Positions 1-64,000 of a DNA stretch of 64,000 nucleotides are shown here, in pieces; position 1 is the first letter of the stretch, and each line of letters starts with the position of its first letter. The notes under the pieces are model-generated. The model worked only from the letters and a program-made list of their open reading frames with translations, was not told the DNA's origin and made no database searches. Made by a program: the position numbers and the translations under genes. The DNA is from Nevskiales bacterium (GTDB lineage Bacteria; Pseudomonadota; Gammaproteobacteria; Nevskiales; Nevskiaceae). The stretch lies in contig JAQVDP010000004.1 in the NCBI GenBank assembly GCA_028698335.1, positions 124,001 to 188,000 on the forward strand. Direction: 5' to 3'.

Positions 1-775
1 CGATTTCCTCGACGCCGCGTGCGGCGCAGGCGTGCATCACCTCGTCCATCGCCGGAATCAGGGCATCGCCGCCCTCCAGCGAGAAACGCTTCTGACCGAC
101 GTACTTGCGATGCAGATACCGCTCGAGCCCCTCGGCAGCGACGAGCTGACGCAGAACCTCCATCTTGCGCTCATCCGAGAGCTTCGGCTGGAAGGCCATG
201 GGCTCCAGACGCTTCTGGATCCAGCGCTTCTCCTCGGTCTCGGTGATGTACATGTACTCGGCACCGATGGTGTCGGTGTACACCGCCTTGACGATCCGGA
301 TGATCTCGCGCAGCGGCAGCCGGTCCGCATCGATCGCCAGACTGCCGGTGTTGAACACCGTCTCCATGTCCTCCGGGCCGAGCCCATGGAACGACGGGTC
401 CAGATCCGGCACTACGGTCACCGGGGCGATGCCGAGCGGATCGAGTCGCGCAGCCTGATGGCCACGCACCCGGTAGTAGTTGATCAGACGCAGGACCGCA
501 GCCTGCTTCTCTGCCGCCTGGGCATCGAAGCCCGCTTCGGCTGCGGCGACCCGGCGCGGTTCCCGCGCCAGCCGCTCGAAGCGCGCGACGACGTCGCTGT
601 GCGGGACCTCGCGCGGCGCGCTCTGGTCCTGGATCAGGCGGAAGTAGGCGCGCCAGCTCGGATCGACCGCTTCGGGATCCTCAAGGAAGCGCTCGTAGAA
701 CGCCTCGATGTATGGAGCGTTGGCGCCCTGAATGGAGGAAGACTCGATGAAGCTCTGATATTTGCTCGTTGCCAT
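1..775 (-). CDS. sucA: 2-oxoglutarate dehydrogenase E1 component, N-terminal part (truncated by window edge)
   Basis: Thiamine-diphosphate E1 subunit of the 2-oxoglutarate dehydrogenase complex (TCA cycle: 2-oxoglutarate to succinyl-CoA). About 258 codons are visible from an ATG at 775; the rest lies beyond the left edge. The start reads MATSKYQSFIESSSIQGANA, followed by a typical E1 N-terminal helical arm (APYIEAFYERFLEDPEAVDP) and later YLHRKYVGQKRFSLEGGDA, all characteristic of OGDH E1 rather than pyruvate dehydrogenase E1. An AGGT-containing stretch about 8 bases upstream could serve as ribosome binding site. galU lies upstream on the same strand with a 49-base gap, so transcription from its own promoter or read-through are both possible. 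sucB would be expected beyond the edge. Confidence 0.93.
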   Translation of the reverse strand, partial: MATSKYQSFIESSSIQGANAPYIEAFYERFLEDPEAVDPSWRAYFRLIQDQSAPREVPHSDVVARFERLAREPRRVAAAEAGFDAQAAEKQAAVLRLINYYRVRGHQAARLDPLGIAPVTVVPDLDPSFHGLGPEDMETVFNTGSLAIDADRLPLREIIRIVKAVYTDTIGAEYMYITETEEKRWIQKRLEPMAFQPKLSDERKMEVLRQLVAAEGLERYLHRKYVGQKRFSLEGGDALIPAMDEVMHACAARGVEEI

Positions 776-824
776 GTCCGTTACCTGTGCGGCGTCTTCT
801 TCCTGTCTTCAGAGCGCCTTGCCG

Positions 825-1730
825 TCAACCCTTGGCCGCTTTCGGCGTTTCCGCGTTCCAGCCTGCGGTCAGCCCCTCCAGGTAGCTCCTGAAGTCGTCG
901 GCCAGTTCGGGATGCTTGAGCCCGAATTCGACGTTGGCGCGCAGATATCCGAGCTTGGATCCGCAGTCGTAGCGGGTGCCTTCGAACTCGTAGGCCAGCA
1001 CCGTCTGTTCGTTGAGCATCGCGCTGATCGCGTCGGTCAGCTGGATCTCGCCGCCGGCACCGCGCGGGGTGCGCTCGATCAACTTGAAGATTCGCGGGGT
1101 CAGGATATAGCGCCCGACCACCGCCAGATTGCTCGGGGCCTCTTCGGGCTTCGGCTTCTCGACGATGCGGCGGATCTCGCTGAGCCCGGGGCCGACCGGC
1201 TGGGTTTCGACGATGCCATAGCTGCCGACATCGTTCTTGGGGACCCGCTGCGTTGCCAGCACACTGGTACCGTACTGCTGGTACACCCGGTGCATCTGGG
1301 CCAGCGCCGGCTGCAGGCGGCCGTCGATCAGATCGTCGGCCAGAATCACGTAGAAGTCCTCGTCACCGACCGCTGGCCAGGCGCAGGACACCGCGTGCCC
1401 CAGCCCGAGTGCCTCGGCCTGGCGGATGAAGATGCAGGTGACGCCCGGCGGAACGATGTCGCGGACGGTCTCGAGCATCTTGGTCTTGTTGCGGGCCTCG
1501 AGCTCGGCCTCCAGCTCGTAGGCCTTGTCGAAGTGATCCATGATCGAATTCTTCGACCGCCCGGTGATGAAAATCAGCTCCTGGGCGCCAGCACTGATCG
1601 CTTCCTGAACGGCGTACTGGATGAGCGGCTTGTCGACGATCGGCAGCATTTCCTTCGCGCTGGCCTTGGTCGCGGGCAGGAACCGCGTACCGAGTCCGGC
1701 GACGGGGAATACGGCTTTTCTGATTCGCAT
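825..1730 (-). CDS. galU: UTP--glucose-1-phosphate uridylyltransferase
   Basis: Makes UDP-glucose from UTP and glucose-1-phosphate for cell-envelope polysaccharides. The protein has 301 residues, the usual GalU length. The nucleotidyltransferase signature GLGTRFLPATKASAKEMLP is near residues 12-30, and VEKPKPEEAP and GGEIQLTDAI occur further on, as in bacterial GalU/GtaB. The start ATG at 1730 is preceded by a strong AAGGAG about 6 bases upstream. It lies upstream of sucA on the same strand, without an obvious functional link. Confidence 0.95.
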   Translation of the reverse strand: MRIRKAVFPVAGLGTRFLPATKASAKEMLPIVDKPLIQYAVQEAISAGAQELIFITGRSKNSIMDHFDKAYELEAELEARNKTKMLETVRDIVPPGVTCIFIRQAEALGLGHAVSCAWPAVGDEDFYVILADDLIDGRLQPALAQMHRVYQQYGTSVLATQRVPKNDVGSYGIVETQPVGPGLSEIRRIVEKPKPEEAPSNLAVVGRYILTPRIFKLIERTPRGAGGEIQLTDAISAMLNEQTVLAYEFEGTRYDCGSKLGYLRANVEFGLKHPELADDFRSYLEGLTAGWNAETPKAAKG

Positions 1731-1823
1731 AGCTTCTCCTTAGCGGCGCGTAGTCTAGTTCAGTACCTTCTACAAATCATTAGATCTTCGTCTAATTGAT
1801 CTCCCCCGCGCACGTTTTTCGGC

Positions 1824-2675
1824 TCAGCTCATCCCCCCCCTCAGATGGACTTTGTCCGAGCGACTGGACAACAGTGCAAACTCCAGCTTGCCGTCGGCAG
1901 ACGGGTTGAATTTCAGCGCCGCGCTGCCCGGCAGGAACAGGGGCTGCAGGAACTGTACGCTCAACTCCGTGGGCGCCGACGCCAGCTCTTCCTGCAGCAG
2001 CGCCGCACAGCGCGCCAGCGACCACATGCCGTGAGCGATATGGCGCTTGAAGCCGAACAGCTTGGCGCTCAGCGGGGCCAGATGGATCGGGTTGTAGTCA
2101 CGGCCCACCGATGCATAACGCCGGCCGATGTCCGCCGGTGCCCGCAAACGCTTGTACTGCGTCAGCGTCGCCGGCGGCGGCGCGGGACGCGAAGACGGGC
2201 CACGCGGGCCCGGAATGCGGTGGAGAATGGTGCTGGTCTCTTGCCAGACACATTCCCCTTCGACGCCGATCTCGGTGAGCATGTCGAATTCGATGCCCTG
2301 GCGAACCTCGCGCGAGGCGTCGATTCGCACCTCGACGTCCAGGGACTCGGCCGGTGTCAACGGACGTGACTGCCGGATCTGGTTACGCACGTGCACCAGC
2401 CCCAGCAGCGGGAACGGAAACGCGCGCTGCGTCAGCAGATGCAGGTGCAGCGCACCGGCCAGCACGTGCGGAAAGGTGATCGGCAGCGTCGACACGTCAT
2501 CGAATCCGCAAAGCTCCGCATACGCCGCGAGATGTTCCGCGTCCACCTGGACGCCAAGCACGCGCGCGGACAGCGCGGGCAGCTTCGGCTTGCCCTTCGG
2601 ATGGCGCATGACGGTGGTCGCCGCGCGCAGGTACAGGCGCTGCGCGTCCGGAAGTGCTGCTAGCGTCTGGGTCAT
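1824..2675 (-). CDS. MaoC/HTD2-type hot-dog dehydratase (3-hydroxyacyl thioester dehydratase-like)
   Basis: A 283-residue double hot-dog protein. The C-terminal half carries the hydratase-2 type motif GRDYNPIHLAPLSAKLFGF, with the expected catalytic Asp and His, followed by HIAHGMW, as in (R)-specific enoyl-CoA hydratases and HTD2-like dehydratases. The N-terminal half is a degenerate second hot-dog. The ATG at 2675 is chosen because GAGAGGA lies about 6 bases upstream; a longer open frame to 2867 would overlap ccmI. It follows ccmI by 56 bases on the same strand, but nothing ties it to cytochrome c maturation. Substrate unknown; a hydroxyacyl-CoA or acyl carrier protein thioester is likely. 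Confidence 0.8.
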   Translation of the reverse strand: MTQTLAALPDAQRLYLRAATTVMRHPKGKPKLPALSARVLGVQVDAEHLAAYAELCGFDDVSTLPITFPHVLAGALHLHLLTQRAFPFPLLGLVHVRNQIRQSRPLTPAESLDVEVRIDASREVRQGIEFDMLTEIGVEGECVWQETSTILHRIPGPRGPSSRPAPPPATLTQYKRLRAPADIGRRYASVGRDYNPIHLAPLSAKLFGFKRHIAHGMWSLARCAALLQEELASAPTELSVQFLQPLFLPGSAALKFNPSADGKLEFALLSSRSDKVHLRGGMS

Positions 2676-2731
2676 CAACGTCCTCTCTACTCGAATCAAC
2701 AAAACTATTTGGCGCCGGTCCGCGCCGGGGT

Positions 2732-3964
2732 TCAGGGCACCCGCCGATCGATCATCAGCGTCTGCGGCACGCTCGCGGCCTCGCGGGTGACGCTGATCCG
2801 GCCTTCCAGATCGCCGGACTGCGCCTGCGCGCCGCCACTCTGGCTGATGCGTGCGGTCACCTCCCAACGCGGCGCGCTGGACAGGTTGTTGCCCCGGATC
2901 ATCGCCTGGCTGTCGTCTAGCACGACCTCCGTCGGACCCGCATAAGGTTGCCGGACCACCGCCAGCGGCGGTCCCCCTTCCGGGCGCCGCGCGAACACCA
3001 TCAACGTCGCGCCAGCCGGTACCGCCTGGGCGACGCCGTCATCCAGCATCACCTTAACGGTCAGACGCGTCTGCGTCGATACGGCCGCCGCGTCGGCAGG
3101 CGTCTCCGCCGGCAATTCGCGTCCCGCGAGCTGCGCAAGTTCCGGCAAACGCTTTTCGAGCACCTGCCGGAAATCGGCCGGCAACTCCTGGTCGCGCAGC
3201 GCCAGCCAGCGATCCAGCGCCGTCCCGTACTCGCCCGCCCGCGAAGCCAGCAATCCGGCATACCAGAGCGCCTTCGGCAGTGCCGGATCGGATTCGAGCG
3301 CCTTTTCGAACAACTGCCGCGCACGTTCTTCCGCGTCGCCGTCCTGCGCGAACAGCCGCGACTCGCCCTCCGAGGCGATCCATTCGGCTTCGGGGCCGGC
3401 CGCCGTCAGCTGGTTGGCGCGTCCGTAGGCCCCGGCGGCATCGGCATACCGTTCCAGCACGAAGTACGACCGCCCGAGCATGGCCCAGCCCTCGGCGTCG
3501 TCAGGCTGATCGCGCAGCCGCTGCTCGAGCCGCGCCACCATGCTGTCGACCACCAGCGTCTGCGCCGCCGCTGGGTCCTGCCGCGCGGTTTCGATCCAGC
3601 CGGCGATCTGGCGGCTGTCCGAGCGCAAATAGCCGAGGACGGCGAACACACCGACGAATACCGCGAGCAGCAGTACCAGCAGCCAGGACCCGCGGGGCTC
3701 GTCCTGTCGCTGCGGATTCGCAGTGCTGTCGTCGCCGGCATCGTCGATCAGCCGTGCCGCCGCCTCCTCGCGCAACTGATCGGCGACCACGGCGCTCATC
3801 GCCCCGACTTCGACGTCGTTATCGATCTCCGCCAGCCGCTGCTGATATCCCGCGACATTCAGGCTGCGCCGCCGGATGGCGACATCGCCGCGGCGGCGCC
3901 AGATCGGCCGGGTCAGCCAGACCACCGCGATCAGGGCCAGGAGCCCCATCCACACGAACGTCAT
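2732..3964 (-). CDS. ccmI: Cytochrome c biogenesis protein CcmI (TPR apocytochrome chaperone)
   Basis: A 410-residue bitopic protein that holds the C-terminus of apocytochrome c and delivers it to CcmF/CcmH for haem ligation. There is a membrane segment at about residues 4-18, a cytoplasmic loop, a second segment at about 94-114, then periplasmic TPR repeats (about 140-290) and a beta-rich C-terminal domain typical of the longer CcmI/CycH forms. Its ATG overlaps the ccmH stop (ATGA at 3961-3964), consistent with translational coupling at the end of the ccm operon. Confidence 0.92.
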   Translation of the reverse strand: MTFVWMGLLALIAVVWLTRPIWRRRGDVAIRRRSLNVAGYQQRLAEIDNDVEVGAMSAVVADQLREEAAARLIDDAGDDSTANPQRQDEPRGSWLLVLLLAVFVGVFAVLGYLRSDSRQIAGWIETARQDPAAAQTLVVDSMVARLEQRLRDQPDDAEGWAMLGRSYFVLERYADAAGAYGRANQLTAAGPEAEWIASEGESRLFAQDGDAEERARQLFEKALESDPALPKALWYAGLLASRAGEYGTALDRWLALRDQELPADFRQVLEKRLPELAQLAGRELPAETPADAAAVSTQTRLTVKVMLDDGVAQAVPAGATLMVFARRPEGGPPLAVVRQPYAGPTEVVLDDSQAMIRGNNLSSAPRWEVTARISQSGGAQAQSGDLEGRISVTREAASVPQTLMIDRRVP

Positions 3965-4413
3965 GCGTCCTTGTCCTCGAGAATTTCGCGCAGGCGCTCG
4001 GGATCGACGCTCTGGGCCGTGACCGCATCACGCCGACGGCGCCGCAGGAACGCCATTGCGCCGACGAGCCCGACGGCCAGCAGCGCAAATGGTCCGACCC
4101 ACAACAGCCAGGTCGAGCGCTTGAACGGCGGGCGGTACAACACAAAGTCGCCATACCGCGCGGTGACGTAGTCGATGATTTCGGCATCGGACCGCCCCGC
4201 GACGATCTGGGCGTGGACCTGATCCCGCAGATCGGCCGCCAACGGCGCGTTGGAATCGGCAATCGTCTGGTTCTGGCACACCAGGCAACGCAGCTCGTTG
4301 ATCAACACCCGGTAACGCTCCTGCTGCGGGGGCGCCAAATCGTCCTGAGCCGCCGCCTGGCCACATACCGCCAGCAATAGCATCGCCGCAACCACGCGCA
4401 GCAGTCCGTTCAT
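3961..4413 (-). CDS. ccmH: Cytochrome c maturation protein CcmH (thiol reductase for apocytochrome)
   Basis: A 150-residue membrane-anchored protein. It has a signal peptide (residues 1-22), the diagnostic LRCLVCQNQ motif with C43 and C46, which reduces the CXXCH site of apocytochrome c, and a C-terminal membrane helix (about 102-123). The family role is in the haem ligation complex with CcmF and CcmI. It overlaps ccmG upstream and ccmI downstream by four bases each. The length shows that CcmH and CcmI are separate here, unlike the fused E. coli form. Confidence 0.94.
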   Translation of the reverse strand: MNGLLRVVAAMLLLAVCGQAAAQDDLAPPQQERYRVLINELRCLVCQNQTIADSNAPLAADLRDQVHAQIVAGRSDAEIIDYVTARYGDFVLYRPPFKRSTWLLWVGPFALLAVGLVGAMAFLRRRRRDAVTAQSVDPERLREILEDKDA

Positions 4414-4931
4414 TCAGCTCCCCCTGCCATCAACGGGGCGATCCGGGTCCGCCACGCGTCCTCGGTCATCGGTCCGATCTGCTTGTAGACGATGATGCCG
4501 TCGGCATTGAGCACGAATGTCTCCGGCACGCCATAGACGCCCCAGTCGAGACCGGCCTTGCCACCCGGATCCGCCAGCACCTGCGCGTACGGATTGCCAT
4601 GCTGCCGCAGCCAGCGCAGGCCATCGGCATCAGTGTCCTTGTAGTCGAGCCCGACGATTTCGATCCCCCGCCGGGACAGTTCCATCAGGAACGGGTGTTC
4701 GACCTGGCACCCGGCGCACCAGCTGGCGAAGAAGTTCACCAGGACCGGCCGCCCTTTCAGCGAGTCGACCCCGACCGCACTGCCCCCGCCAAGCGGTTCG
4801 AGCGCAAACGCCGGCGCCGGCTTGCCGATCAGCGGCGACGGCACCTCGCGCGGATCGTTCTGCAGTCCGAAAACGAACAGCCCGATCAGGCCGGCCAGGA
4901 CGACGACCGGCAGCAGATACTGCCAGCGCAT
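4410..4931 (-). CDS. ccmG: Thiol:disulfide interchange protein CcmG/DsbE
   Basis: Periplasmic membrane-anchored thioredoxin-like protein of 173 residues that keeps CcmH and apocytochrome cysteines reduced. One N-terminal membrane segment (about 5-22) is followed by a thioredoxin fold with the active site FFASWCAGCQVEHP (C72, C75) and the cis-Pro region GVPETFV. The start is the ATG at 4931, which overlaps the ccmF stop (TGATG); the open frame continues upstream but lies inside ccmF. The WCAGC dipeptide differs from the commoner WCPTC/WCVTC. Confidence 0.93.
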   Translation of the reverse strand: MRWQYLLPVVVLAGLIGLFVFGLQNDPREVPSPLIGKPAPAFALEPLGGGSAVGVDSLKGRPVLVNFFASWCAGCQVEHPFLMELSRRGIEIVGLDYKDTDADGLRWLRQHGNPYAQVLADPGGKAGLDWGVYGVPETFVLNADGIIVYKQIGPMTEDAWRTRIAPLMAGGAE

Positions 4932-6907
4932 CAGGCGGCGGCCTCGGCGCCGCCCGCGACCGCCGCACGGCGGGTCGCGCTCGCGAGCCGGTAGCGCCGG
5001 TCGGAAATCGCAATCGCGCCGCCGAGCGCCATCAGCACGCCGGCAAGCCACACCAGCCGCATCATCGGCTTGTAGTACACCCGCACCGCCCAGTCACCGT
5101 TTTCCAACGGCTCGGCCAACGCGACATAGAGATCCCGCATCGGCGTATGGTCGACCGCGGCTTCGGTCATCATGCTGCCCTGGGCCCGGTAGCGGCGCTT
5201 TTCAGGGTCCAGCTCGGCGAGCACGCGGCCGTCACGGCTGACCGTGAAACGTGCCCGATCGGCGTCGAAATTCGGGCCCGCATAGTGCTGGACGCCTTCC
5301 ATTGCGAAGGTGTAGCCGGACAGTTCGACACTCTGCCCCGGCCCCAGGCGCACGTCGCGCTCGACGCTGTAAAGACTGACAAAGCTCAGGCCGAGCACCC
5401 ACAGCCCCAGAGAAAAGTGAGCGAGGCTCATGCCCCAGATCGCGCGCGGCACCTGCCGCAGCCCGAACCAGCGGTTTTTCTTGGCCCGGATCCGCTGCCA
5501 GGGATCGACCAGCGCAGTCAGCATCGCCCAGACCGCGAGGAAGGTTCCCGCCATCGCCATCAGCTCGGACTTGCGGTGCAACAACCAGGGCAGCGACAGC
5601 CCCACAAGCAGGGCGATCACGAACGGCACCCTCAAACGCCGGAGTGCGTCGCCAAGGCGGGCCTGCTTCCAGCCCATCACCGTGCCGATGCCGACCAGGA
5701 AGACCAGTGGCGCGCTCAGCGGCAGAAACACCATGTTGAAGTACGGCGGTCCGACCGAGATCTTGCCCAGATCGAAGGCGTCAACGAACAACGGATACAG
5801 CGTGCCGATGAGCACCGCGGCCGATGCGACGACCAGGAAGACGTTGTTGAACAGCAACAGGCCTTCGCGCGACATCAGATTGAGCTCACCGCTGCGGGCC
5901 AGCTTCGGCGCCCGCCAGGCGTACAGCATGAATGCCGTTCCCAGCACCACGGCGAGAAATTCCAGGATGAACACGCCGCGAGTCGGATCCGATGCGAACG
6001 CGTGCACCGACACCAGCACGCCGGAGCGCACCAGAAATGTCCCCAGCAGGGACAGCGAAAACGCAAGAATCGCGAGCAGGACGGTCCAGGATTTCAGCAG
6101 CCCGCGCTTTTCGGTCACCGCGAGCGAATGAATCAGGGCGGTTCCGACGAGCCAGGGCATGAACGAAGCGTTCTCGACCGGATCCCAGAACCACCAGCCG
6201 CCCCAGCCCAGTTCGTGGTACGCCCACCAGGATCCGAGCGTGATTCCGAGCGTCAGAAACAGCCAGGCGGTCGTCGTCCACGGCCGCGTCCAGCGCGCCC
6301 ACGCCGCGTCGAGTCGGCCACTCAACAGCGCCGCAAATGCGAACGCGAACGCCACCGAGAAGCCCACGTAGCCCATGTACAGCAAGGGTGGGTGGATCAC
6401 CAGGCCGGGATCCTGCAACAGCGGATTCAGGTCCCGCCCGTCCAGCGGCACCGGAAACTGGCGCGCGAACGGATCGGAGGTCAGCAGGATGAACAGGAGG
6501 AACCCGATGCTGATGGCGCCGAGCACCGCCAGCGTCATCGCCAGCACGTCTCGCGGCAAACGCTCATTGAAGACCGATACGGCCGTCATCCAGCCGGCGA
6601 GGATCAGCACCCACAGCAGCATCGATCCCTCATGCGCGCCCCAGACCGCGCTGATGCGGTACATCAACGGCAGCTGCGAATGGGAGTTGGACGCCACGTA
6701 CGCGACCGACCAGTCCATGTCGATGAACGACCAGGTCAGGCACAGGTACGCGACCAGAATCAGGACGAACTGGGTCTGCGCAGCGGACACTGCGACTTCC
6801 ATCCAGCGCGGGCGCCCCAGCCAGACGCCGAGGAGCGGCAGCGCGACCTGAATCAGCGCGACCGCCAGCGCGGCCAGCAGCGCGAAGTGTCCAATTTCCG
6901 GGATCAT
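4931..6907 (-). CDS. ccmF: Cytochrome c haem lyase subunit CcmF
   Basis: A 658-residue polytopic membrane protein that transfers haem from holo-CcmE to apocytochrome c. The haem-handling WWD signature is visible as GWGGWWFWDPVENASFMPWL. Many hydrophobic segments surround it, and a large periplasmic loop lies before the last membrane helix. Length and topology match CcmF. It lies 27 bases after ccmE and overlaps ccmG. The long plus-strand open frame over the same DNA (4517-7507) is an antisense shadow. Confidence 0.95.
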   Translation of the reverse strand: MIPEIGHFALLAALAVALIQVALPLLGVWLGRPRWMEVAVSAAQTQFVLILVAYLCLTWSFIDMDWSVAYVASNSHSQLPLMYRISAVWGAHEGSMLLWVLILAGWMTAVSVFNERLPRDVLAMTLAVLGAISIGFLLFILLTSDPFARQFPVPLDGRDLNPLLQDPGLVIHPPLLYMGYVGFSVAFAFAFAALLSGRLDAAWARWTRPWTTTAWLFLTLGITLGSWWAYHELGWGGWWFWDPVENASFMPWLVGTALIHSLAVTEKRGLLKSWTVLLAILAFSLSLLGTFLVRSGVLVSVHAFASDPTRGVFILEFLAVVLGTAFMLYAWRAPKLARSGELNLMSREGLLLFNNVFLVVASAAVLIGTLYPLFVDAFDLGKISVGPPYFNMVFLPLSAPLVFLVGIGTVMGWKQARLGDALRRLRVPFVIALLVGLSLPWLLHRKSELMAMAGTFLAVWAMLTALVDPWQRIRAKKNRWFGLRQVPRAIWGMSLAHFSLGLWVLGLSFVSLYSVERDVRLGPGQSVELSGYTFAMEGVQHYAGPNFDADRARFTVSRDGRVLAELDPEKRRYRAQGSMMTEAAVDHTPMRDLYVALAEPLENGDWAVRVYYKPMMRLVWLAGVLMALGGAIAISDRRYRLASATRRAAVAGGAEAAA

Positions 6908-6934
6908 CGTTGCTCCTTGGCCGCGAGGGGACGC

Positions 6935-7396
6935 TCAGCTGCCCATGACCGATTTGAAGGGCGCACAGGAGTGTTTGCCGTCGGCGGTGGTCAGGGCTTC
7001 CTGCAGTTCCGGCGGCATGTAGTTCTCGTCGTGCTTGGCCAGCACTTCGTCGGCGACGAAATCCCCCTGCGCGTCGATCCGCCCGGTGGCGACGATGCCC
7101 TGCCCCTCCCTGAACAGGTCCGGCAGGATGCCGTGATAGCGAACCGGCACCGAGTGTTCGCAATCCGCCAGCGTGAAGGCCACGTCCAGATCGTCGCCAC
7201 GCTGGACACTGCCGGTGACGACGAGGCCGCCCACGCGAACCTTGGCGTTGGCCGGCAGACTGTGCCCGACCAGATCCGTCGGCGTGTAGAAATACATCAT
7301 GTTCTTGCGAAACGCCGTGAATCCCAGCGCCGCTGCGACGCCGAGGCCGAGGATCAGGCCCGCAACCGCCACCATTCGCTTCTGCCGTTTGGTCAT
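6935..7396 (-). CDS. ccmE: Periplasmic haem chaperone CcmE
   Basis: A 153-residue haem chaperone that binds haem covalently before handing it to CcmF. It has an N-terminal membrane anchor (about 8-28), an OB-fold domain and the haem-binding motif LAKHDENYMP with H122 and Y126. The ATG at 7396 overlaps the ccmD stop as ATGA, which fixes the start; a longer frame to 7522 would overlap all of ccmD. Confidence 0.95.
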   Translation of the reverse strand: MTKRQKRMVAVAGLILGLGVAAALGFTAFRKNMMYFYTPTDLVGHSLPANAKVRVGGLVVTGSVQRGDDLDVAFTLADCEHSVPVRYHGILPDLFREGQGIVATGRIDAQGDFVADEVLAKHDENYMPPELQEALTTADGKHSCAPFKSVMGS

Positions 7397-7548
7397 TCTT
7401 CCAGACTTGCATCCAAGATTTCGCGCCGCCGCCTGCGCGGCGCCAGCCAGTTCCACAAAAAGACGGCCAAGGCCAGTCCGAAACTGGTCCAGACAAACGT
7501 GGCGTAGCCACTCATCGCCCAAAATGCAGGGTCAACTAATTTGCTCAT
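7393..7548 (-). CDS. ccmD: Haem exporter protein CcmD (51 residues)
   Basis: Short membrane protein that stabilises the CcmABC-CcmE complex and helps release holo-CcmE. Translation from the ATG at 7548 gives 51 residues starting MSKLVDPAFWAMSGYATFVW, with one membrane helix (about 15-34) followed by a basic stretch APRRRRREI. This is the usual CcmD layout: a W/G-Y-rich start, one helix and a positive cytoplasmic end. It sits between ccmC (gap 7 bases) and ccmE (ATGA overlap), exactly where ccmD belongs. Confidence 0.9.
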   Translation of the reverse strand: MSKLVDPAFWAMSGYATFVWTSFGLALAVFLWNWLAPRRRRREILDASLEE

Positions 7549-7555
7549 CGGGCTG

Positions 7556-8302
7556 TCAATGGACCGTCACGGCCGAAAGATGTTCCTTGGCCCAGGAAGT
7601 CCCCCTTTCGCGCCACAGCAGCTCATTCTGGATCCGCCGCAGCACGGCGTAGGCGCAAAACAGGAAAGTGCCGGCCAGGGCTGCGTACAGCGGCAGGGCC
7701 ATATCGGGACTGATGCTGGCCTTGCCCATCTTGAAGATGGTCGAGCCCTGATGCAGCGAATTCCACCATTCCACCGAAAACTTCACGATCGGGACGTTGA
7801 TGCTGCCGACGATCGCCAGCAGGCTGCACGCGCGCGCCGCGGCGCGCGCGTCGTCGAAAGCTTCGTGCAGGCCGATCACACCCAGATAGAGGAACAGCAA
7901 TACCAGTTCCGAGGTCAGCCTCGCGTCCCAGACCCAGTACGCGCCCCACATTGGCTTGCCCCACAGCATGCCGGTCACCAGCGCGATCGCGGTCATGCTC
8001 GCTCCGACCGGGGCGATCGACACGACGACGCACTCGGCGAGCTTGATCCGCCAGATGACGACGATGACGCCGGCGATCGCCATCGCCGAATACAGTGACA
8101 GCGATACCGCCGCGGCCGGCACATGAACGTAGATGATGCGGAACGCGTCCTTCTGCTGATAGTCCGCCGGCGCGTATACCAATCCGTAGAACCAGCCAAA
8201 CGCAAGCAGCACGACCGCGCCCAGCCCCAGCCAGGGCGCGAGGCGTTCAGCCAGTCGGTAGAAGCTCGGCGGCGACGCCAAGCGATGGAACCAAGTCCAC
8301 AT
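7556..8302 (-). CDS. ccmC: Haem transporter subunit CcmC
   Basis: A 248-residue six-helix membrane protein that attaches haem to CcmE. The WWD-type periplasmic motif reads WGAYWVWDARLTSELVL, and the haem-ligand histidine regions lie in IIYVHVPAA and SLHQGSTI. It follows ccmB by 6 bases and precedes ccmD by 7. Confidence 0.95.
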   Translation of the reverse strand: MWTWFHRLASPPSFYRLAERLAPWLGLGAVVLLAFGWFYGLVYAPADYQQKDAFRIIYVHVPAAAVSLSLYSAMAIAGVIVVIWRIKLAECVVVSIAPVGASMTAIALVTGMLWGKPMWGAYWVWDARLTSELVLLFLYLGVIGLHEAFDDARAAARACSLLAIVGSINVPIVKFSVEWWNSLHQGSTIFKMGKASISPDMALPLYAALAGTFLFCAYAVLRRIQNELLWRERGTSWAKEHLSAVTVH

Positions 8303-8308
8303 GATTGA

Positions 8309-8974
8309 TCAGTCAAACGCGTTTCGAATGGCGGCGGTCGCCGCCCACGGCACCAGCGTGACGCATAGCGCCAGAATGGCGGACAGAAAGTATAGCGGAG
8401 CTTGCGGGTCCAGACCGTCCTGAACGCTGCGCACGGCTCCGGCCCCGAACACGACGACCGGGGTGATCAGCGGCAGAACCAGCACGGGCAGCAGCAGCCC
8501 TCCGCGCGGCAGCCCCACCGTCAGGGCAGCGACGAATCCCCCGACCAGACTGATGCACGGCGACCCCAGCGCCAGGCTCAGCACCAGCACGCCGATCGCA
8601 TCGCTCCGCATCCCCAATCCCAGCGCCAGCGGCGCGGACAGCGCCACCAGCGGCAGTCCGCTCAGCACCCAGTGCGCCAGCAGCTTGACTGCGGTCGCCA
8701 GCACCAGCGGCGTCCGGCTCAGGCAGACCTGCTCCAGGGTGCCGTCCTCGAGATCGCCACGGAACAGGCGTTCCAGCGTCAGCAGGGTCGACAGCAATGC
8801 CGCCACCCAGAGCATCGCCGGGGCGAAGTCCGCGAGGCGCGGATCGTTGGCCTCGGCGCCCAGTCCGAACAGCGTGATCACGATGACGAAGAAGAACGGC
8901 GGCATCATCCATTCGGTCTTCGACCGCCCCGCCAGGCGCATTTCGCGCGCGAAGACCGCCCATACACCGCTCAC
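8309..8974 (-). CDS. ccmB: Haem exporter membrane subunit CcmB
   Basis: Membrane permease of the CcmAB ATP-binding cassette complex, which drives release of holo-CcmE from CcmC. About six hydrophobic helices are visible, with ALLSTLLTLERLFRGDLEDG, the conserved CcmB cytoplasmic segment. I choose the GTG at 8974 (221 residues, the usual length): it overlaps the ccmA stop as GTGA, has GGGAG 8 bases upstream, and the protein then begins at SGVWAVFAREMRL as in homologues. A GTG at 8989 is the alternative. Confidence 0.92.
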   Translation of the reverse strand: MSGVWAVFAREMRLAGRSKTEWMMPPFFFVIVITLFGLGAEANDPRLADFAPAMLWVAALLSTLLTLERLFRGDLEDGTLEQVCLSRTPLVLATAVKLLAHWVLSGLPLVALSAPLALGLGMRSDAIGVLVLSLALGSPCISLVGGFVAALTVGLPRGGLLLPVLVLPLITPVVVFGAGAVRSVQDGLDPQAPLYFLSAILALCVTLVPWAATAAIRNAFD

Positions 8975-9564
8975 CGCGCCAACTCCCACTCGCGCACGCC
9001 CGCAAGTCCCTCCGGCAGTGCCTGATGGCTGGTCATCACCACCATCCCGCCGGCCCCGAGGTGTGCGGCCAGCATTCCCGAAAACAGTGCGATGCCGTCA
9101 CGGTCCAGACCGTCCAGCGGTTCGTCCAGCAGCCACAGATCGCGTGTATCGGCGTGCAGGCGCGCCAGCGCGGCACGTCGCTTCTGCCCGGCCGACAGGG
9201 TCCGGGTCGGCCGACGCTGCGCCCCCGCCGGCAGTCGCATGGCCGTCAGCGCCCGGCGCGCGGCGGAACGCGGGCACCCGTTCAAGCCGCACCAGAACTC
9301 GAGGTTCTCGGCGGCCGAGAGATGCGGATTCAAACCATTGCGATGCCCGACCCAATGCACGGTCAGGTCTTCCGGCTCCACTGCGACCCGCCCCCGGGAC
9401 GGTTGCCGCAGGCCCGCCAGCAACTCCAGCAGGCTGGTCTTGCCGGCGCCGTTGGCGCCGCGCAGATGCAACAACTCACCTGCGCAGACACGCAGGCTGA
9501 GGTCCGCAATAAGCGTGCGATCGCCCCGCGTGACGCTGAGGGATTCGACTTGGAGTAGTGGCAC
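8971..9564 (-). CDS. ccmA: Haem exporter ATP-binding subunit CcmA
   Basis: A 197-residue ABC ATPase, first gene of the ccm operon. The Walker A is GANGAGKT (36-43), the ABC signature is LSAGQKRR, and the Walker B is LWLLDEP followed by a D-loop DGLD. The short length is typical for CcmA. It is divergent from folD, with about 160 bases between the starts that must hold both promoters. Confidence 0.94.
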   Translation of the reverse strand: MPLLQVESLSVTRGDRTLIADLSLRVCAGELLHLRGANGAGKTSLLELLAGLRQPSRGRVAVEPEDLTVHWVGHRNGLNPHLSAAENLEFWCGLNGCPRSAARRALTAMRLPAGAQRRPTRTLSAGQKRRAALARLHADTRDLWLLDEPLDGLDRDGIALFSGMLAAHLGAGGMVVMTSHQALPEGLAGVREWELAR

Positions 9565-9724
9565 GGTCGCGACCGTCTGACAAAGCGCGGTAGTTTACGC
9601 AATGGACGGACGGTTCGTGCACATCCGGCGCACTCTCAGACGTCCGCGCGGTGTCGGCCCGATGCCCTGGCGGGCGCGTTCCACCGTACAATATGCGTCG
9701 CTGCTTGTTTTCCGGGAATCACTC

Positions 9725-10576
9725 TTGACCGCACAACTGATCGACGGCCGCGCGGTTGCCGCGTCCGTACACGAACGCGTCCGCCTGGGCATCGCGGAAC
9801 GCCTCGCCGCAGGCCTGCGCGCCCCGGCCCTGGCAACGATTCTCGTCGGAGATGACCCCGCTTCGCACGTTTACGTTCGCAACAAGCGTACGACCTGCGA
9901 AAAAGTGGGCATCCGCTCGGTCCCGGTCCAGTTCGGCGCGGACGTCACCCAGGCGGAGCTGATCGGCCAGGTCGACCGCCTCAACGCCGATCCTGAGATC
10001 GACGGCATTCTGGTGCAATTGCCGCTGCCACCGCAGATCGACGCCACCCTGGTCACTGAACGGATTCGCGCGGACAAGGATGTCGACGGATTCCATCCGT
10101 ACAACATCGGCCGACTGGCGCAGCGTCTGCCGACCCTGCGCTCATGCACGCCATACGGGGTGATCGAGTTGCTGCGCTCGGTGCAGGAGCCTTTCAAGGG
10201 GCGCCGCGCGGTCGTCGTCGGCGCCAGCAACCATGTCGGCCGCCCGATGGCGCTGGAACTGCTGCTCGCGGGGGCGACGACCACGGTCTGTCATCGCTTC
10301 ACCGCCGATCTCGGCGCCGAGGTCGCGCGCGCCGACATCGTCGTCGTCGCCGTCGGCAAACCGGGACTGATCAAGGGTGAATGGATCAAGCCGGGCGCCA
10401 CTGTCATCGACGTCGGCATGAACCGTCTCGCGGACGGGCGGCTGGTCGGCGACTGCGAATTCGATGTCGCGCGCCAGCGCGCCGCATTCATCACGCCGGT
10501 TCCGGGCGGCGTCGGCCCGATGACCGTCGCCATGCTGATGCTCAACACGCTGCAGGCTGCCGCGCTGCACGACTAG
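9725..10576 (+). CDS. folD: Bifunctional methylenetetrahydrofolate dehydrogenase / methenyltetrahydrofolate cyclohydrolase
   Basis: Interconverts 5,10-methylene-, methenyl- and 10-formyl-tetrahydrofolate with NADP. The TTG at 9725 gives 283 residues, standard for FolD, with the catalytic Y50 and K54 in [16 protein letters not shown], the QLPLP segment, the NADP site [12 protein letters not shown] and the C-terminal signature [13 protein letters not shown]. The open frame extends upstream to 9602, but that extra N-terminus looks unlike FolD. No strong ribosome binding site is visible. Confidence 0.93.
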
Positions 10577-10628
10577 ACGGCGCACTGCTTCCGGTCACAG
10601 CGCCGAAGCCGCGCCGTTTCCATCGATC

Positions 10629-10654
10629 AAATTGGTAATAATTATTACCAATTT
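10629..10654. promoter_or_regulatory. 26-bp perfect palindrome, core GGTAA-N6-TTACC (operator A)
   Basis: A perfect 26-base palindrome centred at 10641.5, with the core GGTAATAATTATTACC at 10634-10649. It is AT-rich in a GC-rich neighbourhood and lies 88 bases before the acyl-CoA dehydrogenase start. The same 5-6-5 spaced motif recurs upstream of the carboxylase beta, SDR and AtuA-like genes, so a shared repressor or activator site is likely. The size and symmetry would suit a TetR-family dimer (inference). Confidence 0.7.
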
Positions 10655-10741
10655 TCTCTGGATGTTGGCGCAATGCTCTTGCCGATATATCGTTGAGCTT
10701 ATGAAAAGCCTCGTTCGAGGCATAACGGAACGGTAATCAGC

Positions 10742-11887
10742 ATGACCATATCAAGCCCTTACTACACTGCGGAGCACGACAGCTTCCGGCAACAGGTTCG
10801 CCGCTTCGTCGACCGGGAAGTCGCCGCCAATATCGCTCGCTGGGAAACTGCCGAAACGCTCCCCCGCGAATTGCACTTGGCCGCGGCGGAAGCCGGAATC
10901 CTGCAGATCGGTTTTCCGGAATCCTGCGGCGGCGTCGAAGTTCCCGATCTGTTTTACATGATCGTCCTGACCGAAGAACTGGCGCGGGCCGGCAGCGGCG
11001 GCCTGGTCGCAAGCCTGATGTCGCACGGCATCGGCACCCCGCCGATCATCCATGCCGGGACCGCGGAACAGCAGCAGCGCTTCGCCGCACCGGTCCTGCG
11101 CGGCGAGAAAATCGCCGCACTGGCCATCACCGAGCCTTCGGGGGGATCGGACGTCGCCAACCTGCGCACGCGCGCCGTTCTCGACGGCGACCACTACCGC
11201 GTTTCCGGCAGCAAAACCTTCATCACTTCCGGAATGCGTGCCGACTTCATCACGACCGCCGTACGCACCGGCGAGTCAGGAATGGGCGGCGTTTCGCTGC
11301 TTGTGATCGAGGGTGACACGCCCGGACTGACCCGCACCCCCCTGAAAAAGATGGGCTGGCGTTGCTCGGATACCGCGACCCTGTACTTCGACGACTGCAA
11401 GGTCCCTGTCGCCAACCGGCTGGGGCCCGAGAACACCGGATTCCTGCCCATCATGATGAATTTCAATCAGGAGCGCATCATGCTGGCTGCGCAGGCACTG
11501 GCATTCGCCAAGGTCTGCTACGACGAAGCCCTCGACTACGCCCGCCAACGCGAGACCTTCGGCAGACCCCTGATCCGCAACCAGGTGATCCGCCACAAGC
11601 TGATCGACATGCGCATGCGCATCGAGGCGGTGCAGTCCAATCTCGATCTCCTGGCCTGGCGCGTCAGCCACAAACAGCTCCCGGTGGCGGAAGTCTGCCT
11701 GCTGAAGAACTTCGCCACGACCAGCCTCGAATGGATCGCCAACGAGGCCATGCAGGTCCTCGGAGGAGCCGGCTATCTGGATGGCAGCAAGGTCGAACGC
11801 ATTTATCGGGAGACCAAGGTGCTGAGCATCGGCGGCGGGTCGATCGAAATCATGAAGGACCTTGCCGCGCGGCAGCTGGGTTATTGA
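10742..11887 (+). CDS. Acyl-CoA dehydrogenase (LCAD/IVD-type active site; candidate AtuD-like)
   Basis: FAD-dependent alpha,beta-dehydrogenation of an acyl-CoA, passing electrons to ETF. The protein has 381 residues with the full ACAD fold: ITEPSGGSD at about 129-137, a FAD/substrate loop, and the C-terminal helices. The position equivalent to the medium-chain catalytic Glu is Gly (SIGGGS), while FNQERIM has E244 where isovaleryl- and long-chain enzymes carry their base, so E244 is the likely catalytic residue. Candidate substrates are branched or long acyl-CoAs. It shares an operator-like palindrome with the carboxylase cluster 8-16 kb downstream, which suggests a role like citronellyl-CoA dehydrogenase AtuD. 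It ends at a clear terminator. Confidence 0.85.
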   Translation: MTISSPYYTAEHDSFRQQVRRFVDREVAANIARWETAETLPRELHLAAAEAGILQIGFPESCGGVEVPDLFYMIVLTEELARAGSGGLVASLMSHGIGTPPIIHAGTAEQQQRFAAPVLRGEKIAALAITEPSGGSDVANLRTRAVLDGDHYRVSGSKTFITSGMRADFITTAVRTGESGMGGVSLLVIEGDTPGLTRTPLKKMGWRCSDTATLYFDDCKVPVANRLGPENTGFLPIMMNFNQERIMLAAQALAFAKVCYDEALDYARQRETFGRPLIRNQVIRHKLIDMRMRIEAVQSNLDLLAWRVSHKQLPVAEVCLLKNFATTSLEWIANEAMQVLGGAGYLDGSKVERIYRETKVLSIGGGSIEIMKDLAARQLGY

Positions 11888-11910
11888 ACGAGGCGGACCA
11901 GGCCACAAAA

Positions 11911-11938
11911 AAAAGGGCGCCGTGCGGCGCCCTTTTTT
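11911..11938. terminator. Bidirectional intrinsic terminator
   Basis: Stem GGGCGCC / GGCGCCC (11915-11921 and 11926-11932) with a GTGC loop, six T on the right and eight A on the left. It separates the convergent acyl-CoA dehydrogenase and Ig-like lipoprotein genes and can serve both strands. Confidence 0.9.
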
Positions 11939-11951
11939 GAACCTGCACGAA

Positions 11952-13460
11952 TCAACGCTGGCGATTCATCGTCGTCACCGGATTTTCCGGCAGAACCGCA
12001 TTGCCGCAGGCCGCATAGACCTGGGTCGATGAGAACGCGGACACCAGACCCGAATCGAAGGTCAGGCGAATGCCGTTGTACGCCTGGGTGACCGCATCGG
12101 CCGGCATCGCCAGCAACGCGAGATCGCTATCGTACGGCCCGGTCACCACGGTCCCGAGCAGTGCGAGCCCCAGCGGCGTCGAATCGATCCCCGCCGAGTC
12201 GCCGGTCGGCACGCCGTCCATCAGCGTCTCGATGGTGAGCTGCGACAACACCTCGGCATTGATCAGCTGCCCGGAGGGACGCCCGATGATGAAGCCCGCG
12301 GGCTCGGTTTCCGGGAACACCGTCGGCGATGTCACCGTCACCGAAGCGGTCGCGGCCAGCAGTCCGACCGGCACCTGCAGCTCACCGAAGTTGGTGTCGT
12401 CCTCGTCGATGATGTTGCTCTCGTCGCTGACGTTGCACAGCAGGCACAGCGGCGACACCTCGCCAACGACCTCGGCACCTGCCGAAGCGCGCAACGCGGT
12501 ATTGCAGCCGCTGAAGGTCACCGTCAGCTGTGCGCTGGCCGTGTCCTTGGTACGGTCATTCATCGGCACTGTCGGCTTGACCTGCGCAGAAATCGTCGTC
12601 TGCCCCAGCTCGACACCGGTCGCGACACCCTGCGCATCCACTGTCGCGGTGGCCTCGTCCGCCGAGGTCCAGTCGACCTTGTCGTCCGCCAGCGCGGCCT
12701 CGGTTCCGTCCGAATACGCGGCATAGGCCACGAACTCGGTAGTGTTGCCCTTGGCGACGGTCGCGATCACCGGCTCGACCCGCAACAGGCTGTCGAGGTC
12801 GGCTTCACGCACCGTCAGTTGCGCCTGCGCCGTCACCGCTGTGCTCGAACCCTGCGGAACCGTGCTGGCGGTGATCGACAGCACGCCGAGAGTCTGGCTG
12901 GTCGCAATTGTCGTGACGCCCTGCGCCGGACTCAGCGTCGCGACGCTGGAATCGACCGGCGACCAGGTCACCGTCGTCGTGATGTTGCGTTCGGTATTCG
13001 GGGCATCCGAGTACGTCCCCTTCGCGGTGAACGCGACCTGCGCACCCAGCGGAATGTTGGCCGTCGGCGGATCGATCGTCATCGTCAGCAGCGTCGGCGG
13101 CCCGATGATCAGCTGCGCGGTACCCTCCAGACCATCACGCTTGGCGCTGACGATGACCGTGCCCTGCGCCTTGGTCGACACCAGACCATCGCCGTCGACA
13201 CTGGCGCGGTTGGGATCGTCCACCGACCAGGTGACGTCACCGATCGGGCTCGAGGACTCGGAGGTGTTCGAGCCCGGAGGCGTGGTGAACACACCGATCG
13301 CCGAAAACTGCCGAGTCTGCCCCAACGCGACCGTGTCCGATACCGGTGTCACTTCAACGCGAATCAACTCGGGAGTGAAATCCGGGCTCTGTACAGCCCC
13401 GTCCCCGCACGCCCCGATGGCCAGCGTCAGCACCGCCATCATCGCTCGTAATGCTTTCAT
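11952..13460 (-). CDS. Ig-like (BIG2-type) repeat lipoprotein with C-terminal CxxC-containing domain
   Basis: A 502-residue predicted lipoprotein. Its signal peptide ends in a lipobox (LAIGAC, C18). Three bacterial Ig-like repeats follow at roughly 32-119, 124-218 and 226-315, each with a G-x-x-x-x-F-x-A strand, a W-S/T-S-x-D segment and a final SA strand. A different C-terminal domain (about 320-502) contains CLLC (339-342) and an acidic stretch DESNIIDEDDT; similar domains occur in surface proteins of other bacteria. Likely exposed on the cell surface; function unknown. RBS GGGAG is 6 bases before the ATG. A second lipoprotein of the same style lies at 35.8-37.1 kb. Confidence 0.8.
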   Translation of the reverse strand: MKALRAMMAVLTLAIGACGDGAVQSPDFTPELIRVEVTPVSDTVALGQTRQFSAIGVFTTPPGSNTSESSSPIGDVTWSVDDPNRASVDGDGLVSTKAQGTVIVSAKRDGLEGTAQLIIGPPTLLTMTIDPPTANIPLGAQVAFTAKGTYSDAPNTERNITTTVTWSPVDSSVATLSPAQGVTTIATSQTLGVLSITASTVPQGSSTAVTAQAQLTVREADLDSLLRVEPVIATVAKGNTTEFVAYAAYSDGTEAALADDKVDWTSADEATATVDAQGVATGVELGQTTISAQVKPTVPMNDRTKDTASAQLTVTFSGCNTALRASAGAEVVGEVSPLCLLCNVSDESNIIDEDDTNFGELQVPVGLLAATASVTVTSPTVFPETEPAGFIIGRPSGQLINAEVLSQLTIETLMDGVPTGDSAGIDSTPLGLALLGTVVTGPYDSDLALLAMPADAVTQAYNGIRLTFDSGLVSAFSSTQVYAACGNAVLPENPVTTMNRQR

Positions 13461-13519
13461 GTGCTCCCGACTCCCACGGAATTCTCAAGCTTCCCTTACA
13501 AAACGGTGACCGACCGTTA

Positions 13520-13548
13520 TTTACGGCCGCCCATAAGGCCATCATAAT
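13520..13548 (+). promoter_or_regulatory. Candidate sigma-70 promoter for the OmpA/TSP3 gene
   Basis: TTTACG (13520-13525), a 17-base spacer, then CATAAT (13543-13548) in the divergent region between the lipoprotein and OmpA-like genes. It would give a leader of roughly 130 bases. Sequence match only. Confidence 0.4.
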
Positions 13549-13686
13549 GCATCGAAAGCTGCAATTGAGCAGGTGCACGTCGTTTTTTTGTCAGCAGACT
13601 CCTCTACGCTGGCTGGCACATGAACAGAACGGGCGCATTGTTCATGCACGTTGGGGACACAAACAGGGATTTGGAGAGTCACTAAG

Positions 13687-15195
13687 ATGTCGAAACACGG
13701 ATGGCTGAAAGCTGTCGCGCTGATGCTTGGCGTGTACACGGTCGGCGCGCAGGGCGCCGAGTTTGACGACCGCTGGTACGTGACGCCGATGGTGGGCGGC
13801 GTGTTTTCCGACTCGGAAGACCTGGACACCGGCTTCCTGGGGGGGATTGCGATCGGCACGAGCATCACGCCCTATTTCGGAATCGAGGCCGAGGCCAACT
13901 ACAGCAACCTGGATGTCTCCAACCTGCCGAGCGGCAACCAGTACGAGCGCACGACGCTGGGTCTGAATCTGGTCCAGTACCTTGCGCGCGACACCGTGCT
14001 GATCCGCCCCTTCCTGCTGCTCAACGGCAATGCGCACAACATCGACTTCCTCGATGAGTCGCTCAGCGGGCTTGGCGTCGGCGCCGGCGGCGGTGCGATG
14101 ATGAAACTGGGCGATCACTGGGATGCGCGCCTGGACGTCCGCTACAACCTCGACTTCATCAATGGCGAAGGCGTCGTCCAGGACGATACCTTCTATATCT
14201 GGAGCACGGCGCTCGGCCTGAGCTACAAGTTCGGAGGCAACCCGTACGATCAGGACGGCGACGGCGTGCCCGACTCGCGCGACAAGTGCCCCGATACTCC
14301 GGCCGGCGTGGCGGTGTACTCCGACGGGTGCCCGACCGACCTGGATCAGGACGGCGTGCCCGATTATCTGGACAAGTGCCCGAACACGCCGAAGGGCACG
14401 CTGGTAGGCCCGGACGGCTGCGAGCTGGATTCCGACGGCGACGGCGTTCCGGACAGCCGTGACCAGTGCCCGAACACGCCGAAGGGTGTTCCTGTCAGTG
14501 CCAACGGATGCCCGCTGGATTCCGACGGCGACGGCGTGCCTGACCACCTCGACAAGTGCCCCGGTACGCCTCCGGGAACGCGCGTCAACGCGGAAGGTTG
14601 CTCGCTGGCGGATCGTGACAACGACGGCATCCCCGATGAGCTCGACAAGTGCCACGGCACGCCCGCCGGCGTTCCGGTCGGCCCGGACGGCTGCCCGCTG
14701 GATTCCGACGACGACGGTATTCCGGACTATCTCGACGAATGCCCGCGGACACCGCCGGGTGCCAAGGTGCTGCCCAATGGCTGCGCGCTGCAGGGCGACT
14801 GCCGGACCCCGCGTCCCGGCGAGCAGGTCGATGAGAACGGCTGCGCGGTCGAACAGAGCTTCGTCCTCAAGGGCGTGAAGTTCGAGTTCGATTCCGATCG
14901 TCTGACGCCGAAGGCGCGTGAGATCCTCAACGAGGTCGCAGCAACGCTGCAGGCCTACCCGTCGATCAGCGTCGAGCTTGAAGGCCATACCGATGCGATC
15001 GGTTCCGACAGCTACAACCTCGGCCTGTCGGAACGCCGTGCGATCGCCGTCAAGACCTACCTCGAAGGCCGCGGCGTCAAGGGCCGTCGCATGACTCCGG
15101 TCGGATATGGCGAAAGCCGCCCGATCGCGTCGAACGACACCGACGAGGGACGCGAGGAAAACCGTCGCGTCGAGCTGCGGGTCGTCGAGGACTGA
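13687..15195 (+). CDS. OmpA-family outer membrane protein with thrombospondin type 3 (calcium-binding) repeats
   Basis: A 502-residue protein: signal peptide (about 1-22), an eight-stranded OmpA-like beta-barrel (about 25-185, ending SYKFGG), six TSP3 repeats of the type DxDxDGVPDxxDxCPxTPxG (about 188-380), then an OmpA C-terminal peptidoglycan-binding domain with GVKFEFDSDRLTP and the motif GHTDAIGSDSYNLGLSERRA. The role is to link the outer membrane to peptidoglycan; the repeats likely bind Ca2+ and act as a rigid periplasmic spacer. The ATG at 13687 is chosen because it is followed directly by the signal peptide; GGAG lies upstream with a long spacing. A strong terminator follows. Confidence 0.9.
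   Translation: MSKHGWLKAVALMLGVYTVGAQGAEFDDRWYVTPMVGGVFSDSEDLDTGFLGGIAIGTSITPYFGIEAEANYSNLDVSNLPSGNQYERTTLGLNLVQYLARDTVLIRPFLLLNGNAHNIDFLDESLSGLGVGAGGGAMMKLGDHWDARLDVRYNLDFINGEGVVQDDTFYIWSTALGLSYKFGGNPYDQDGDGVPDSRDKCPDTPAGVAVYSDGCPTDLDQDGVPDYLDKCPNTPKGTLVGPDGCELDSDGDGVPDSRDQCPNTPKGVPVSANGCPLDSDGDGVPDHLDKCPGTPPGTRVNAEGCSLADRDNDGIPDELDKCHGTPAGVPVGPDGCPLDSDDDGIPDYLDECPRTPPGAKVLPNGCALQGDCRTPRPGEQVDENGCAVEQSFVLKGVKFEFDSDRLTPKAREILNEVAATLQAYPSISVELEGHTDAIGSDSYNLGLSERRAIAVKTYLEGRGVKGRRMTPVGYGESRPIASNDTDEGREENRRVELRVVED
14248..14850 (+). repeat. Tandem TSP3-coding repeats (six units of about 90 bases)
   Basis: In-frame degenerate tandem repeat inside the OmpA-like gene. Each unit encodes DxDxDG(V/I)PD, a C, a P-rich GTP/NTP turn and a second C near GC(P/E/S/A)L. 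A seventh, degenerate unit lacking the DxDxDG loop precedes the OmpA domain. Such repeats can vary in number between strains by recombination. Confidence 0.85.
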
Positions 15196-15213
15196 CCCAA
15201 GGCGGATTGATGC

Positions 15214-15247
15214 AAAAAAGCCCCGCAGCATCTGCGGGGCTTTTTTT
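15214..15247. terminator. Bidirectional intrinsic terminator
   Basis: Stem GCCCCGCAG / CTGCGGGGC (15220-15228, 15232-15240) with a CAT loop, seven T on the right and six A on the left. It lies between the convergent OmpA-like and hemerythrin genes. Confidence 0.92.
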
Positions 15248-15263
15248 GTGCCGATTCCGGAGG

Positions 15264-15788
15264 TCAGTGGGACGAGCGCGCCCACAGGCGCTGCAACCAT
15301 GACGGCTTGGCGTACTGGGCACGCACGCCGCGCGACAACAGATGCGGCGCGTACTTCTGGTCCGAAGCCAGGATGTGTTCGGTCAACCAGCGCTTGAGGA
15401 AAAACAGCAGTTCCCCGGTGATTGGCTTGCCTTCGACCATCACCTTGCGGCGCAACTGATACACCTGCTCGACGAGTTCCTCATGCTCGGCCTTGTGCGC
15501 TTCGTAGTCGGGATAGTCGAGCATGCGCATCAACGCCTCCTCAACTGCGAAGTGAATGCGGGTGTAATCCACCAGCCGCTCCAGAATCTCCGCCGCGTCG
15601 CGGGCGCCGTGACGCTCGACGATCGCCACATGCAGCTGATTGAGCAGATCGACCAATGTCTTGTGCTGACTGTCGATTTCCTCGATGCCGACGCTGAGTT
15701 CGGGCGTCCACGCGATCAGCGGCACATGGGCATGGGGGACCGCAGCGTCTGCGGTCTTGGCGTGCACGGCATGGGCGGGTGCGTTCAT
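15264..15788 (-). CDS. Bacteriohemerythrin (di-iron O2-binding protein)
   Basis: A 174-residue single-domain hemerythrin with a longer His/Ala-rich N-terminus (about 1-22). The seven expected di-iron ligands are visible: H42 (DSQHKTL), H79 and E83 (IHFAVEE), H98 and H102 (HKAEH), H138 and D143 (HILASD). The family binds O2 reversibly and is linked to O2 storage or delivery, or to aerotaxis when fused. An Anr/FNR-like box lies upstream at 15845-15858, suggesting induction at low oxygen. The last residues (SWLQRLWARSSH) extend beyond the fold. Confidence 0.92.
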   Translation of the reverse strand: MNAPAHAVHAKTADAAVPHAHVPLIAWTPELSVGIEEIDSQHKTLVDLLNQLHVAIVERHGARDAAEILERLVDYTRIHFAVEEALMRMLDYPDYEAHKAEHEELVEQVYQLRRKVMVEGKPITGELLFFLKRWLTEHILASDQKYAPHLLSRGVRAQYAKPSWLQRLWARSSH

Positions 15789-15844
15789 CGTTGCAGTTCC
15801 ATTCAGGCCTGGCTGAAGACTGAGTCGCGCACTCCGACCGGACT

Positions 15845-15858
15845 TTGATATGCGTCAA
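15845..15858 (-). promoter_or_regulatory. Anr/FNR-type box upstream of bacteriohemerythrin
   Basis: Read on the minus strand this is TTGACGCATATCAA, matching TTGAY-N4-ATCAA. It is centred about 63 bases before the start codon. If it sits at -41.5, transcription would start about 20 bases before the ATG, leaving room for a short leader. Confidence 0.55.
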
Positions 15859-15945
15859 TGCCGCTCCTGGCCGGTCCGGACGAGCGGACGGACGGATGCG
15901 GTTTCCGTTCGGCGGTGATGAACGGCGGCGACCGCGCGACGCAGC

Positions 15946-17958
15946 TCAGCCCGGTGCGCGGTCGGTTTGCGTCGGCTCGATCTGCACCAGCAGCTGCCGA
16001 TTGCGCACCTGCTGCCCGACTTCGGTGCTCACGGCCACCACGGTTCCGCCGACCGGCAGCGACAGGCGGAATTCCATTTTCATCGCCTCGAGGATCGCCA
16101 GCGTCTGCCCCTTTTCGACGACATCTCCGGCCGCGACGGAAACCGCGACGATCTTGCCGTCCGAATTGGCGAGCAGTCGTCCGTCGGATCCGGCGGCGGC
16201 CGACTGTGCCGGCGCCAGCGTGACATCCTCGAACACCTCGCAACAACCGCTGGCCTCAAGCCAGATCCGGGTGCCGTCGCGCGCCACCCGCGCCTCGGCA
16301 CCGACACCGTCGATTGCGTAGACGAACCCTTCGGCGTCGTGCCGCTCGACCTCGATCGACAAAACCGACTCGTCCAGTCGCACCTCGAAGCGCCGCGGCG
16401 ACCGTACCGCCATCTCCACCCGGTACAGTCGATCACGCCATCTGAGCGAGTACGGTGTCGGAAACACATGCGAGCTGTGCCAGCCCTCGAATTCATCACC
16501 AAGCGCGTGCTCGTCCGCGAGTCGGCGTGCATCATCCAGATACAGCGCGACGACCACCAGCCCGATCTGCTGCAACGTCGGTTGCTGGCACCCAAGCACG
16601 GACTGCGGGAAATGACGCGCGATGAATCCGGTATCGAAATGTCCGTCCGCGAAGGCATCGTGCCCGACGAAAGACCGCAGCGCGACCTTGTTGCTGAGCA
16701 CACCGAGCAGCACGGTGTCATCGAGCGCCTTTGCCAGTCGCGCCCGCGCCGTCTCGCGATCCTTGCCCCATGCGATGATCTTGCCCTGCATCGAGTCGTA
16801 GTACGGGCTGATCACCTGGCCCGTATGCAGGCCGGTGTCGACCCGGATCCCTTCGCCCTGTGGTGCCCGCCACCGCAACACCTGCCCTGCCTGGGGCAGA
16901 TATTCGCGGGTCGGGTCCTCCGCGCACAGCCGCGCCTCGATCGCCCATCCACTCCGCCGCGCGTCGATCTGCTGCTGCGTCAACGGCAACGCTGAGCCCT
17001 GCGCAACCAGTAGCTGCCATTCAACGAGATCGAGCCCGTAGACGGCCTCGGTCACGGGATGTTCCACCTGCAGGCGGGTGTTCATTTCCAGGAAATAGAA
17101 CTGTCCGTCGGCCGCCAGCATGAACTCGACCGTTCCGGCGCCGACATAGTCGACAGCGCGTGCCGCTGCGATCGCGGCCGCGCCCATCCGCCGACGCAGA
17201 TCGTCGTCCACGGCAGGCGAAGGCGATTCCTCCAGAACCTTCTGGTTGCGACGCTGCACCGAACAGTCGCGTTCACCGAGATGAACGACGTTGCCGTGGC
17301 GATCACCGAAGACCTGGATTTCCACATGGCGCGCATGCGTCACTGCCTTCTCGATCAGCAACTCACCACTACCGAAGGCGCTCGCCGCCTCGCTGCGCGC
17401 CGACCGGATCTGCTCGAGCAGCACTGCGTCATCGTCGACCAGACGCATGCCGCGCCCGCCGCCGCCGGCCGCAGCCTTGATCATCACCGGGAACCCGATC
17501 CGGCGCGCTTCCGCCGCCAAGGTGTCGTCCGACTGGTCGGCGCCCTGATATCCAGGTACACAGGGCACCCCGGCCTCGATCATGCGCGCCTTGGCCGCGG
17601 ATTTGTTGCCCATGGCCTCGATCGAACCTGGATCCGGCCCGACAAAAACCAGTCCCGCATCCACGACAGCCTGCGCGAAATCGGCTCGCTCCGACAGAAA
17701 GCCGTATCCGGGATGGACCGCGTCGGCGCCGCTGCGCTTCGCCGCTTCGATCACCCTTTCGATCGACAGATACGATTCGGCTGCGGGCGCCGGACCGATG
17801 CAGACGGCGTGATCGGCATCGCGGACATGCCGCGCATCGCGGTCGGCTTCGCTGAACACCGCCACGGCACCATAGCCCTGCGCGCGCGCCGTGCGTATGA
17901 CCCGGACTGCGATCTCGCCTCGATTGGCGACGAGTATCCTGGTGAAGCGCTTGCTCAT
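15946..17958 (-). CDS. Biotin-dependent acyl-CoA carboxylase alpha subunit (geranyl-/methylcrotonyl-CoA type)
   Basis: A 670-residue biotin carboxylase plus biotin carrier. The biotin carboxylase domain spans about 1-445 (ILVANRGEIAVR; the ATP-grasp glycine loop AAAGGGGRGMR; FLEMNTRLQVEHPVTE). A BT-like interaction region follows (about 460-590), then a C-terminal biotinyl domain with EAMKME, K627 being the biotinylated lysine. It carboxylates biotin for the beta subunit at 18.8-20.4 kb; the two are split by an enoyl-CoA hydratase gene, an order seen in both liu (leucine) and atu (terpene) clusters. The AtuA-family neighbour and the absence of HMG-CoA lyase favour an AtuF-like role, but sequence alone does not decide. 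Start ATG at 17958, 7 bases after the hydratase stop. Confidence 0.85.
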   Translation of the reverse strand: MSKRFTRILVANRGEIAVRVIRTARAQGYGAVAVFSEADRDARHVRDADHAVCIGPAPAAESYLSIERVIEAAKRSGADAVHPGYGFLSERADFAQAVVDAGLVFVGPDPGSIEAMGNKSAAKARMIEAGVPCVPGYQGADQSDDTLAAEARRIGFPVMIKAAAGGGGRGMRLVDDDAVLLEQIRSARSEAASAFGSGELLIEKAVTHARHVEIQVFGDRHGNVVHLGERDCSVQRRNQKVLEESPSPAVDDDLRRRMGAAAIAAARAVDYVGAGTVEFMLAADGQFYFLEMNTRLQVEHPVTEAVYGLDLVEWQLLVAQGSALPLTQQQIDARRSGWAIEARLCAEDPTREYLPQAGQVLRWRAPQGEGIRVDTGLHTGQVISPYYDSMQGKIIAWGKDRETARARLAKALDDTVLLGVLSNKVALRSFVGHDAFADGHFDTGFIARHFPQSVLGCQQPTLQQIGLVVVALYLDDARRLADEHALGDEFEGWHSSHVFPTPYSLRWRDRLYRVEMAVRSPRRFEVRLDESVLSIEVERHDAEGFVYAIDGVGAEARVARDGTRIWLEASGCCEVFEDVTLAPAQSAAAGSDGRLLANSDGKIVAVSVAAGDVVEKGQTLAILEAMKMEFRLSLPVGGTVVAVSTEVGQQVRNRQLLVQIEPTQTDRAPG

Positions 17959-17965
17959 TGCTTGC

Positions 17966-18790
17966 TCATTCCTCGTTGTTTTCCGCCACAGCCCACTTCG
18001 CCTTGCGCTTCTGCAGGAACGCCGAAATACCCTCTGGCGCCTCGGCACCGCGGGCACAGCCGGCAAACTGCCGGGCGGCTGCGTCCAGTACGGCGTCCAT
18101 GTCCTGGCGTGCCGCGTCCAGGACGATGGCCTTGGTCACCGCATTGGCGTGCGGCGCGCATTCGCGGACCCGCGCGACCGTCTCGGCGAGCTTTCGCGCC
18201 AACTCGTCCTCATCGCCGAAGGTGTCGTGAACGATGCCGAGCTGCCGTGCCTCGGATCCGCGAAACTCCGCCCCGGTCAGGCACAGGCGCCGCGCCTGGG
18301 TGAGCCCGACCCGCTCGACCACGAACGGTGCGATCTGTGCCGGCGGCAGGCCCCTCCGGGTTTCAGGCAGGCCGAATTTCGCCGTCTCGTGCGCCAGTGC
18401 GATGTCCGAAACGCAGACCAGCCCGAAACCACCACCCAACACCGAACCTTCGCAGACAGCAATGACCACGGCGGGCACGCGCCCGACCTTGCGCAGCATC
18501 GTGCCGAAGCGGCGCGACGAGACCTCGATCGGATCGGTCCCGTCCCGGGCGGGCTGGAGCCCGCCCGCCATGACCTCGCGCAGGTCCGCTCCCGCGCAGA
18601 AATGGCCGCCGGCCCCGCGCAGCACCATCGCCCGGACCTCTTCACGGCTCGCGACCTGCTCGCAGACCCTCTCGATCTGCTCGACCATTGCCAGCGTCAG
18701 GGCGTTGCGCGTCTCCGGGCGGTTCAGCGTGACCTCGAGCACCCCGTCTGCGTAGGCCAGCGCCACGGCATCGAATTCCGGCAACTCCAT
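17966..18790 (-). CDS. Enoyl-CoA hydratase/isomerase family protein (AtuE/LiuC-like)
   Basis: A 274-residue crotonase-fold protein, with VTLNRPETRNAL near the start, the oxyanion-hole segments GAGGHFCAGADL and GSVLGGGFGLV, and GLPETRRGLPPAQIAPFVV. Between the two carboxylase genes, it would hydrate the carboxylated product (isohexenylglutaconyl-CoA in the Atu pathway or methylglutaconyl-CoA in the Liu pathway). The ATG at 18790 follows a strong GGAGGGAG. The usual second glutamate position reads SVLGGGFG, so the acid/base pair should be checked by alignment. Confidence 0.82.
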   Translation of the reverse strand: MELPEFDAVALAYADGVLEVTLNRPETRNALTLAMVEQIERVCEQVASREEVRAMVLRGAGGHFCAGADLREVMAGGLQPARDGTDPIEVSSRRFGTMLRKVGRVPAVVIAVCEGSVLGGGFGLVCVSDIALAHETAKFGLPETRRGLPPAQIAPFVVERVGLTQARRLCLTGAEFRGSEARQLGIVHDTFGDEDELARKLAETVARVRECAPHANAVTKAIVLDAARQDMDAVLDAAARQFAGCARGAEAPEGISAFLQKRKAKWAVAENNEE

Positions 18791-18822
18791 TTCCACTCCC
18801 TCCGCTCCTTTGCGCGCCAGGA

Positions 18823-20448
18823 TCAGAAACGGGCGACGCCAAAACTGTTGGCGCAAAGCTCACGTACCTGCGCCTCGCGACAGACCGACAGACACAGCCC
18901 CAGCACCCGACGGGTGTCGCGGGGATCGATCAGGCCGTCGTCAAACAGCCGCGCGGTCGCGGCAAAGGCGTGCGACTCCTTGTCGAACTGGTTGACGATG
19001 TTCTGGCGGATCATCGCCAGCATCTTCTCGTCGGCCTCGGACATCTGCTTGTGCTGTTTGGCCCATTTCTCCCGCGTGATGATTTCCATGACCCCGGCCG
19101 CCTGCTCACCCCCCATCACCGACGTGCGCGAATTCGGCCATGCGAAGATGAAATGCGGGCCGAACCCACGACCACACATGCCGTAGTTGCCGGCGCCGAA
19201 AGAACCGCCCATGACGATCGTGATCTGCGGCACCGTCGCATTGGCCACGGCCTGGATCATTTTCGAACCGTGCTTGACGATGCCGCCCTGCTCGCTTTCG
19301 GTTCCGACCATGTAGCCGGTGGTGTTCATCAGGTACACGATGGGGATGTCGGCCTGGCAGCAGAGCTGAATGAACTGACCGGCCTTGACCGCACCCTTGG
19401 TGGTGATGGGGCCGTTGTTCGAGATGATTCCGATCTGGTGCCCGTGCAGCACCGCACGACCACAGATCGTCTGCTGATCGAACTCGGTCTTGAAATCGAG
19501 AAACTCGGAGCCGTCGACGATCCGCGCGATCACTTCGCGGCAGTCGAACGGTTGCCGGTAGTCCGGCGGCACCGCCCCGCACAACTCGTCGACGTCGTAA
19601 AGCGGCGCCCGGACCGGGCGCAGTTCCAGACGTGGCCGTCGTCCGTTCCAGTTGAGATTGGCCACGATTTCGCGCGCGATGCGGATGCCGTCGACATCGT
19701 TTTCGGCGATGAATTCGCTGGTCCCCGCGACCTGGCAATGCATCTCGGCACCACCGAGGTCCTCGTCCTTGGCGATCTCGCCGGTGGCTGCCTTCAGCAG
19801 CGGCGGGCCGGCGAGGAAGACCTTGGCCCGCTTGCGAACCATGACCACGTAGTCCGACAGACCCGGCATGTACGCGCCACCCGCGGTCGACGAGCCGTGC
19901 ACGACGGTGACCTGGGGAATGCCCGCCGCCGACAGCCGGCACTGATTGGCGAAGGTCCTGCCGCCGGGGATGAACACATCGGCCTGATACATCAGATTGG
20001 CCCCGCCGGACTCGATCATCGAAACCACCGGCAGCTTCTGCTGCAGGGCGATCTCCTGGATGCGCAATCCCTTCTGAACGCCCCAGGGCGTCATCGTGCC
20101 GCCCTTGATCGCCGAATTGGACGCAGTAACGATGCAGCGTACGCCGGACACGTAGCCGATCCCGGCGATGGTGTTGCCGCCGGCCAGAGAGCCGTCCTTG
20201 TCGTCGTGCTGTTTGTAGCCGGCCAGCGTCGACAGCTCGAGCCACGGCGAGCCACGGTCCAGCATCAGATGCACGCGCTCCCGCGGCAGGATCTGGCCGC
20301 GATCGTGGAAGCGCTGACGCTTGCTTTCCTCGGCTTCGCGCCCCTTGCTCTCAATCGCACGCCACGCCCCGATCAGCTCCAGCATCGCCGACCGGTTCTG
20401 CTGGAACTGTTCGCTGGCGGGATTCAGCTTCGACTCGATAATCGACAT
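18823..20448 (-). CDS. Acyl-CoA carboxylase beta subunit (carboxyltransferase; AtuC/LiuB-like)
   Basis: Carboxyltransferase that moves CO2 from biotin to a branched enoyl-CoA. There are 541 residues from the ATG at 20448 (a GTG at 20457 adds three). Two crotonase-like lobes are visible: N-lobe GSSTAGGAYMPGLSDYVVMV and AGPPLLKAATGE, C-lobe NTTGYMVGTESEQGGIVKHG and GGSFGAGNYGMCGRGFGP, all typical of the MCC/GCC group. The segments AGGNTIAGIG and SNSAIKGGTMTPWG look to me more like geranyl-CoA than methylcrotonyl-CoA carboxylases, but I cannot align here. It is first of the minus-strand unit beta - hydratase - alpha, with an operator-like site about 70 bases upstream. Confidence 0.85.
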   Translation of the reverse strand: MSIIESKLNPASEQFQQNRSAMLELIGAWRAIESKGREAEESKRQRFHDRGQILPRERVHLMLDRGSPWLELSTLAGYKQHDDKDGSLAGGNTIAGIGYVSGVRCIVTASNSAIKGGTMTPWGVQKGLRIQEIALQQKLPVVSMIESGGANLMYQADVFIPGGRTFANQCRLSAAGIPQVTVVHGSSTAGGAYMPGLSDYVVMVRKRAKVFLAGPPLLKAATGEIAKDEDLGGAEMHCQVAGTSEFIAENDVDGIRIAREIVANLNWNGRRPRLELRPVRAPLYDVDELCGAVPPDYRQPFDCREVIARIVDGSEFLDFKTEFDQQTICGRAVLHGHQIGIISNNGPITTKGAVKAGQFIQLCCQADIPIVYLMNTTGYMVGTESEQGGIVKHGSKMIQAVANATVPQITIVMGGSFGAGNYGMCGRGFGPHFIFAWPNSRTSVMGGEQAAGVMEIITREKWAKQHKQMSEADEKMLAMIRQNIVNQFDKESHAFAATARLFDDGLIDPRDTRRVLGLCLSVCREAQVRELCANSFGVARF

Positions 20449-20458
20449 TTCCGACACG

Positions 20459-20472
20459 CCTATCCGAATAGG
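20459..20472. promoter_or_regulatory. Short inverted repeat CCTAT-N4-ATAGG before the carboxylase beta gene
   Basis: Perfect 5-bp arms, located 11 bases before the ATG and just upstream of the alternative GTG. It could be part of an operator or overlap the ribosome binding site (GGATAGG on the coding strand). Weak by itself. Confidence 0.3.
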
Positions 20473-20514
20473 TATCGGGGATCGAGTCTATATGAAGTAT
20501 CAGCTCAAATTAAC

Positions 20515-20530
20515 AACAATATGCATTACC
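20515..20530. promoter_or_regulatory. Operator-like site B, AACAA-N6-TTACC
   Basis: AACAATATGCATTACC on the plus strand, matching the right half of operator A exactly and the left half at AA. It sits about 67 bases before the carboxylase beta ATG, near a plausible minus-strand promoter (TTGTTA about 17 bases before ATATAG, with TTGTTA inside the site). Confidence 0.55.
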
Positions 20531-20560
20531 TATATTCAGGACGGATGCCGACATGGCCGC

Positions 20561-21430
20561 TCAGGTGCCGGGCACAGCCTTCGGCTTCACCGCACGGTGG
20601 AAGCCGGCATACGGCCTCGAGCGGTTCTGGTTGAGCAGCGGGAACGCCTTGGCGCCCAGCCCGCTGCCCCCGTCGATCTTGATGCAGGTGCCGGTGATGA
20701 ACGCTGCAGCCTCGGACAGCAGGAACACGATTGCGGAACTGACCTCCGCCTCCTCGCCCATGCGCTGCAACGGTGCCAGCCCCGCCAGCTTCGGAATCAC
20801 CTGGGTCGCGAAGATCGGATCATAGTGATCCATACCGCTGGAGGCGATGTAACCTGGCGCAACGGCGTTGACCCGGACACCCGCAACCCCCCACTCCACG
20901 GCAGCGGTTTCGGTGAAGTTGAGCATACCGGCGCGGGCGGCGCCGCTGTGCCCCATCCCCGGCATCCCGCCCCACATGTCCGCAATCATGTTCACGATGG
21001 ACCCGGTGTTCTTTTTCATGAACTGCGTGTAGACCTCACGCGCGACCAGAAATCCGCCGGTGAGGTTGTTGGCCACGACCGCATCCCACCCCTTCTTCGA
21101 AATCGCTTCCAACGGCGAGGGGTACTGACCACCGGCGTTGTTGACCAGACCGTGAATCGCGCCCCGGTCATCGAGTACACGCTTGACCGCGTCACGCACC
21201 GCATCCTCGTCGCGGATGTCGAAGCTCACCGAACTGGCGGAACCGCCGTCTTCGGCGATCTCGCTCAGGGTCCGCTCCAGTTTCTCGGGCTTGCGCCCGG
21301 TGATCACGACGTGTGCGCCGAGACTGGCGAGTTCGTGCGCGACACAGCGACCGATGCCGGAGCCACCGCCGGTCACCACAATGGTCTGCCCCTCAAACGA
21401 ACCCGGCGCAAAAACTGAACGGTACCCCAT
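20561..21430 (-). CDS. Short-chain dehydrogenase/reductase, PECR-like, with non-canonical active site (AtuB/AtuG-like)
   Basis: A 289-residue SDR with a Rossmann start VVTGGGSGIGRCV (GGGSGIG 21-27), NNAG (97-100) and a C-terminal TGTCIKIDGGSGL. The usual YxxxK is absent: the region reads HSGAARAG (161-168), the same pattern as peroxisomal trans-2-enoyl-CoA reductases, and the nearby position where that family has YxxxK reads MLNFTE here. A role in reducing an enoyl-CoA or oxidising a terpenoid alcohol/hydroxyacyl-CoA is possible from context. The ATG at 21430 has GAGGA upstream. Two operator-like sites lie within 170 bases upstream. Confidence 0.82.
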   Translation of the reverse strand: MGYRSVFAPGSFEGQTIVVTGGGSGIGRCVAHELASLGAHVVITGRKPEKLERTLSEIAEDGGSASSVSFDIRDEDAVRDAVKRVLDDRGAIHGLVNNAGGQYPSPLEAISKKGWDAVVANNLTGGFLVAREVYTQFMKKNTGSIVNMIADMWGGMPGMGHSGAARAGMLNFTETAAVEWGVAGVRVNAVAPGYIASSGMDHYDPIFATQVIPKLAGLAPLQRMGEEAEVSSAIVFLLSEAAAFITGTCIKIDGGSGLGAKAFPLLNQNRSRPYAGFHRAVKPKAVPGT

Positions 21431-21486
21431 GACTGCAGTCCTCGAGAAAGATGAATCGCCTACGCGCGGAAGCCGCGGCACGATGA

Positions 21487-21502
21487 GGTAACGGTATTTA
21501 CC
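21487..21502. promoter_or_regulatory. Operator-like site C, GGTAA-N6-TTACC
   Basis: GGTAACGGTATTTACC, a perfect 5-bp inverted repeat with the same spacing as operator A, about 57-72 bases before the SDR start codon. Confidence 0.6.
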
Positions 21503-21565
21503 CGAAACCCCGCTCGACATCGGCCTTGTTGTGGGCAAGGGACAGGAGCCCTTGCGCTTGTGGAA

Positions 21566-21599
21566 ATTCTACAGAATTTGCCTGACAACTGATATTACC
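21566..21599 (-). promoter_or_regulatory. Candidate SDR promoter with operator-like site D (GACAA-N6-TTACC) on its -35
   Basis: On the minus strand TAGAAT (21566-21571) is a good -10. The -35 position 17 bases upstream (21589-21594) falls inside GACAACTGATATTACC (21584-21599), the fourth copy of the motif. Binding there would cover the -35, which fits repression. Whether this or another promoter drives the SDR gene is not known. Confidence 0.45.
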
Positions 21600-21651
21600 G
21601 ACATGCAGTTCCCACCTGGAAAACCGCCGCCGCCCAGACGCCGGCAGACAC

Positions 21652-21681
21652 AAAAAAGGCGCGAACCCGGGGGTTCGCGCC
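21652..21681 (-). terminator. Intrinsic terminator after etfA
   Basis: Arms GGCGCGAACCC / GGGTTCGCGCC (21658-21668, 21671-21681), followed on the minus strand by six T. It lies 30 bases after the etfA stop and separates the etfBA unit from the SDR gene. Confidence 0.88.
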
Positions 21682-21711
21682 TTGCGCCGCTCTGCGCTGG
21701 ACAGGGAGGCC

Positions 21712-22644
21712 TTACAGCTTTCCGGTCAGCTCCGGCAGCACCTGGAACAGGTCGCCGACGAGGCCGAAATCGGCGACCTCGAAGATCGGCGCTTCCGGGT
21801 CCTTGTTGATCGCAACGATGGTGCGGGCGTCCTTGATGCCGGCCAGATGCTGGATCGCACCCGAGATGCCGACCGCGAAGTACAGCTCCGGAGCGATGAT
21901 CTTGCCGGTCTGGCCGACCTGCATGTCGTTGGGCACGTAGCCCGAATCGACCGCGGCACGCGACGCGCCGACGGCGGCGCCGATCTTGTCCGCGAAGTCA
22001 TAGACGACCTTGAAGTTCTCGGAGCTGCCGAGCGCGCGGCCACCGGAGACGACACGGGCGGCGGACTGCAGATCCGGACGCTCGGACTTCTGCGCCTCCA
22101 GCTTCACGTAACGGGTATGGCTCGGCAGCGCCGCGTCAACCGTCACTGCCTCGACCGCGGCACTGCCGCCTTCGGCCACGCCCTGGAACGACGCCAGGCG
22201 CACCGTGGCGACAACCGTGCCTTCCGGCGCTTCGACGGTCGTGATCGCGTTGCCCGCGTAGATCGGACGATCGAAGCTCGACGCGCCGTGCACCGCCATG
22301 ATGTCGCTGACCTGCTGCACGTCCAGCTTCGCGGCGACGCGCGGCGCCAGATCCTTGCCGAAGGTTCCGCCCGGGAACAGGACGTGGCTATAGCCCTTCG
22401 CCAGCTCGACGATCTGCGGCGCCAGGATCGCTGCAACCGGGTTGGCGTTGGCGGCGTTGCTGACCGCCAGCACCTTGCTGACGCCGTCGAGCTTGGCGGC
22501 CTGATCGGCGACCGCTGCGGCATCGGCCGCGAAGACGGCGATTTCGATCTCACCGCCGATGCCCTTGGCGGCGGCGACGGTCTTGGCGACACCGGCACTC
22601 AGCTGGCCATCGGCGTGTTCTGCAATAACTAGAATCTTGCTCAT
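21712..22644 (-). CDS. etfA: Electron transfer flavoprotein subunit alpha
   Basis: FAD-binding subunit of ETF, which accepts electrons from acyl-CoA dehydrogenases. It has 310 residues, with the C-terminal FAD domain signature [33 protein letters not shown], and [20 protein letters not shown], then [19 protein letters not shown]. It follows etfB by 26 bases and ends at a terminator. The partner dehydrogenase is probably the one at 10.7 kb, among others. Confidence 0.96.
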
Positions 22645-22670
22645 CGTTGTTTCTCGTCCGTAGCCCGTGA

Positions 22671-23417
22671 TCAGAGGAGGCCCTTGCCCTTGAGCGCTTC
22701 CACCAGCTCATCGGTCGTCTTGACCATGATGCCCTTGGAGCGACTCGGCGGCGGCGCCGTCTTCGTCGTCTTCACGCCGGCGCCGGCGGTGACGCCCAGA
22801 TCAGCCAGCGAAACCGTTTCGATCGGCTTCTTCTTGGCCTTCATGATGTCCGGCAGCTTCAGATAGCGCGGCTCGTTCAGACGCAGGTCCGTCGTGATGA
22901 CGGCCGGCAGGTCGACCTCGAGAACCTCGAGGCCGGCGTCGACCTCACGGGTTACGACGGCCTTTTCGCCATCGATTTCGACCTTGGACGCGAACGTCGC
23001 CTGGGCGATATCGAGCAGGCTCGCGACCATCTGCCCGGTCTGGTTGGCGTCGTCGTCGATCGCCTGCTTGCCGCACAGGAACAGCTTCGCGTCTTCCTTC
23101 TTGACCGCAGCGGCCAGGGCCTTGGCGGCGGTCAGCGGCTGGATCTCGCCATCATCCTTGATGTGGATCGCGCGATCGGCACCGAATGCCAGCGCCGTAC
23201 GCAGCGTTTCCTCATTCTTGGCACCGCCGATGGTCACGGCAACGATCTCGGTGACCGTGCCCTTTTCCTTCAGGCGGACCGCTTCTTCCATGGCGATTTC
23301 GTCGAACGGATTCATCGAGTGCTTCACGCCATCGGTGACCACGCCCGAACCGTCGGGCTTGACCTGGATGCGGACGTTGTAGTCCACGACGCGTTTAACG
23401 CTCACGAGTGCTTTCAT
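22671..23417 (-). CDS. etfB: Electron transfer flavoprotein subunit beta
   Basis: AMP-binding subunit of ETF, 248 residues beginning MKALVSVKRVVDYNVRIQVK. It contains KHSMNPFDEIAMEEAVRLKE and the AMP-site segment CGKQAIDDDANQTGQMVA, typical of EtfB, and the recognition-loop region EVDLPAVITTDLRLNEPRYL. It is encoded directly before etfA and after the ETF-quinone oxidoreductase gene on the same strand. Confidence 0.96.
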   Translation of the reverse strand: MKALVSVKRVVDYNVRIQVKPDGSGVVTDGVKHSMNPFDEIAMEEAVRLKEKGTVTEIVAVTIGGAKNEETLRTALAFGADRAIHIKDDGEIQPLTAAKALAAAVKKEDAKLFLCGKQAIDDDANQTGQMVASLLDIAQATFASKVEIDGEKAVVTREVDAGLEVLEVDLPAVITTDLRLNEPRYLKLPDIMKAKKKPIETVSLADLGVTAGAGVKTTKTAPPPSRSKGIMVKTTDELVEALKGKGLL

Positions 23418-23510
23418 CGGCTCTTCTCTATCTACGTAAAACAGTCACTTGGGGTATTTCAGGCTGGCGCGTACCGCACCGCCACATGCATCCGTCGCCG
23501 ACGGCGTGGA

Positions 23511-25172
23511 TCACATGTTGGCGTAATTCGGTCCGCCGCCGCCCTCGGGGGCGACCCAGTTGATGTTCTGGGCGGGGTCCTTGATGTCGCAGGTCTTGCA
23601 GTGTACGCAATTCTGCGCATTGATCTGAAATCGCTTGTCGCTGCCTTCTCCGACCACTTCGTAGACACCCGCGGGGCAGTAGCGCTGCGCCGGCTCGTCG
23701 TACATCGGCAGGTTCTGCGCGATCGGGATGCTCGGGTCCTTCAGCTGCAGATGGACCGGCTGGTCCTCCTCGTGGTTGGTGCTCGACAGGAACACCGATG
23801 ACAGCTTGTCGAAGCTGATCTTGCCGTCCGGCTTCGGGTAGTCGATCTTCTGCGACTCCGCCGCCGGCTTCAGCGTCTTGTGATCGGGCTTGAGGTCATG
23901 GAAGGTCCACGGGAACTTGCCGCCGAAGATGTTCTGCTCGATCCAGTTGATCGCGCCACCGATCAGCGATCCGAACTTGTGCATGATCGGACCGAAGTTG
24001 CGGCTGCGGTACAGCTCGTCGTAGAGCCAGCTGGCCTTGAACTTGGTCGCGTAGCCATCGAGTCTGGCGCTGCCGTCCGCACCGGCAATGAGCGCTTCGG
24101 CGACCGCTTCGGCGGCGATCATGCCGGACTTCATCGCGGTGTGGCTGCCCTTGATCTTGGCGAAGTTCATCGTGCCCAGGTCGCAGCCGGCCAGCACGCC
24201 GCCGGGGAAGGCCATATCCGGCATCGAGTTGAGGCCGCCCTTGCAGATCGCGCGGGCGCCATAGGCCACGCGGGTGCCGCCCTCCAGGTACTGACGGATC
24301 ACCGGATGCTGCTTGAAGCGCTGGAACTCGTCGAACGGCGACAGATACGGATTCGAATATGACAGGTCCACGATCAGTCCGACATAGACCGTGTTGTCCT
24401 CGAGGTGATACAGGAACGAACCACCCAGGGCGCTGGTACCGACCAGATCCAGCGGCCAGCCCGCGCCGTGCACGACCAGGCCCGGCTCGAACTTGGACGG
24501 GTCGACCGTCCAGATTTCCTTCAGACCGATACCGTAGTGCTGCGGATCGGCGTTCTTGTCGAGGCCATACTGCGCGATCAGCTGCTTGCCGATGTGACCG
24601 CGGCAACCCTCGGCAAAGATCGTGTACTTGGCGCGCAGCTCCATGCCCGGCGTGTAGTCCGGCTTGTGCTCGCCCTCGCGGGTGACGCCCATGTCGCCGA
24701 CGGTGATGCCCTTGACCACGCCATCCTCGATGATCGCGGTCTGCGCGGCGAAACCGGGATAGATCTCGCAGCCGAGGTCCTCGGCCTGTTGGCCCAGCCA
24801 GCGACACAGATTCGCCAGCGAGATGATGTAGTTGCCCTCGTTGTGCATCGTCTTGGGCACGAACAGCCCGGGCATCTTGAAGCCCTTCTCGGCGCTGGTG
24901 AAGAAATAGATGTCGTCGCGCTTGACCGGCGTCTTCAGCGGCGCGCCCTTTTCCTTCCAGTCCGGGAACAGTTCGTTGAGTGCACGCGGCTCGAACACCG
25001 CACCCGAGAGGATGTGGGCGCCGACTTCGGATCCCTTCTCGACGACGCAGACGCTCAGCTCCTGCCCGGCCTCGGCGGCCTTCTGCTTGAGCCGGCACGC
25101 CGCCGACAGTCCGGCCGGGCCGGCACCGACGACGACCACATCGTATTCCATGACATCGCGTTCTACGGACAT
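23511..25172 (-). CDS. Electron transfer flavoprotein:ubiquinone oxidoreductase
   Basis: ETF-QO carries electrons from reduced ETF into the quinone pool at the inner membrane. It has 553 residues, with an N-terminal FAD site DVVVVGAGPAGLSAACRLKQ, ILSGAVFEPRAL, and a C-terminal [4Fe-4S] domain with CPAGVYE followed by CVHCKTCDIKDP. The ATG at 25172 has AGGAAG upstream; an in-frame ATG at 25151 is a second option. It lies upstream of etfB on the same strand, giving a complete dehydrogenase-to-quinone electron path in the cluster. Confidence 0.95.
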   Translation of the reverse strand: MSVERDVMEYDVVVVGAGPAGLSAACRLKQKAAEAGQELSVCVVEKGSEVGAHILSGAVFEPRALNELFPDWKEKGAPLKTPVKRDDIYFFTSAEKGFKMPGLFVPKTMHNEGNYIISLANLCRWLGQQAEDLGCEIYPGFAAQTAIIEDGVVKGITVGDMGVTREGEHKPDYTPGMELRAKYTIFAEGCRGHIGKQLIAQYGLDKNADPQHYGIGLKEIWTVDPSKFEPGLVVHGAGWPLDLVGTSALGGSFLYHLEDNTVYVGLIVDLSYSNPYLSPFDEFQRFKQHPVIRQYLEGGTRVAYGARAICKGGLNSMPDMAFPGGVLAGCDLGTMNFAKIKGSHTAMKSGMIAAEAVAEALIAGADGSARLDGYATKFKASWLYDELYRSRNFGPIMHKFGSLIGGAINWIEQNIFGGKFPWTFHDLKPDHKTLKPAAESQKIDYPKPDGKISFDKLSSVFLSSTNHEEDQPVHLQLKDPSIPIAQNLPMYDEPAQRYCPAGVYEVVGEGSDKRFQINAQNCVHCKTCDIKDPAQNINWVAPEGGGGPNYANM

Positions 25173-25313
25173 GCGCGTACTTCCTAGCGGTCCAAGCCTT
25201 GGGCGCTCGGACCCGTCATAAAAGTGGATTCAGGGGGGCGCATTGTAGTCGACATCCGCACTTGTCGCAGCGCAGCAGCGGCGCCCGCCGCTGTCCCGGC
25301 AGCCAGTGCGCAG

Positions 25314-27131
25314 TCAGGGCGAGTCTGCCCCCGCCAGCGACGCCGCCCACGCGCGGGGCACCCGCACCGGATGATCCAGCAGCATCTGCGCAAATGCCTT
25401 GCCCTGGGGATCCGTGCGCAGCGACGCCGCGCCGCCTCCGCCAAGGGCGTTGTACAGCATGAAATTCAGGCAGTTGCTGGCAGGCAGCTCCCAGCGCTCG
25501 ACGCGCCCTTGCGCCCCTTCGGCGAGGACGTGGGCGAAATATCGCCGCACCGCGTCGACGCTGAGCGCGGCGCGCAGATACGGCAGATATTCGGGACGTC
25601 GCGCGATGACGCCGATATTCGCGTGATCGCCCTTGTCGCCGGAGCGCGCCAGCGCCAGCCGGATCAGGGGCACTACGACGCCCTCCTCCCCGGTCAGCTC
25701 GGCGCCCGCTACCGGCACCTCCGCACCGGGCGGCTCGAATCCGCCGTCGCAGGGCACCTCGACAGCGAACGCCTCATCGCCGATCCGGACCTCGATCGGG
25801 ACCTGCGCCTTGGGCACCAGCGTCGAAAACAGTTTGGGGATCATGTGCGGCTCCGGGCGGCCACCGCCGAAATAGCCGGTGAATCCTGGCGCCATGCCGG
25901 TGGCCGCCTGCGCGATTTCACGCGCGAACAGCTTCAGGGCCTTCGGGTTCGGATGCTGCACGGCGATCTTGACGACCACCTCCCGCGTCGCGGCCGCTCC
26001 GGCGCGCGCATGCGGTCCATAGCTTTCCTCTGCGCCGATGCAGTGGATGTCGACCCCACTGAAGTCGCCCAGCTTGGCTGACAGCAGCTGCCGCCGCACC
26101 TTCTCGACCACCGCGGAGGCCGACGCCCGCCCCTTTCTGGCCGCATCGATCCCGCCGATCATGAACAGCGCGGCACAGCGCATGCCGGCCGGATATGTCG
26201 CACTGACCTTGTAATCCGCCGTCGGCACCCGGCCGCGCGCGCCGCTGACGCGGACCCGGTCGACGCCCGCCTGCTCGACGCGCACACCGGTGAAATCCAC
26301 GACGACATCCGGCAGAACGTAGGCCCGCGGATCGCCGATCTCGTACAACATCTGCTCGAGCACCGTGTGTTCCGACACCAGCCCGCCGGTGCCCTCGGGC
26401 TTGCCGACCTCGAAGCCGCCGTCGGCCCACGCCTCGACGATCGGAAAGCCCATCTCGGCATAGCCGGGCTCGACCAATTCCCAGTCGGTGAAATTGCCGC
26501 CGGTGCACTGCGCGCCGCATTCGATGATGTGCCCGGCAACCGCACCCTGTGCCAGCCGGTCGTAGTCGTCGAACCGCCATCCAAAGGCATGGATCATCGG
26601 CCCGAGAACCACTGCCGAATCGACACAACGCCCCGTGATCACCACATCGGCGCCGGCGTCCAGCGCCCGGGCAATCGGGAACGCACCCAGGTAGGCGTTC
26701 ATCGATACCAGCGTCGCCGGCATCGGCTCGCCGTGATCGATCCCGACGCAATCCGTGAACTCCTTGCGCCGCGGCAGCAGATCGTCGCCGAGCACGATCG
26801 CGACCTTCAGGTCGATCCCGGCCTTGGCCGCCACCGCCTCCAGAGCGGCCTTGCAGGCCTGCGGATTGACGCCGCCAGCGTTGGCGACGACCCGGATGCC
26901 CTGGGCCTTGAGTGCCGGCAGCAGCGGCGCCATGACGTGATCGACGAAGTCGTTGGCGTAGCCCTGGGCCGGATCGCGCATGCGCTTGGCGGCCAGGATC
27001 GACATGGTGATCTCGGCGAGATAGTCGAACACCAGAAAATCGAGCTGCCCCCGTTCGGCCAGCTGAAAGGCTGCAGTGTGGGTATCGCCCCAGAACGCCG
27101 AGGCACAGCCGATGCGGATGCTCTTGTTCAC
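25314..27131 (-). CDS. AtuA family protein (DUF1446, acyclic terpene utilisation)
   Basis: A 605-residue protein with the DUF1446/AtuA fold: IGCASAFWGDTHTAAFQLAE at the start, VNPQACKAAL, VITGRCVDSAVVLGPMIHAF, GGNFTDWELV, and a C-terminal AtuA-like extension (about 480-590, IRLALARSGDKGDHANIGVI). AtuA is required for growth on citronellol/geraniol in Pseudomonas, but its biochemical step is not settled. The start is GTG (27131) with GGAGAGAG upstream. Two operator-like sites precede it. Its presence is the main argument that the neighbouring carboxylase belongs to terpene rather than leucine breakdown. Confidence 0.85.
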   Translation of the reverse strand: MNKSIRIGCASAFWGDTHTAAFQLAERGQLDFLVFDYLAEITMSILAAKRMRDPAQGYANDFVDHVMAPLLPALKAQGIRVVANAGGVNPQACKAALEAVAAKAGIDLKVAIVLGDDLLPRRKEFTDCVGIDHGEPMPATLVSMNAYLGAFPIARALDAGADVVITGRCVDSAVVLGPMIHAFGWRFDDYDRLAQGAVAGHIIECGAQCTGGNFTDWELVEPGYAEMGFPIVEAWADGGFEVGKPEGTGGLVSEHTVLEQMLYEIGDPRAYVLPDVVVDFTGVRVEQAGVDRVRVSGARGRVPTADYKVSATYPAGMRCAALFMIGGIDAARKGRASASAVVEKVRRQLLSAKLGDFSGVDIHCIGAEESYGPHARAGAAATREVVVKIAVQHPNPKALKLFAREIAQAATGMAPGFTGYFGGGRPEPHMIPKLFSTLVPKAQVPIEVRIGDEAFAVEVPCDGGFEPPGAEVPVAGAELTGEEGVVVPLIRLALARSGDKGDHANIGVIARRPEYLPYLRAALSVDAVRRYFAHVLAEGAQGRVERWELPASNCLNFMLYNALGGGGAASLRTDPQGKAFAQMLLDHPVRVPRAWAASLAGADSP

Positions 27132-27145
27132 GCTCTCTCCGACTA

Positions 27146-27161
27146 AACAACGATGATTACC
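27146..27161. promoter_or_regulatory. Operator-like site E, AACAA-N6-TTACC
   Basis: AACAACGATGATTACC, with half-sites identical to site B before the carboxylase gene, 15-30 bases before the AtuA-family GTG. It overlaps an independent inverted repeat CGATGAT-TACC-ATCATCG (27151-27168). Confidence 0.55.
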
Positions 27162-27222
27162 ATCATCGCCAAAACAGAATCAGAGACGTGTTTATGGCCC
27201 ATTAACCATGATGGATACAATA

Positions 27223-27238
27223 GGCAATATCGATTACC
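27223..27238. promoter_or_regulatory. Operator-like site F, GGCAA-N6-TTACC
   Basis: GGCAATATCGATTACC, about 92-107 bases upstream of the AtuA-family start and overlapping the last bases of pgpA (its TAA stop is part of the site). Centre-to-centre distance to site E is 77 bases. Confidence 0.5.
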
Positions 27239-27749
27239 AGACCGCCATAACCCGCAACCCCGCCCACACCGGCAACGCCGCCAGCACACCCGCCAGCAGG
27301 TCATCGAGCATGATGCCGAAGCCTCCGCCGACCTGACGGTCGAGAACCGCGATGGGCCACGGCTTGAGGATGTCGAACAGCCGGAACAGCAGGAACGCGG
27401 CCGCCATCCCCCCGGCCCAGACCGCCATGCCCTGCACGTCGAACAGCAGCAGCGGACTGGCGGCGACCAGATAGCCGACGATCTCGTCGAAGACGATTCC
27501 ACCGTAGTCGTGAACGCCGAGCAGTTTGGCGCTGCGCCCGCAGACCCAGCACCCGAACAGGAACAACACTGCAACCGCAATCGCGAATGCCTGCAGCGGC
27601 AGCAGCGCCAGCAGCGCGAACAAGGGCAGGCCCACCAGGGTCCCGGCGGTCCCCGGGGCTGCCGGCGCCAGCCCTGCACCGAAGCCGAAGGCGATCAGAT
27701 GCTCGGGGGTGGAGAGGATCAAACGCGCGGGGGGTCTTGGAGTTTTCAT
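27234..27749 (-). CDS. pgpA: Phosphatidylglycerophosphatase A
   Basis: Membrane phosphatase making phosphatidylglycerol. It has 171 residues, with FGFGAGLAPAAPGTAGTLVG near the start, VHDYGGIVFDEIVGYLVA in the middle and GIMLDDLLAGVLAA near the end, the PgpA signature segments, and several membrane helices. The ATG at 27749 overlaps the thiL stop (ATGA). Last gene of the nrdR-to-pgpA run. Confidence 0.92.
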   Translation of the reverse strand: MKTPRPPARLILSTPEHLIAFGFGAGLAPAAPGTAGTLVGLPLFALLALLPLQAFAIAVAVLFLFGCWVCGRSAKLLGVHDYGGIVFDEIVGYLVAASPLLLFDVQGMAVWAGGMAAAFLLFRLFDILKPWPIAVLDRQVGGGFGIMLDDLLAGVLAALPVWAGLRVMAVW

Positions 27750-28696
27750 GAAAAGTGTCGGTAGGCCGTCATCTCGAGCGCCACGGGCGCTCCGGTCGCG
27801 TCCTGCAGTTCCAGTCTGCCGGTATCGGTGATGACGCCCACCGGCGTCAACCCGACATCGACGGCGCCGGCCGCTTCGGCCATGCGCTGCGGGGGCAGAC
27901 ACAGGCACAGTTCGTAGTCGTCGCCGCCGCAGGCCTGCAGGCGATGACGCTGCCCCGTCGGCACCCGTGACTCGAATGCGGCGGACATCGGCAGGCTGTC
28001 CAGATCGATGCGCGCACCGACGCCGCTGGCGCGCAGCACATGCATCAGATCACCACACAGACCATCCGACAGGTCGATCGCCGCATGCGCCAGACCGCGC
28101 AGCGCAGCCCCGGCAGCGATCCGCGGCAAGGGACGCGCCAGGCGCTGCTGCAGCGCATCACCGCCCGGATCCGGGCGGCTGTTGTTGGCGAGTTCCTGCA
28201 GCGCCAGCGCGGCATCTCCGAGCGTGCCGGTCACACAGATGATGTCGCCCGCTCGCGCGCCATCCCGGCGCAGGGCGGTGCCGGCGTCGACCTCGCCGAA
28301 CGCGGTGATCGTGATGCTCAGGCTGCCGCGGGTGGTATCCCCTCCGACCAGGCGAATGCCGCAGGGATCGCCGACGGCGCGCAATCCGGCCACGAAAGCG
28401 CCCAGCCAGTCCGGCGCCGCCACGTCGATACTCAGCGCCAGTGTGTACCAGCGCGGCCGCGCGCCCATCGCCGCCAGATCGGAGAGATTGACGGCCAGCG
28501 CCTTCCAGCCGACATCGTATGGCGCGCAGTCGTCCGGAAAGTGGCGCCCGCGGATCAGCGTATCGCTGGTCACGACCAGATCGCAGCCGGACCGGGGACT
28601 CAGGATCGCCGCATCGTCGCCGATGCCGAGCACGACGCCGTCGCCGGTGGCGCTGAGCGGCCCGAAGTACTCACGGATGAGCGCAAACTCATCCAC
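27746..28696 (-). CDS. thiL: Thiamine-monophosphate kinase
   Basis: Phosphorylates thiamine monophosphate to thiamine diphosphate. It has 316 residues from the GTG at 28696, which starts VDEFALIREYFGPL as in other ThiL proteins. GIGDDAAIL, DTLIRGRHFP, KALAVNLSDLAAMGA, GGDTTRG and DLSDGL are present. The open frame runs on upstream through nusB, so the GTG is preferred; it lies 7 bases after the nusB stop. Confidence 0.93.
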   Translation of the reverse strand: MDEFALIREYFGPLSATGDGVVLGIGDDAAILSPRSGCDLVVTSDTLIRGRHFPDDCAPYDVGWKALAVNLSDLAAMGARPRWYTLALSIDVAAPDWLGAFVAGLRAVGDPCGIRLVGGDTTRGSLSITITAFGEVDAGTALRRDGARAGDIICVTGTLGDAALALQELANNSRPDPGGDALQQRLARPLPRIAAGAALRGLAHAAIDLSDGLCGDLMHVLRASGVGARIDLDSLPMSAAFESRVPTGQRHRLQACGGDDYELCLCLPPQRMAEAAGAVDVGLTPVGVITDTGRLELQDATGAPVALEMTAYRHFS

Positions 28697-28703
28697 GACG
28701 GCG

Positions 28704-29144
28704 TCAGCCCCCGGTCTCGACCGGGCGAAGCTGATGCGCGAGCCGGTCCAGCACGCCGTTGACGAATTTGAAGCCGTCCTCGGAGCCGAAGGTCTTGGCC
28801 AGGTTGACGGATTCATTGACGACGACCTTCCACGGCACTTCCGGCTTGTGCGCCAGTTCGTAGGCGCCCAGCAGGAGGATCGCATGCTCGACCGGATCGA
28901 GCTGGGCGATCGGACGGTCCAGGTGCGGCACCAGCGCCACCGTCAGCTCGGACGCCTGATCGACCACCCCGTTGAGCAGCTCTTCGAAATACGCCGGGTC
29001 GGCCCGGCCGAGGCCGGCGTCCTGTTCGTGGAACTGGCGCAGCAAGGCCGACGGCGCGGTCTGATTGATCAGCCACTGATAGACCGCCTGCACGGTCAGG
29101 CGCCGCGCCAGACCGCGACGGCTCTGCGGCTGCGCGCCGCTCAC
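28704..29144 (-). CDS. nusB: Transcription antitermination factor NusB
   Basis: A 146-residue helical RNA-binding protein that, with NusE (S10), binds boxA for rRNA antitermination. It shows SRRGLARRLTVQAVYQWLIN at the start and ELAHKPEVPWKVVVNESVNL and FGSEDGFKFVNGVLD at the end. ATGA overlap with ribH. Confidence 0.95.
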   Translation of the reverse strand: MSGAQPQSRRGLARRLTVQAVYQWLINQTAPSALLRQFHEQDAGLGRADPAYFEELLNGVVDQASELTVALVPHLDRPIAQLDPVEHAILLLGAYELAHKPEVPWKVVVNESVNLAKTFGSEDGFKFVNGVLDRLAHQLRPVETGG

Positions 29145-29662
29145 TTCAGACTCCGCGAGAGTCGGATCATTTCCAGCATCGCTGCCGCAGCCTCGTATCC
29201 CTTGTTGTCGTTGCCGTCACCGGCGCGCGCCCAGGCCTGCTCGGTGGTATTGACAGTCAGCACGCCGAAGCCCACCGGCTTGCCTGTCTGCAACTGCACG
29301 TCGATCAGGCCGCGCGCGCATTCACCGGCCACATAATCGAAATGCGGGGTCTCGCCGCGGATCACCGCACCGATCGCAACCACCCCGTCATAGCCGCCGT
29401 CCTGCAGCAGCTTCAGCGACGCCAGCGGTACCTCGTAGGCGCCCGGCGCGCGGAAGTCGTCGACCCGCGCGTCCGGGACACCCCAGTCGCGCAGGCAGCG
29501 CCGCACGCCCGCGTGCAGCGCATCGACGATGCCGATGTTCCAGCGCGTCGCCAGGATGGCGATGCGCGCGTGCTCGAATTCGCCGTCGCGGGCAGGTTCC
29601 GGCGCGGCATATCCGGTCTTGGCGTCCGCGGGCGCGGCGCCGGTCATATCAGTCGTATTCAT
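29141..29662 (-). CDS. ribH: 6,7-dimethyl-8-ribityllumazine synthase
   Basis: Penultimate step of riboflavin synthesis: condenses the ribitylaminouracil with dihydroxybutanone phosphate. It has 173 residues, with RWNIGIVDALHAG, FRAPGAYEVPLA, AIGAVIRGETPHFDYVAGEC and FGVLTVNTTEQA. A hydrophilic N-terminal extension of about 30 residues precedes the fold. The ATG at 29662 overlaps the ribBA stop (TGATG). Confidence 0.94.
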   Translation of the reverse strand: MNTTDMTGAAPADAKTGYAAPEPARDGEFEHARIAILATRWNIGIVDALHAGVRRCLRDWGVPDARVDDFRAPGAYEVPLASLKLLQDGGYDGVVAIGAVIRGETPHFDYVAGECARGLIDVQLQTGKPVGFGVLTVNTTEQAWARAGDGNDNKGYEAAAAMLEMIRLSRSLK

Positions 29663-30807
29663 CAATCACACGGAACGTAGTCGACAACCTCGAGCCCGAA
29701 ACCCGAGATGCCCTGCATGCGCTTGGGCGCCGACAGCACCCGCATCTTGCGGACGCCGAGATCGGACAGAATCTGCGCCCCGATGCCGTAAGTCCGCAGG
29801 TGGACCTGGCGTGCCTCGTGCGGATGCACCTCGTCGTCGCTCATGTTGAGCGAGACGATCTGCTGCACCAGCTCGCGCGAACTCTCCGGCTTGCGCAGCA
29901 GCACGACGACCCCGGCACCGTCCTCCGCGACGCGCTTGAGCGCCCGCCGCAGCGGCCATGCGAAATCCTCGTGCCGGACGCCGAGCACATCCTGCAGGGT
30001 GTTGCGCAGATGCACGCGCACCAGGGTCGGCTGCTTGGGATCGATCGCCCCCTTCACCAGCGCCAGATGCACGGTGTTGTCGACCGTATCCTGATAGGTC
30101 ACCAGCCGGAATTCGCCGAACTCGGTGTCGACATGGGTCTCGGCAACCCGCTCGACGGTGTGCTCGTTTTCGAGCCGGTAGCGGATCAGATCGGCGATCG
30201 TACCCAGTTTCAGGTCATGCTCGCGGGCGAATTTCTCGAGGTCGGGGCGACGGGCCATGGTGCCGTCCTCGTTGAGAATCTCGACGATCACCGCCGCCGA
30301 TTCCAACCCCGCCAGCCGCGCCAGATCGCAGCCAGCCTCGGTGTGTCCGGCGCGGGTCAGCACGCCGCCAGGCTGGGCCATCAACGGAAAGATATGACCC
30401 GGCTGGACGAGGTCGTCCGGCTTGGCGTCGGCCTTGACCGCGGCGCGGATGGTATGGGCGCGGTCATGCGCCGAGATACCGGTGGTCACGCCGCTGGCCG
30501 CCTCGATCGACACCGTGAACGCGGTCTTGTGGCTCTCTTCGTTGCGCGAGACCATCTGCGGCAGGCGCAGCTGGCGGCAACGATCCTGCGTCAGGGTCAG
30601 ACAGATCAGCCCGCGCCCGTAGCGCGCCATGAAGTTGATGTCCTCGGGACGCACCAGCTCCGCCGCCATGACGATATCGCCTTCGTTCTCGCGGTCCTCG
30701 TCATCCATCAGGATGACCATCTTGCCGGCCTTGAAGTCGGCAATGATGTCCTCGATGCTGTCCAGCTTCGACGGCCGGACCTGATCCAGATTGGCCACTT
30801 TGCTCAT
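29662..30807 (-). CDS. ribBA: 3,4-dihydroxy-2-butanone-4-phosphate synthase fused to a degenerate GTP cyclohydrolase II domain
   Basis: A 381-residue two-domain protein. The N-terminal DHBP synthase domain (about 12-212) is intact: [10 protein letters not shown] (36-45), [16 protein letters not shown] (152-167). The C-terminal half (about 218-381) has the GTP cyclohydrolase II fold, but the three zinc cysteines are gone: the segment after VRVH (264-267) reads [20 protein letters not shown], and residues 262-300 contain no cysteine. The protein therefore probably supplies only the RibB activity, as described for RibBX-type proteins, and a separate RibA should exist elsewhere. Overlaps ribE upstream and ribH downstream. 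Confidence 0.92.
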
Positions 30808-31403
30808 CACTCTTCCCTCTGCGCCAGCAGGCGCTCCAGATACCGGGCAATCAGGTCGACCTCGAGATTGACCGCGTCACCGGGCTGCAGCAGCCCCAGC
30901 GTCGTATGCTCGGCCGTATGCGGCACGATGTTAACCCCGAAACGCGCGCCGTCGACGTCGTTGACGGTCAGGCTCACGCCGTCGATACAAATTGAACCCT
31001 TACGTGGAATATATTTCGCAAGCGATTGATCAGACTCGAATTCAAGACGCCACGAGCGGGCATCCTCATGCTTCGACAACAGCTTGCCGACACCATCCAC
31101 GTGGCCGCTGACCAGATGCCCGCCCAGGGGCTTGTCCGGCGTCAGCGCCCGCTCCAGGTTGACCCGGCGACCGGGCGCCCAGCCGGCGGCCGTCGTCAGC
31201 GACAGCGTCTCGGCGGACAGATCCGCGACATAACCGCCGTCGCCGATCTCGATCGCCGTCAGGCACACACCGTTGGTCGCGACGCTGTCGCCGATCCGCA
31301 GTCCCTGCAGATAGTCGGGTGCGGCGATCCGCATGCGCACATCGCCGCCACGCGGCTCCACGCTGACGACTTCGCCGATGCTTTCGATGATTCCGGTAAA
31401 CAC
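30807..31403 (-). CDS. ribE: Riboflavin synthase alpha chain
   Basis: Dismutates two lumazine molecules to riboflavin. The GTG at 31403 gives 198 residues beginning VFTGIIESIG, the typical start. Two lumazine-binding repeats are visible: DSVATNGVCLTA with HLVSGHVDG in the first half, and GSICIDGVSLTVNDV with VNIVPHTAEHTTLG in the second. AAGGGAAC precedes the start. The open frame continues into ribD and is not coding there. Confidence 0.94.
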   Translation of the reverse strand: MFTGIIESIGEVVSVEPRGGDVRMRIAAPDYLQGLRIGDSVATNGVCLTAIEIGDGGYVADLSAETLSLTTAAGWAPGRRVNLERALTPDKPLGGHLVSGHVDGVGKLLSKHEDARSWRLEFESDQSLAKYIPRKGSICIDGVSLTVNDVDGARFGVNIVPHTAEHTTLGLLQPGDAVNLEVDLIARYLERLLAQREE

Positions 31404-31426
31404 GTTCCCTTGCCTCGTCCTCGCCG

Positions 31427-32524
31427 CTAGGCGGCGTCTGCGCGCACCATCGGGCGCGCGATGATACGCAGGTCCGGTCCGATCTGCCGAACATCGGTCC
31501 AGGCCAGCTCGATCCGCTGCTCCAGCCGCTCCAGCCCCGGCAGCACGACCAACGGCCGGGCGTCGTGCCCGAGCAGGCTCGGCGCCACATAAAGCACCAG
31601 CTCGTCGACCAGCCCCTGACGCAGAAACGCACCGCCCAGCCGGGCCCCCGCCTCGACCAGCACCTCGTTGACGTTCACCGCCGCCAGCGCGCGCAATACC
31701 GCGGGCAGGCACAGGCGACCATCGTCGTCCCGCGCCACCGGCACAACCTCGACGCCGGGCGCGACCGCTCCGGGTGTCCGCGCCACCAGCCACAACCGCC
31801 GCGCACCTTCGGCCCAGACGCAGCGATCGACCGGCACCCGCGCATCGGCGTCGAGCACGATGCGGTCCGGCTGGCGCACCGGCAGATCCAGCCCGCGCAC
31901 CGTCAGCTGCGGATCGTCCGCGAGCACCGTTCCCACGCCGGTCAGCACCGCCCCGGCCCGTGCGCGCAGGCGATGGACATCAGCCCGGGCCTGCGCGCTG
32001 CTGATCCAGCGACTCTCGCCGCTGGCCATTGCCGTACGCGCATCGAGACTCGAGGCCAGCTTGAGCGTCACCCACGGCCGCCCCCGCGCCATGCGCGATA
32101 CGAATCCGCGATTGAGTGTCTCCGCCTCGGCGCGCATCAGATCACAGACGACCTCGATTCCGGCCGCGCGCAGGCGTTCGATCCCGCGACCGGCGACCAG
32201 CGGATTGGGGTCCTGCATCGCCACCCAGACCTTGCGCACCCCGGCGGCGATCAGGGCGTCCGCGCACGGCGGCGTGCGGCCATGATGGCTGCAGGGCTCG
32301 AGCGTCACGAACACCTCCGCGCCGCGCGCGCGCGCGCCGGCCTCGCGCAGCGCAAACACCTCGGCATGCGGCTCGCCGGCACGCTGGTGATACCCCTGCC
32401 CGACGATCCGGTTGCCGGCGACGATGACGCAGCCGACGCGGGGATTCGGATGGGTGGTCAGCGCGCCGCCTTCGGCCAGGCGCAGCGCCGCCGCCATCGC
32501 CCCCGCGGGTGTCAGCCCTGGCAT
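31427..32524 (-). CDS. ribD: Bifunctional diaminohydroxyphosphoribosylaminopyrimidine deaminase / reductase
   Basis: Second and third steps of riboflavin synthesis. It has 365 residues: an N-terminal zinc deaminase with HAE (H53, E55) and PCSHHGRTPPC (C78, C87), and a C-terminal NADPH reductase with WVTLKLASSLDARTA and NEVLVEAGARLGGAFL. It follows nrdR by 26 bases and precedes ribE by 23. Confidence 0.95.
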   Translation of the reverse strand: MPGLTPAGAMAAALRLAEGGALTTHPNPRVGCVIVAGNRIVGQGYHQRAGEPHAEVFALREAGARARGAEVFVTLEPCSHHGRTPPCADALIAAGVRKVWVAMQDPNPLVAGRGIERLRAAGIEVVCDLMRAEAETLNRGFVSRMARGRPWVTLKLASSLDARTAMASGESRWISSAQARADVHRLRARAGAVLTGVGTVLADDPQLTVRGLDLPVRQPDRIVLDADARVPVDRCVWAEGARRLWLVARTPGAVAPGVEVVPVARDDDGRLCLPAVLRALAAVNVNEVLVEAGARLGGAFLRQGLVDELVLYVAPSLLGHDARPLVVLPGLERLEQRIELAWTDVRQIGPDLRIIARPMVRADAA

Positions 32525-32550
32525 CGCTTCGCCCCTCGCATCCGCGCCAC

Positions 32551-33084
32551 TCAGCGTGCCGGACGCTGGCCCGGCTCCGGCGACGCGTCGGGATCGATCA
32601 GCGACATCTGCGAGCGTTTCTGCTCCGGCGTCGGCAGGGTCTGCAGGCGCTCGATCTCCTCGCGGAACGCATTGACGTCCTCGAAGCTGCGGTAGATCGA
32701 CGCGAAACGGACATAGGCGACATGATCGAGGTCACGCAGTTCCTCCATGACCCACTCACCCACGGCGCGCGACGGAACCTCGCGCTCATTGGTCGCGCGC
32801 AGCTTGCGCTTGACGCTTTCGATCACCTGATCGAGCTGTTCGGCATTGACCGGCCGCTTGTAGACCGCGCTCTGCACGCCAAGCCGCAGTTTGTCCTCCG
32901 AAAACGGTTCGGGATCACCACTGCGCTTGACGATGTTCGGCATCGCCAGCTGGGCACGCTCGAACGTCGTGAAACGGCTGCCGCAGGCCTCGCATTCCCG
33001 TCGACGTCGCACCTGGGCGCCATCCTCGGCGAGCCGCGAGTCGACAACACGGGTATCCGCGGCCTTGCAGAACGGGCATTGCAT
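32551..33084 (-). CDS. nrdR: Transcriptional repressor NrdR
   Basis: Represses ribonucleotide reductase genes according to ATP/dATP levels. An N-terminal zinc ribbon (C3, C6, C31, C34: MQCPFC and [12 protein letters not shown]) is followed by an ATP-cone (about 46-140). It has 177 residues, slightly longer than usual because of a polar C-terminal tail. Its usual place is just before ribD, as here. Confidence 0.95.
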
Positions 33085-33169
33085 TGCCCTACTCCGACCC
33101 GGCCCGGAGGCGCGTCATTGCGACGCCCCGCGGATCCGCGCTGACCGGCACCTGCGCATCATCGCGCCG

Positions 33170-34447
33170 CTACGCCGCGGCCCGGTAGACCGGGAACCGT
33201 CCGCACAGCGCCGAGACTTCGCCGCGCACCCGCGCGACGACGGCCTCGACGTCCGCACCCGCGCTCATCGCATCGACGATGTCGGCGATCCAGTTGGCCA
33301 CCTGCGCCATTTCGGCTTCCTTGAAGCCGCGCGTCGTCGACGCCGGCGAACCGAGGCGCAGGCCGGAGGTCACGAACGGCGAGCGCGGATCGTTGGGCAC
33401 CGAATTCTTGTTGACGGTGATATGCGCCTGACCGAGCGCCGCCTCGGCGTCCTTTCCGGTCACGTCCTTGTCGATCAGATCGAGCAGGAACAGGTGGTTG
33501 TCGGTGCCGCCCGACACGACCTTGTAGCCGCGCTCCAGGAAGACTGCCGCCATCGCACGCGCGTTGGCGACGACCTGCTGCTGATAGCGCTTGAACTCGG
33601 GATCCAGTGCCTCCTTGAAGGCAACGGCCTTGGCGGCGATCACATGCATCAGCGGCCCGCCCTGGATGCCCGGGAACACCGCGGAATTGAGTTTCTTGTT
33701 GAACTCCTCCGACTGACCCTTGCTCAGGATGATGCCGCCACGCGGTCCGCGCAGCGTCTTGTGGGTCGTCGACGTCACCACGTGCGCGTGCGGCAGCGGG
33801 CTCGGGTACTCCCCGGCGGCGACGAGGCCGGCGACGTGGGCCATGTCGACCCAGAACACCGCGCCGACCTTGTCGGCGATCTCGCGCATGCGCTTCCAGT
33901 CCTTGACGCGCGAGTAGGCCGAAAAACCGCCGATGATCATCTTCGGCTTGGTCTCGAGCGCAATGCGCTCCATCTCGTCGTAGTTGATCAGTCCCGTTTC
34001 CGGGTCCAGGCCGTAGGGCACGATGTGGTACTGCTTGCCCGAGAAGTTGGCCGGATTGCCGTGGGTCAGGTGACCGCCCTGCGCGAGGTTCATGCCCATC
34101 ACCGTGTCACCGGGCTTGACCAGCGCCAGGAAGATCGCGGCGTTGGCCTGCGCGCCCGAGTGCGGCTGGACGTTGGCGTAGTCGCAGTCGAAGACCTGCT
34201 TGATGCGGTCGATCGCCAGCTGTTCGGCAACGTCGACATGCTCGCAGCCGCCGTAGTAGCGCTTGCCCGGATAACCTTCAGCGTACTTGTTGGTCAGCGC
34301 GGAACCCTGCGCCTGCATCACCGCGGGGCTCGCGTAGTTTTCCGACGCGATCAGCTCGATATGCGCTTCCTGACGGGCCGATTCGGCCTCGATCGTCGCA
34401 AACAGCTCCGGGTCGAACTGGGAAAGAGTCGGGGCCTGGGTCCACAT
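33170..34447 (-). CDS. glyA: Serine hydroxymethyltransferase
   Basis: PLP enzyme converting serine and tetrahydrofolate to glycine and methylene-tetrahydrofolate. It has 425 residues, with [20 protein letters not shown], the PLP-lysine region [15 protein letters not shown], and [15 protein letters not shown]. Ends 85 bases before nrdR. Supplies the substrate of FolD, which is elsewhere in this window. Confidence 0.97.
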
Positions 34448-34509
34448 GTCGGTACAGTCCTTGAACGAAAATCAATTGGGGTGCCGCCGCTGCGGCGCGC
34501 CGGTCGGCG

Positions 34510-35607
34510 TCAGTCGACGACTTCCAGCATCAGGTCCAGCGCCGCACGCGCCGGCTCGGCCACTTCCTCCGGCACCTGGATGCGGTTGACGGTGCGGCCG
34601 GCCACGGCGTTGTCGAGCACCCACGCCAGATGCTGCGGATCGGTCCGGAACATCGTCGAGCACATGCACACGGTCGGCGACATGAACTCCACGGTCACGT
34701 CACGCGCTTTCATCTCGTCGGCGAGCCGGTTGACCAGATTGAGCTCGGTGCCGACCAGCCAGTGGTCGCCGGGCTGCGACGCCCGCACCGTGCGCAGTAT
34801 GTACTCGGTGCTGCCGACGAAGTCCGACTTCTGACAGACCTCGAACGCGTTTTCCGGATGGCTGATGACCTTGCCCTGCGGCACGCGTCCGCGGAAATGA
34901 TCGATATGCGCCGGCTGGAACATCTGATGGACCGAGCAGAAGCCCTTCCACAGGATCATCCTGGCGCCCCGGATCTGCTCCGGCGTCAGACCGCCGAGCG
35001 GCTTGGTGAAGTCCCAGACCACCATCTCGTCGAGACCGACGCCCATCGCGTAGGCGGTGTTGCGCCCCAGATGCTGGTCCGGAAAGAACAACACTTTCTC
35101 GCGGCGGGCGAATGACCACTCCAGCACCGCCCGCGCGTTGCTCGACGTGCACACAATGCCGCCGTGGCTTCCGCAGAAGCCCTTGAGGTCGGCCGCGGAA
35201 TTGATGTAGGTGACCGGCGTGACGCTCTGGTCCGGGTCGAGCACTTCGGCGAGCTCGGACCAGCACTTGCGCACCTTGACCAGATTGGCCATGTCGGCCA
35301 TGGAGCAGCCCGCCGCCAGATCCGGCAGGATCACCTGGCGCTTGCCGTGGGTCACGATGTCCGCGACCTCAGCCATGAAATGCACGCCGCAGAACACGAT
35401 GTATTCGGCATCGGTGGTAGCCGCCATCTGCGACAGTTTCAGGGAATCCCCCGAAAAATCGGCGTGGCGGAACACCTCGTCACGCTGATAGTGGTGCCCC
35501 AGAATACAGAGCCGTTCGCCGAGGATGCGCTTGGCCGAGGCAATCCGCGCCTCGCACTCGCTGTCATCCAGCAGATTGAACTCTTCCATCTTGAGAACGG
35601 CAGCCAT
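34510..35607 (-). CDS. nadA: Quinolinate synthase A
   Basis: [4Fe-4S] enzyme condensing iminoaspartate with dihydroxyacetone phosphate in NAD synthesis. It has 365 residues. The cluster-ligand cysteines lie in VFCGVHFMAE, KGFCSVHQM and SPTVCMCSTM. HHYQRDEV and SGDSLKLSQMA are also typical. The ATG at 35607 is set by GGAGG 8 bases upstream; a GTG directly before it is less likely. nadC is in the same window (48.2 kb) but separate; nadB is not seen. Confidence 0.95.
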   Translation of the reverse strand: MAAVLKMEEFNLLDDSECEARIASAKRILGERLCILGHHYQRDEVFRHADFSGDSLKLSQMAATTDAEYIVFCGVHFMAEVADIVTHGKRQVILPDLAAGCSMADMANLVKVRKCWSELAEVLDPDQSVTPVTYINSAADLKGFCGSHGGIVCTSSNARAVLEWSFARREKVLFFPDQHLGRNTAYAMGVGLDEMVVWDFTKPLGGLTPEQIRGARMILWKGFCSVHQMFQPAHIDHFRGRVPQGKVISHPENAFEVCQKSDFVGSTEYILRTVRASQPGDHWLVGTELNLVNRLADEMKARDVTVEFMSPTVCMCSTMFRTDPQHLAWVLDNAVAGRTVNRIQVPEEVAEPARAALDLMLEVVD

Positions 35608-35791
35608 CACGCAGGCCTCCGGCGGTCATCCGAATGAAATATTGAAGCTCTGTCGAGCCCGATATTGTAGCCGGTTGACGCCGCGCCCACTACAGATAGT
35701 GACAGGCGTGTGACGCCCCGCCCCGGCTCCGCGACACGGGGCGTCGAGACAATCGCGCCGAGCCCCGGCTGGATCGCCGCCGCCCCGGGCT

Positions 35792-37147
35792 TTAACGGGC
35801 CTCGGGCGCGACGCACTCCGGAATCGGATCGGTCCCCGGCGTGACGATGCACAGCGTGGTTTCGTCGGTAAGGGCATCGTCATCCGCGCCGACGGTCGCC
35901 GTCACCGTGACCGCGCCGTCCTCAGCCTTGGTCGACACCGCCAGGCCACCGCCGAACAAGCCGGTGCCGATCGTTGCGACGGTGGTGTCGGAACTGGCCC
36001 AGACCACCGAGCGCGTGACCGGCTGCGTGACCGTATCGCCGTCATAGTGCCCGATCGCCTCGAACTGCTGGCTGTCCAGCGCCTCGACCGTCGGATTGAC
36101 CGGGTCGATGCTGATGCTGTCGAGCGTGCGCTCTACCGCGTTGAGCGTGACGGTATTGCTCTCCACCAGCGGCGGATCCGTATCGCCTTCCTCATCGTTG
36201 CCGTCGTCACCGCCATAGGTCGCTTTGACCCCCGCAGTTCCGACGGCCGCGGCGGTCACGATCTGCGGCAGCAGCACCGCCGGACTGATGACCGCGGTAT
36301 CGTCGCTGGTCAGCAGCACCAGACCGCTCAGATCCTGTGTCTGCCCGCCGGCGAACTGCGCGGTCACGCGCAGCGATTCGGTGGTGCCGACGATCAGCTC
36401 ATCGTTCGGCGCATCGACGAACTCGCGCTCCAGCGTCAGCGCCGTCGGATATTCGATGTTCACCTGCGCCTTCAGGTCCTGCTCGATGGGATTCCCGGCA
36501 CAGGCATCGAGGCTGGCGGTCGCGACCAGCGGACCGCCCGGCGCCACCGCGCTGATCACCCCGGTGCCGATGCCGATGGTGGCCACGTCGTCATTGGGCG
36601 CCTCGAACGACCAGACCGCGGCCCGGGTGACGTTGAGCGTGTAACCGCCAACGCTGGCCCGCAGGGTCAGGCCGGCCGAGGTTTCCGGCGCGACCGTCAG
36701 TTCGGACTGCTCCATGTACAGTTCGTCGGGCGCGCGCACCTCGACGTCATAGCTCGCGCTCAGACCGACGAACTCGACCTTGATCGTCGCCGTTCCGGTC
36801 GCGACCGGAACCAGCGTTCCCGAGGCGTACGCGAGCGTCGGGTCGCTCGCCAGCTGGATGTCGCCATTGCTGACCTTGACCACCGCCGGATCGCTGCTCG
36901 ACCAGGTCGCGCGCGCGCTGTAGTCGGCCTGCCCGCCGTCGGTGAAGGTGCCGATCACCTGCAGCTTGTCGGTGAAGCACAGGTATGAAACGTTGCTGGA
37001 CGCATCCAGCAGGCTGGTCTGGCGCGCGATGCTGAGTGTCTCGAGCCGGTTGCCGTCACCGATGCCTCCGATATTGCAGGCGCCCAGAACGGCCGAAAGG
37101 GACAAGCCGGCAGCGGTCTGCAGCCAGCGACGAGAGCAAGAGGACAT
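35792..37147 (-). CDS. Ig-like repeat lipoprotein
   Basis: About 451 residues with a lipoprotein signal (LSAVLGAC, C24) and a series of bacterial Ig-like modules: WSSSDPAVVKVSNG near the start and VVWASSDTTVATIGTG near the end, each preceded by a hydrophobic strand, with intervening related modules. An acidic run GGDDGNDEEGDTDPP lies about two-thirds along. Probably a surface-exposed lipoprotein; function unknown. I prefer the ATG at 37147 because the AAGGAG is 10 bases upstream of it, whereas it is only 1 base from the ATG at 37156. Directly downstream of aspS (23 bases). Similar in style, not a copy, to the lipoprotein at 11.9-13.5 kb. Confidence 0.75.
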   Translation of the reverse strand: MSSCSRRWLQTAAGLSLSAVLGACNIGGIGDGNRLETLSIARQTSLLDASSNVSYLCFTDKLQVIGTFTDGGQADYSARATWSSSDPAVVKVSNGDIQLASDPTLAYASGTLVPVATGTATIKVEFVGLSASYDVEVRAPDELYMEQSELTVAPETSAGLTLRASVGGYTLNVTRAAVWSFEAPNDDVATIGIGTGVISAVAPGGPLVATASLDACAGNPIEQDLKAQVNIEYPTALTLEREFVDAPNDELIVGTTESLRVTAQFAGGQTQDLSGLVLLTSDDTAVISPAVLLPQIVTAAAVGTAGVKATYGGDDGNDEEGDTDPPLVESNTVTLNAVERTLDSISIDPVNPTVEALDSQQFEAIGHYDGDTVTQPVTRSVVWASSDTTVATIGTGLFGGGLAVSTKAEDGAVTVTATVGADDDALTDETTLCIVTPGTDPIPECVAPEAR

Positions 37148-37170
37148 GCGCGCCATACTCCTTGGGTGGG

Positions 37171-38982
37171 TTACGCCGAAGCCGAGCCGGTGCTCGCAGG
37201 ATCGGCCGGGCTCTTCACCTGGACCGTCGATCGGATCTGCAGTTCCCGCAGCTGCTTGGGTTCGGCGGCTCCGGGAGCATCGGTCAGCGGATCGTGCGCG
37301 GTCTGGGTCTTCGGGAATGCGATGACATCACGGATACTGTGACGCCCGGCCATCAGCATGATCAGGCGATCCAGTCCCAGCGCGATCCCTCCGTGCGGCG
37401 GCGCGCCATACGACAGCGCCTCGAGCAGGAAGCCGAACTTCTCCTGCTGCTCGTCGGCCCCGATGCCCAGCAGCTCGAACACCGCCTGCTGCACGTCCTG
37501 GCGATGGATACGCACCGAACCGCCACCGATCTCGATGCCGTTGATCACGACGTCGTAACCCTGCGACAGGATCTCGCCCGGGTGCGCGCGCAGCGCCTCG
37601 GCGTCGAACGGCGTCGGCGCGGTGAACGGATGATGCAGCGAGAACCAGCGGTTCTCGGCCTCGTCCCACTCGAACATCGGCCAGTCGATGACCCACAACG
37701 CGCGCCAGGCGTCCTCGGTCAGGCCCAGATCGTTGCCGACCCGCAGGCGCAACGCGCCGAGCGCGTCGCTGACCACACGCCATTTGTCCGCGCCGAAGAA
37801 GAGCACGTCGCCACTCTGCGCGCCGGTGCGCTCGAGAATGCCCTCAAGCGCCGCGTCGTGGAGGTTCTTCACGATCGGCGACTGCAGGCCGTCGCGGCCC
37901 TGCGCACGGTCATTGACGACGATGTACGCCAGCCCTTTCGCACCGTACTGCTTGACGAAATCGGTGTAGCGGTCGATCTCGCTGCGCGACAGGCGCTCAC
38001 GGCCGCCCGGCACACGCAGTGCCGTCACCCGGCAGTTGGGATCATTGGCCGGACCGGAGAACACCTTGAACCCGACATCGGCCACCAGATCCTTGACGTC
38101 GACCAGCTCCAGCGGATTGCGCAGGTCCGGCTTGTCCGATCCGTAACGCCGCATCGCCTCGGCGTACGACATGCGGGGCAGCGTCCCCAGGTCAACGTCG
38201 ATCACGTCACGGAAGATCCCTTTGAGCAGGTCCTCCATCAGCGCCATGATCTCGTCCTGCGTCAGGAACGAGGCCTCGACATCGAGCTGGGTGAATTCCG
38301 GCTGACGATCGGCGCGCAGATCTTCGTCGCGGAAGCAGCGCGCGATCTGGTAGTAGCGGTCGAGTCCCGAGACCATCAGCAGCTGCTTGAACAGCTGCGG
38401 CGACTGCGGCAACGCGAAGAAGCGCCCCGGATGGGTGCGGGACGGGACCAGATAGTCGCGCGCGCCTTCGGGGGTCGCCTTGGTCAGGATCGGCGTCTCG
38501 ACGTCGATGAACCCGCGGGCATCCATGAAGTCGCGGATGCGCTTGATGACGTCGTGGCGCAGACGCAGATTGCGCTGCATCTCCGGACGGCGCAGATCCA
38601 TGTAGCGGAACTTCAGGCGGGTATCCTCGCCGACGGTATCGTCGTCGAGGTGGAAAGGCGGCGTTTCGGCCTGATTAAGCACGGTGACCGACTGACCGAG
38701 CACCTCGACCTTGCCGGTGCGCAGGTTGGCGTTTTCGGTGCCCTGGGGGCGCGGGCGGACGCGGCCGACGATCTGCACGACGTACTCGGACCGCAACCGG
38801 TCGGCCGCGGCGAACGCCTCCTGCGTATCCGGATCGAACACGCACTGCAGGAGGCCCTCGCGATCACGCAGATCGATGAACACCACCCCGCCGTGATCAC
38901 GCCGGCGATGCACCCAACCACACACCGTCACGGTCTCACCGATCAACTGATCGGTCACCAGCCCACAATAATGACTACGCAT
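37171..38982 (-). CDS. aspS: Aspartyl-tRNA synthetase (probably non-discriminating)
   Basis: A 603-residue class II synthetase: anticodon-binding OB fold at the N-terminus ([20 protein letters not shown]), motif 2 [18 protein letters not shown], a bacterial insertion domain, and motif 3 [16 protein letters not shown]. The N-terminal HRRRDHGG (H30) and the QGTEN segment resemble Pseudomonas-type AspRS that also charges tRNA-Asn, so GatCAB may complete Asn-tRNA here (inference). The start at 38982 matches homologues; the longer frame to 39018 does not. Confidence 0.96.
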
Positions 38983-39114
38983 CCTTAGAATTTCGCTTGA
39001 TTCGGTGCCGATGTGCACCGCGAAGATTGTCGAGACCCCGCTACGCGGCTGAACGCCGTCACCGGGGTGAAAGCCCGGTAGTTTACCGTCCCGAGCGCGA
39101 CTCGGCCACGCAGC

Positions 39115-39744
39115 TTACAGCGCGTCGACGGCAGTGTCGCCGCCCTTGCCCACCCTCGGCAGATTCTGCGGGGTCACGACTCCCAGCGAGATCACCAGGC
39201 GCATCGCGTCCTCGACCGACATCTTGAGCCGGATCGCGTCACGATCCGGCACCATGACGATGAAGCCGGAGGTCGGATTCGGCGTCGTCGGCACAAAGCA
39301 GGTGAGCAGGTGCTCCGAGGTGTGATCCTGGACCTCGCCGATCGGCTCGCCGGTGAGAAACGCCACCGACCAGATCCCCTTGCGCGGATATTCGATCAGC
39401 AACGGCTGGCGGAACGAGCGCGACTGGTCGGAAAAGATCGTTTCGGCGAGTTTCTTGATGCCGCCGTAGACGGTCCGCACCAGCGGAATGCGCGACAGCA
39501 ACGCCTCGGTCCAGACCACCAGCTTGCCGCCGATGTAATTGGCGGCGATGGCGCCGGTTCCGAGCACCAGCACGACCGACAGCAGCGCACCCAGCCCGGG
39601 AATGTCCGGCCGATAGACTTCCGGAATCAGCAGCAGGCTGGTATCGAGCAGGTTGATGACGAAGCGGATGACCAGCAGGGTTGCCCCCAGCGGCAACCAG
39701 ATCAGCATGCCGGCGATCAGCCAGCGACGTAACAGATTGCCCAT
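39115..39744 (-). CDS. DUF502 family membrane protein
   Basis: A 209-residue protein with two N-terminal membrane helices (about 7-33 and 48-72) and a soluble domain with the family segments WTEALLSRIPLVRTVYGGIK and TGEPIGEVQDHTSEHLLTCF. Function unknown. It commonly precedes aspS and follows an FmdB-type zinc ribbon gene, as here. Confidence 0.85.
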   Translation of the reverse strand: MGNLLRRWLIAGMLIWLPLGATLLVIRFVINLLDTSLLLIPEVYRPDIPGLGALLSVVLVLGTGAIAANYIGGKLVVWTEALLSRIPLVRTVYGGIKKLAETIFSDQSRSFRQPLLIEYPRKGIWSVAFLTGEPIGEVQDHTSEHLLTCFVPTTPNPTSGFIVMVPDRDAIRLKMSVEDAMRLVISLGVVTPQNLPRVGKGGDTAVDAL

Positions 39745-39830
39745 TTACCGCCTCTCGAATCGTCCTACCCGATACCAACGACGAGGCCGACCCGAAAACG
39801 GGCCGGCCTCGTCATCCATGGCGGACCTGA

Positions 39831-40112
39831 TCAGCTGTCCGCAGCCGCGCCGCACGCCGGCTTGTCACAGCCGCCGGGACTGCAGGCCGGCGCGGATTCC
39901 GCCTTGTCTCCAGCCAGATTGCGCTTGCCGTCCGACTTGAAATCGGTTTCGTACCAACCGCCGCCGCCCAGTCGGAACCCGGCGGCCGAAACCAGTTTGG
40001 TCAACGCCGGCTTGCCGCACTCGGGGCAATCCTTGGCCGGCGGGTCCGAAATCTTGTGCATCACCTCGGATTCGGCGCCGCAGGCTTGGCAGACATACTC
40101 ATAGATCGGCAT
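39831..40112 (-). CDS. FmdB family zinc ribbon protein
   Basis: A 93-residue protein starting MPIYEYVCQACG, with two CxxC knuckles (C8, C11, C29, C32) forming the FmdB zinc ribbon (about 1-42), then a Gly-rich stretch and a Cys-containing tail (CSPGGCDKPACG). Possible regulator or small RNA/DNA-binding protein; role not established. GAGGA lies before the ATG. Confidence 0.87.
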   Translation of the reverse strand: MPIYEYVCQACGAESEVMHKISDPPAKDCPECGKPALTKLVSAAGFRLGGGGWYETDFKSDGKRNLAGDKAESAPACSPGGCDKPACGAAADS

Positions 40113-40169
40113 GAAATTTCCTCGAAAAAGGCACCACCATCGGCGTTGATGGGGGCAAGCGTCGCATTT

Positions 40170-41252
40170 TCAAGAGTTCGCCGGCTTCGGTCCAGCACGG
40201 GTGACGGGCGGCTCGACCGGCAGCCGCAGGTGGAACTCGGCGCCGCTGGCGCAGGGCTCCGCCCACATCTCGCCACCGTGATATACGGCGATCTTGCGAC
40301 AGATCGCCAGGCCGATACCGGTTCCCGCATACCGCTCGGCCGCGTGCAGGCGCTTGAACACCGCGAAGACCTGTTCGAGCTGGTCGACTGGGATACCGAT
40401 CCCGTTGTCGCGGACGACGATATGCCAGTCGTCCCGCTCCCGCCGGCACTCGATCGTGATCACCGGTGCGTTCCCTTCCGGCTGGAACTTGAGCGCATTG
40501 GAAATCAGATTCTGGAACAGCTGCGCCAGCAGTTGGTGGTCGGCCGTCACCACCGGCAGATCGGGCGCGCTGATCCGCGCGCCCGAGCGCTCGATGTCGC
40601 TCGCCAGCATCCGCGTCGCCTTGCCAAGCGTTTCGGCCAGCGGGCGGGACTCGAGCTGTCCACCGAGCCGCCCGACCCTGGACAGCTGCAGCAGCGCATT
40701 GATCAGATCCTGCATCTGCGCAACGCCCTGCTGGATATAGTCCAGAAATTCGCCGGCCTGCGGGTCCAGCGTCTTGGAATACTTCGTTCGCAGCAGCTGG
40801 GCGAAGCCGGCGACGTTGCGCAGCGGTGCCTGAAGATCATGCGAGGCGACATACGCGAACTGCTCGTGCTCCGCCGCCGCCCTCCGCAGCTCGGACAGGG
40901 TCTGGCGCAGATTGCGCTCAGCCGCCTCCCGCAGCATCACTTCCCGGTGCAGATGCTCGTTGACCTGCGCCATCGTCGCGGCGGAAGTGGCATCGCCGCC
41001 CAACTTGTGGTTTCGCAGTGTGCGCCACAGACCGGCCAGCGCAGCCAGTCCGAACACCGCCCAGGGGAGCCACGCCAGATCCGGCGGCAGCCAGGCGCCC
41101 GTCACCAACGCAGCAGCCAGGATGCCGAACAGGAGGCTCGTCACCCGCACGTCCGAACGGCCCGCGCCACCGCTGCGCCAGCCCAGCAGCGCAAACGCCA
41201 GGCTCGCGACCGCCGCTACACCTCGGGCGAGAGTTTCCGCGTCCCAGACCAT
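40170..41252 (-). CDS. Membrane-associated sensor histidine kinase
   Basis: A 360-residue kinase. Two to three hydrophobic N-terminal segments lie within residues 8-78, then a coiled-coil linker, the HisKA H-box YVASHDLQAPLRNVAGF with H138, and a HATPase_c domain with QNLISNALKF (N box), DNGIGIP (G1) and GTGIGLAI (G2). The H-box style (ASHDLQ-PLR) is that of phytochrome/bacteriophytochrome-like kinases, but no PAS or GAF domain is present, so the input signal is unknown. It follows a response regulator gene by 3 bases and presumably phosphorylates it. Confidence 0.9.
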   Translation of the reverse strand: MVWDAETLARGVAAVASLAFALLGWRSGGAGRSDVRVTSLLFGILAAALVTGAWLPPDLAWLPWAVFGLAALAGLWRTLRNHKLGGDATSAATMAQVNEHLHREVMLREAAERNLRQTLSELRRAAAEHEQFAYVASHDLQAPLRNVAGFAQLLRTKYSKTLDPQAGEFLDYIQQGVAQMQDLINALLQLSRVGRLGGQLESRPLAETLGKATRMLASDIERSGARISAPDLPVVTADHQLLAQLFQNLISNALKFQPEGNAPVITIECRRERDDWHIVVRDNGIGIPVDQLEQVFAVFKRLHAAERYAGTGIGLAICRKIAVYHGGEMWAEPCASGAEFHLRLPVEPPVTRAGPKPANS

Positions 41253-41255
41253 CGC

Positions 41256-41723
41256 TCAGCGCAGCACGCCCGGCAGACGCACGACGCCCAACCAGAAATC
41301 CCGGATCAGCTCGATCAGACGCCCGAAGTCGACGATATCGACCGGCTTGGTGAGATAGCAATTGGCATGTGCGTCATAACAGGCCTTGATATCGCCCTCC
41401 GCCTGCGACGTCGTCAGGATCAGGACGGGCGTCCGGCGCAACACGGTGTCCTGTTTGATCTGCCGCAGGACTTCTCGGCCATCGATGCGGGGCAGATTCA
41501 GGTCGAGCAGCACCAGATCGGGCACCGGCAGATTCGCGTATCCGGCCTCGCGACGCATCATCTGCAACGCCTGCTCGCCGTCCCGCGCCACCTGCAGGCG
41601 GTGGGGGAACCCGGCCATCCGCAGCATCTCCTCGGTGAGTCGGACGTCCGCCGGGTTGTCCTCGACCAGCAGGATGACCGGCTCAGCATCCGCCTCACGC
41701 TCCGTCTCGCTCGCGCTATTCAA
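41256..41723 (-). CDS. Single-domain response regulator (Rcp1-like)
   Basis: A 155-residue receiver domain without an output domain. It has the acidic pocket VEDNPAD, phospho-acceptor D74 in LLDLNLPRIDG, TTS, and the conserved K126 in LTKPVDI. The extended PRIDGREVL and C-terminal FWL resemble cyanobacterial Rcp1-type partners of phytochrome-like kinases. It precedes its likely kinase by 3 bases; the output may be protein-protein signalling. Confidence 0.9.
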   Translation of the reverse strand: MNSASETEREADAEPVILLVEDNPADVRLTEEMLRMAGFPHRLQVARDGEQALQMMRREAGYANLPVPDLVLLDLNLPRIDGREVLRQIKQDTVLRRTPVLILTTSQAEGDIKACYDAHANCYLTKPVDIVDFGRLIELIRDFWLGVVRLPGVLR

Positions 41724-41848
41724 CGCCCGCCTCCTTGAGCCATTGGACCCGCAGCAGCGTATGCGGGTTTACAATGTAACCGCTCGCGGGCCGTGCTGAT
41801 ACCGGGTCCGCGCCCAGCCCTCGCCTCTCGCCCAGTCACGCCGGCCAC

Positions 41849-42727
41849 ATGCGCAACAATCTCACCCGCGGTGCGCTGCATGCGTTCGCCGCTGCGGCTG
41901 CCTTTTCACTCATGGGCGCCTGCATCAAGACCGCCTCCCGCCACGCACCCAACGAAGTCATCGTCTTCGTGCGCTGCGCGGTCAGCCTGATCATTCTGTT
42001 TCCCTGGCTGGCCCGCAAGGGCGGGCTCGGCGTCCGCACCCGGCGCCTTGGCGGACATCTGTGGCGTGCCGGATTCGGCATCCTCGCGATGTACGCGTTC
42101 TTTTATGCGATCGCCCATCTGCCGCTGGCCGAGGCCATGCTGCTGACCTACTCGACGCCGCTGTGGATCCCGTTCATCGCCTGGTTCTGGATCGGCGAGC
42201 GCCCCCCGGCCGTCGTCTACCCATCCGCAGCACTGGGCATGGTCGGCGTGGCCTTCATCGTCAAACCGGGCCTGCACGCGATCAGCCCGGTCGCGGGAAT
42301 GGTCGGCCTCGCCTCCGGCATCCTTGCCGCCTGCGCGATGGTCAGCATCCGCCGCATCACCGACACCGAACCACCCGCCCGGATCGTGTTCTATTTCGCC
42401 CTGCTCGGAACCGCCATTTCGGCCATCCCGCTGGTCTGGGCCTGGCAAATGCCCGATCTGCCGACACTGGCGCTGTTGCTCGGCGCCGGACTGCTCGCCA
42501 CTGCCGGACAGATGCAGCTGACCCGCGCGTACAGCTGCGCTCCGGCTGCATTGATCGGCCCGTTCACCTACGTCGCGGTGCCGATTTCGGGCGCGCTCGC
42601 ATGGCTGGTCTGGGACGAGCGACCGGACCGCTGGTCGCTGCTGGGGGCGGCCCTGGTCATCGCCAGCTGTGTGCTGGTCGGGGTCCGCTCGCGGCAGACC
42701 CCATCGCCGGCACGCTCAGGGCGCTGA
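41849..42727 (+). CDS. EamA/DMT family transporter
   Basis: A 292-residue inner membrane protein with about ten hydrophobic helices and two EamA repeats. Segments such as FFYAIAHLPLAEAMLLTYST and the proline-containing YVAVPISGALAWLVWDERPD are typical of drug/metabolite exporters. Substrate unknown. It is the only plus-strand gene in this stretch and overlaps the convergent CinA-like gene by 12 bases. Confidence 0.87.
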   Translation: MRNNLTRGALHAFAAAAAFSLMGACIKTASRHAPNEVIVFVRCAVSLIILFPWLARKGGLGVRTRRLGGHLWRAGFGILAMYAFFYAIAHLPLAEAMLLTYSTPLWIPFIAWFWIGERPPAVVYPSAALGMVGVAFIVKPGLHAISPVAGMVGLASGILAACAMVSIRRITDTEPPARIVFYFALLGTAISAIPLVWAWQMPDLPTLALLLGAGLLATAGQMQLTRAYSCAPAALIGPFTYVAVPISGALAWLVWDERPDRWSLLGAALVIASCVLVGVRSRQTPSPARSGR

Positions 42728-43513
42728 CAGCGGCTCGACAGCAACCCCAGGCAGTCCCCGCAAGGCCGCCTCGAAGTAGCGGTAGGCCCCGGCGGCCACC
42801 GTGCTGGAGCCCTTGAAACCGAATTCGATCTGAGCCGGCGAACCGGCTTGACCGCGTGATGGCAGGCTCGACAGCTTGATCTGTGGGAACCGCGCCAGCG
42901 TCTCCTCCATCAGCGGCAACAGATCGCCTTCGCCGCTGCTGCCGACGACCCGCAACCGGTATTCAACCGGTGGCGATGCCCGATGCCGGTCACCGTAGCG
43001 ATGGTCAAGCACCCACTCGAGCATCGGCCACGCCATTTCGGGAAACCCGGGAACGAAGTTGCAGTTCTCGACGTAGAAGCCGGCGACGTCGTTGACCGGA
43101 TTCGGGATCAGCCCCGCACCACGCGGAAAATCCGCCATCAGCACGCGATTCGGATATGCCCGCTCCGCATACCTTGCCACGATGCGGGCCTCGGCCTCAG
43201 CGTGGCGCTCGATCGGAACCTGGAACGCACGTGCGGCCGCCTGTCGCGTGCGGTCATCCGGGGTCGCCCCGATCCCGCCACAGGAAAGCAGCACATCACC
43301 CGCGTCGCCCGCGACCCGGATCGCATCGGCGATCGCAGCCTCGTCGTCACCCAGAAACCGCGCCCACGTCAGCTCCATGCCGCGCGCGGCCAGCAGTTCG
43401 ATCACCCGGGGCAGGTGCTTGTCCTGACGCTTGCCGGACAGAATCTCGTCGCCGATGACCAGCAATCCGACGCTGGTGGCTCTGTCCGCGTCGTCAGGCT
43501 CACTTTGACTCAT
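42716..43513 (-). CDS. CinA-like molybdopterin-binding domain protein
   Basis: A 265-residue protein related to the N-terminal (CinA/MoaB-like) domain: LLVIGDEILSGKRQDKHLPR, SCGGIGATPDDRTRQAAA and NFVPGFPEMAWPMLE. It lacks the C-terminal PncC nicotinamide-nucleotide amidase domain of full CinA. Such short proteins are annotated as competence/damage-inducible or FAD/ADP-ribose-hydrolase-like; function not certain. ATG at 43513, chosen for homology with VGLLVIGDE shortly after. Its 3' end overlaps the transporter gene tail to tail. Confidence 0.85.
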   Translation of the reverse strand: MSQSEPDDADRATSVGLLVIGDEILSGKRQDKHLPRVIELLAARGMELTWARFLGDDEAAIADAIRVAGDAGDVLLSCGGIGATPDDRTRQAAARAFQVPIERHAEAEARIVARYAERAYPNRVLMADFPRGAGLIPNPVNDVAGFYVENCNFVPGFPEMAWPMLEWVLDHRYGDRHRASPPVEYRLRVVGSSGEGDLLPLMEETLARFPQIKLSSLPSRGQAGSPAQIEFGFKGSSTVAAGAYRYFEAALRGLPGVAVEPLSAP

Positions 43514-43618
43514 CACACTCCCTCGGGCCGACCGGAAGAGTCGGGCGCATCCCCGGAGCACCGGCATCGCGCCGGTGTCCTCCGGGCATTTACGCGTGAT
43601 CTGGCGCAGCCGACGGGC

Positions 43619-45385
43619 TTATTCCTGGGCCCAGCTGAAGCGCTCGACGGCATTGAAGATGTCGGTCTCGGTGACGATCCCGATGATCTTGCCGCTCTGC
43701 TCCACCGTCAGGCGGCTGAAATTGGAGTCGGTGATCTGCGCAGCGGCCTCGCGAATCCCCATCTCGGCCGGCACCGACACCACCGGACGCGTGCAGACTT
43801 CGTGCACCCGGCTGGTCGCCGGATTGCGCCCCGCGCGCACCAGCTTGCTGACGATGTCGCTGCGCGTGAGGATGCCCCACTGTCCGTCGGCGCCCGGCTC
43901 GACCACGACCGAGCTGACGTCGTTGTCGGTCATCACATGCATTGCGGTCTCGATCGTCTCGTCACCGGTGACGGTGATCAGCGAGCGCGTCATCAGGTCG
44001 GCGACCGTGTGCGGCACGCGGCCGGAATCGAGCATTTCCTCCATCGGCTGGAGCAACCGGCGGATCTCGCGCTGCTTGCGCTCCTTGATCAGCTGCTCCT
44101 GCTGTGCCTTGCGCTTGGCCTCGAGATCGACGCCGCCCTCGATCCGCTCGATCAGCGCATCGGCGAACTGGCTGGTGCCGACTTCGGTCGCACCATCGAT
44201 CTGACGGGCGAAGTCGTAGGTCACGATGCCGTCCGACACGACCTCCGGATACACCAGCGTGATCAGGTCGGCCGCTTCCTTCCAGCCCATGTACTCGAGC
44301 ATCATCACGCCCGAGAACAGCAGCGAGCCCGGGTTGACCTTGTTGAGGTTGGCGTATTTCGGCGCCGTCCCGTGCGTCGCCTCGAATACCGCGACGTGGT
44401 CCGCGATGTTCGCGCCCGGCGCGATGCCGACGCCGCCGACTTCCGCAGCGATCGCGTCGGACAGGAAATCGCCGTTGAGGTTCATCGTCGCCAGCACGTC
44501 GAACTCTTCCGGGCGCAGCAGCATCATCTGGAACATGATGTCCGCGATGCGATCCTTGATGACGATCTTGCCCTCGGGCTGCTTGCCCTTGTACTCGGCG
44601 TAGAGCTGCTCTTCGGTGATCGTGACGTTGCCGAATTCCTCGCGTGCCACTTCGTAACCCCAGTTACGGAACGCGCCCTCGGTGAACTTCATGATGTTGC
44701 CCTTGTGCACGAGGGTCACCGATTCGCGGCCGTTGTCGATCGCGTACTGGATCGCCTTGCGCACCAGGCGCTTGGAGCCGAACTCCGAGATCGGCTTGAT
44801 GCCGAGACCCGCGCCCTCGAAGAACTTCGCGCCCATCTCGTTGCGCAGGAAACCGGCCAGCTTTTCGTTTTCCTCGGTGCCGGTCTTGTACTCGATGCCG
44901 GCATAGACGTCCTCGGTGTTCTCGCGGAAGATCACCACGTCGACCTTGCCCGGGTTCTTCAGCGGGCTCGGCACGCCGGTGTAGTGGCGCACGGGGCGCA
45001 CACAGGCGTACAGATCCAGGTCCTGGCGCAGCGCGACGTTCAGACTGCGGAAGCCGCCGCCCACCGGCGTCGTCAGCGGCCCCTTGATCGACACCACCAG
45101 ATCCGCAAGCGCCTCAAGGGTTTCGTCCGGGCAGTAGTTGCCGTCATAGATGCCGGCGGCCTTCTCGCCGAGATAGGTCTCGCACCAGTGGATCTTGCGC
45201 TTGCCGCCGTAAGCCTTGGCCACCGCCGCATCCCACACGCGCAGACAGGCACGCGTGATGTCCGGGCCGATCCCATCGCCCTCGACGTAGCCGACGATCG
45301 GCTGGTCCGGCACGTGCAGCTTGCCGTTCTGGATGGTGATTTTCTCGCCGGATGCGGGAATCTGGATGTGGCGATACGCGGACAT
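43619..45385 (-). CDS. icd: NADP-dependent isocitrate dehydrogenase with C-terminal CBS domain pair
   Basis: A 588-residue protein. Residues 1-about 415 form a complete E. coli-type isocitrate dehydrogenase: [17 protein letters not shown] with S114 (equivalent of the Ser phosphorylated by AceK), [19 protein letters not shown], and [17 protein letters not shown], whose Lys/Tyr/Val pattern fits NADP. A charged helical linker (about 416-456) rich in K, E, Q and R is followed by two CBS motifs: [20 protein letters not shown] and [20 protein letters not shown], ending about 588. CBS pairs usually bind adenine nucleotides, so allosteric control of the TCA/glyoxylate branch is likely (inference). 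No frameshift is needed; the fusion is one open frame. The ATG at 45385 gives [10 protein letters not shown]. Confidence 0.93.
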
Positions 45386-45511
45386 TGAGCAATCTCCGAT
45401 TTGTTCTGGTCGAGGAGTCGTGCGGGATTTTACGCCGGATTGCGTCAACGCAGTGACGCCGGGCATACGGCTGGGCTATCGTGCGACCAAAGGATGAGGG
45501 AGACAACGCTG

Positions 45512-46066
45512 ATGAAGGCTCTGATCCCGGTCGCCACCGGCTCCGAATCACTCGAGACGATCACGATCGTCAACGTGCTGCGCCGCGCCGGCGTGGACAC
45601 CTGCGTGGCAAGCGTCACCGGCGCACTCGATGTTGTCGGCACCCGCGACGTCGGTTTTCGAGCCGATGCGTTGTTCGACGCGATCGCGGATCGGGAATTC
45701 GACCTCATCGTGCTGCCGGGCGGAGAACCGGGCGCGCGCGCACTGGCCGCGCACGCCGGCGTGATGCGCAAACTGACGGAGCAGCGCATGGCGCACCGCT
45801 GGTACGGCGGGATCTGCGCCGCCCCCGCGCTGGCGCTGGCGCCGGCGGGACTGCTCGACGGCAAGCAGGCGACCTGCTATCCGACGTTTCGCGATGCCCT
45901 GCTGCACTTCGTCGACCAGCCGGTGGTCGTCGACGGCCACTGCATCACCAGCCAGGGGCCGGCGACCGCGATGGCATTCGCCCTGCAGCTGGTCGAAACG
46001 CTGTGCGGCGCGGCAACACGCAACAGCGTCGCCGAGCAGCTGCTGTTCCACCGCGCCGCGACCTGA
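45512..46066 (+). CDS. DJ-1/PfpI family protein (YajL-like)
   Basis: A 184-residue DJ-1 superfamily protein beginning MKALIPVATGSESLETITIV, with E15 and nucleophilic C102 in YGGICAAPALALAPAGLL, and ATCYPTFRD and ITSQGPATAMAFAL. The family includes YajL and DJ-1, linked to oxidative stress and protein or metabolite repair. GAGGGAG lies upstream of the ATG at 45512. Divergent from icd, convergent with grxD. Confidence 0.92.
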   Translation: MKALIPVATGSESLETITIVNVLRRAGVDTCVASVTGALDVVGTRDVGFRADALFDAIADREFDLIVLPGGEPGARALAAHAGVMRKLTEQRMAHRWYGGICAAPALALAPAGLLDGKQATCYPTFRDALLHFVDQPVVVDGHCITSQGPATAMAFALQLVETLCGAATRNSVAEQLLFHRAAT

Positions 46067-46098
46067 CCGCGAGCGCCGCAGCGGACACGCAGAAACGC

Positions 46099-46126
46099 CG
46101 AACGCCCGCAGCGAGGCGGGCGTTCG
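46099..46126. terminator. GC-rich hairpin between convergent genes (possible terminator without U-tract)
   Basis: Perfect 11-bp arms CGAACGCCCGC / GCGGGCGTTCG with a 6-base loop, between the DJ-1 family gene and grxD. There is no T-run on either side, so termination efficiency is uncertain. Confidence 0.5.
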
Positions 46127-46145
46127 AGCCATACCGCAGCCGGAA

Positions 46146-46475
46146 TCAGGCGGCCTTCTTGTCGCCGACGGCTTCCTTGAGAATCGTCTTGAGTTCACCC
46201 GACTGGTGCAGGTCGAGCGTGATGTCGCAGCCGCCGAGCAGCTCGCCCTTGACGTAGAGCTGCGGGAAGGTCGGCCAGTTGGCGAACTTCGGCAGCGCGC
46301 GGTAGACCTCCTCATCCTCGTAGATATTGACGAAGGCGAACGGAACCTCGCAGTCCTTGATCGCCTGCACCGCGCGCGCGGAGAAACCGCATTGCGGAAA
46401 GTCCGGCGTTCCCTTCATGTAGAGAATGATCGGATTTTCAGTAACTTGTTTCTTGATACGCTCAAGTGCGTCCAT
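46146..46475 (-). CDS. grxD: Monothiol glutaredoxin, CGFS type
   Basis: A 109-residue Grx4-type protein that binds a [2Fe-2S] cluster with glutathione and transfers clusters. It has the active site PQCGFSARAVQ (C29), WPTFPQLYVKGELLGGCDI for glutathione binding, and a short C-terminal tail. The ATG at 46475 is set by GGAG 6 bases upstream. Fits with the Suf cluster-assembly operon elsewhere in the window. Confidence 0.95.
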   Translation of the reverse strand: MDALERIKKQVTENPIILYMKGTPDFPQCGFSARAVQAIKDCEVPFAFVNIYEDEEVYRALPKFANWPTFPQLYVKGELLGGCDITLDLHQSGELKTILKEAVGDKKAA

Positions 46476-46509
46476 CGAGTTCTCCATCGCGGAGTGGAAT
46501 CGGGGGCGG

Positions 46510-46515
46510 ATTATA
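46510..46515 (-). promoter_or_regulatory. Consensus -10 element for grxD
   Basis: Perfect TATAAT on the minus strand, about 35 bases before the grxD start. The -35 position is not well conserved. A 14-base palindrome CGTCGAATTCGACG lies just upstream at 46545-46558, between the grxD and sodB promoters. Confidence 0.5.
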
Positions 46516-46560
46516 CGCGTCGACGTGACATCGGGTTGAACACCCGTCGAATTCGACGTG

Positions 46561-46589
46561 TTGAATTTGACACTTCGACCGCCTATTTT
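46561..46589 (+). promoter_or_regulatory. Candidate sodB promoter
   Basis: TTGAAT (46561-46566), 17-base spacer, TATTTT (46584-46589), with the start codon about 60 bases downstream. An alternative -35 TTGACA at 46567 lacks a well-placed -10. Confidence 0.4.
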
Positions 46590-46648
46590 GTTCGCCCCAA
46601 TTGGCTCAGCATGGCGCACGCCAAAGTACGATCACGAGGAACGACAAC

Positions 46649-47224
46649 ATGGCACTGACCCTCCCCGAGCTGCCCTACGCGCGCGACGCGCTGGCACCGC
46701 ACATGTCCGCGGAGACGCTCGACTACCACTACGGCAAGCATCACAAGGCCTACGTCGACAACGGCAACAAGCTGATCGCGGGAACCGAGTTCGAGAACAT
46801 GAGTCTCGAGGACATGGTGATGAAGTCCTCGGGCAAGATCTTCAACAACGCCGCACAGGTCTGGAATCACACGTTCTTCTGGAACTGCCTGACCCCGAAG
46901 CAGGCCGAGCCCAGCGCCGCGCTGAGCGACGCCCTGACCAAGGCATTCGGCAGCGTCGACGACTTCAAGAAGCAGTTCACCGAGTCGGCCATCGGCAACT
47001 TCGGCTCCGGCTGGACCTGGCTGGTCAAGAATGCCGACGGCTCGCTGGCGATCGTCAACACCTCGAACGCCGCCAACCCGATGACCGACGGCAAGAAGCC
47101 GCTGCTGACCTGCGACGTGTGGGAACACGCCTACTACATCGACTACCGTAACGCCCGCCCCAGCTATCTCGAGCACTTCTGGGCGCTGGTGAATTGGGCC
47201 TTTGTCGAGCAGAATCTCGGCTAA
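46649..47224 (+). CDS. sodB: Superoxide dismutase (Fe)
   Basis: A 191-residue Fe-type superoxide dismutase: LDYHYGKHHKAYVDNGNKLI, WNHTFFWNCLTP, and the metal-ligand segment CDVWEHAYYIDYRNARP. The ATG at 46649 follows GAGGA. A terminator follows, so it is probably monocistronic. Adjacent to a CGFS glutaredoxin on the opposite strand, as in several gammaproteobacteria. Confidence 0.96.
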   Translation: MALTLPELPYARDALAPHMSAETLDYHYGKHHKAYVDNGNKLIAGTEFENMSLEDMVMKSSGKIFNNAAQVWNHTFFWNCLTPKQAEPSAALSDALTKAFGSVDDFKKQFTESAIGNFGSGWTWLVKNADGSLAIVNTSNAANPMTDGKKPLLTCDVWEHAYYIDYRNARPSYLEHFWALVNWAFVEQNLG

Positions 47225-47244
47225 GCACCCGACAGCATGAGTTC

Positions 47245-47270
47245 GGGCCGCGCCAGGCGCGGCCCTTTTT
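47245..47270 (+). terminator. Intrinsic terminator after sodB
   Basis: Stem GGGCCGCGCC / GGCGCGGCCC around a short loop, followed by TTTTT. The argF ATG lies 17 bases further on, so argF has either a promoter within sodB or a start very close to this hairpin. Confidence 0.85.
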
Positions 47271-47286
47271 CGTTGTGGAGACAAAC

Positions 47287-48180
47287 ATGGCCCGGCATTT
47301 CCTCCGGCTGACCGACCTGACCCCTGCCGAAGCCCGTCGCGTGGTGGATCGCGCGCGTGCGCTCAGGGCGGAGCCCGACCTGGCGCACCGACCGTTCGTC
47401 GGCAAGACCCTGGCCATGATCTTCACCAAGAACTCGACGCGCACCCGGGTCAGCTTCGAAGCCGGCATGGCCCGCTTCGGCGGACACGCGCTGTTCCTGC
47501 ATTCAGGCGCCACCCAGCTTGGCCGCGACGAACCGATCGGCGATACCGCCCAGGTGCTGTCGCGGATGTGCGACGCGATCATGATCCGCAACGATTCGCA
47601 GGCCGACCAGCAGGCGCTTGCGGACAACTCGCGCGTGCCGGTGATCAACGGCCTGTCCGACCTGCATCATCCCTGCCAGTTGCTCGCCGACCTGCAATGC
47701 TGGTTCGAACATCGCGGCGATCCTGCCGGCAGGACCGCGGCGTGGATCGGCGACGGCAACAACGTCTGCCATTCCTGGATCGACGCCGCCCGGATGTTCG
47801 GTTTCAAGCTGCGCATCGCCACGCCAGCCGGCTACGAACCGGACGCGGACATCGTGCGGGAGGCCGGCGCCAGCGTCGAGCTGATGCCGGATGCCGCGCA
47901 GGCCGCCGAGGGCGCGGATCTGGTCGTCACCGACACCTGGACCAGCATGGGCCAGGAAGCCGAAACCAAGAAGCGTCTGGCCGATTTCGCCGGCTATTGC
48001 GTCGATTCCGCGCTGATGCGGCGCGCGAAAGCAGACGCGATCTTCATGCACTGCCTGCCCGCGCACCGTGGCGAGGAGGTCAGCGCCGATGTCATCGACG
48101 GCCCGCAGTCGGTGATCTACGACGAGGCGGAGAACCGGCTCTGGGCGCAGATGGCGCTGCTCGAATTCCTTCTGTGCTGA
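47287..48180 (+). CDS. argF: Ornithine carbamoyltransferase
   Basis: Forms citrulline from ornithine and carbamoyl phosphate in arginine synthesis. It has 297 residues, with STRTR (50-54), HPCQ (128-131), DTWTSMGQE, and HCLPAHRGEEVSADVIDG. The ATG at 47287 has GGAG 6 bases upstream; a longer frame to 47194 runs through the terminator and is rejected. nadC follows after 11 bases. Confidence 0.95.
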   Translation: MARHFLRLTDLTPAEARRVVDRARALRAEPDLAHRPFVGKTLAMIFTKNSTRTRVSFEAGMARFGGHALFLHSGATQLGRDEPIGDTAQVLSRMCDAIMIRNDSQADQQALADNSRVPVINGLSDLHHPCQLLADLQCWFEHRGDPAGRTAAWIGDGNNVCHSWIDAARMFGFKLRIATPAGYEPDADIVREAGASVELMPDAAQAAEGADLVVTDTWTSMGQEAETKKRLADFAGYCVDSALMRRAKADAIFMHCLPAHRGEEVSADVIDGPQSVIYDEAENRLWAQMALLEFLLC

Positions 48181-48191
48181 GCGCGGCAGCC

Positions 48192-49049
48192 GTGCACAGC
48201 CTGCCTGTCTACGTCACCGATCTTGAACTGTGCGTCGAGCACGCACTGGCCGAGGACATCGGTGACGGCGATGTCACCGCCCTGCTCGTCCCCGCCGAAC
48301 AGCGGGCGTCGGCACGTGTCATCACGCGCGAGGCGGCGGTGATCTGCGGCCGGCCGTGGGTCGACGCGGTGTTCTCGCGTATCGATCCGAACATCCGGAT
48401 CGAATGGCGCGTCGCCGACGGTCAGGCGGCCGAAGCCGACGAGGTGCTGCTGACACTCGAAGGCGCGGCGCGCAGCCTGCTCACCGGCGAACGCGCCGCA
48501 CTCAATTTCCTGCAGACGCTGTCCGGAACGGCGACCGCCGTCGCCGAGTACGTCCGCGCGGTGGATGGCACCGGATGCCGCATCGTCGACACCCGCAAGA
48601 CCCTGCCGGGTCTGCGCAACGCACAGAAGTACGCGGTGCTCTGCGGCGGTGGCGCCAACCACCGGATCGGCCTCTACGACGGCATCCTGATCAAGGAAAA
48701 CCACATCGCCGCGGCTGGCGGCATCGCCGCGGCGATCGAACGTGCACGCGCCCTCGACGCCAACGTTCCGCTGATGACCGAGGCCGAAACGCTCGACGAG
48801 GCGCGGGCCGCGCTCGCGGCCGATGTCGACCTGCTGCTGGTGGACGAGTTCTCTGGCGAGATGCTCGCCGAGGCCGTGCGCCTGACACGCGACCATCGCG
48901 CGCGCGGCGGACGGACCGTCATCGAATATTCCGGCGGCGCGACGTTGGCCACGGTACGGACATTGGCCGAAACCGGGGTCGACCGGATTTCGATCGGCGC
49001 GATCACCAAGCACGTCCGCGCCGTCGACCTGTCGATGCGGCTCACCTGA
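48192..49049 (+). CDS. nadC: Nicotinate-nucleotide pyrophosphorylase (carboxylating)
   Basis: Converts quinolinate and PRPP to nicotinate mononucleotide, the step after NadA in NAD synthesis. It has 285 residues from the GTG at 48192. DIGDGDVTALLVPA, LNFLQTLSGTAT, DTRKTLPGLRNAQKYAVLCG and GGANHRIGLYDGILIKENH are diagnostic. The open frame upstream overlaps argF; the GTG gives the normal length. Confidence 0.94.
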   Translation: MHSLPVYVTDLELCVEHALAEDIGDGDVTALLVPAEQRASARVITREAAVICGRPWVDAVFSRIDPNIRIEWRVADGQAAEADEVLLTLEGAARSLLTGERAALNFLQTLSGTATAVAEYVRAVDGTGCRIVDTRKTLPGLRNAQKYAVLCGGGANHRIGLYDGILIKENHIAAAGGIAAAIERARALDANVPLMTEAETLDEARAALAADVDLLLVDEFSGEMLAEAVRLTRDHRARGGRTVIEYSGGATLATVRTLAETGVDRISIGAITKHVRAVDLSMRLT

Positions 49050-49077
49050 CGCATCGACCCCCGGCGATCCGCGCCAC

Positions 49078-49842
49078 TCAGGCAGCCAGCAGGCGCTCGC
49101 ACAGCGCCTGGAATGGGCCGGGCTCGCCGCTGGTGTGCCATTCGACCTTTCCCGGAGCGGCGCTGTCGCTGAGCAGGCCCTCGCGCTCGAGCACCCGGCG
49201 CGCCTGCCGCGCCACCGCCGCCCCGGTATCGACCAGCGCCACGCCGTCGCCGGCGATCTCGGACAGCAGCCCCCGCAGAAACGGATAGTGCGTGCAGCCC
49301 AGCACGATCACGTCGGCCCGTTCGGCCAGCAGCGGTTCGACATAGCGCCGCAGCAGCATCCGGGAACGCTCGGTATCCAGCGCCCCCTGCTCGACCTGTT
49401 CGACCAGGCCCGGGCACGGCTGCGTGATCACCCGCACCGGCCCGGCGTGCTCGGCCAGCAACCGCAGAAATTTCTCGCCCGCGAGCGCGGCGCCGGTTGC
49501 GAGGACGCCGACGGTGCCGGAGCGCGTCATTGCCACGGCTGGCTTGATCGCAGGCTCCATCCCGACGAAGGGGATCGGATAGGTGGCGCGCAGGGCCTCG
49601 ACGGCGGCGATCGTCGCCGTGTTGCAGGCGACGACGATCATCTTGGCACCGCGTCCGAGCAGAAAATCGGTGATCGCGTGGGCGCGCTCCAGAATCTCGG
49701 CGCGCGCCTTGCCCCCGTACGGGCAATGCCCGCTGTCGGCGTAGTAGATGAAGGACTCGTTCGGCAACTCCCGGCGCAGCTCGCGCAGCACCGAAATGCC
49801 GCCGACTCCCGAGTCGAATATTCCGATCGGCGCGTGACTCAC
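49078..49842 (-). CDS. murI: Glutamate racemase
   Basis: Supplies D-glutamate for peptidoglycan. It has 254 residues, with GIFDSGVGGISVLRE, catalytic cysteines C73 (VACNTA) and C183 (GCTHYP), and DSGHCPYGGK. It follows an alpha/beta hydrolase gene by 4 bases. Confidence 0.95.
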   Translation of the reverse strand: MSHAPIGIFDSGVGGISVLRELRRELPNESFIYYADSGHCPYGGKARAEILERAHAITDFLLGRGAKMIVVACNTATIAAVEALRATYPIPFVGMEPAIKPAVAMTRSGTVGVLATGAALAGEKFLRLLAEHAGPVRVITQPCPGLVEQVEQGALDTERSRMLLRRYVEPLLAERADVIVLGCTHYPFLRGLLSEIAGDGVALVDTGAAVARQARRVLEREGLLSDSAAPGKVEWHTSGEPGPFQALCERLLAA

Positions 49843-49846
49843 CCGC

Positions 49847-50707
49847 CTACTCGCTCTGCGCGCCCGGGCCGAAATCCGGCATCGACGCCGGCTGCGCAGA
49901 ATGCGACGTGCGCCGCAGGCGTGGCAACGGTCCGGTCAGAAAATTCAGGACGACTTGGTTGAATGCTGCGGGCTGCTCCATCGGCAGGCCGTGGTGCGCC
50001 CCCTTGAACCAGTGCAGACGCCCGCGTGGCAACGCATGCGCGAAGCGAACCGTCTCGGCATGCCCGAAATAGTCATGCTGCGACGCCGCCACCAGAACCG
50101 GCATCTGCAGCTCGTGCAGACGCTCGAGCACCGACCAGCGCCCCAGGGACGCCAGCGCGCCCAGGTAGATGCCCCGCGAGTTGCGACGCCCGCGCTCGAT
50201 CAGCTTGCGGCGCTGCAGCGCGTCCGCGGGATCCGGAAACATCCGCTGCGCGCCGATCTCGGCCAGGCGCGCGGGCCCGAGCATGCCCATCACCACCAGC
50301 CGATACAGAAACTCGATGTAATGCCGCGCCGACTGGGGCTTGAAGCTGGGCACACTGTTGGCGATCACGAGACGTTCGATCCGGGACGGATGATCGAGGG
50401 TCAGCTGCAGCGAGATCGCCCCGCCCATCGAGTGGCCGACAAGCCGGCAGCCGTGGATGTCCAGCGCATCCATCAGCGCCTTGACGTCGGCGGCATAGCG
50501 GGCGACGCCGACACGCCGACGCCCACTTCCGCTATGACCGAAACCGCGCAGATCGGGCGCGATGACGCGAAAATGCTCCGCGAACGCCGGGATCTGATGC
50601 TCCCAGTCCTCCAGGCTCGCTCCGAGCCCGTGGAGCAACAGCAGAGGCGGACCGGAACCCGCCTCCTCGTAATGCAGATCGAAATCGTCGACCCGAAGCT
50701 TCGGCAT
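49847..50707 (-). CDS. Alpha/beta hydrolase
   Basis: A 286-residue hydrolase with LLLLHGLGASLEDWEHQ (oxyanion region), nucleophile S93 in GHSMGG, an acid in ASQHDYFGHAE and the catalytic His in FKGAHHGLPME. Sequence style matches soluble esterases or C-C bond hydrolases; substrate not predictable. Its ATG overlaps the sppA stop (TGATG). A polar C-terminal tail of about 25 residues is extra. Confidence 0.83.
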   Translation of the reverse strand: MPKLRVDDFDLHYEEAGSGPPLLLLHGLGASLEDWEHQIPAFAEHFRVIAPDLRGFGHSGSGRRRVGVARYAADVKALMDALDIHGCRLVGHSMGGAISLQLTLDHPSRIERLVIANSVPSFKPQSARHYIEFLYRLVVMGMLGPARLAEIGAQRMFPDPADALQRRKLIERGRRNSRGIYLGALASLGRWSVLERLHELQMPVLVAASQHDYFGHAETVRFAHALPRGRLHWFKGAHHGLPMEQPAAFNQVVLNFLTGPLPRLRRTSHSAQPASMPDFGPGAQSE

Positions 50708-52575
50708 CAGTCCTGCCGCGCTCCCGCAACCGAGCAGAAGCAGTACGCATAGGCGCCCTGAGGATCATTGAACGCCGACAGCAACTGCTGCGCCCGACGT
50801 TCGGTCTGCTGCAGTGGTGCCGGCAGCATCGCGCTGAACTCGCGCATCGCCAGGATCCGTGCACCGCCACCGAACTGCGACAGCAGCTCGACCGCGAATC
50901 CCCGTTGCTGCGCACGCCAGTCGAGCCGATACGCATCGGGCGCCAGACCCGCCAGCTCCGCAGCGGCGTCCGCCGCCTGCTGCAGGCCGCCGATATGATC
51001 GACCAGACCCAGGCGTTTGCCCTCATGGCCGCTCCAGACCCGCCCGCGCGCGATCTCGTCGACCTTGTCCAGCGGCAGTTCCCGCCCCTCGGACACACCG
51101 GAAATGAAATCGCGGTAGATCTTCTCGATACCGAGCTGCACGATCGCGCCGACCTCCGGCGACAATGGCCGGTCGATCCGGAAGGCGCCCGCCAGATCGG
51201 TGGTCCCGACGCCGTCGGTGTGGATGCCGAGCTTCGCCAACGAGCGGTCAAGCGTGGGAATCATGCCGAAGACGCCGATCGAGCCGGTGATCGTCGTCTC
51301 ATGCGCCCAGATCTGATCCGCGTCCATCGACACCCAGTAGCCGCCGCTGGCGGCGAGCGTCGACATCGATGCCACGACCGGCTTGCCATCCGCACGCAGG
51401 TGCTGGACTTCACGGCGAATCTGCTCGGCAGCCCAGACGCTGCCACCCGGGGAATTCACCCGCAGGACAACGGCGGCGACATCCGGATCGCGGCGGGCCT
51501 CGTCGAGCATGTCCGACACGACGTCGCCGCCGGCCTGGCCCACCTGCCCGGGCCCGTCGACGATTTCGCCCTGCACCACCACCACGGCGACCTTGGCCTT
51601 GTCGTGCCCGGCGGCGCGCGCCAGATGCTCGCGATGCATCGCGCCGAGATAGTCGAGGTAGTAAATCTGGCGGAAACTGCCGATGTCATCGTCGAAACCG
51701 ACGATCTTGGCCATGCGCTGGCGGAATTCCGACAGGGTTTCCAGCGAGGTGACCAGCTCATGGTCGCGCGCGTAGGCGGCCGCATCGCCGCCGTTGGCGC
51801 CGAGCCCTTCCCGCAACTGCGCGGTGTACAGCTCCGCGGCGGAAGGATCGATGTCGCGGCTCTGCGCGATGCCACGCCCGTATGCGGTCCAGAGATCGCC
51901 CAGCCAGGCGCGGTTGGCCTCGCGGGCCGGGTCCGACATCGAGTTCCGCGTGAACGGCTCGACCGCCGACTTGTATTCACCGACCCGGAACACGTGCACG
52001 TCGACCCCGAGCTTGTCGAGCGCCTCGGCGAAATAGTTCTGATAGACGCCGAATCCCTGGACCGAGACCGTGCCGTACGGGTCGAGGACGATCTCGTCGG
52101 CCTGCGCCGCGGCGTAGTACTGGATCTGGTCGTACCACGGCGACCACGCGACGATTTTCTTGCCGGTGGCCTGGAACGCTTTCATCGCAGCCCGCAGCTC
52201 GTCCATCTGCGCCAGACCGGCACCGCTGAGGCCGTCGAGCTTGAGCACCGCCAGCGTGATGCGATCGTCCTTTGCGGCCGCATCCAGCGCGTCGATCAGC
52301 TTGCTCAGCTCCGACTGGGACGGCGCCTCGCCGCTGAGTTCCTCGACGAAACGCTGCCCTGGATCGGCATCGATCTGCTCGACCAGCTCCCCAGTCGGCG
52401 CCAGGATCAACGCCACATTGTCATCGACCGTGACCGGTGCCGCGCCACGCAACGAGAACCACGCGACCGCGATCACCGCGAGCAGCATCAGGGTCGCCAC
52501 GACACGATATATCGTGCGGACGACCTTCCAGATCAGACCGAAGAAACCGCCGATCAGCGAGGTATCGTTTGCCAT
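50707..52575 (-). CDS. sppA: Signal peptide peptidase SppA, 67-kDa type
   Basis: Membrane-anchored tandem-repeat serine protease that degrades cleaved signal peptides at the inner membrane. It has 622 residues with an N-terminal anchor (about 20-42). Catalytic K202 lies in FRVGEYKSAVEPF in the first repeat and S410 in TLAASGGYWVSM in the second, the Ser/Lys dyad of long SppA. Overlaps the downstream hydrolase. Confidence 0.94.
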   Translation of the reverse strand: MANDTSLIGGFFGLIWKVVRTIYRVVATLMLLAVIAVAWFSLRGAAPVTVDDNVALILAPTGELVEQIDADPGQRFVEELSGEAPSQSELSKLIDALDAAAKDDRITLAVLKLDGLSGAGLAQMDELRAAMKAFQATGKKIVAWSPWYDQIQYYAAAQADEIVLDPYGTVSVQGFGVYQNYFAEALDKLGVDVHVFRVGEYKSAVEPFTRNSMSDPAREANRAWLGDLWTAYGRGIAQSRDIDPSAAELYTAQLREGLGANGGDAAAYARDHELVTSLETLSEFRQRMAKIVGFDDDIGSFRQIYYLDYLGAMHREHLARAAGHDKAKVAVVVVQGEIVDGPGQVGQAGGDVVSDMLDEARRDPDVAAVVLRVNSPGGSVWAAEQIRREVQHLRADGKPVVASMSTLAASGGYWVSMDADQIWAHETTITGSIGVFGMIPTLDRSLAKLGIHTDGVGTTDLAGAFRIDRPLSPEVGAIVQLGIEKIYRDFISGVSEGRELPLDKVDEIARGRVWSGHEGKRLGLVDHIGGLQQAADAAAELAGLAPDAYRLDWRAQQRGFAVELLSQFGGGARILAMREFSAMLPAPLQQTERRAQQLLSAFNDPQGAYAYCFCSVAGARQD

Positions 52576-52600
52576 CAGTGTCCTTGCGCCGCAGCGCCCG

Positions 52601-53722
52601 TCAAATGCGTTTGATCACGACCGAACCCGCCGAGTAACCGGCGCCGAAAGCGCACAGCACGCCGACGTCGCCCGGCTGCAGATCATCGTGGTACTTGTGG
52701 AACGCAATGACCGAGCCAGCCGAACTGGTATTGGCGTATTCATCGAGAATCACCGGCGCCTCGGTGACATCCGGATCGCGTCCTAGGACCTTGCGCGCAA
52801 TCAGTTGGTTCATGTTGAGATTGGCCTGGTGCAGCCAGAACCGGCGCACCGACTGCGGCGAGACACCCAGCGAGTCGAGATGGCCGAGCATCAGCTCGGA
52901 CGCCAACGGCACGACTTCCTTGAAGACTTTGCGCCCCTCCTGATGGAACAGCACGTCGTCCCATGCGCGCTGCGGGACCTCGCAGGCGTTGAGGAAGCCG
53001 AAGTTGTTGCGGATGTTGTTCGAGAATTGTGTCTGCATCCGCGTGCCGAGCACCTCGAAGCGCGTCCCGGACCCGGCCCGATCCGATGGTTCGATCAGCA
53101 CCGCGGTCGCGGCATCGCCGAAGATGAAGTGGCAGTCGCGGTTACGCCAGTTCAGATGGCCGCTGCAGATCTCCGGGCTGACGACCAGTGCCGCCCGCGC
53201 ACTGCCCGCCCGCACTGCATCGACACCGGCCTGGATGCCGAACGCCGCCGATGCGCAGGCCACGTTCATGTCATAGGCAAAACCGCCGCAACCCAGATAG
53301 TGCTGGATCTCGACGGCGATCGCCGGGTACGGCCGCTGCATGTTCGAGCACGCGACGATGACCAGGTCGACGTCCGCGGGCGTGCGCCCGGCACGCTCGA
53401 GCGCCTGGCGCGACGCCGCCATTCCCATCTCGCACATCAGCGACGGCTGGTCTTCCCCCCGCATCTCGATGCGCGGACGCATGAAGTCGAGATCGAGCAC
53501 CCCCTCGCGGTCGACCACATGACGCGACCGGATTCCGGACGCCTTGTAGATGAACTCGACGCTCGACGGCGCCAGCGCCTGAACCTGCCCCGCCTCGATC
53601 TCGGCGGCGTGCTCGCCGTTGTAGCGCTCGACATACTGGTTGTAGCACGCGACCAGGTCTTCGTTGGAGATGGACTGCGGCGGCGTGTACAGGCCGCTAC
53701 CGGTGATCACGGGGGTTTTCAT
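52601..53722 (-). CDS. Beta-ketoacyl-ACP synthase III family protein
   Basis: A 373-residue KAS III with the full Cys-His-Asn triad: C156 (DMNVACASAA), H298 (WLHQANLNM), N331 (YANTSSAGSV). It is longer than FabH and starts like the Pseudomonas PA3286 group, which draws beta-oxidation-derived acyl-CoA into fatty acid synthesis; that link is by resemblance only. No acyl carrier protein or other fab gene adjoins it. It precedes sppA by 25 bases on the same strand. Confidence 0.87.
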   Translation of the reverse strand: MKTPVITGSGLYTPPQSISNEDLVACYNQYVERYNGEHAAEIEAGQVQALAPSSVEFIYKASGIRSRHVVDREGVLDLDFMRPRIEMRGEDQPSLMCEMGMAASRQALERAGRTPADVDLVIVACSNMQRPYPAIAVEIQHYLGCGGFAYDMNVACASAAFGIQAGVDAVRAGSARAALVVSPEICSGHLNWRNRDCHFIFGDAATAVLIEPSDRAGSGTRFEVLGTRMQTQFSNNIRNNFGFLNACEVPQRAWDDVLFHQEGRKVFKEVVPLASELMLGHLDSLGVSPQSVRRFWLHQANLNMNQLIARKVLGRDPDVTEAPVILDEYANTSSAGSVIAFHKYHDDLQPGDVGVLCAFGAGYSAGSVVIKRI

Positions 53723-53797
53723 GATGGTGGAAATCGGGTTGTTGGGGGGAGATATGAGAATCTTCTAATACGTTGGAAACAACTGTTGTCGCGAAGT

Positions 53798-55213
53798 TTA
53801 CTGCACTGCCCAGCCGGCACCGGCCATCGCCCGCCGCAGAACCTCGCGGCCGGCGCGCTCCTGGCGCACCGTCAGATGCGAACCGCTGTACCACTCGATC
53901 GGCACGTCCCAGTGGCGCGACAGCGCCAGCGGGTGGCTGGGCAGCACGATGCGGTCCGCCGACCCCGCGAGTATGTGCAGACGCTCCCGGTCGAGCCGGG
54001 GCTGCACCGACAGCGGCGAGACGATCGAAACCAGACGCCGGAACGACGCTTCGTCCAGCCCGCGCGCGGAAAAATAGTGCAGATGACTGGGCGGCAGAAA
54101 ACGCCAGAGCGCCTGCGCGATATCGACCAGCGGCACGCCGGCGACGACGAAATCCAGTTCCGATTCATGCCCGGCCAGCAGCGCAGCGTTGTATCCGCCC
54201 AGCGAGATCCCGAACACACCGACCCGCGCGCCGGGCTCGTTGTGGCGCAGCCACGCCAGCGTGCGCCGCAGATCCCACAGCGCCTGCGCCTCGGCGTGCA
54301 GAAAATGCAGCATGTCGCCGTCGAGAAAGCGGTCGCCGCTGAAAAATCCGATCCGGCGCGGACCATGCAGCGGCAGGACCGGCTGGATCACATTGAGCCC
54401 CAGGCGCTGGTGCAGCCACTGCGGCGAGAACAGGCTCAGGTCGGTCCAGCGCATACCCATGCGATAGCCGTGAATGCACAGCAGCCACGGCCGCGGCTCG
54501 CCGGCATGCCGGAACACCCGCACATGGCACTGGCCGTTGTTGCGCAGACGCCCGCCCCAGTCGTCGCTGCCGGGCAATTCCGGCCGCGGCTGATAGCCGC
54601 TGTCGAACCTCAGGATTTCGTGCTGCCAACCCAGATAATGCGCGGGCTCGATATAGGTCTGCTCCGGTGGCGGTGGCGCCGGATGCAGAACCGCACCGTC
54701 GTCATACCATCCCTGCTCGGAGAGAACCTGATCGAGACGCTTGGCGTTGTCGCACATCCGTTCGGCGATATCGCCGTTGGGCAACCGCGCCGAACACACG
54801 AAATATCCGAGCATCGCCTCATCGAGCGCCGCCTTGGCATCTGTTTCGGTGGACATCACCGGCGCCGGCGCGCCGGCATACAGGGGCTCGTTCGCCAGCC
54901 CGACGCGCCCCGCCACGAGGAAGCTCGCCACCGACACCAGCACCGCGTAGAACGCCGCGCCGAAGTCGGCGACCACCCAGGCGACCGGGCTCAGCAACAC
55001 ACCGAGCATCGCGCCCAGCGCCATCAGTCCGATGAGGCGGTGCTCACCGACCATGAACATCATCGCGACGCCGGACGCCAGCAGCAGACAGCCTGGGATC
55101 ATGGCCCACAGCAGCCAGTCCCAGCCCGGCTGCGCCAGCAGCCAGTACAGCCCGGCCGCCATCGGCACCAGCCCCCTGGGCTCCCACTGCTTGGGACTCG
55201 GGCGATCGATCAT
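53798..55213 (-). CDS. Membrane-anchored alpha/beta hydrolase
   Basis: A 471-residue protein. About four hydrophobic helices fill residues 14-102, then a soluble region with an alpha/beta hydrolase core: LLCIHGYRMG, nucleophile motif GISLGGYNAAL, a late acid in LAGSADRIVLPSH and His in WYSGSHLTVR. Substrate unknown. It is followed, on the same strand and upstream in position, by two small genes (55.2-55.8 kb) of unknown role that may be co-transcribed with it. Confidence 0.78.
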   Translation of the reverse strand: MIDRPSPKQWEPRGLVPMAAGLYWLLAQPGWDWLLWAMIPGCLLLASGVAMMFMVGEHRLIGLMALGAMLGVLLSPVAWVVADFGAAFYAVLVSVASFLVAGRVGLANEPLYAGAPAPVMSTETDAKAALDEAMLGYFVCSARLPNGDIAERMCDNAKRLDQVLSEQGWYDDGAVLHPAPPPPEQTYIEPAHYLGWQHEILRFDSGYQPRPELPGSDDWGGRLRNNGQCHVRVFRHAGEPRPWLLCIHGYRMGMRWTDLSLFSPQWLHQRLGLNVIQPVLPLHGPRRIGFFSGDRFLDGDMLHFLHAEAQALWDLRRTLAWLRHNEPGARVGVFGISLGGYNAALLAGHESELDFVVAGVPLVDIAQALWRFLPPSHLHYFSARGLDEASFRRLVSIVSPLSVQPRLDRERLHILAGSADRIVLPSHPLALSRHWDVPIEWYSGSHLTVRQERAGREVLRRAMAGAGWAVQ

Positions 55214-55238
55214 GGCGAATCCGGGGTGGCCGACACCC

Positions 55239-55535
55239 TCAGCCTTCGAGAATGGCGCGGATCAGGAGGCTCCCGATCACCAGTCCGACGACGAACACCC
55301 CCTGCGCGATCCATCGCCAGCGGCGCCCGCGCCATTGCCCCCAGAACGCCGCCGCCGCGAGGGCGCTGACGACGCCGAAGATCAACGTCACCGTGCCCAC
55401 CGAGGACCATTCGCCGCGCATCCGCGGCGACGCATCCAGGTGGAACCAGTACATCAGCGAAACCACGCCGAGCGTGATCGCAAACGTGGCCGTCAGCGCC
55501 AGCGCCACGGCATTGAAGTAATGCAAGGCCTTCAT
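55239..55535 (-). CDS. Small three-helix membrane protein, function unknown
   Basis: 98 residues, starting MKALHYFNAVALALTATFAI, with hydrophobic segments at about 8-31, 46-65 and 76-96. Not recognised. Its ATG overlaps the stop of the 104-residue gene before it, and it precedes the membrane hydrolase by 25 bases, so the three probably form a small operon. Confidence 0.6.
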   Translation of the reverse strand: MKALHYFNAVALALTATFAITLGVVSLMYWFHLDASPRMRGEWSSVGTVTLIFGVVSALAAAAFWGQWRGRRWRWIAQGVFVVGLVIGSLLIRAILEG

Positions 55536-55846
55536 TGGGAGCGTTTACGCAGCAGACGCGCCACGGGCGCCAGTTGGCCTGCGACCTTGGGGGATGAAAG
55601 TCCGGTCTTGATCATCAGATTCACGAAACTGCGGACGATGACGTCGCGACTGGCGAAGACACTGTTGACCATCGGGACCTTGCGCCCTTTGATGGGCGTC
55701 AAGGTGTCGCCCGGTTCCTCGCCGAACTTGAAACTCACCGTCAGCTCGACCTCGAGCGGGTCGCCCTTGCGCAGGCGCTCGGACTTGCGGGGCAGCCGCC
55801 CACTGCGTGTGCGTTTGCGTCCGCCTCCTTGCGTCTTCTTTATCAT
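55532..55846 (-). CDS. Small basic protein, function unknown
   Basis: 104 residues with a very basic N-terminus (MIKKTQGGGRKRTRSGRLPR) and a middle section with alternating polar and hydrophobic residues (LEVELTVSFKFGEEPGD). No membrane helix and no family I recognise. The basic start could bind nucleic acid or be a ribosome- or membrane-associated tail, but that is a guess. ATGA overlap with the following membrane protein gene; divergent from the hydrolase at 55.9 kb. Confidence 0.55.
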   Translation of the reverse strand: MIKKTQGGGRKRTRSGRLPRKSERLRKGDPLEVELTVSFKFGEEPGDTLTPIKGRKVPMVNSVFASRDVIVRSFVNLMIKTGLSSPKVAGQLAPVARLLRKRSQ

Positions 55847-55876
55847 GCAGGCTCCTCAAGCTCGCCAAGCCGCTCG

Positions 55877-56431
55877 ATGAAGACCGCAGACTTCTCCGAT
55901 ACGACCGCCGATCATCTGGTTTGCTTCGCTCACGGCAAGGAAAGCGGACCCTGGGGTCACAAAATCACCCACCTGGCGAAAATCGCTCGAAAACGCGATT
56001 TCGCGGTGATCAGTCCCGATTATAGACACACGCAGGATCCCGCGGCCCGGGTGGCACATCTGCTGGCCTTGCGGCCCCGGGCCCGCAAGTTGGTTCTGGT
56101 CGGCTCGAGCATGGGCGGCTATGTGTCCGCGATGGCCTGTACCGCGCTGCGCCCCACCGCGTTGTTCCTGATGGCACCCGCGCTGTACTTCCCGGGCTGG
56201 GACACCGAGCCGGAGGCGGTTCCGGCCTTGTGCAGCGTCGTCCACGGCTGGCGCGACTCGGTCGTGCCGCATGAACGCGGGCTGCGCTTCGCCCAGCGCC
56301 ATCGCGCCGCCCTGCATCTGCTGGACGCCGAACACGGCCTCACCGAGTGCCTGGACATGATCGGGCTGCTGTTCGACGAGCTGCTGACACGCACCCTGGC
56401 CGTTGCGCCGGCGCTTGACGACGGCCCGTGA
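55877..56431 (+). CDS. YqiA-like alpha/beta hydrolase
   Basis: A 184-residue compact hydrolase: LVCFAHGKESGPWG (oxyanion), S78 in VGSSMGGYVSAM, acid in HGWRDSVVPHE, His in LLDAEHGLTE. Similar to small esterases such as YqiA/YcfP. Start ATG 55877; no good ribosome binding site is visible. GTGA overlap with the following DUF3293 gene. Confidence 0.82.
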   Translation: MKTADFSDTTADHLVCFAHGKESGPWGHKITHLAKIARKRDFAVISPDYRHTQDPAARVAHLLALRPRARKLVLVGSSMGGYVSAMACTALRPTALFLMAPALYFPGWDTEPEAVPALCSVVHGWRDSVVPHERGLRFAQRHRAALHLLDAEHGLTECLDMIGLLFDELLTRTLAVAPALDDGP

Positions 56432-56847
56432 GCACCGTGCCCGATCTGCGTCGCGCCTATCGCACCGCGATCTACACCATCGGCCCGCCAGTAGCCGTCC
56501 GGATCGTCATCGGCCGCCGCAATCCGGCGGCGGACCGCGTGCTCGCTGCCCTGGACTGCTACCGCCGGTGGGCCATCGTGACGCCCTGCAATCCGGCCTC
56601 GGTCCGGCTGAGCGACGCCGACAACCGCGGGCGCCTGCGGCGGATGGCCGGCGCCATCGCCCGCGCCCGGATCCGCCATTGCGCCGCCCGCAGCCAGAGT
56701 CCGGAGGGGGACTGGATCGAACCCGGCTACTGCCTGTTCGACCTCTCCGAACCGGCGGCGCTGGCGCTGGCGCGCCGTTTCGGACAGCGGGCCATCGTCG
56801 CGGGCGTGCTCGACGGTCCGGCGACACTGCGCTGGACCGGACTTTAG
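56428..56847 (+). CDS. DUF3293 domain protein
   Basis: 139 residues with the DUF3293 pattern: AYRTAIYTI, FVIG-like VRIVIGRRNP, WAIVTPCNPASVRLSDADN, and a C-terminal RRFGQRAIVAG. Cytoplasmic, function unknown. The GTG start overlaps the hydrolase stop (GTGA), so the two are probably translated together. Confidence 0.75.
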   Translation: MSTVPDLRRAYRTAIYTIGPPVAVRIVIGRRNPAADRVLAALDCYRRWAIVTPCNPASVRLSDADNRGRLRRMAGAIARARIRHCAARSQSPEGDWIEPGYCLFDLSEPAALALARRFGQRAIVAGVLDGPATLRWTGL

Positions 56848-56863
56848 ATGCACCCCGGCGGCG

Positions 56864-57145
56864 TCACGGGGTCTGGCGGCGATCGCTGTGGCCCAGATCG
56901 CGTTCCGGCGCCACCCGGTCGCGGATCTGCTGCTTGAGGCGCGGCAACTCGGGAAAACCGCCGTCGCGCGCGCGGTCGGCGATCACATCACCATCCAGGC
57001 AAACCGAAAACACTCCACCTTTTCCGGGCCTTAATGACACTTCTTCAAGTTCTTCACTAAATGTTGTCAACAGCTCCTGCGCGATCCAACCAGCCCGCAG
57101 CAGCCACCGGCACTGGGTGCAGTACTCGATCGTCACGCGGCTCAC
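56864..57145 (-). CDS. SelT/SelW/SelH family thioredoxin-like protein (Rdx, Cys form)
   Basis: A 93-residue Rdx-family protein beginning [20 protein letters not shown]. It has the thioredoxin-like CxxC (C9, C12) in place of CxxU, then LRPGKGGVFSVCLDGDVI and a GGFPELPRLKQQIRD helix typical of the family. Probable redox role. The GTG at 57145 overlaps the thioesterase stop as GTGA. Confidence 0.85.
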   Translation of the reverse strand: MSRVTIEYCTQCRWLLRAGWIAQELLTTFSEELEEVSLRPGKGGVFSVCLDGDVIADRARDGGFPELPRLKQQIRDRVAPERDLGHSDRRQTP

Positions 57146-57597
57146 GGCGCATCCCCGGCCGGCCGCGGCCACGGCTGGTAGGCCCGGAAGGCCTCGGGCA
57201 TACGCCGCGGCTTGCCGGTGACCATGTCGACACTGACCCACTGCGTCTGCCCGCGCAGCACCGTCCTGCGGTCGGCGTCGCGGATGATCTGATAGCGGCG
57301 CCACATGCTCAGCCGGAAGTCGTTTTGGTGCACCCAGGTCGCCAGCCACAGCTTGTCGCCGGCGAAGGTCGGCGCCAGATAGTCCAGCTCGTGCCGCCGC
57401 GCCACGCAACCGACGCCGATCCGCTCGTAGTCGTCAAAGTCGAGCCCCAGACTGACCGAGTGCCCCCAGGCCACCTGCTCCAGCCAGCTCAGGTAGACCA
57501 CGTTGTTGGTGTGACCGAACCGATCGAGGTGCGCCTCGGTCACCGTCACCGCCTCGACATACGGCGCCTCTACATCCCAGCTCAACGACTGCCCCAC
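57142..57597 (-). CDS. Hot-dog acyl-CoA thioesterase (4HBT family)
   Basis: A 151-residue thioesterase with [20 protein letters not shown], the 4HBT-type active-site region (Asp/His-Asn variation), and [19 protein letters not shown]. The GTG at 57597 is chosen for a GGGGAG ribosome binding site 5 bases upstream; the longer frame to 57681 has none. Substrate unknown. Overlaps the SelW-like gene. Confidence 0.83.
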
Positions 57598-57726
57598 GCA
57601 CGCTCCCCTGTTGTCCGCCGGACCACCGGCCACGGCCAAGCCTAAGTCGACGGACCGGCGCCCGCCAGCATCGGCGGACACGGGGCGTTTGCGAGCGCAA
57701 CCGGACCCACGTAAAATTCAAACCGT

Positions 57727-57737
57727 ACCAATTTGGT
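57727..57737. promoter_or_regulatory. Palindrome before the Rrf2 regulator gene
   Basis: ACCAATTTGGT, a perfect 11-base inverted repeat only 9 bases before the Rrf2 ATG, followed by a T-run. It may be the site through which the Fe-S regulator controls itself and the suf operon. No Shine-Dalgarno sequence fits between it and the ATG. Confidence 0.45.
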
Positions 57738-57746
57738 CTTTTTTAA

Positions 57747-58205
57747 ATGCTGAAACTCAGCAAACTCGCCGACTACGCCACCGTGCTGCTGACCGTGATG
57801 GCCCGCGACCCGGGGCGTACGCTCAGCGGGCAGGAACTGGCCGAACGCACCGGCATTCCGGCGCCCACCGTGTCCAAGCTGCTCAAGCAGCTGTCGCATG
57901 GGGGGCTGCTGCTGTCGCTGCGCGGCGCCCACGGCGGCTACCGGCTGGCGCGCGCGCCCGACCGGATCTCGGTGGCCGAGATCATCGCCGCGCTGGAAGG
58001 CCCGATCTCGGTGACCGAATGCGCCGGCCACGACGGCGACTGCAGTCTGGAGTCGGACTGTGGCGCGCGTGCGAACTGGCGCCTGATCAACTCCGCCATC
58101 CGCAGCGCGCTCGAAGCCGTCTCCCTGGCCCAGATGGCCTCGACGCCGGCCCGGGCACGGCCCGGGCACGGCACCGAGTTTCCGCTGAGGTTTCATCCCG
58201 AATGA
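57747..58205 (+). CDS. Rrf2 family Fe-S cluster regulator of the SUF system
   Basis: A 152-residue Rrf2 protein: a winged helix-turn-helix ([51 protein letters not shown]) and a cluster-binding loop with three cysteines, C92, C99 and C105 ([13 protein letters not shown]). Such proteins sense Fe-S status and control suf genes. First gene of the suf operon; the stop lies 11 bases before sufB. Confidence 0.92.
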
Positions 58206-58216
58206 GGGAATCCGCC

Positions 58217-59695
<1,479 letters not shown>

Positions 59696-59715
59696 GCCGC
59701 GGTTGCCGAAGGCAC

Positions 59716-59773
59716 GCAAAAGCCACACAAAGTGGCTTTTGCAGCGGCGAACGCCCGCGCGGGACGCGCGGGC
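59716..59773. repeat. Two adjacent hairpins between sufB and the tautomerase gene
   Basis: First hairpin: arms GCAAAAGCCAC / GTGGCTTTTGC (59716-59726, 59732-59742) with a 5-base loop. Second: GCCCGCGC / GCGCGGGC (59753-59760, 59766-59773), loop 5. No T-run follows. The pair looks like a REP-type intergenic element or an operon-internal attenuator/mRNA-stability structure. I cannot count other copies outside the window. Confidence 0.55.
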
Positions 59774-59852
59774 CGGGGTGTCTCCTTGTGGACCATCACG
59801 CGCCAGCGAACCTGATTCCCGCCCCCACGCCGCACGGACTCGGAACCTAACC

Positions 59853-60047
59853 ATGCCGATCATCCGCGTCGAAATGCTGGAAGGCCGGACACGCCAACAG
59901 AAACGCGAACTCAGCGAGGCCCTGACCCGTGAGTACGTCAGGATCTGCGGCGGCCGTGCCGAAGCCATCTACGTCGTCATCGACGACATCAAGAAAGAAA
60001 ACTGGGCCGTCGGCGGACAGCTGTTGGCCGATACCTATCCGGATTGA
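59853..60047 (+). CDS. 4-oxalocrotonate tautomerase family protein
   Basis: A 64-residue protein starting MPIIRVEMLEGRTRQQKREL. The catalytic Pro becomes N-terminal after Met removal, and the length, beta-alpha-beta pattern and R-rich helix match 4-OT family enzymes. It sits inside the suf operon, 157 bases after sufB and 5 bases before sufC, which is unusual; its reaction there is unknown. Confidence 0.85.
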   Translation: MPIIRVEMLEGRTRQQKRELSEALTREYVRICGGRAEAIYVVIDDIKKENWAVGGQLLADTYPD

Positions 60048-60052
60048 AGCTT

Positions 60053-60804
<752 letters not shown>

Positions 60805-60805
<1 letters not shown>

Positions 60806-62055
60806 TGCTCAACCAGGACGCCTACACCGAGGCCTTCGAGGCCCTGCTGCCGACGCTGCCGGATGCCGAGCGCGAGGCGCGTCGCGAACAGCTCGCCCGC
60901 TTCTTCGGCAGCGGACTGCCGGACCGTTCGCTGGAAACCTTCAAATACAGCGATTTCACCGCCCTGGCCGCGACGCCGTATCGCCTTGCCGAGATGGCCG
61001 ATGCCGGCGACCTGTCCGCGTGGATGCTTGCCGACGCCGACACCCGCGTCTGGGTCAACGGCCATGCGCAGACTCCGGGCGCGGCGGAGACCACCGAAGT
61101 CGAGGGGCCCACCAGTGCCCCGGCACACGACGGGCTGGCCGCACTCAACGCCGCCTTCGCGCGCCCCGGACTGCAACTGCACCTGCGGCGCGGCGAACAG
61201 CAGACGCGGCCGTTGCACATCCTGAACGTCAGCGCTCCGGCGGCGGCAGGACGCATGATCCACCTGCGGCACCGCATCCGCCTCGAGGCCGGAGCCAGCG
61301 CGACGGTGGTGCTGCACGATGTCGGCCTGGGCGATGCCGAACGCTGGATCACCCAGACCCTGGAAATCGACCTCGCCGACAACGCCCGGTTGCAGCTGGT
61401 CAGGATCCAGGACGAGTCCCCGTCGACCCACTGCTGGTTCCAGGCCACCGCGCGCATTCAGCGCGATGCCAGGATCGAGCTGCTGCCGGTCGACTTCGGC
61501 GGCGCCCTGGTGCGGAACGACCTGCGCCTGCTGCTGCAGGCCCCGGGTGCCGAGTGCGGCCTGCACGGCCTGTTCGCGCCGGCCGGGCGCAGCCATGTCG
61601 ACAACCATACGGTCATCGAGCACCAGTCGCCGCACGGCATCAGCCGTGAATTCTGTCGCGGCCTGGCCTGGGATCAGGCGCACGCGGTCTTCAACGGCCG
61701 TATCGTCGTCCACCCCGGCGCGCAGAAGACCGACTCGGAGCAGCGGATCGCCAACCTGGTCATCGGCAAGGGCGCCGAGATCAACGCCAAGCCGGAACTC
61801 GAGATCCACGCCGACGACGTCAAGTGCGCACACGGCGCCACCTTCGGTCAGCTCGACGAGACCGCGCTGTTCTATCTGCGCAGCCGCGGCGTGCCCGAAG
61901 CCACGGCACGCAGCCTGCTGACCTTCAGCTTCGCCGGCGACGTCCTGCGCCGGATCAGCTGGCCGGGATTGCGCGAGGCGGTCACCCGCCGCTTCCTGCA
62001 GCGCATGGGCGGCGGACTCGACGCCGCGGAGCTGGATACCGGAGTGCAGCAGTGA
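60805..62055 (+). CDS. sufD: Fe-S cluster assembly protein SufD
   Basis: 416 residues, paralogous to SufB in its C-terminal beta-helix (RSHVDNHTVIEHQSPHGISR; VHPGAQKTDSEQRIANLVIG; CAHGATFGQLDETALFYLRS) with a more variable N-terminus. The ATG at 60805 overlaps the sufC stop; a GTG 3 bases earlier is possible. GTGA overlap with sufS. Confidence 0.93.
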
Positions 62056-63260
62056 CGCAACTGAAACTCGACGCCATTCGTGCCGATTTTCCGATCCTTT
62101 CCGAGGTCATCCACGGCAAGCGCCTCGCCTATCTCGACAACGCCGCCACGACGCAGAAACCGGAGGCCGTACTCGGTGCGCTGGACGGTTACTACCGGCA
62201 CGCCAACGCCAATGTGCATCGTGCCGTGCACGAACTGGCGGCCCGTGCGACGAAGGCCTACGAAGGCGCACGCGACCGCATCGCCAGCTGGTTCAACGCC
62301 GGGCGCGAGGAAATCGTGTTCACCCGCGGGACCACCGACGCAATCAATCTGGTTGCCCGCAGCTTTCTGCAGCCCCGGCTCGAACCCGGCGACGAGGTGC
62401 TCGTCACGACGATGGAACATCACTCCAACATCGTGCCCTGGCAGCTCGCCGGCGCCCGTACCGTCGCCGCGCCGATCAACGACGCCGGCGAGCTCGACGT
62501 CGACGCTTGGCGCGGCATGCTCAATGCCCGCACCAAGCTGGTCGCCGTGGTGCACGCCTCGAACTCGCTGGGCACGATCAATCCGATCGCCGACCTGATC
62601 CGGGAGGCGCACGCGCGTGGCATCCCCGTGCTGGTCGATGGCGCACAGGCCGCCGCCCACATCGCCGTCGACGTGCGCGCGCTGGACGTCGACTTCTATG
62701 CCTGCTCGGCCCACAAGTTCTACGGACCGACCGGCTTCGGCGTGCTCTACGGCAAGCGCGAGCACCTCGAGGCGATGCCGCCGTTGCAGGGCGGCGGCGA
62801 CATGATCGACACGGTGTCGTTCGACGGCAGCACCTGGAACGAGCTGCCGTACAAGTTCGAGGCCGGCACACCGGATATCGCCGGCGCCATCGGAGCGGGC
62901 GCCGCACTCGACTATCTGGCGGGCGTCGGACTGCAGGCGGCGGCGGCGCATGAACACGAGCTGCTCGGATACGCGACCGAGCGCATGCAGTCGGTTCCGG
63001 GCCTGCGCCTGATCGGGACCGCCGCCAACAAAGGGGGCATCCTCGCCTTCGTGATGGACTGCGCTCACCCGCACGACATCGGCAGTATCCTCGACCAGGC
63101 CGGTGTCGCCATCCGCACCGGGCACCATTGCACCATGCCGCTGATGCGGCGCTTCGAGGTTCCGGCCACGGCGCGGGCGTCGCTGGCGCTCTACAACGGC
63201 ACCGACGATGTCGATCAGCTGGTCGACGCGCTGCATACGGTCGTGCGCCTGTTCGCCTAG
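62052..63260 (+). CDS. sufS: Cysteine desulfurase SufS
   Basis: PLP enzyme supplying sulfur to SufBCD. It has 402 residues, with YLDNAATTQKP, the PLP lysine K222 in YACSAHKFYGPTG, and the catalytic C360 in RTGHHCTMPLM (group II desulfurase). The GTG start overlaps the sufD stop. No sufE or sufU partner is visible before the next gene. Confidence 0.96.
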   Translation: MTQLKLDAIRADFPILSEVIHGKRLAYLDNAATTQKPEAVLGALDGYYRHANANVHRAVHELAARATKAYEGARDRIASWFNAGREEIVFTRGTTDAINLVARSFLQPRLEPGDEVLVTTMEHHSNIVPWQLAGARTVAAPINDAGELDVDAWRGMLNARTKLVAVVHASNSLGTINPIADLIREAHARGIPVLVDGAQAAAHIAVDVRALDVDFYACSAHKFYGPTGFGVLYGKREHLEAMPPLQGGGDMIDTVSFDGSTWNELPYKFEAGTPDIAGAIGAGAALDYLAGVGLQAAAAHEHELLGYATERMQSVPGLRLIGTAANKGGILAFVMDCAHPHDIGSILDQAGVAIRTGHHCTMPLMRRFEVPATARASLALYNGTDDVDQLVDALHTVVRLFA

Positions 63261-63376
63261 ACAAAAGCGGCCGCCCGGTCGCCCCGGCCGCGCCGCCCCG
63301 CATCACGGCGGTGCCGTGGGCACTGTGTCATCATGGCCAATCCAATGTTCACCGAGCTTGCTAGGCTTTTCCGGGC

Positions 63377-64000
63377 ATGACAGGGGCACGCGATTCGCAC
63401 ATTGCCGATGCGGGCATCACCGCTGCCCGACGCGGTTTCAGCCTGTACGCCAAGGCCGGCGTGCTGCTGGTGGTGCTCGCCCTGGCAGTCGCCGCCGGGC
63501 TTGCGTTCCTCAACCATCAGCTGTTGCTGCGCCCGTTGACGGAAGATCAGCAGCGCTACGAGATCGAGTCGGCGCTGCGGATCAAGCAGCAGCTGGGCGC
63601 ACTGCTCGGTCAGACCGAGGCGACCGCATCGATGCTTTCGCAGGTTGCCGGCGCCGGGACGGACCCGGCGCAGATGCAGCCGACCCCCGACATCCTAATC
63701 AGCGACGGCGCCGCGCGCCGGTCCGTGGTCGGCGTGGGGCTATGGCCGGAGATGCGCAACGATGACGCGCCGCGGCGCAGCCGTTACTGGCTGTGGACCG
63801 CGGACGGCGACGTCCGCTTGCGGACCGACTACAACGATCGCCGGGTCGCCCCCTATTTCCATGAGTCCTGGTATACGCCCGCGCGTTACGCGGCGCCCCG
63901 GCACTGCGCTTGGACCGCTCCGTACCGGCACCCCCTGGCACAGAAGCCCGTGGTCACCTGTGCGATGCCGATCCGGCACCGCGGAACGTTCTCGGGCGTG
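63377..64000 (+). CDS. Membrane sensor protein, N-terminal part (truncated by window edge)
   Basis: 208 codons are visible from the ATG at 63377 to the end of the window without a stop. The N-terminus has one membrane helix (about 24-46), then a coiled, polar region and an extracytoplasmic Cache-like stretch (RYWLWTADGDVRLRTDYNDR; FHESWYTPARYAAPRHCAWT). This layout is usual for membrane chemoreceptors, diguanylate cyclases or sensor kinases; the output domain lies beyond the edge, so the class is open. Confidence 0.65.
   Translation, partial: MTGARDSHIADAGITAARRGFSLYAKAGVLLVVLALAVAAGLAFLNHQLLLRPLTEDQQRYEIESALRIKQQLGALLGQTEATASMLSQVAGAGTDPAQMQPTPDILISDGAARRSVVGVGLWPEMRNDDAPRRSRYWLWTADGDVRLRTDYNDRRVAPYFHESWYTPARYAAPRHCAWTAPYRHPLAQKPVVTCAMPIRHRGTFSGV

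Follow-up and report, generated by a model that had tools for sequence, protein, structure and literature searches.

The sites described here very probably belong to a set of paired, gal-like operators for a TetR-family repressor of the acyl-CoA type, the candidate gene for which lies on another contig (C28) of this Nevskiaceae-type gammaproteobacterium. One dimeric regulator is the favoured explanation for the scattered genes of the window, the whole 64-kb stretch that was analysed. The predicted regulon extends past the window to a beta-oxidation operon on C28 and to a second acyl-CoA dehydrogenase gene (ACAD2) on C4, and its character appears to be that of general fatty-acid degradation, not of a circuit specific to atu genes.

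The motif RRYAA-N6-TTACC occurs at exactly six places in the window (eight rows, with two palindromes counted on both strands), where 0.06 are expected and the largest number in 100 shuffles was two. The six-site set as a whole is far from chance. All six positions given in a preliminary description were verified, with no further exact match in the 64 kb; the two perfect GGTAA/TTACC repeats that it reported are present, and the site at 10634 lies inside a perfect 26-base palindrome (10629-10654). Its placement of the sites upstream of four genes is borne out by the computed distances. Site 10634-10649 is 93-108 bp before the acyl-CoA dehydrogenase start (10742), and 20515-20530 is 58-73 bp before the carboxylase beta start (20457). 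Sites 21487-21502 and 21584-21599 precede the SDR gene by 57-72 and 154-169 bp, counted from the ATG at 21430 and not from the start of the longest ORF (21538), and 27146-27161 and 27223-27238 precede the AtuA-family gene (27131) by 15-30 and 92-107 bp. The last of these sites also overlaps the stop codon of a neighbouring pgpA-like ORF (27234). With two extra sites beyond the original list, 10732-10747 over the dehydrogenase ATG and 20437-20452 inside the start of the carboxylase gene, all four window targets have two sites, at distances of 98 (dehydrogenase), 78 (carboxylase beta), 97 (SDR) and 77 bp (AtuA-family). The 20437 site falls within carboxylase beta codons and may be a coding coincidence. 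The features are as follows, with ranks from the two matrices described below and genes identified by Pfam.

10634..10649, no strand: predicted distal operator of the acyl-CoA dehydrogenase gene, GGTAATAATTATTACC; centre of the 26-base palindrome, rank 1 with both matrices
10732..10747, no strand: predicted proximal operator over the acyl-CoA dehydrogenase start codon, GGTAATCAGCATGACC; rank 4 with the second matrix
10742..11887, plus strand: acyl-CoA dehydrogenase (ACAD1)
15946..18066, minus strand: carboxylase alpha subunit (biotin carboxylase and biotin carrier)
17966..18856, minus strand: enoyl-CoA hydratase family protein, downstream of the beta subunit on the same strand
18823..20457, minus strand: biotin-dependent carboxylase, carboxyltransferase (beta) subunit
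20437..20452, no strand: proximal site in carboxylase beta codons 2-7, GATAATCGACATTTCC; rank 6 with both matrices
20515..20530, no strand: weak distal site of carboxylase beta, AACAATATGCATTACC; exact pattern, 7.2 bits
20561..21430, minus strand: SDR oxidoreductase; start codon read from the sequence
21487..21502, no strand: predicted proximal operator of the SDR gene, GGTAACGGTATTTACC; rank 2 with both matrices
21584..21599, no strand: weak distal site of the SDR gene, GACAACTGATATTACC; exact pattern, 7.7 bits
21712..25172, minus strand: ETF alpha, ETF beta and ETF-ubiquinone oxidoreductase; the AtuA-family gene lies upstream on the same strand and possibly shares their transcript
25314..27131, minus strand: AtuA-family protein
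27146..27161, no strand: weak proximal site of the AtuA-family gene, AACAACGATGATTACC; exact pattern, 6.5 bits
27223..27238, no strand: predicted distal operator of the AtuA-family gene, GGCAATATCGATTACC; rank 3 with both matrices

The preliminary description noted that no regulator gene is in the window and proposed searching the genome for matches beside a TetR-family gene and fad genes. No relative of the candidate regulator was found within the window in a scan for that TetR only. The search led to a TetR-family gene on contig C28 (L014:10181-10795, plus strand), which is divergent from a thiolase/fadB-like/acyl-CoA dehydrogenase operon, and the perfect palindrome GGTAAC-N4-ATTACC lies between the two. 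The protein matches the TetR DNA-binding model (PF00440, 37.4 bits against a cut-off of 24) and the YsiA-like C-terminal model (PF08359, 27.2 bits against 21). Its closest solved fold is FadR of Bacillus (3whc), with overall agreement at 21-22% identity. Predicted sites lie beside and before beta-oxidation operons in its own genome and in relatives.

Two weight matrices were used. The first was trained on foreign TetR promoters, with training sites chosen by a consensus from this genome's own sites, and its window ranking is therefore partly circular. The second was built from the most frequent dyad in a search that used no consensus. Upstream of the C28 TetR orthologues in 29 other genomes, with the window unused, the commonest spaced word is GTAA-N6-TTAC (25/29); many other dyads reach 23-24/29 and are taken for conserved sequence of the neighbouring thiolase start. 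This second, window-independent matrix ranks the six sites 1, 2, 3, 7, 8 and 9 in the 64 kb, in keeping with the earlier proposal of one dimer for the scattered genes, and the nine best places are identical with the two matrices and nearly so in order. With the first matrix the strong sites at 10634, 21487 and 27223 score 24.9, 17.3 and 15.6 bits (ranks 1, 2 and 3). The sites at 20515, 21584 and 27146 score 7.2, 7.7 and 6.5 bits (9.0-9.4 with the second matrix) and are not significant by score alone, because the reversed window gives similar matches (two of at least 7 bits and four of at least 6 bits with the first matrix, two of at least 9 bits with the second).

Counts in relatives and pair spacings come from the first matrix unless the second is named. 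With the second matrix, sites are found at 28/30 TetR, 27/30 ACAD2, 16/28 ACAD1, 14/30 AtuA, 13/30 carboxylase, 10/30 SDR, 6/30 fadB and 2/30 fabH loci, against reversed controls of 3, 2, 0, 2, 2, 1, 5 and 1, respectively; some permuted matrices also match many loci, up to 22 for TetR and 20 for ACAD2. Two loci (L079 and L086) were left out of the ACAD1 counts owing to insufficient upstream DNA. ACAD1, the dehydrogenase at 10.7 kb, is the best conserved window target, which also favours one dimeric regulator for the scattered genes. Its sites of at least 9 bits are present in 11 of the 13 loci at 75% identity or more (own included) and in 5 of the 15 below 75%. The distal carboxylase site is matched at -71 to -73 with at least 5 bits in 7/30 loci, and the proximal AtuA-family site at -23 to -38 with at least 5 bits in 7/30, own included in both. 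SDR orthologues mostly have no window-like sites, and five of the nine SDR loci with at least 9 bits have only a start-overlapping match at -6, which may be a coding coincidence. The preliminary description would have been weakened by poor conservation in close relatives; the ACAD1 sites are kept, but the three AACAA/GACAA sites and the SDR target are weakly conserved and are the weakest of the predicted set.

It would also have been weakened by many matches in unrelated or coding positions. In the 4.3-Mb genome the exact pattern occurs at 12 places (16 rows), six of them in the window, against 11 rows for the reversed pattern, and with up to two mismatches there are 145 places against 97. The genome-wide number is therefore unremarkable and only modestly above control, whereas the window cluster and the perfect palindromes stand out. 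Several other matches were rejected as targets. The fadB match (C2:45118) has its own and four scattered weak matches among 30 loci, a set that with the first matrix (4/30) equals the reversed control, and the fabH match (C32:216352) has its own and one other locus of 30 (L377, 11 bits). Matches at C10:6176 (a biotin-carrier-like ORF, identified by eye), C34:7316 (DUF411), C42:116320 (ribosomal L3), C4:122097 (DUF2244) and C16:130906 (beta-lactamase family) lie inside ORFs. As the fadB and fabH matches are not conserved and the others lie within ORFs, a high score is by itself not enough to define a target. A match at C12:167701 is followed about 90 bp later by a thioesterase-like ORF (identified by eye); another match is at C12:166439.

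In the relatives, 46 pairs of sites were found at 68, 76-79, 87-92, 97-103, 110-113 and 123-124 bp, classes about one helical turn apart. A pair is the two best sites of at least 6 bits between -300 and +30. The spacing has a period of 11.1-11.4 bp (p <=0.001, pooled target sets with relatedness partly controlled, the rows being related and the null smearing the observed spacings). This phasing persists whether the cut-off is 6, 9 or 12 bits, and also when each gene-by-spacing value is counted once; the p value of the 14 class means is a guide only, because the classes were hand-drawn after the data were seen. On the best trees, in which many forks are weak, parsimony gives five spacing-class changes for ACAD2 and three for ACAD1. 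No significant periodicity was seen for the 28 operator pairs at the TetR gene's own promoter (p 0.18).

The proximal sites are often part of the gene start. At ACAD2 the proximal site contains the start codon, and codon 3 is NTT in 27/30 genes. At ACAD1, GGTAAT is found at exactly -10 in 12/30 orthologue loci (own included). Beyond the family, the start-codon site at ACAD2-like genes is mostly absent from 24 other genomes reached via named loci: it is strong only in L335 and L336, both from Nevskiales-side genomes, and weak in L344. The ACAD2-like homologues in these 24 genomes have NTT at codon 3 in 4/16, which is >5.9%. The sites, their pairing, the spacing rule, their conservation with the regulator gene and the overlap with start codons can all be read directly from the DNA.

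From these we infer binding, repression, an acyl-CoA signal and loop formation. The C28 repressor would bind GGTAAY-N4-RTTACC as a dimer and would also control its own gene as well as the beta-oxidation operon divergent from it. Accumulating fatty acyl-CoA most likely makes the repressor release the DNA, which would turn on the acyl-CoA dehydrogenases (window 10742 and C4) and the AtuA-family/carboxylase cluster, possibly along with the ETF genes downstream of the AtuA-family gene. Single-direction targets would carry a pair of operators separated by 68-124 bp, the distance changing by roughly one helical turn at a time, and the downstream operator would often form part of the translation start. 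At ACAD2 the sequence most like a promoter would usually stand between the operators, as in the E. coli gal operon: with approximate sigma70 weights, the best match is wholly between the sites in 20/24 pairs, where the scanned stretch is mostly that interval, and these weights gave no clear placement at the window ACAD1. That TetR dimers on whole-turn-spaced operators close a promoter loop of ~70-125 bp, with an inner operator in the start codons dictating codon choice and, in part, N-terminal residues, is a tentative proposal that falls just short of an even chance.

The same regulator could act without a loop, a substantial though less than even possibility. The distal dimer would then hinder the polymerase, the proximal dimer would act alone as a roadblock or hide the ribosome site, and the spacing would reflect phasing between the distal site and the promoter. 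In 14/24 ACAD2 pairs the predicted -10 stays 31-35 bp from the proximal site although the position of the distal site varies, so the distal-to-promoter distance is phased as well, and three ACAD1 loci (L061, L062 and L065) have a TATAGT immediately behind the distal site. However, in most ACAD2 loci whose promoter lies between the sites, 35-56 bp separate the start of the distal site from the predicted -35 downstream of it, more than simple occlusion would allow, and in L288 and L289 the distance from -10 to the proximal site is 44 rather than ~33, one turn more. Chance palindromes in AT-richer intergenic DNA could account for the three weak sites alone, but as an explanation of the whole set, expected 0.06 times, they are extremely improbable in view of the pairing, the codon use and the strong sites conserved with the regulator gene.

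Two readings concern the identity of the regulator. A second, AtuR-like TetR on C10 adjoins an AtuA paralogue and a carboxylase beta paralogue, a separate AtuA/TetR cluster, and also matches the YsiA-like C-terminal model. It is very unlikely to be the regulator. The sole site of at least 8 bits in C10:1-20000 lies inside the biotin-carrier-like ORF, leaving that cluster without an operator of its own; the motif instead follows the C28 orthologue, being upstream of 76/80 named loci; and no upstream site occurs in the AtuA rows of lowest identity (L112-L116). The other reading, compatible with the paired-operator repressor favoured here, is that the C28 TetR simply is FadP, predicted for Burkholderiales, in a gammaproteobacterial order, and it has about an even chance. 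Acidovorax, Comamonas, Aquabacterium and others have orthologues of ~50% identity and the same motif. PMC12543098 and PMC5343134 describe FadP as a TetR-family protein that represses several beta-oxidation operons, an adjacent one among them, but PMC5343134 calls it unique to betaproteobacteria among the genomes studied there. The likeness lies in the TetR family, the several and adjacent beta-oxidation operons and the Burkholderiales orthologues; the difference is the Nevskiaceae-type host. The ACAD2 start-codon operator was not seen in the Burkholderiales genomes searched.

Other known systems share parts of this arrangement. FadR (YsiA) of Bacillus belongs to the TetR family, represses fatty-acid degradation and has a solved structure with stearoyl-CoA (3whc). 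The C28 TetR likewise has TetR_N and YsiA-like C-terminal domains and adjoins beta-oxidation genes that it probably controls, but its low identity to FadR is accompanied by an NCBIfam equivalog score (NF053878) of 62.3 bits, far below the cut-off of 200, and the operator of Bacillus FadR differs from its motif. In P. aeruginosa, the AtuR/atu cluster groups AtuA-family, carboxylase, hydratase and SDR genes as in the window, whereas the window cluster seems to be governed from elsewhere in the genome by a regulator of the fatty-acid type; an AtuR-type layout, with the regulator beside the atu cluster and an operator at its own promoter, is not seen at the C10 TetR/AtuA cluster. PsrA of Pseudomonas and Xanthomonadales also provides TetR-family control of beta-oxidation genes in gammaproteobacteria. 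Its box, given as G/CAAAC(N2-4)GTTTG/C in PMC10304680, is unlike GGTAAY-N4-RTTACC and the top dyad at the C28 TetR orthologues, and the C28 TetR scores 25.5 bits with the NCBIfam Vibrio PsrA model, whose cut-off is 300. In the E. coli gal operon, the 16-bp GalR operators OE (-60.5) and OI (+53.5) are 113 bp apart around the promoter, with helical phase being important and the inner operator falling within the first gene (PMC4693257). Two 16-bp sites, helical phasing and an inner site in the gene start are shared, but the regulator here is TetR-family rather than LacI/GalR, the spacing varies by about whole turns between species and the loop is a proposed one. PMC4486848 describes DNA loops for other regulator families, and no parallel for TetR-family looping was seen there.

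A narrow search of open-licence papers found none on such regulation in Nevskiales. A motif seen by eye has led to a candidate regulator with a testable regulon in this order, and the spacing rule is an evolutionary record of helical phasing. TetR-family proteins are mostly portrayed as working at one operator or at neighbouring ones. If looping is confirmed, the family would join the regulators that work by gal-like loops.

All six copies of RRYAA-N6-TTACC listed in the preliminary description are present at 10634, 20515, 21487, 21584, 27146 and 27223, with no others in the 64-kb window (shuffles expect 0.06). The 26-base palindrome it reported is perfect, with the 10634 copy at its centre. 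The exact pattern is found at 12 places in the genome (4.30 Mb, 44 contigs), and six of these lie within one 16.6-kb stretch of the window. Because the genome-wide scan returned 16 rows versus 11 for the reversed-pattern control, the unusual feature is the clustering, not the total count. The tighter form GGTAAY-N4-RTTACC has 10 places with one mismatch and three perfect places:

Window 10634
Contig C4, start of ACAD2, a second acyl-CoA dehydrogenase gene
Contig C28, gap between a divergent TetR gene and a thiolase / fadB-like / acyl-CoA dehydrogenase operon

Two one-mismatch operator-like sites lie 1.26 kb apart on contig C12 (C12:166439 and C12:167701; L396:5440 and 6702), the latter ~90 bp ahead of an ORF judged thioesterase-like by eye.

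No regulator gene had been seen in the window, and a relative of the C28 TetR is indeed absent there. The C28 protein (L014:10181-10795, + strand), the candidate regulator, has TetR_N and YsiA-like domains. Its best match is at least 48% identical in 57 of the 61 genomes searched (own included); two of the other four have no match and two have weak matches only. Named carriers include Sinimarinibacterium (the closest, 92%), Fontimonas, Solimonas, Nevskia, Salinisphaera, Collimonas, Acidovorax and Comamonas. The motif (≤2 mismatches) lies upstream of TetR at 28/30 loci, own included, and at 76 of the best 80 of 194 named loci; two sites of at least 6 bits are present at 28/30 loci. Nine loci, mostly Salinisphaera (L225, L226, L231, L235, L236, L237, L238, L241 and L242), have an additional site at about -391 to -424, extra to the usual two, closely alike in all nine and GRAAATCNGGATTACC-like in most. 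Those 80 named loci include a single one from Stutzerimonas or Pseudomonas, that of Stutzerimonas stutzeri CLN100 (L234, 23 kb contig), whose 59% TetR orthologue, possibly acquired, is accompanied by four operator-like sites (0-1 mismatch) in 10.6 kb.

The motif was also recovered with no consensus supplied. Every spaced word pair (4 bases, 0-12 free, 4 bases) was counted upstream of TetR in 29 other genomes. The top dyad, GTAA-N6-TTAC, occurs in 25/29 upstream regions versus 0/29 within the gene, its only equals being two overlapping forms of the same dyad. With the resulting matrix, the six window sites rank 1, 2, 3, 7, 8 and 9 (at least 9.0 bits), and 10732, 44653 and 20437 rank 4, 5 and 6; the reversed window has two places of at least 9 bits. 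An earlier matrix, trained on consensus-picked sites, puts the same nine places on top. The three copies with AACAA or GACAA half-sites are individually not significant. The palindrome at 44653-44668, CGTAACCCCAGTTACG, scores 12.5 bits with both matrices and is probably a chance occurrence; it lies within the span of ORF 43619-45466 (-). Each window target has two sites:

10742..11887, + strand, acyl-CoA dehydrogenase ACAD1: sites 10634/10732, 98 bp apart
18823..20457, - strand, carboxylase beta: sites 20437/20515, 78 bp apart
20561..21430, - strand, SDR: sites 21487/21584, 97 bp apart
25314..27131, - strand, AtuA-family gene: sites 27146/27223, 77 bp apart

Conservation in relatives was scored as upstream matches of at least 9 bits, with the TetR loci (28/30) as the training set. 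Matches were found for ACAD2 at 27/30 loci, ACAD1 at 16/28, AtuA at 12/30, carboxylase beta at 10/30 and SDR at 9/30; permuted matrices gave a mean of 0.6-1.4 loci, yet single permutations reached up to 22. From these counts, ACAD1 and ACAD2 are firm predicted targets, and the proposed four-gene regulon holds moderately for AtuA and the carboxylase and is doubtful for the SDR. The fadB and fabH promoters, target-like in the own genome, are rejected: fadB matches at 4/30 loci, the same number as its reversed control, and fabH at 2/30.

Taking the two best sites per promoter, 46 pairs were obtained from 30 loci per gene (ACAD2 24, ACAD1 11, carboxylase 5, AtuA 3, SDR 3). Spacings fall at 68 (1), 76-79 (9), 87-92 (10), 97-103 (20), 110-113 (4) and 123-124 bp (2), with no pair between clusters. 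Pooled sets at thresholds of 6, 9 and 12 bits, and likewise the unique gene-by-spacing values, fit best to a period of 11.1-11.4 bp. ACAD1 alone is significant (p 0.001, best period 10.5), as are unique ACAD2 spacings (p 0.0014, period 11.0); at the divergent promoter of TetR, the 28 pairs show no significant period (p 0.18). Parsimony gives five spacing-class changes on the ACAD2 tree and three on the ACAD1 tree, in which many forks are weak. When pairs 60-120 bp apart were sought by pattern, 16/58 family genomes yielded 17 distinct places and the control none; all 17 precede ACAD1, ACAD2 or TetR (assigned from N-terminal sequence or coordinates). At six of the eight ACAD1 places, an AMP-ligase-like ORF (examined with Pfam at three of these places) opens divergently over the same operators, which is a further fatty-acid link.

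The ACAD1 proximal site is mostly GGTAAT-N4-RTGACY, its right half containing the start codon. At ACAD2, the commonest form is RGTA-ATG-NNN-NTT-ACC, so that the start codon and the next three codons form part of the predicted operator. NTT stands at codon 3 in 27/30 ACAD2 genes, against a share of 5.9% for NTT among the I/L/V/F codons of the gene bodies. The other three genes are precisely those that lack the site, and 4/16 homologues from other genomes have NTT at this position. This bias points to selection on DNA in addition to selection on the protein. In 20/24 ACAD2 pairs, the top promoter-like sequence lies entirely between the operators, an interval that is most of the stretch scanned; it reads TTGACN with TATAAN in 9, and its predicted -10 element is 31-35 bp ahead of the proximal site in 14. 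At the window's ACAD1, the scan picked out no clear promoter. The SDR ranks as a doubtful target because five of its nine matching loci have their match at -6, across the start codon. Such a match (7.2-12.8 bits) is seen in orthologues L118, L119, L121, L123, L124 and L126, and might represent either a third operator embedded in a gene start or a coding coincidence.

The own genome has an AtuR-like TetR on contig C10, beside a second AtuA-family gene (54% identical), a carboxylase beta paralogue and a biotin-carrier-like ORF (C10:4503-10837, L395). It is unlikely to be the main regulator because its own cluster has no operator of the GGTAAY-N4-RTTACC kind at any promoter. The genome may thus hold two AtuA clusters under separate control. 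Returning to the C28 TetR, the nearest named regulon is that of FadP (PMC12543098, PMC5343134), of which it may be an orthologue; PsrA is set apart by the PsrA box. These comparisons indicate that the C28 TetR is, by prediction, a known kind of repressor; a narrow literature search returned nothing in print on it for the host lineage, and a limited one showed no TetR-family parallel to its predicted operator layout.
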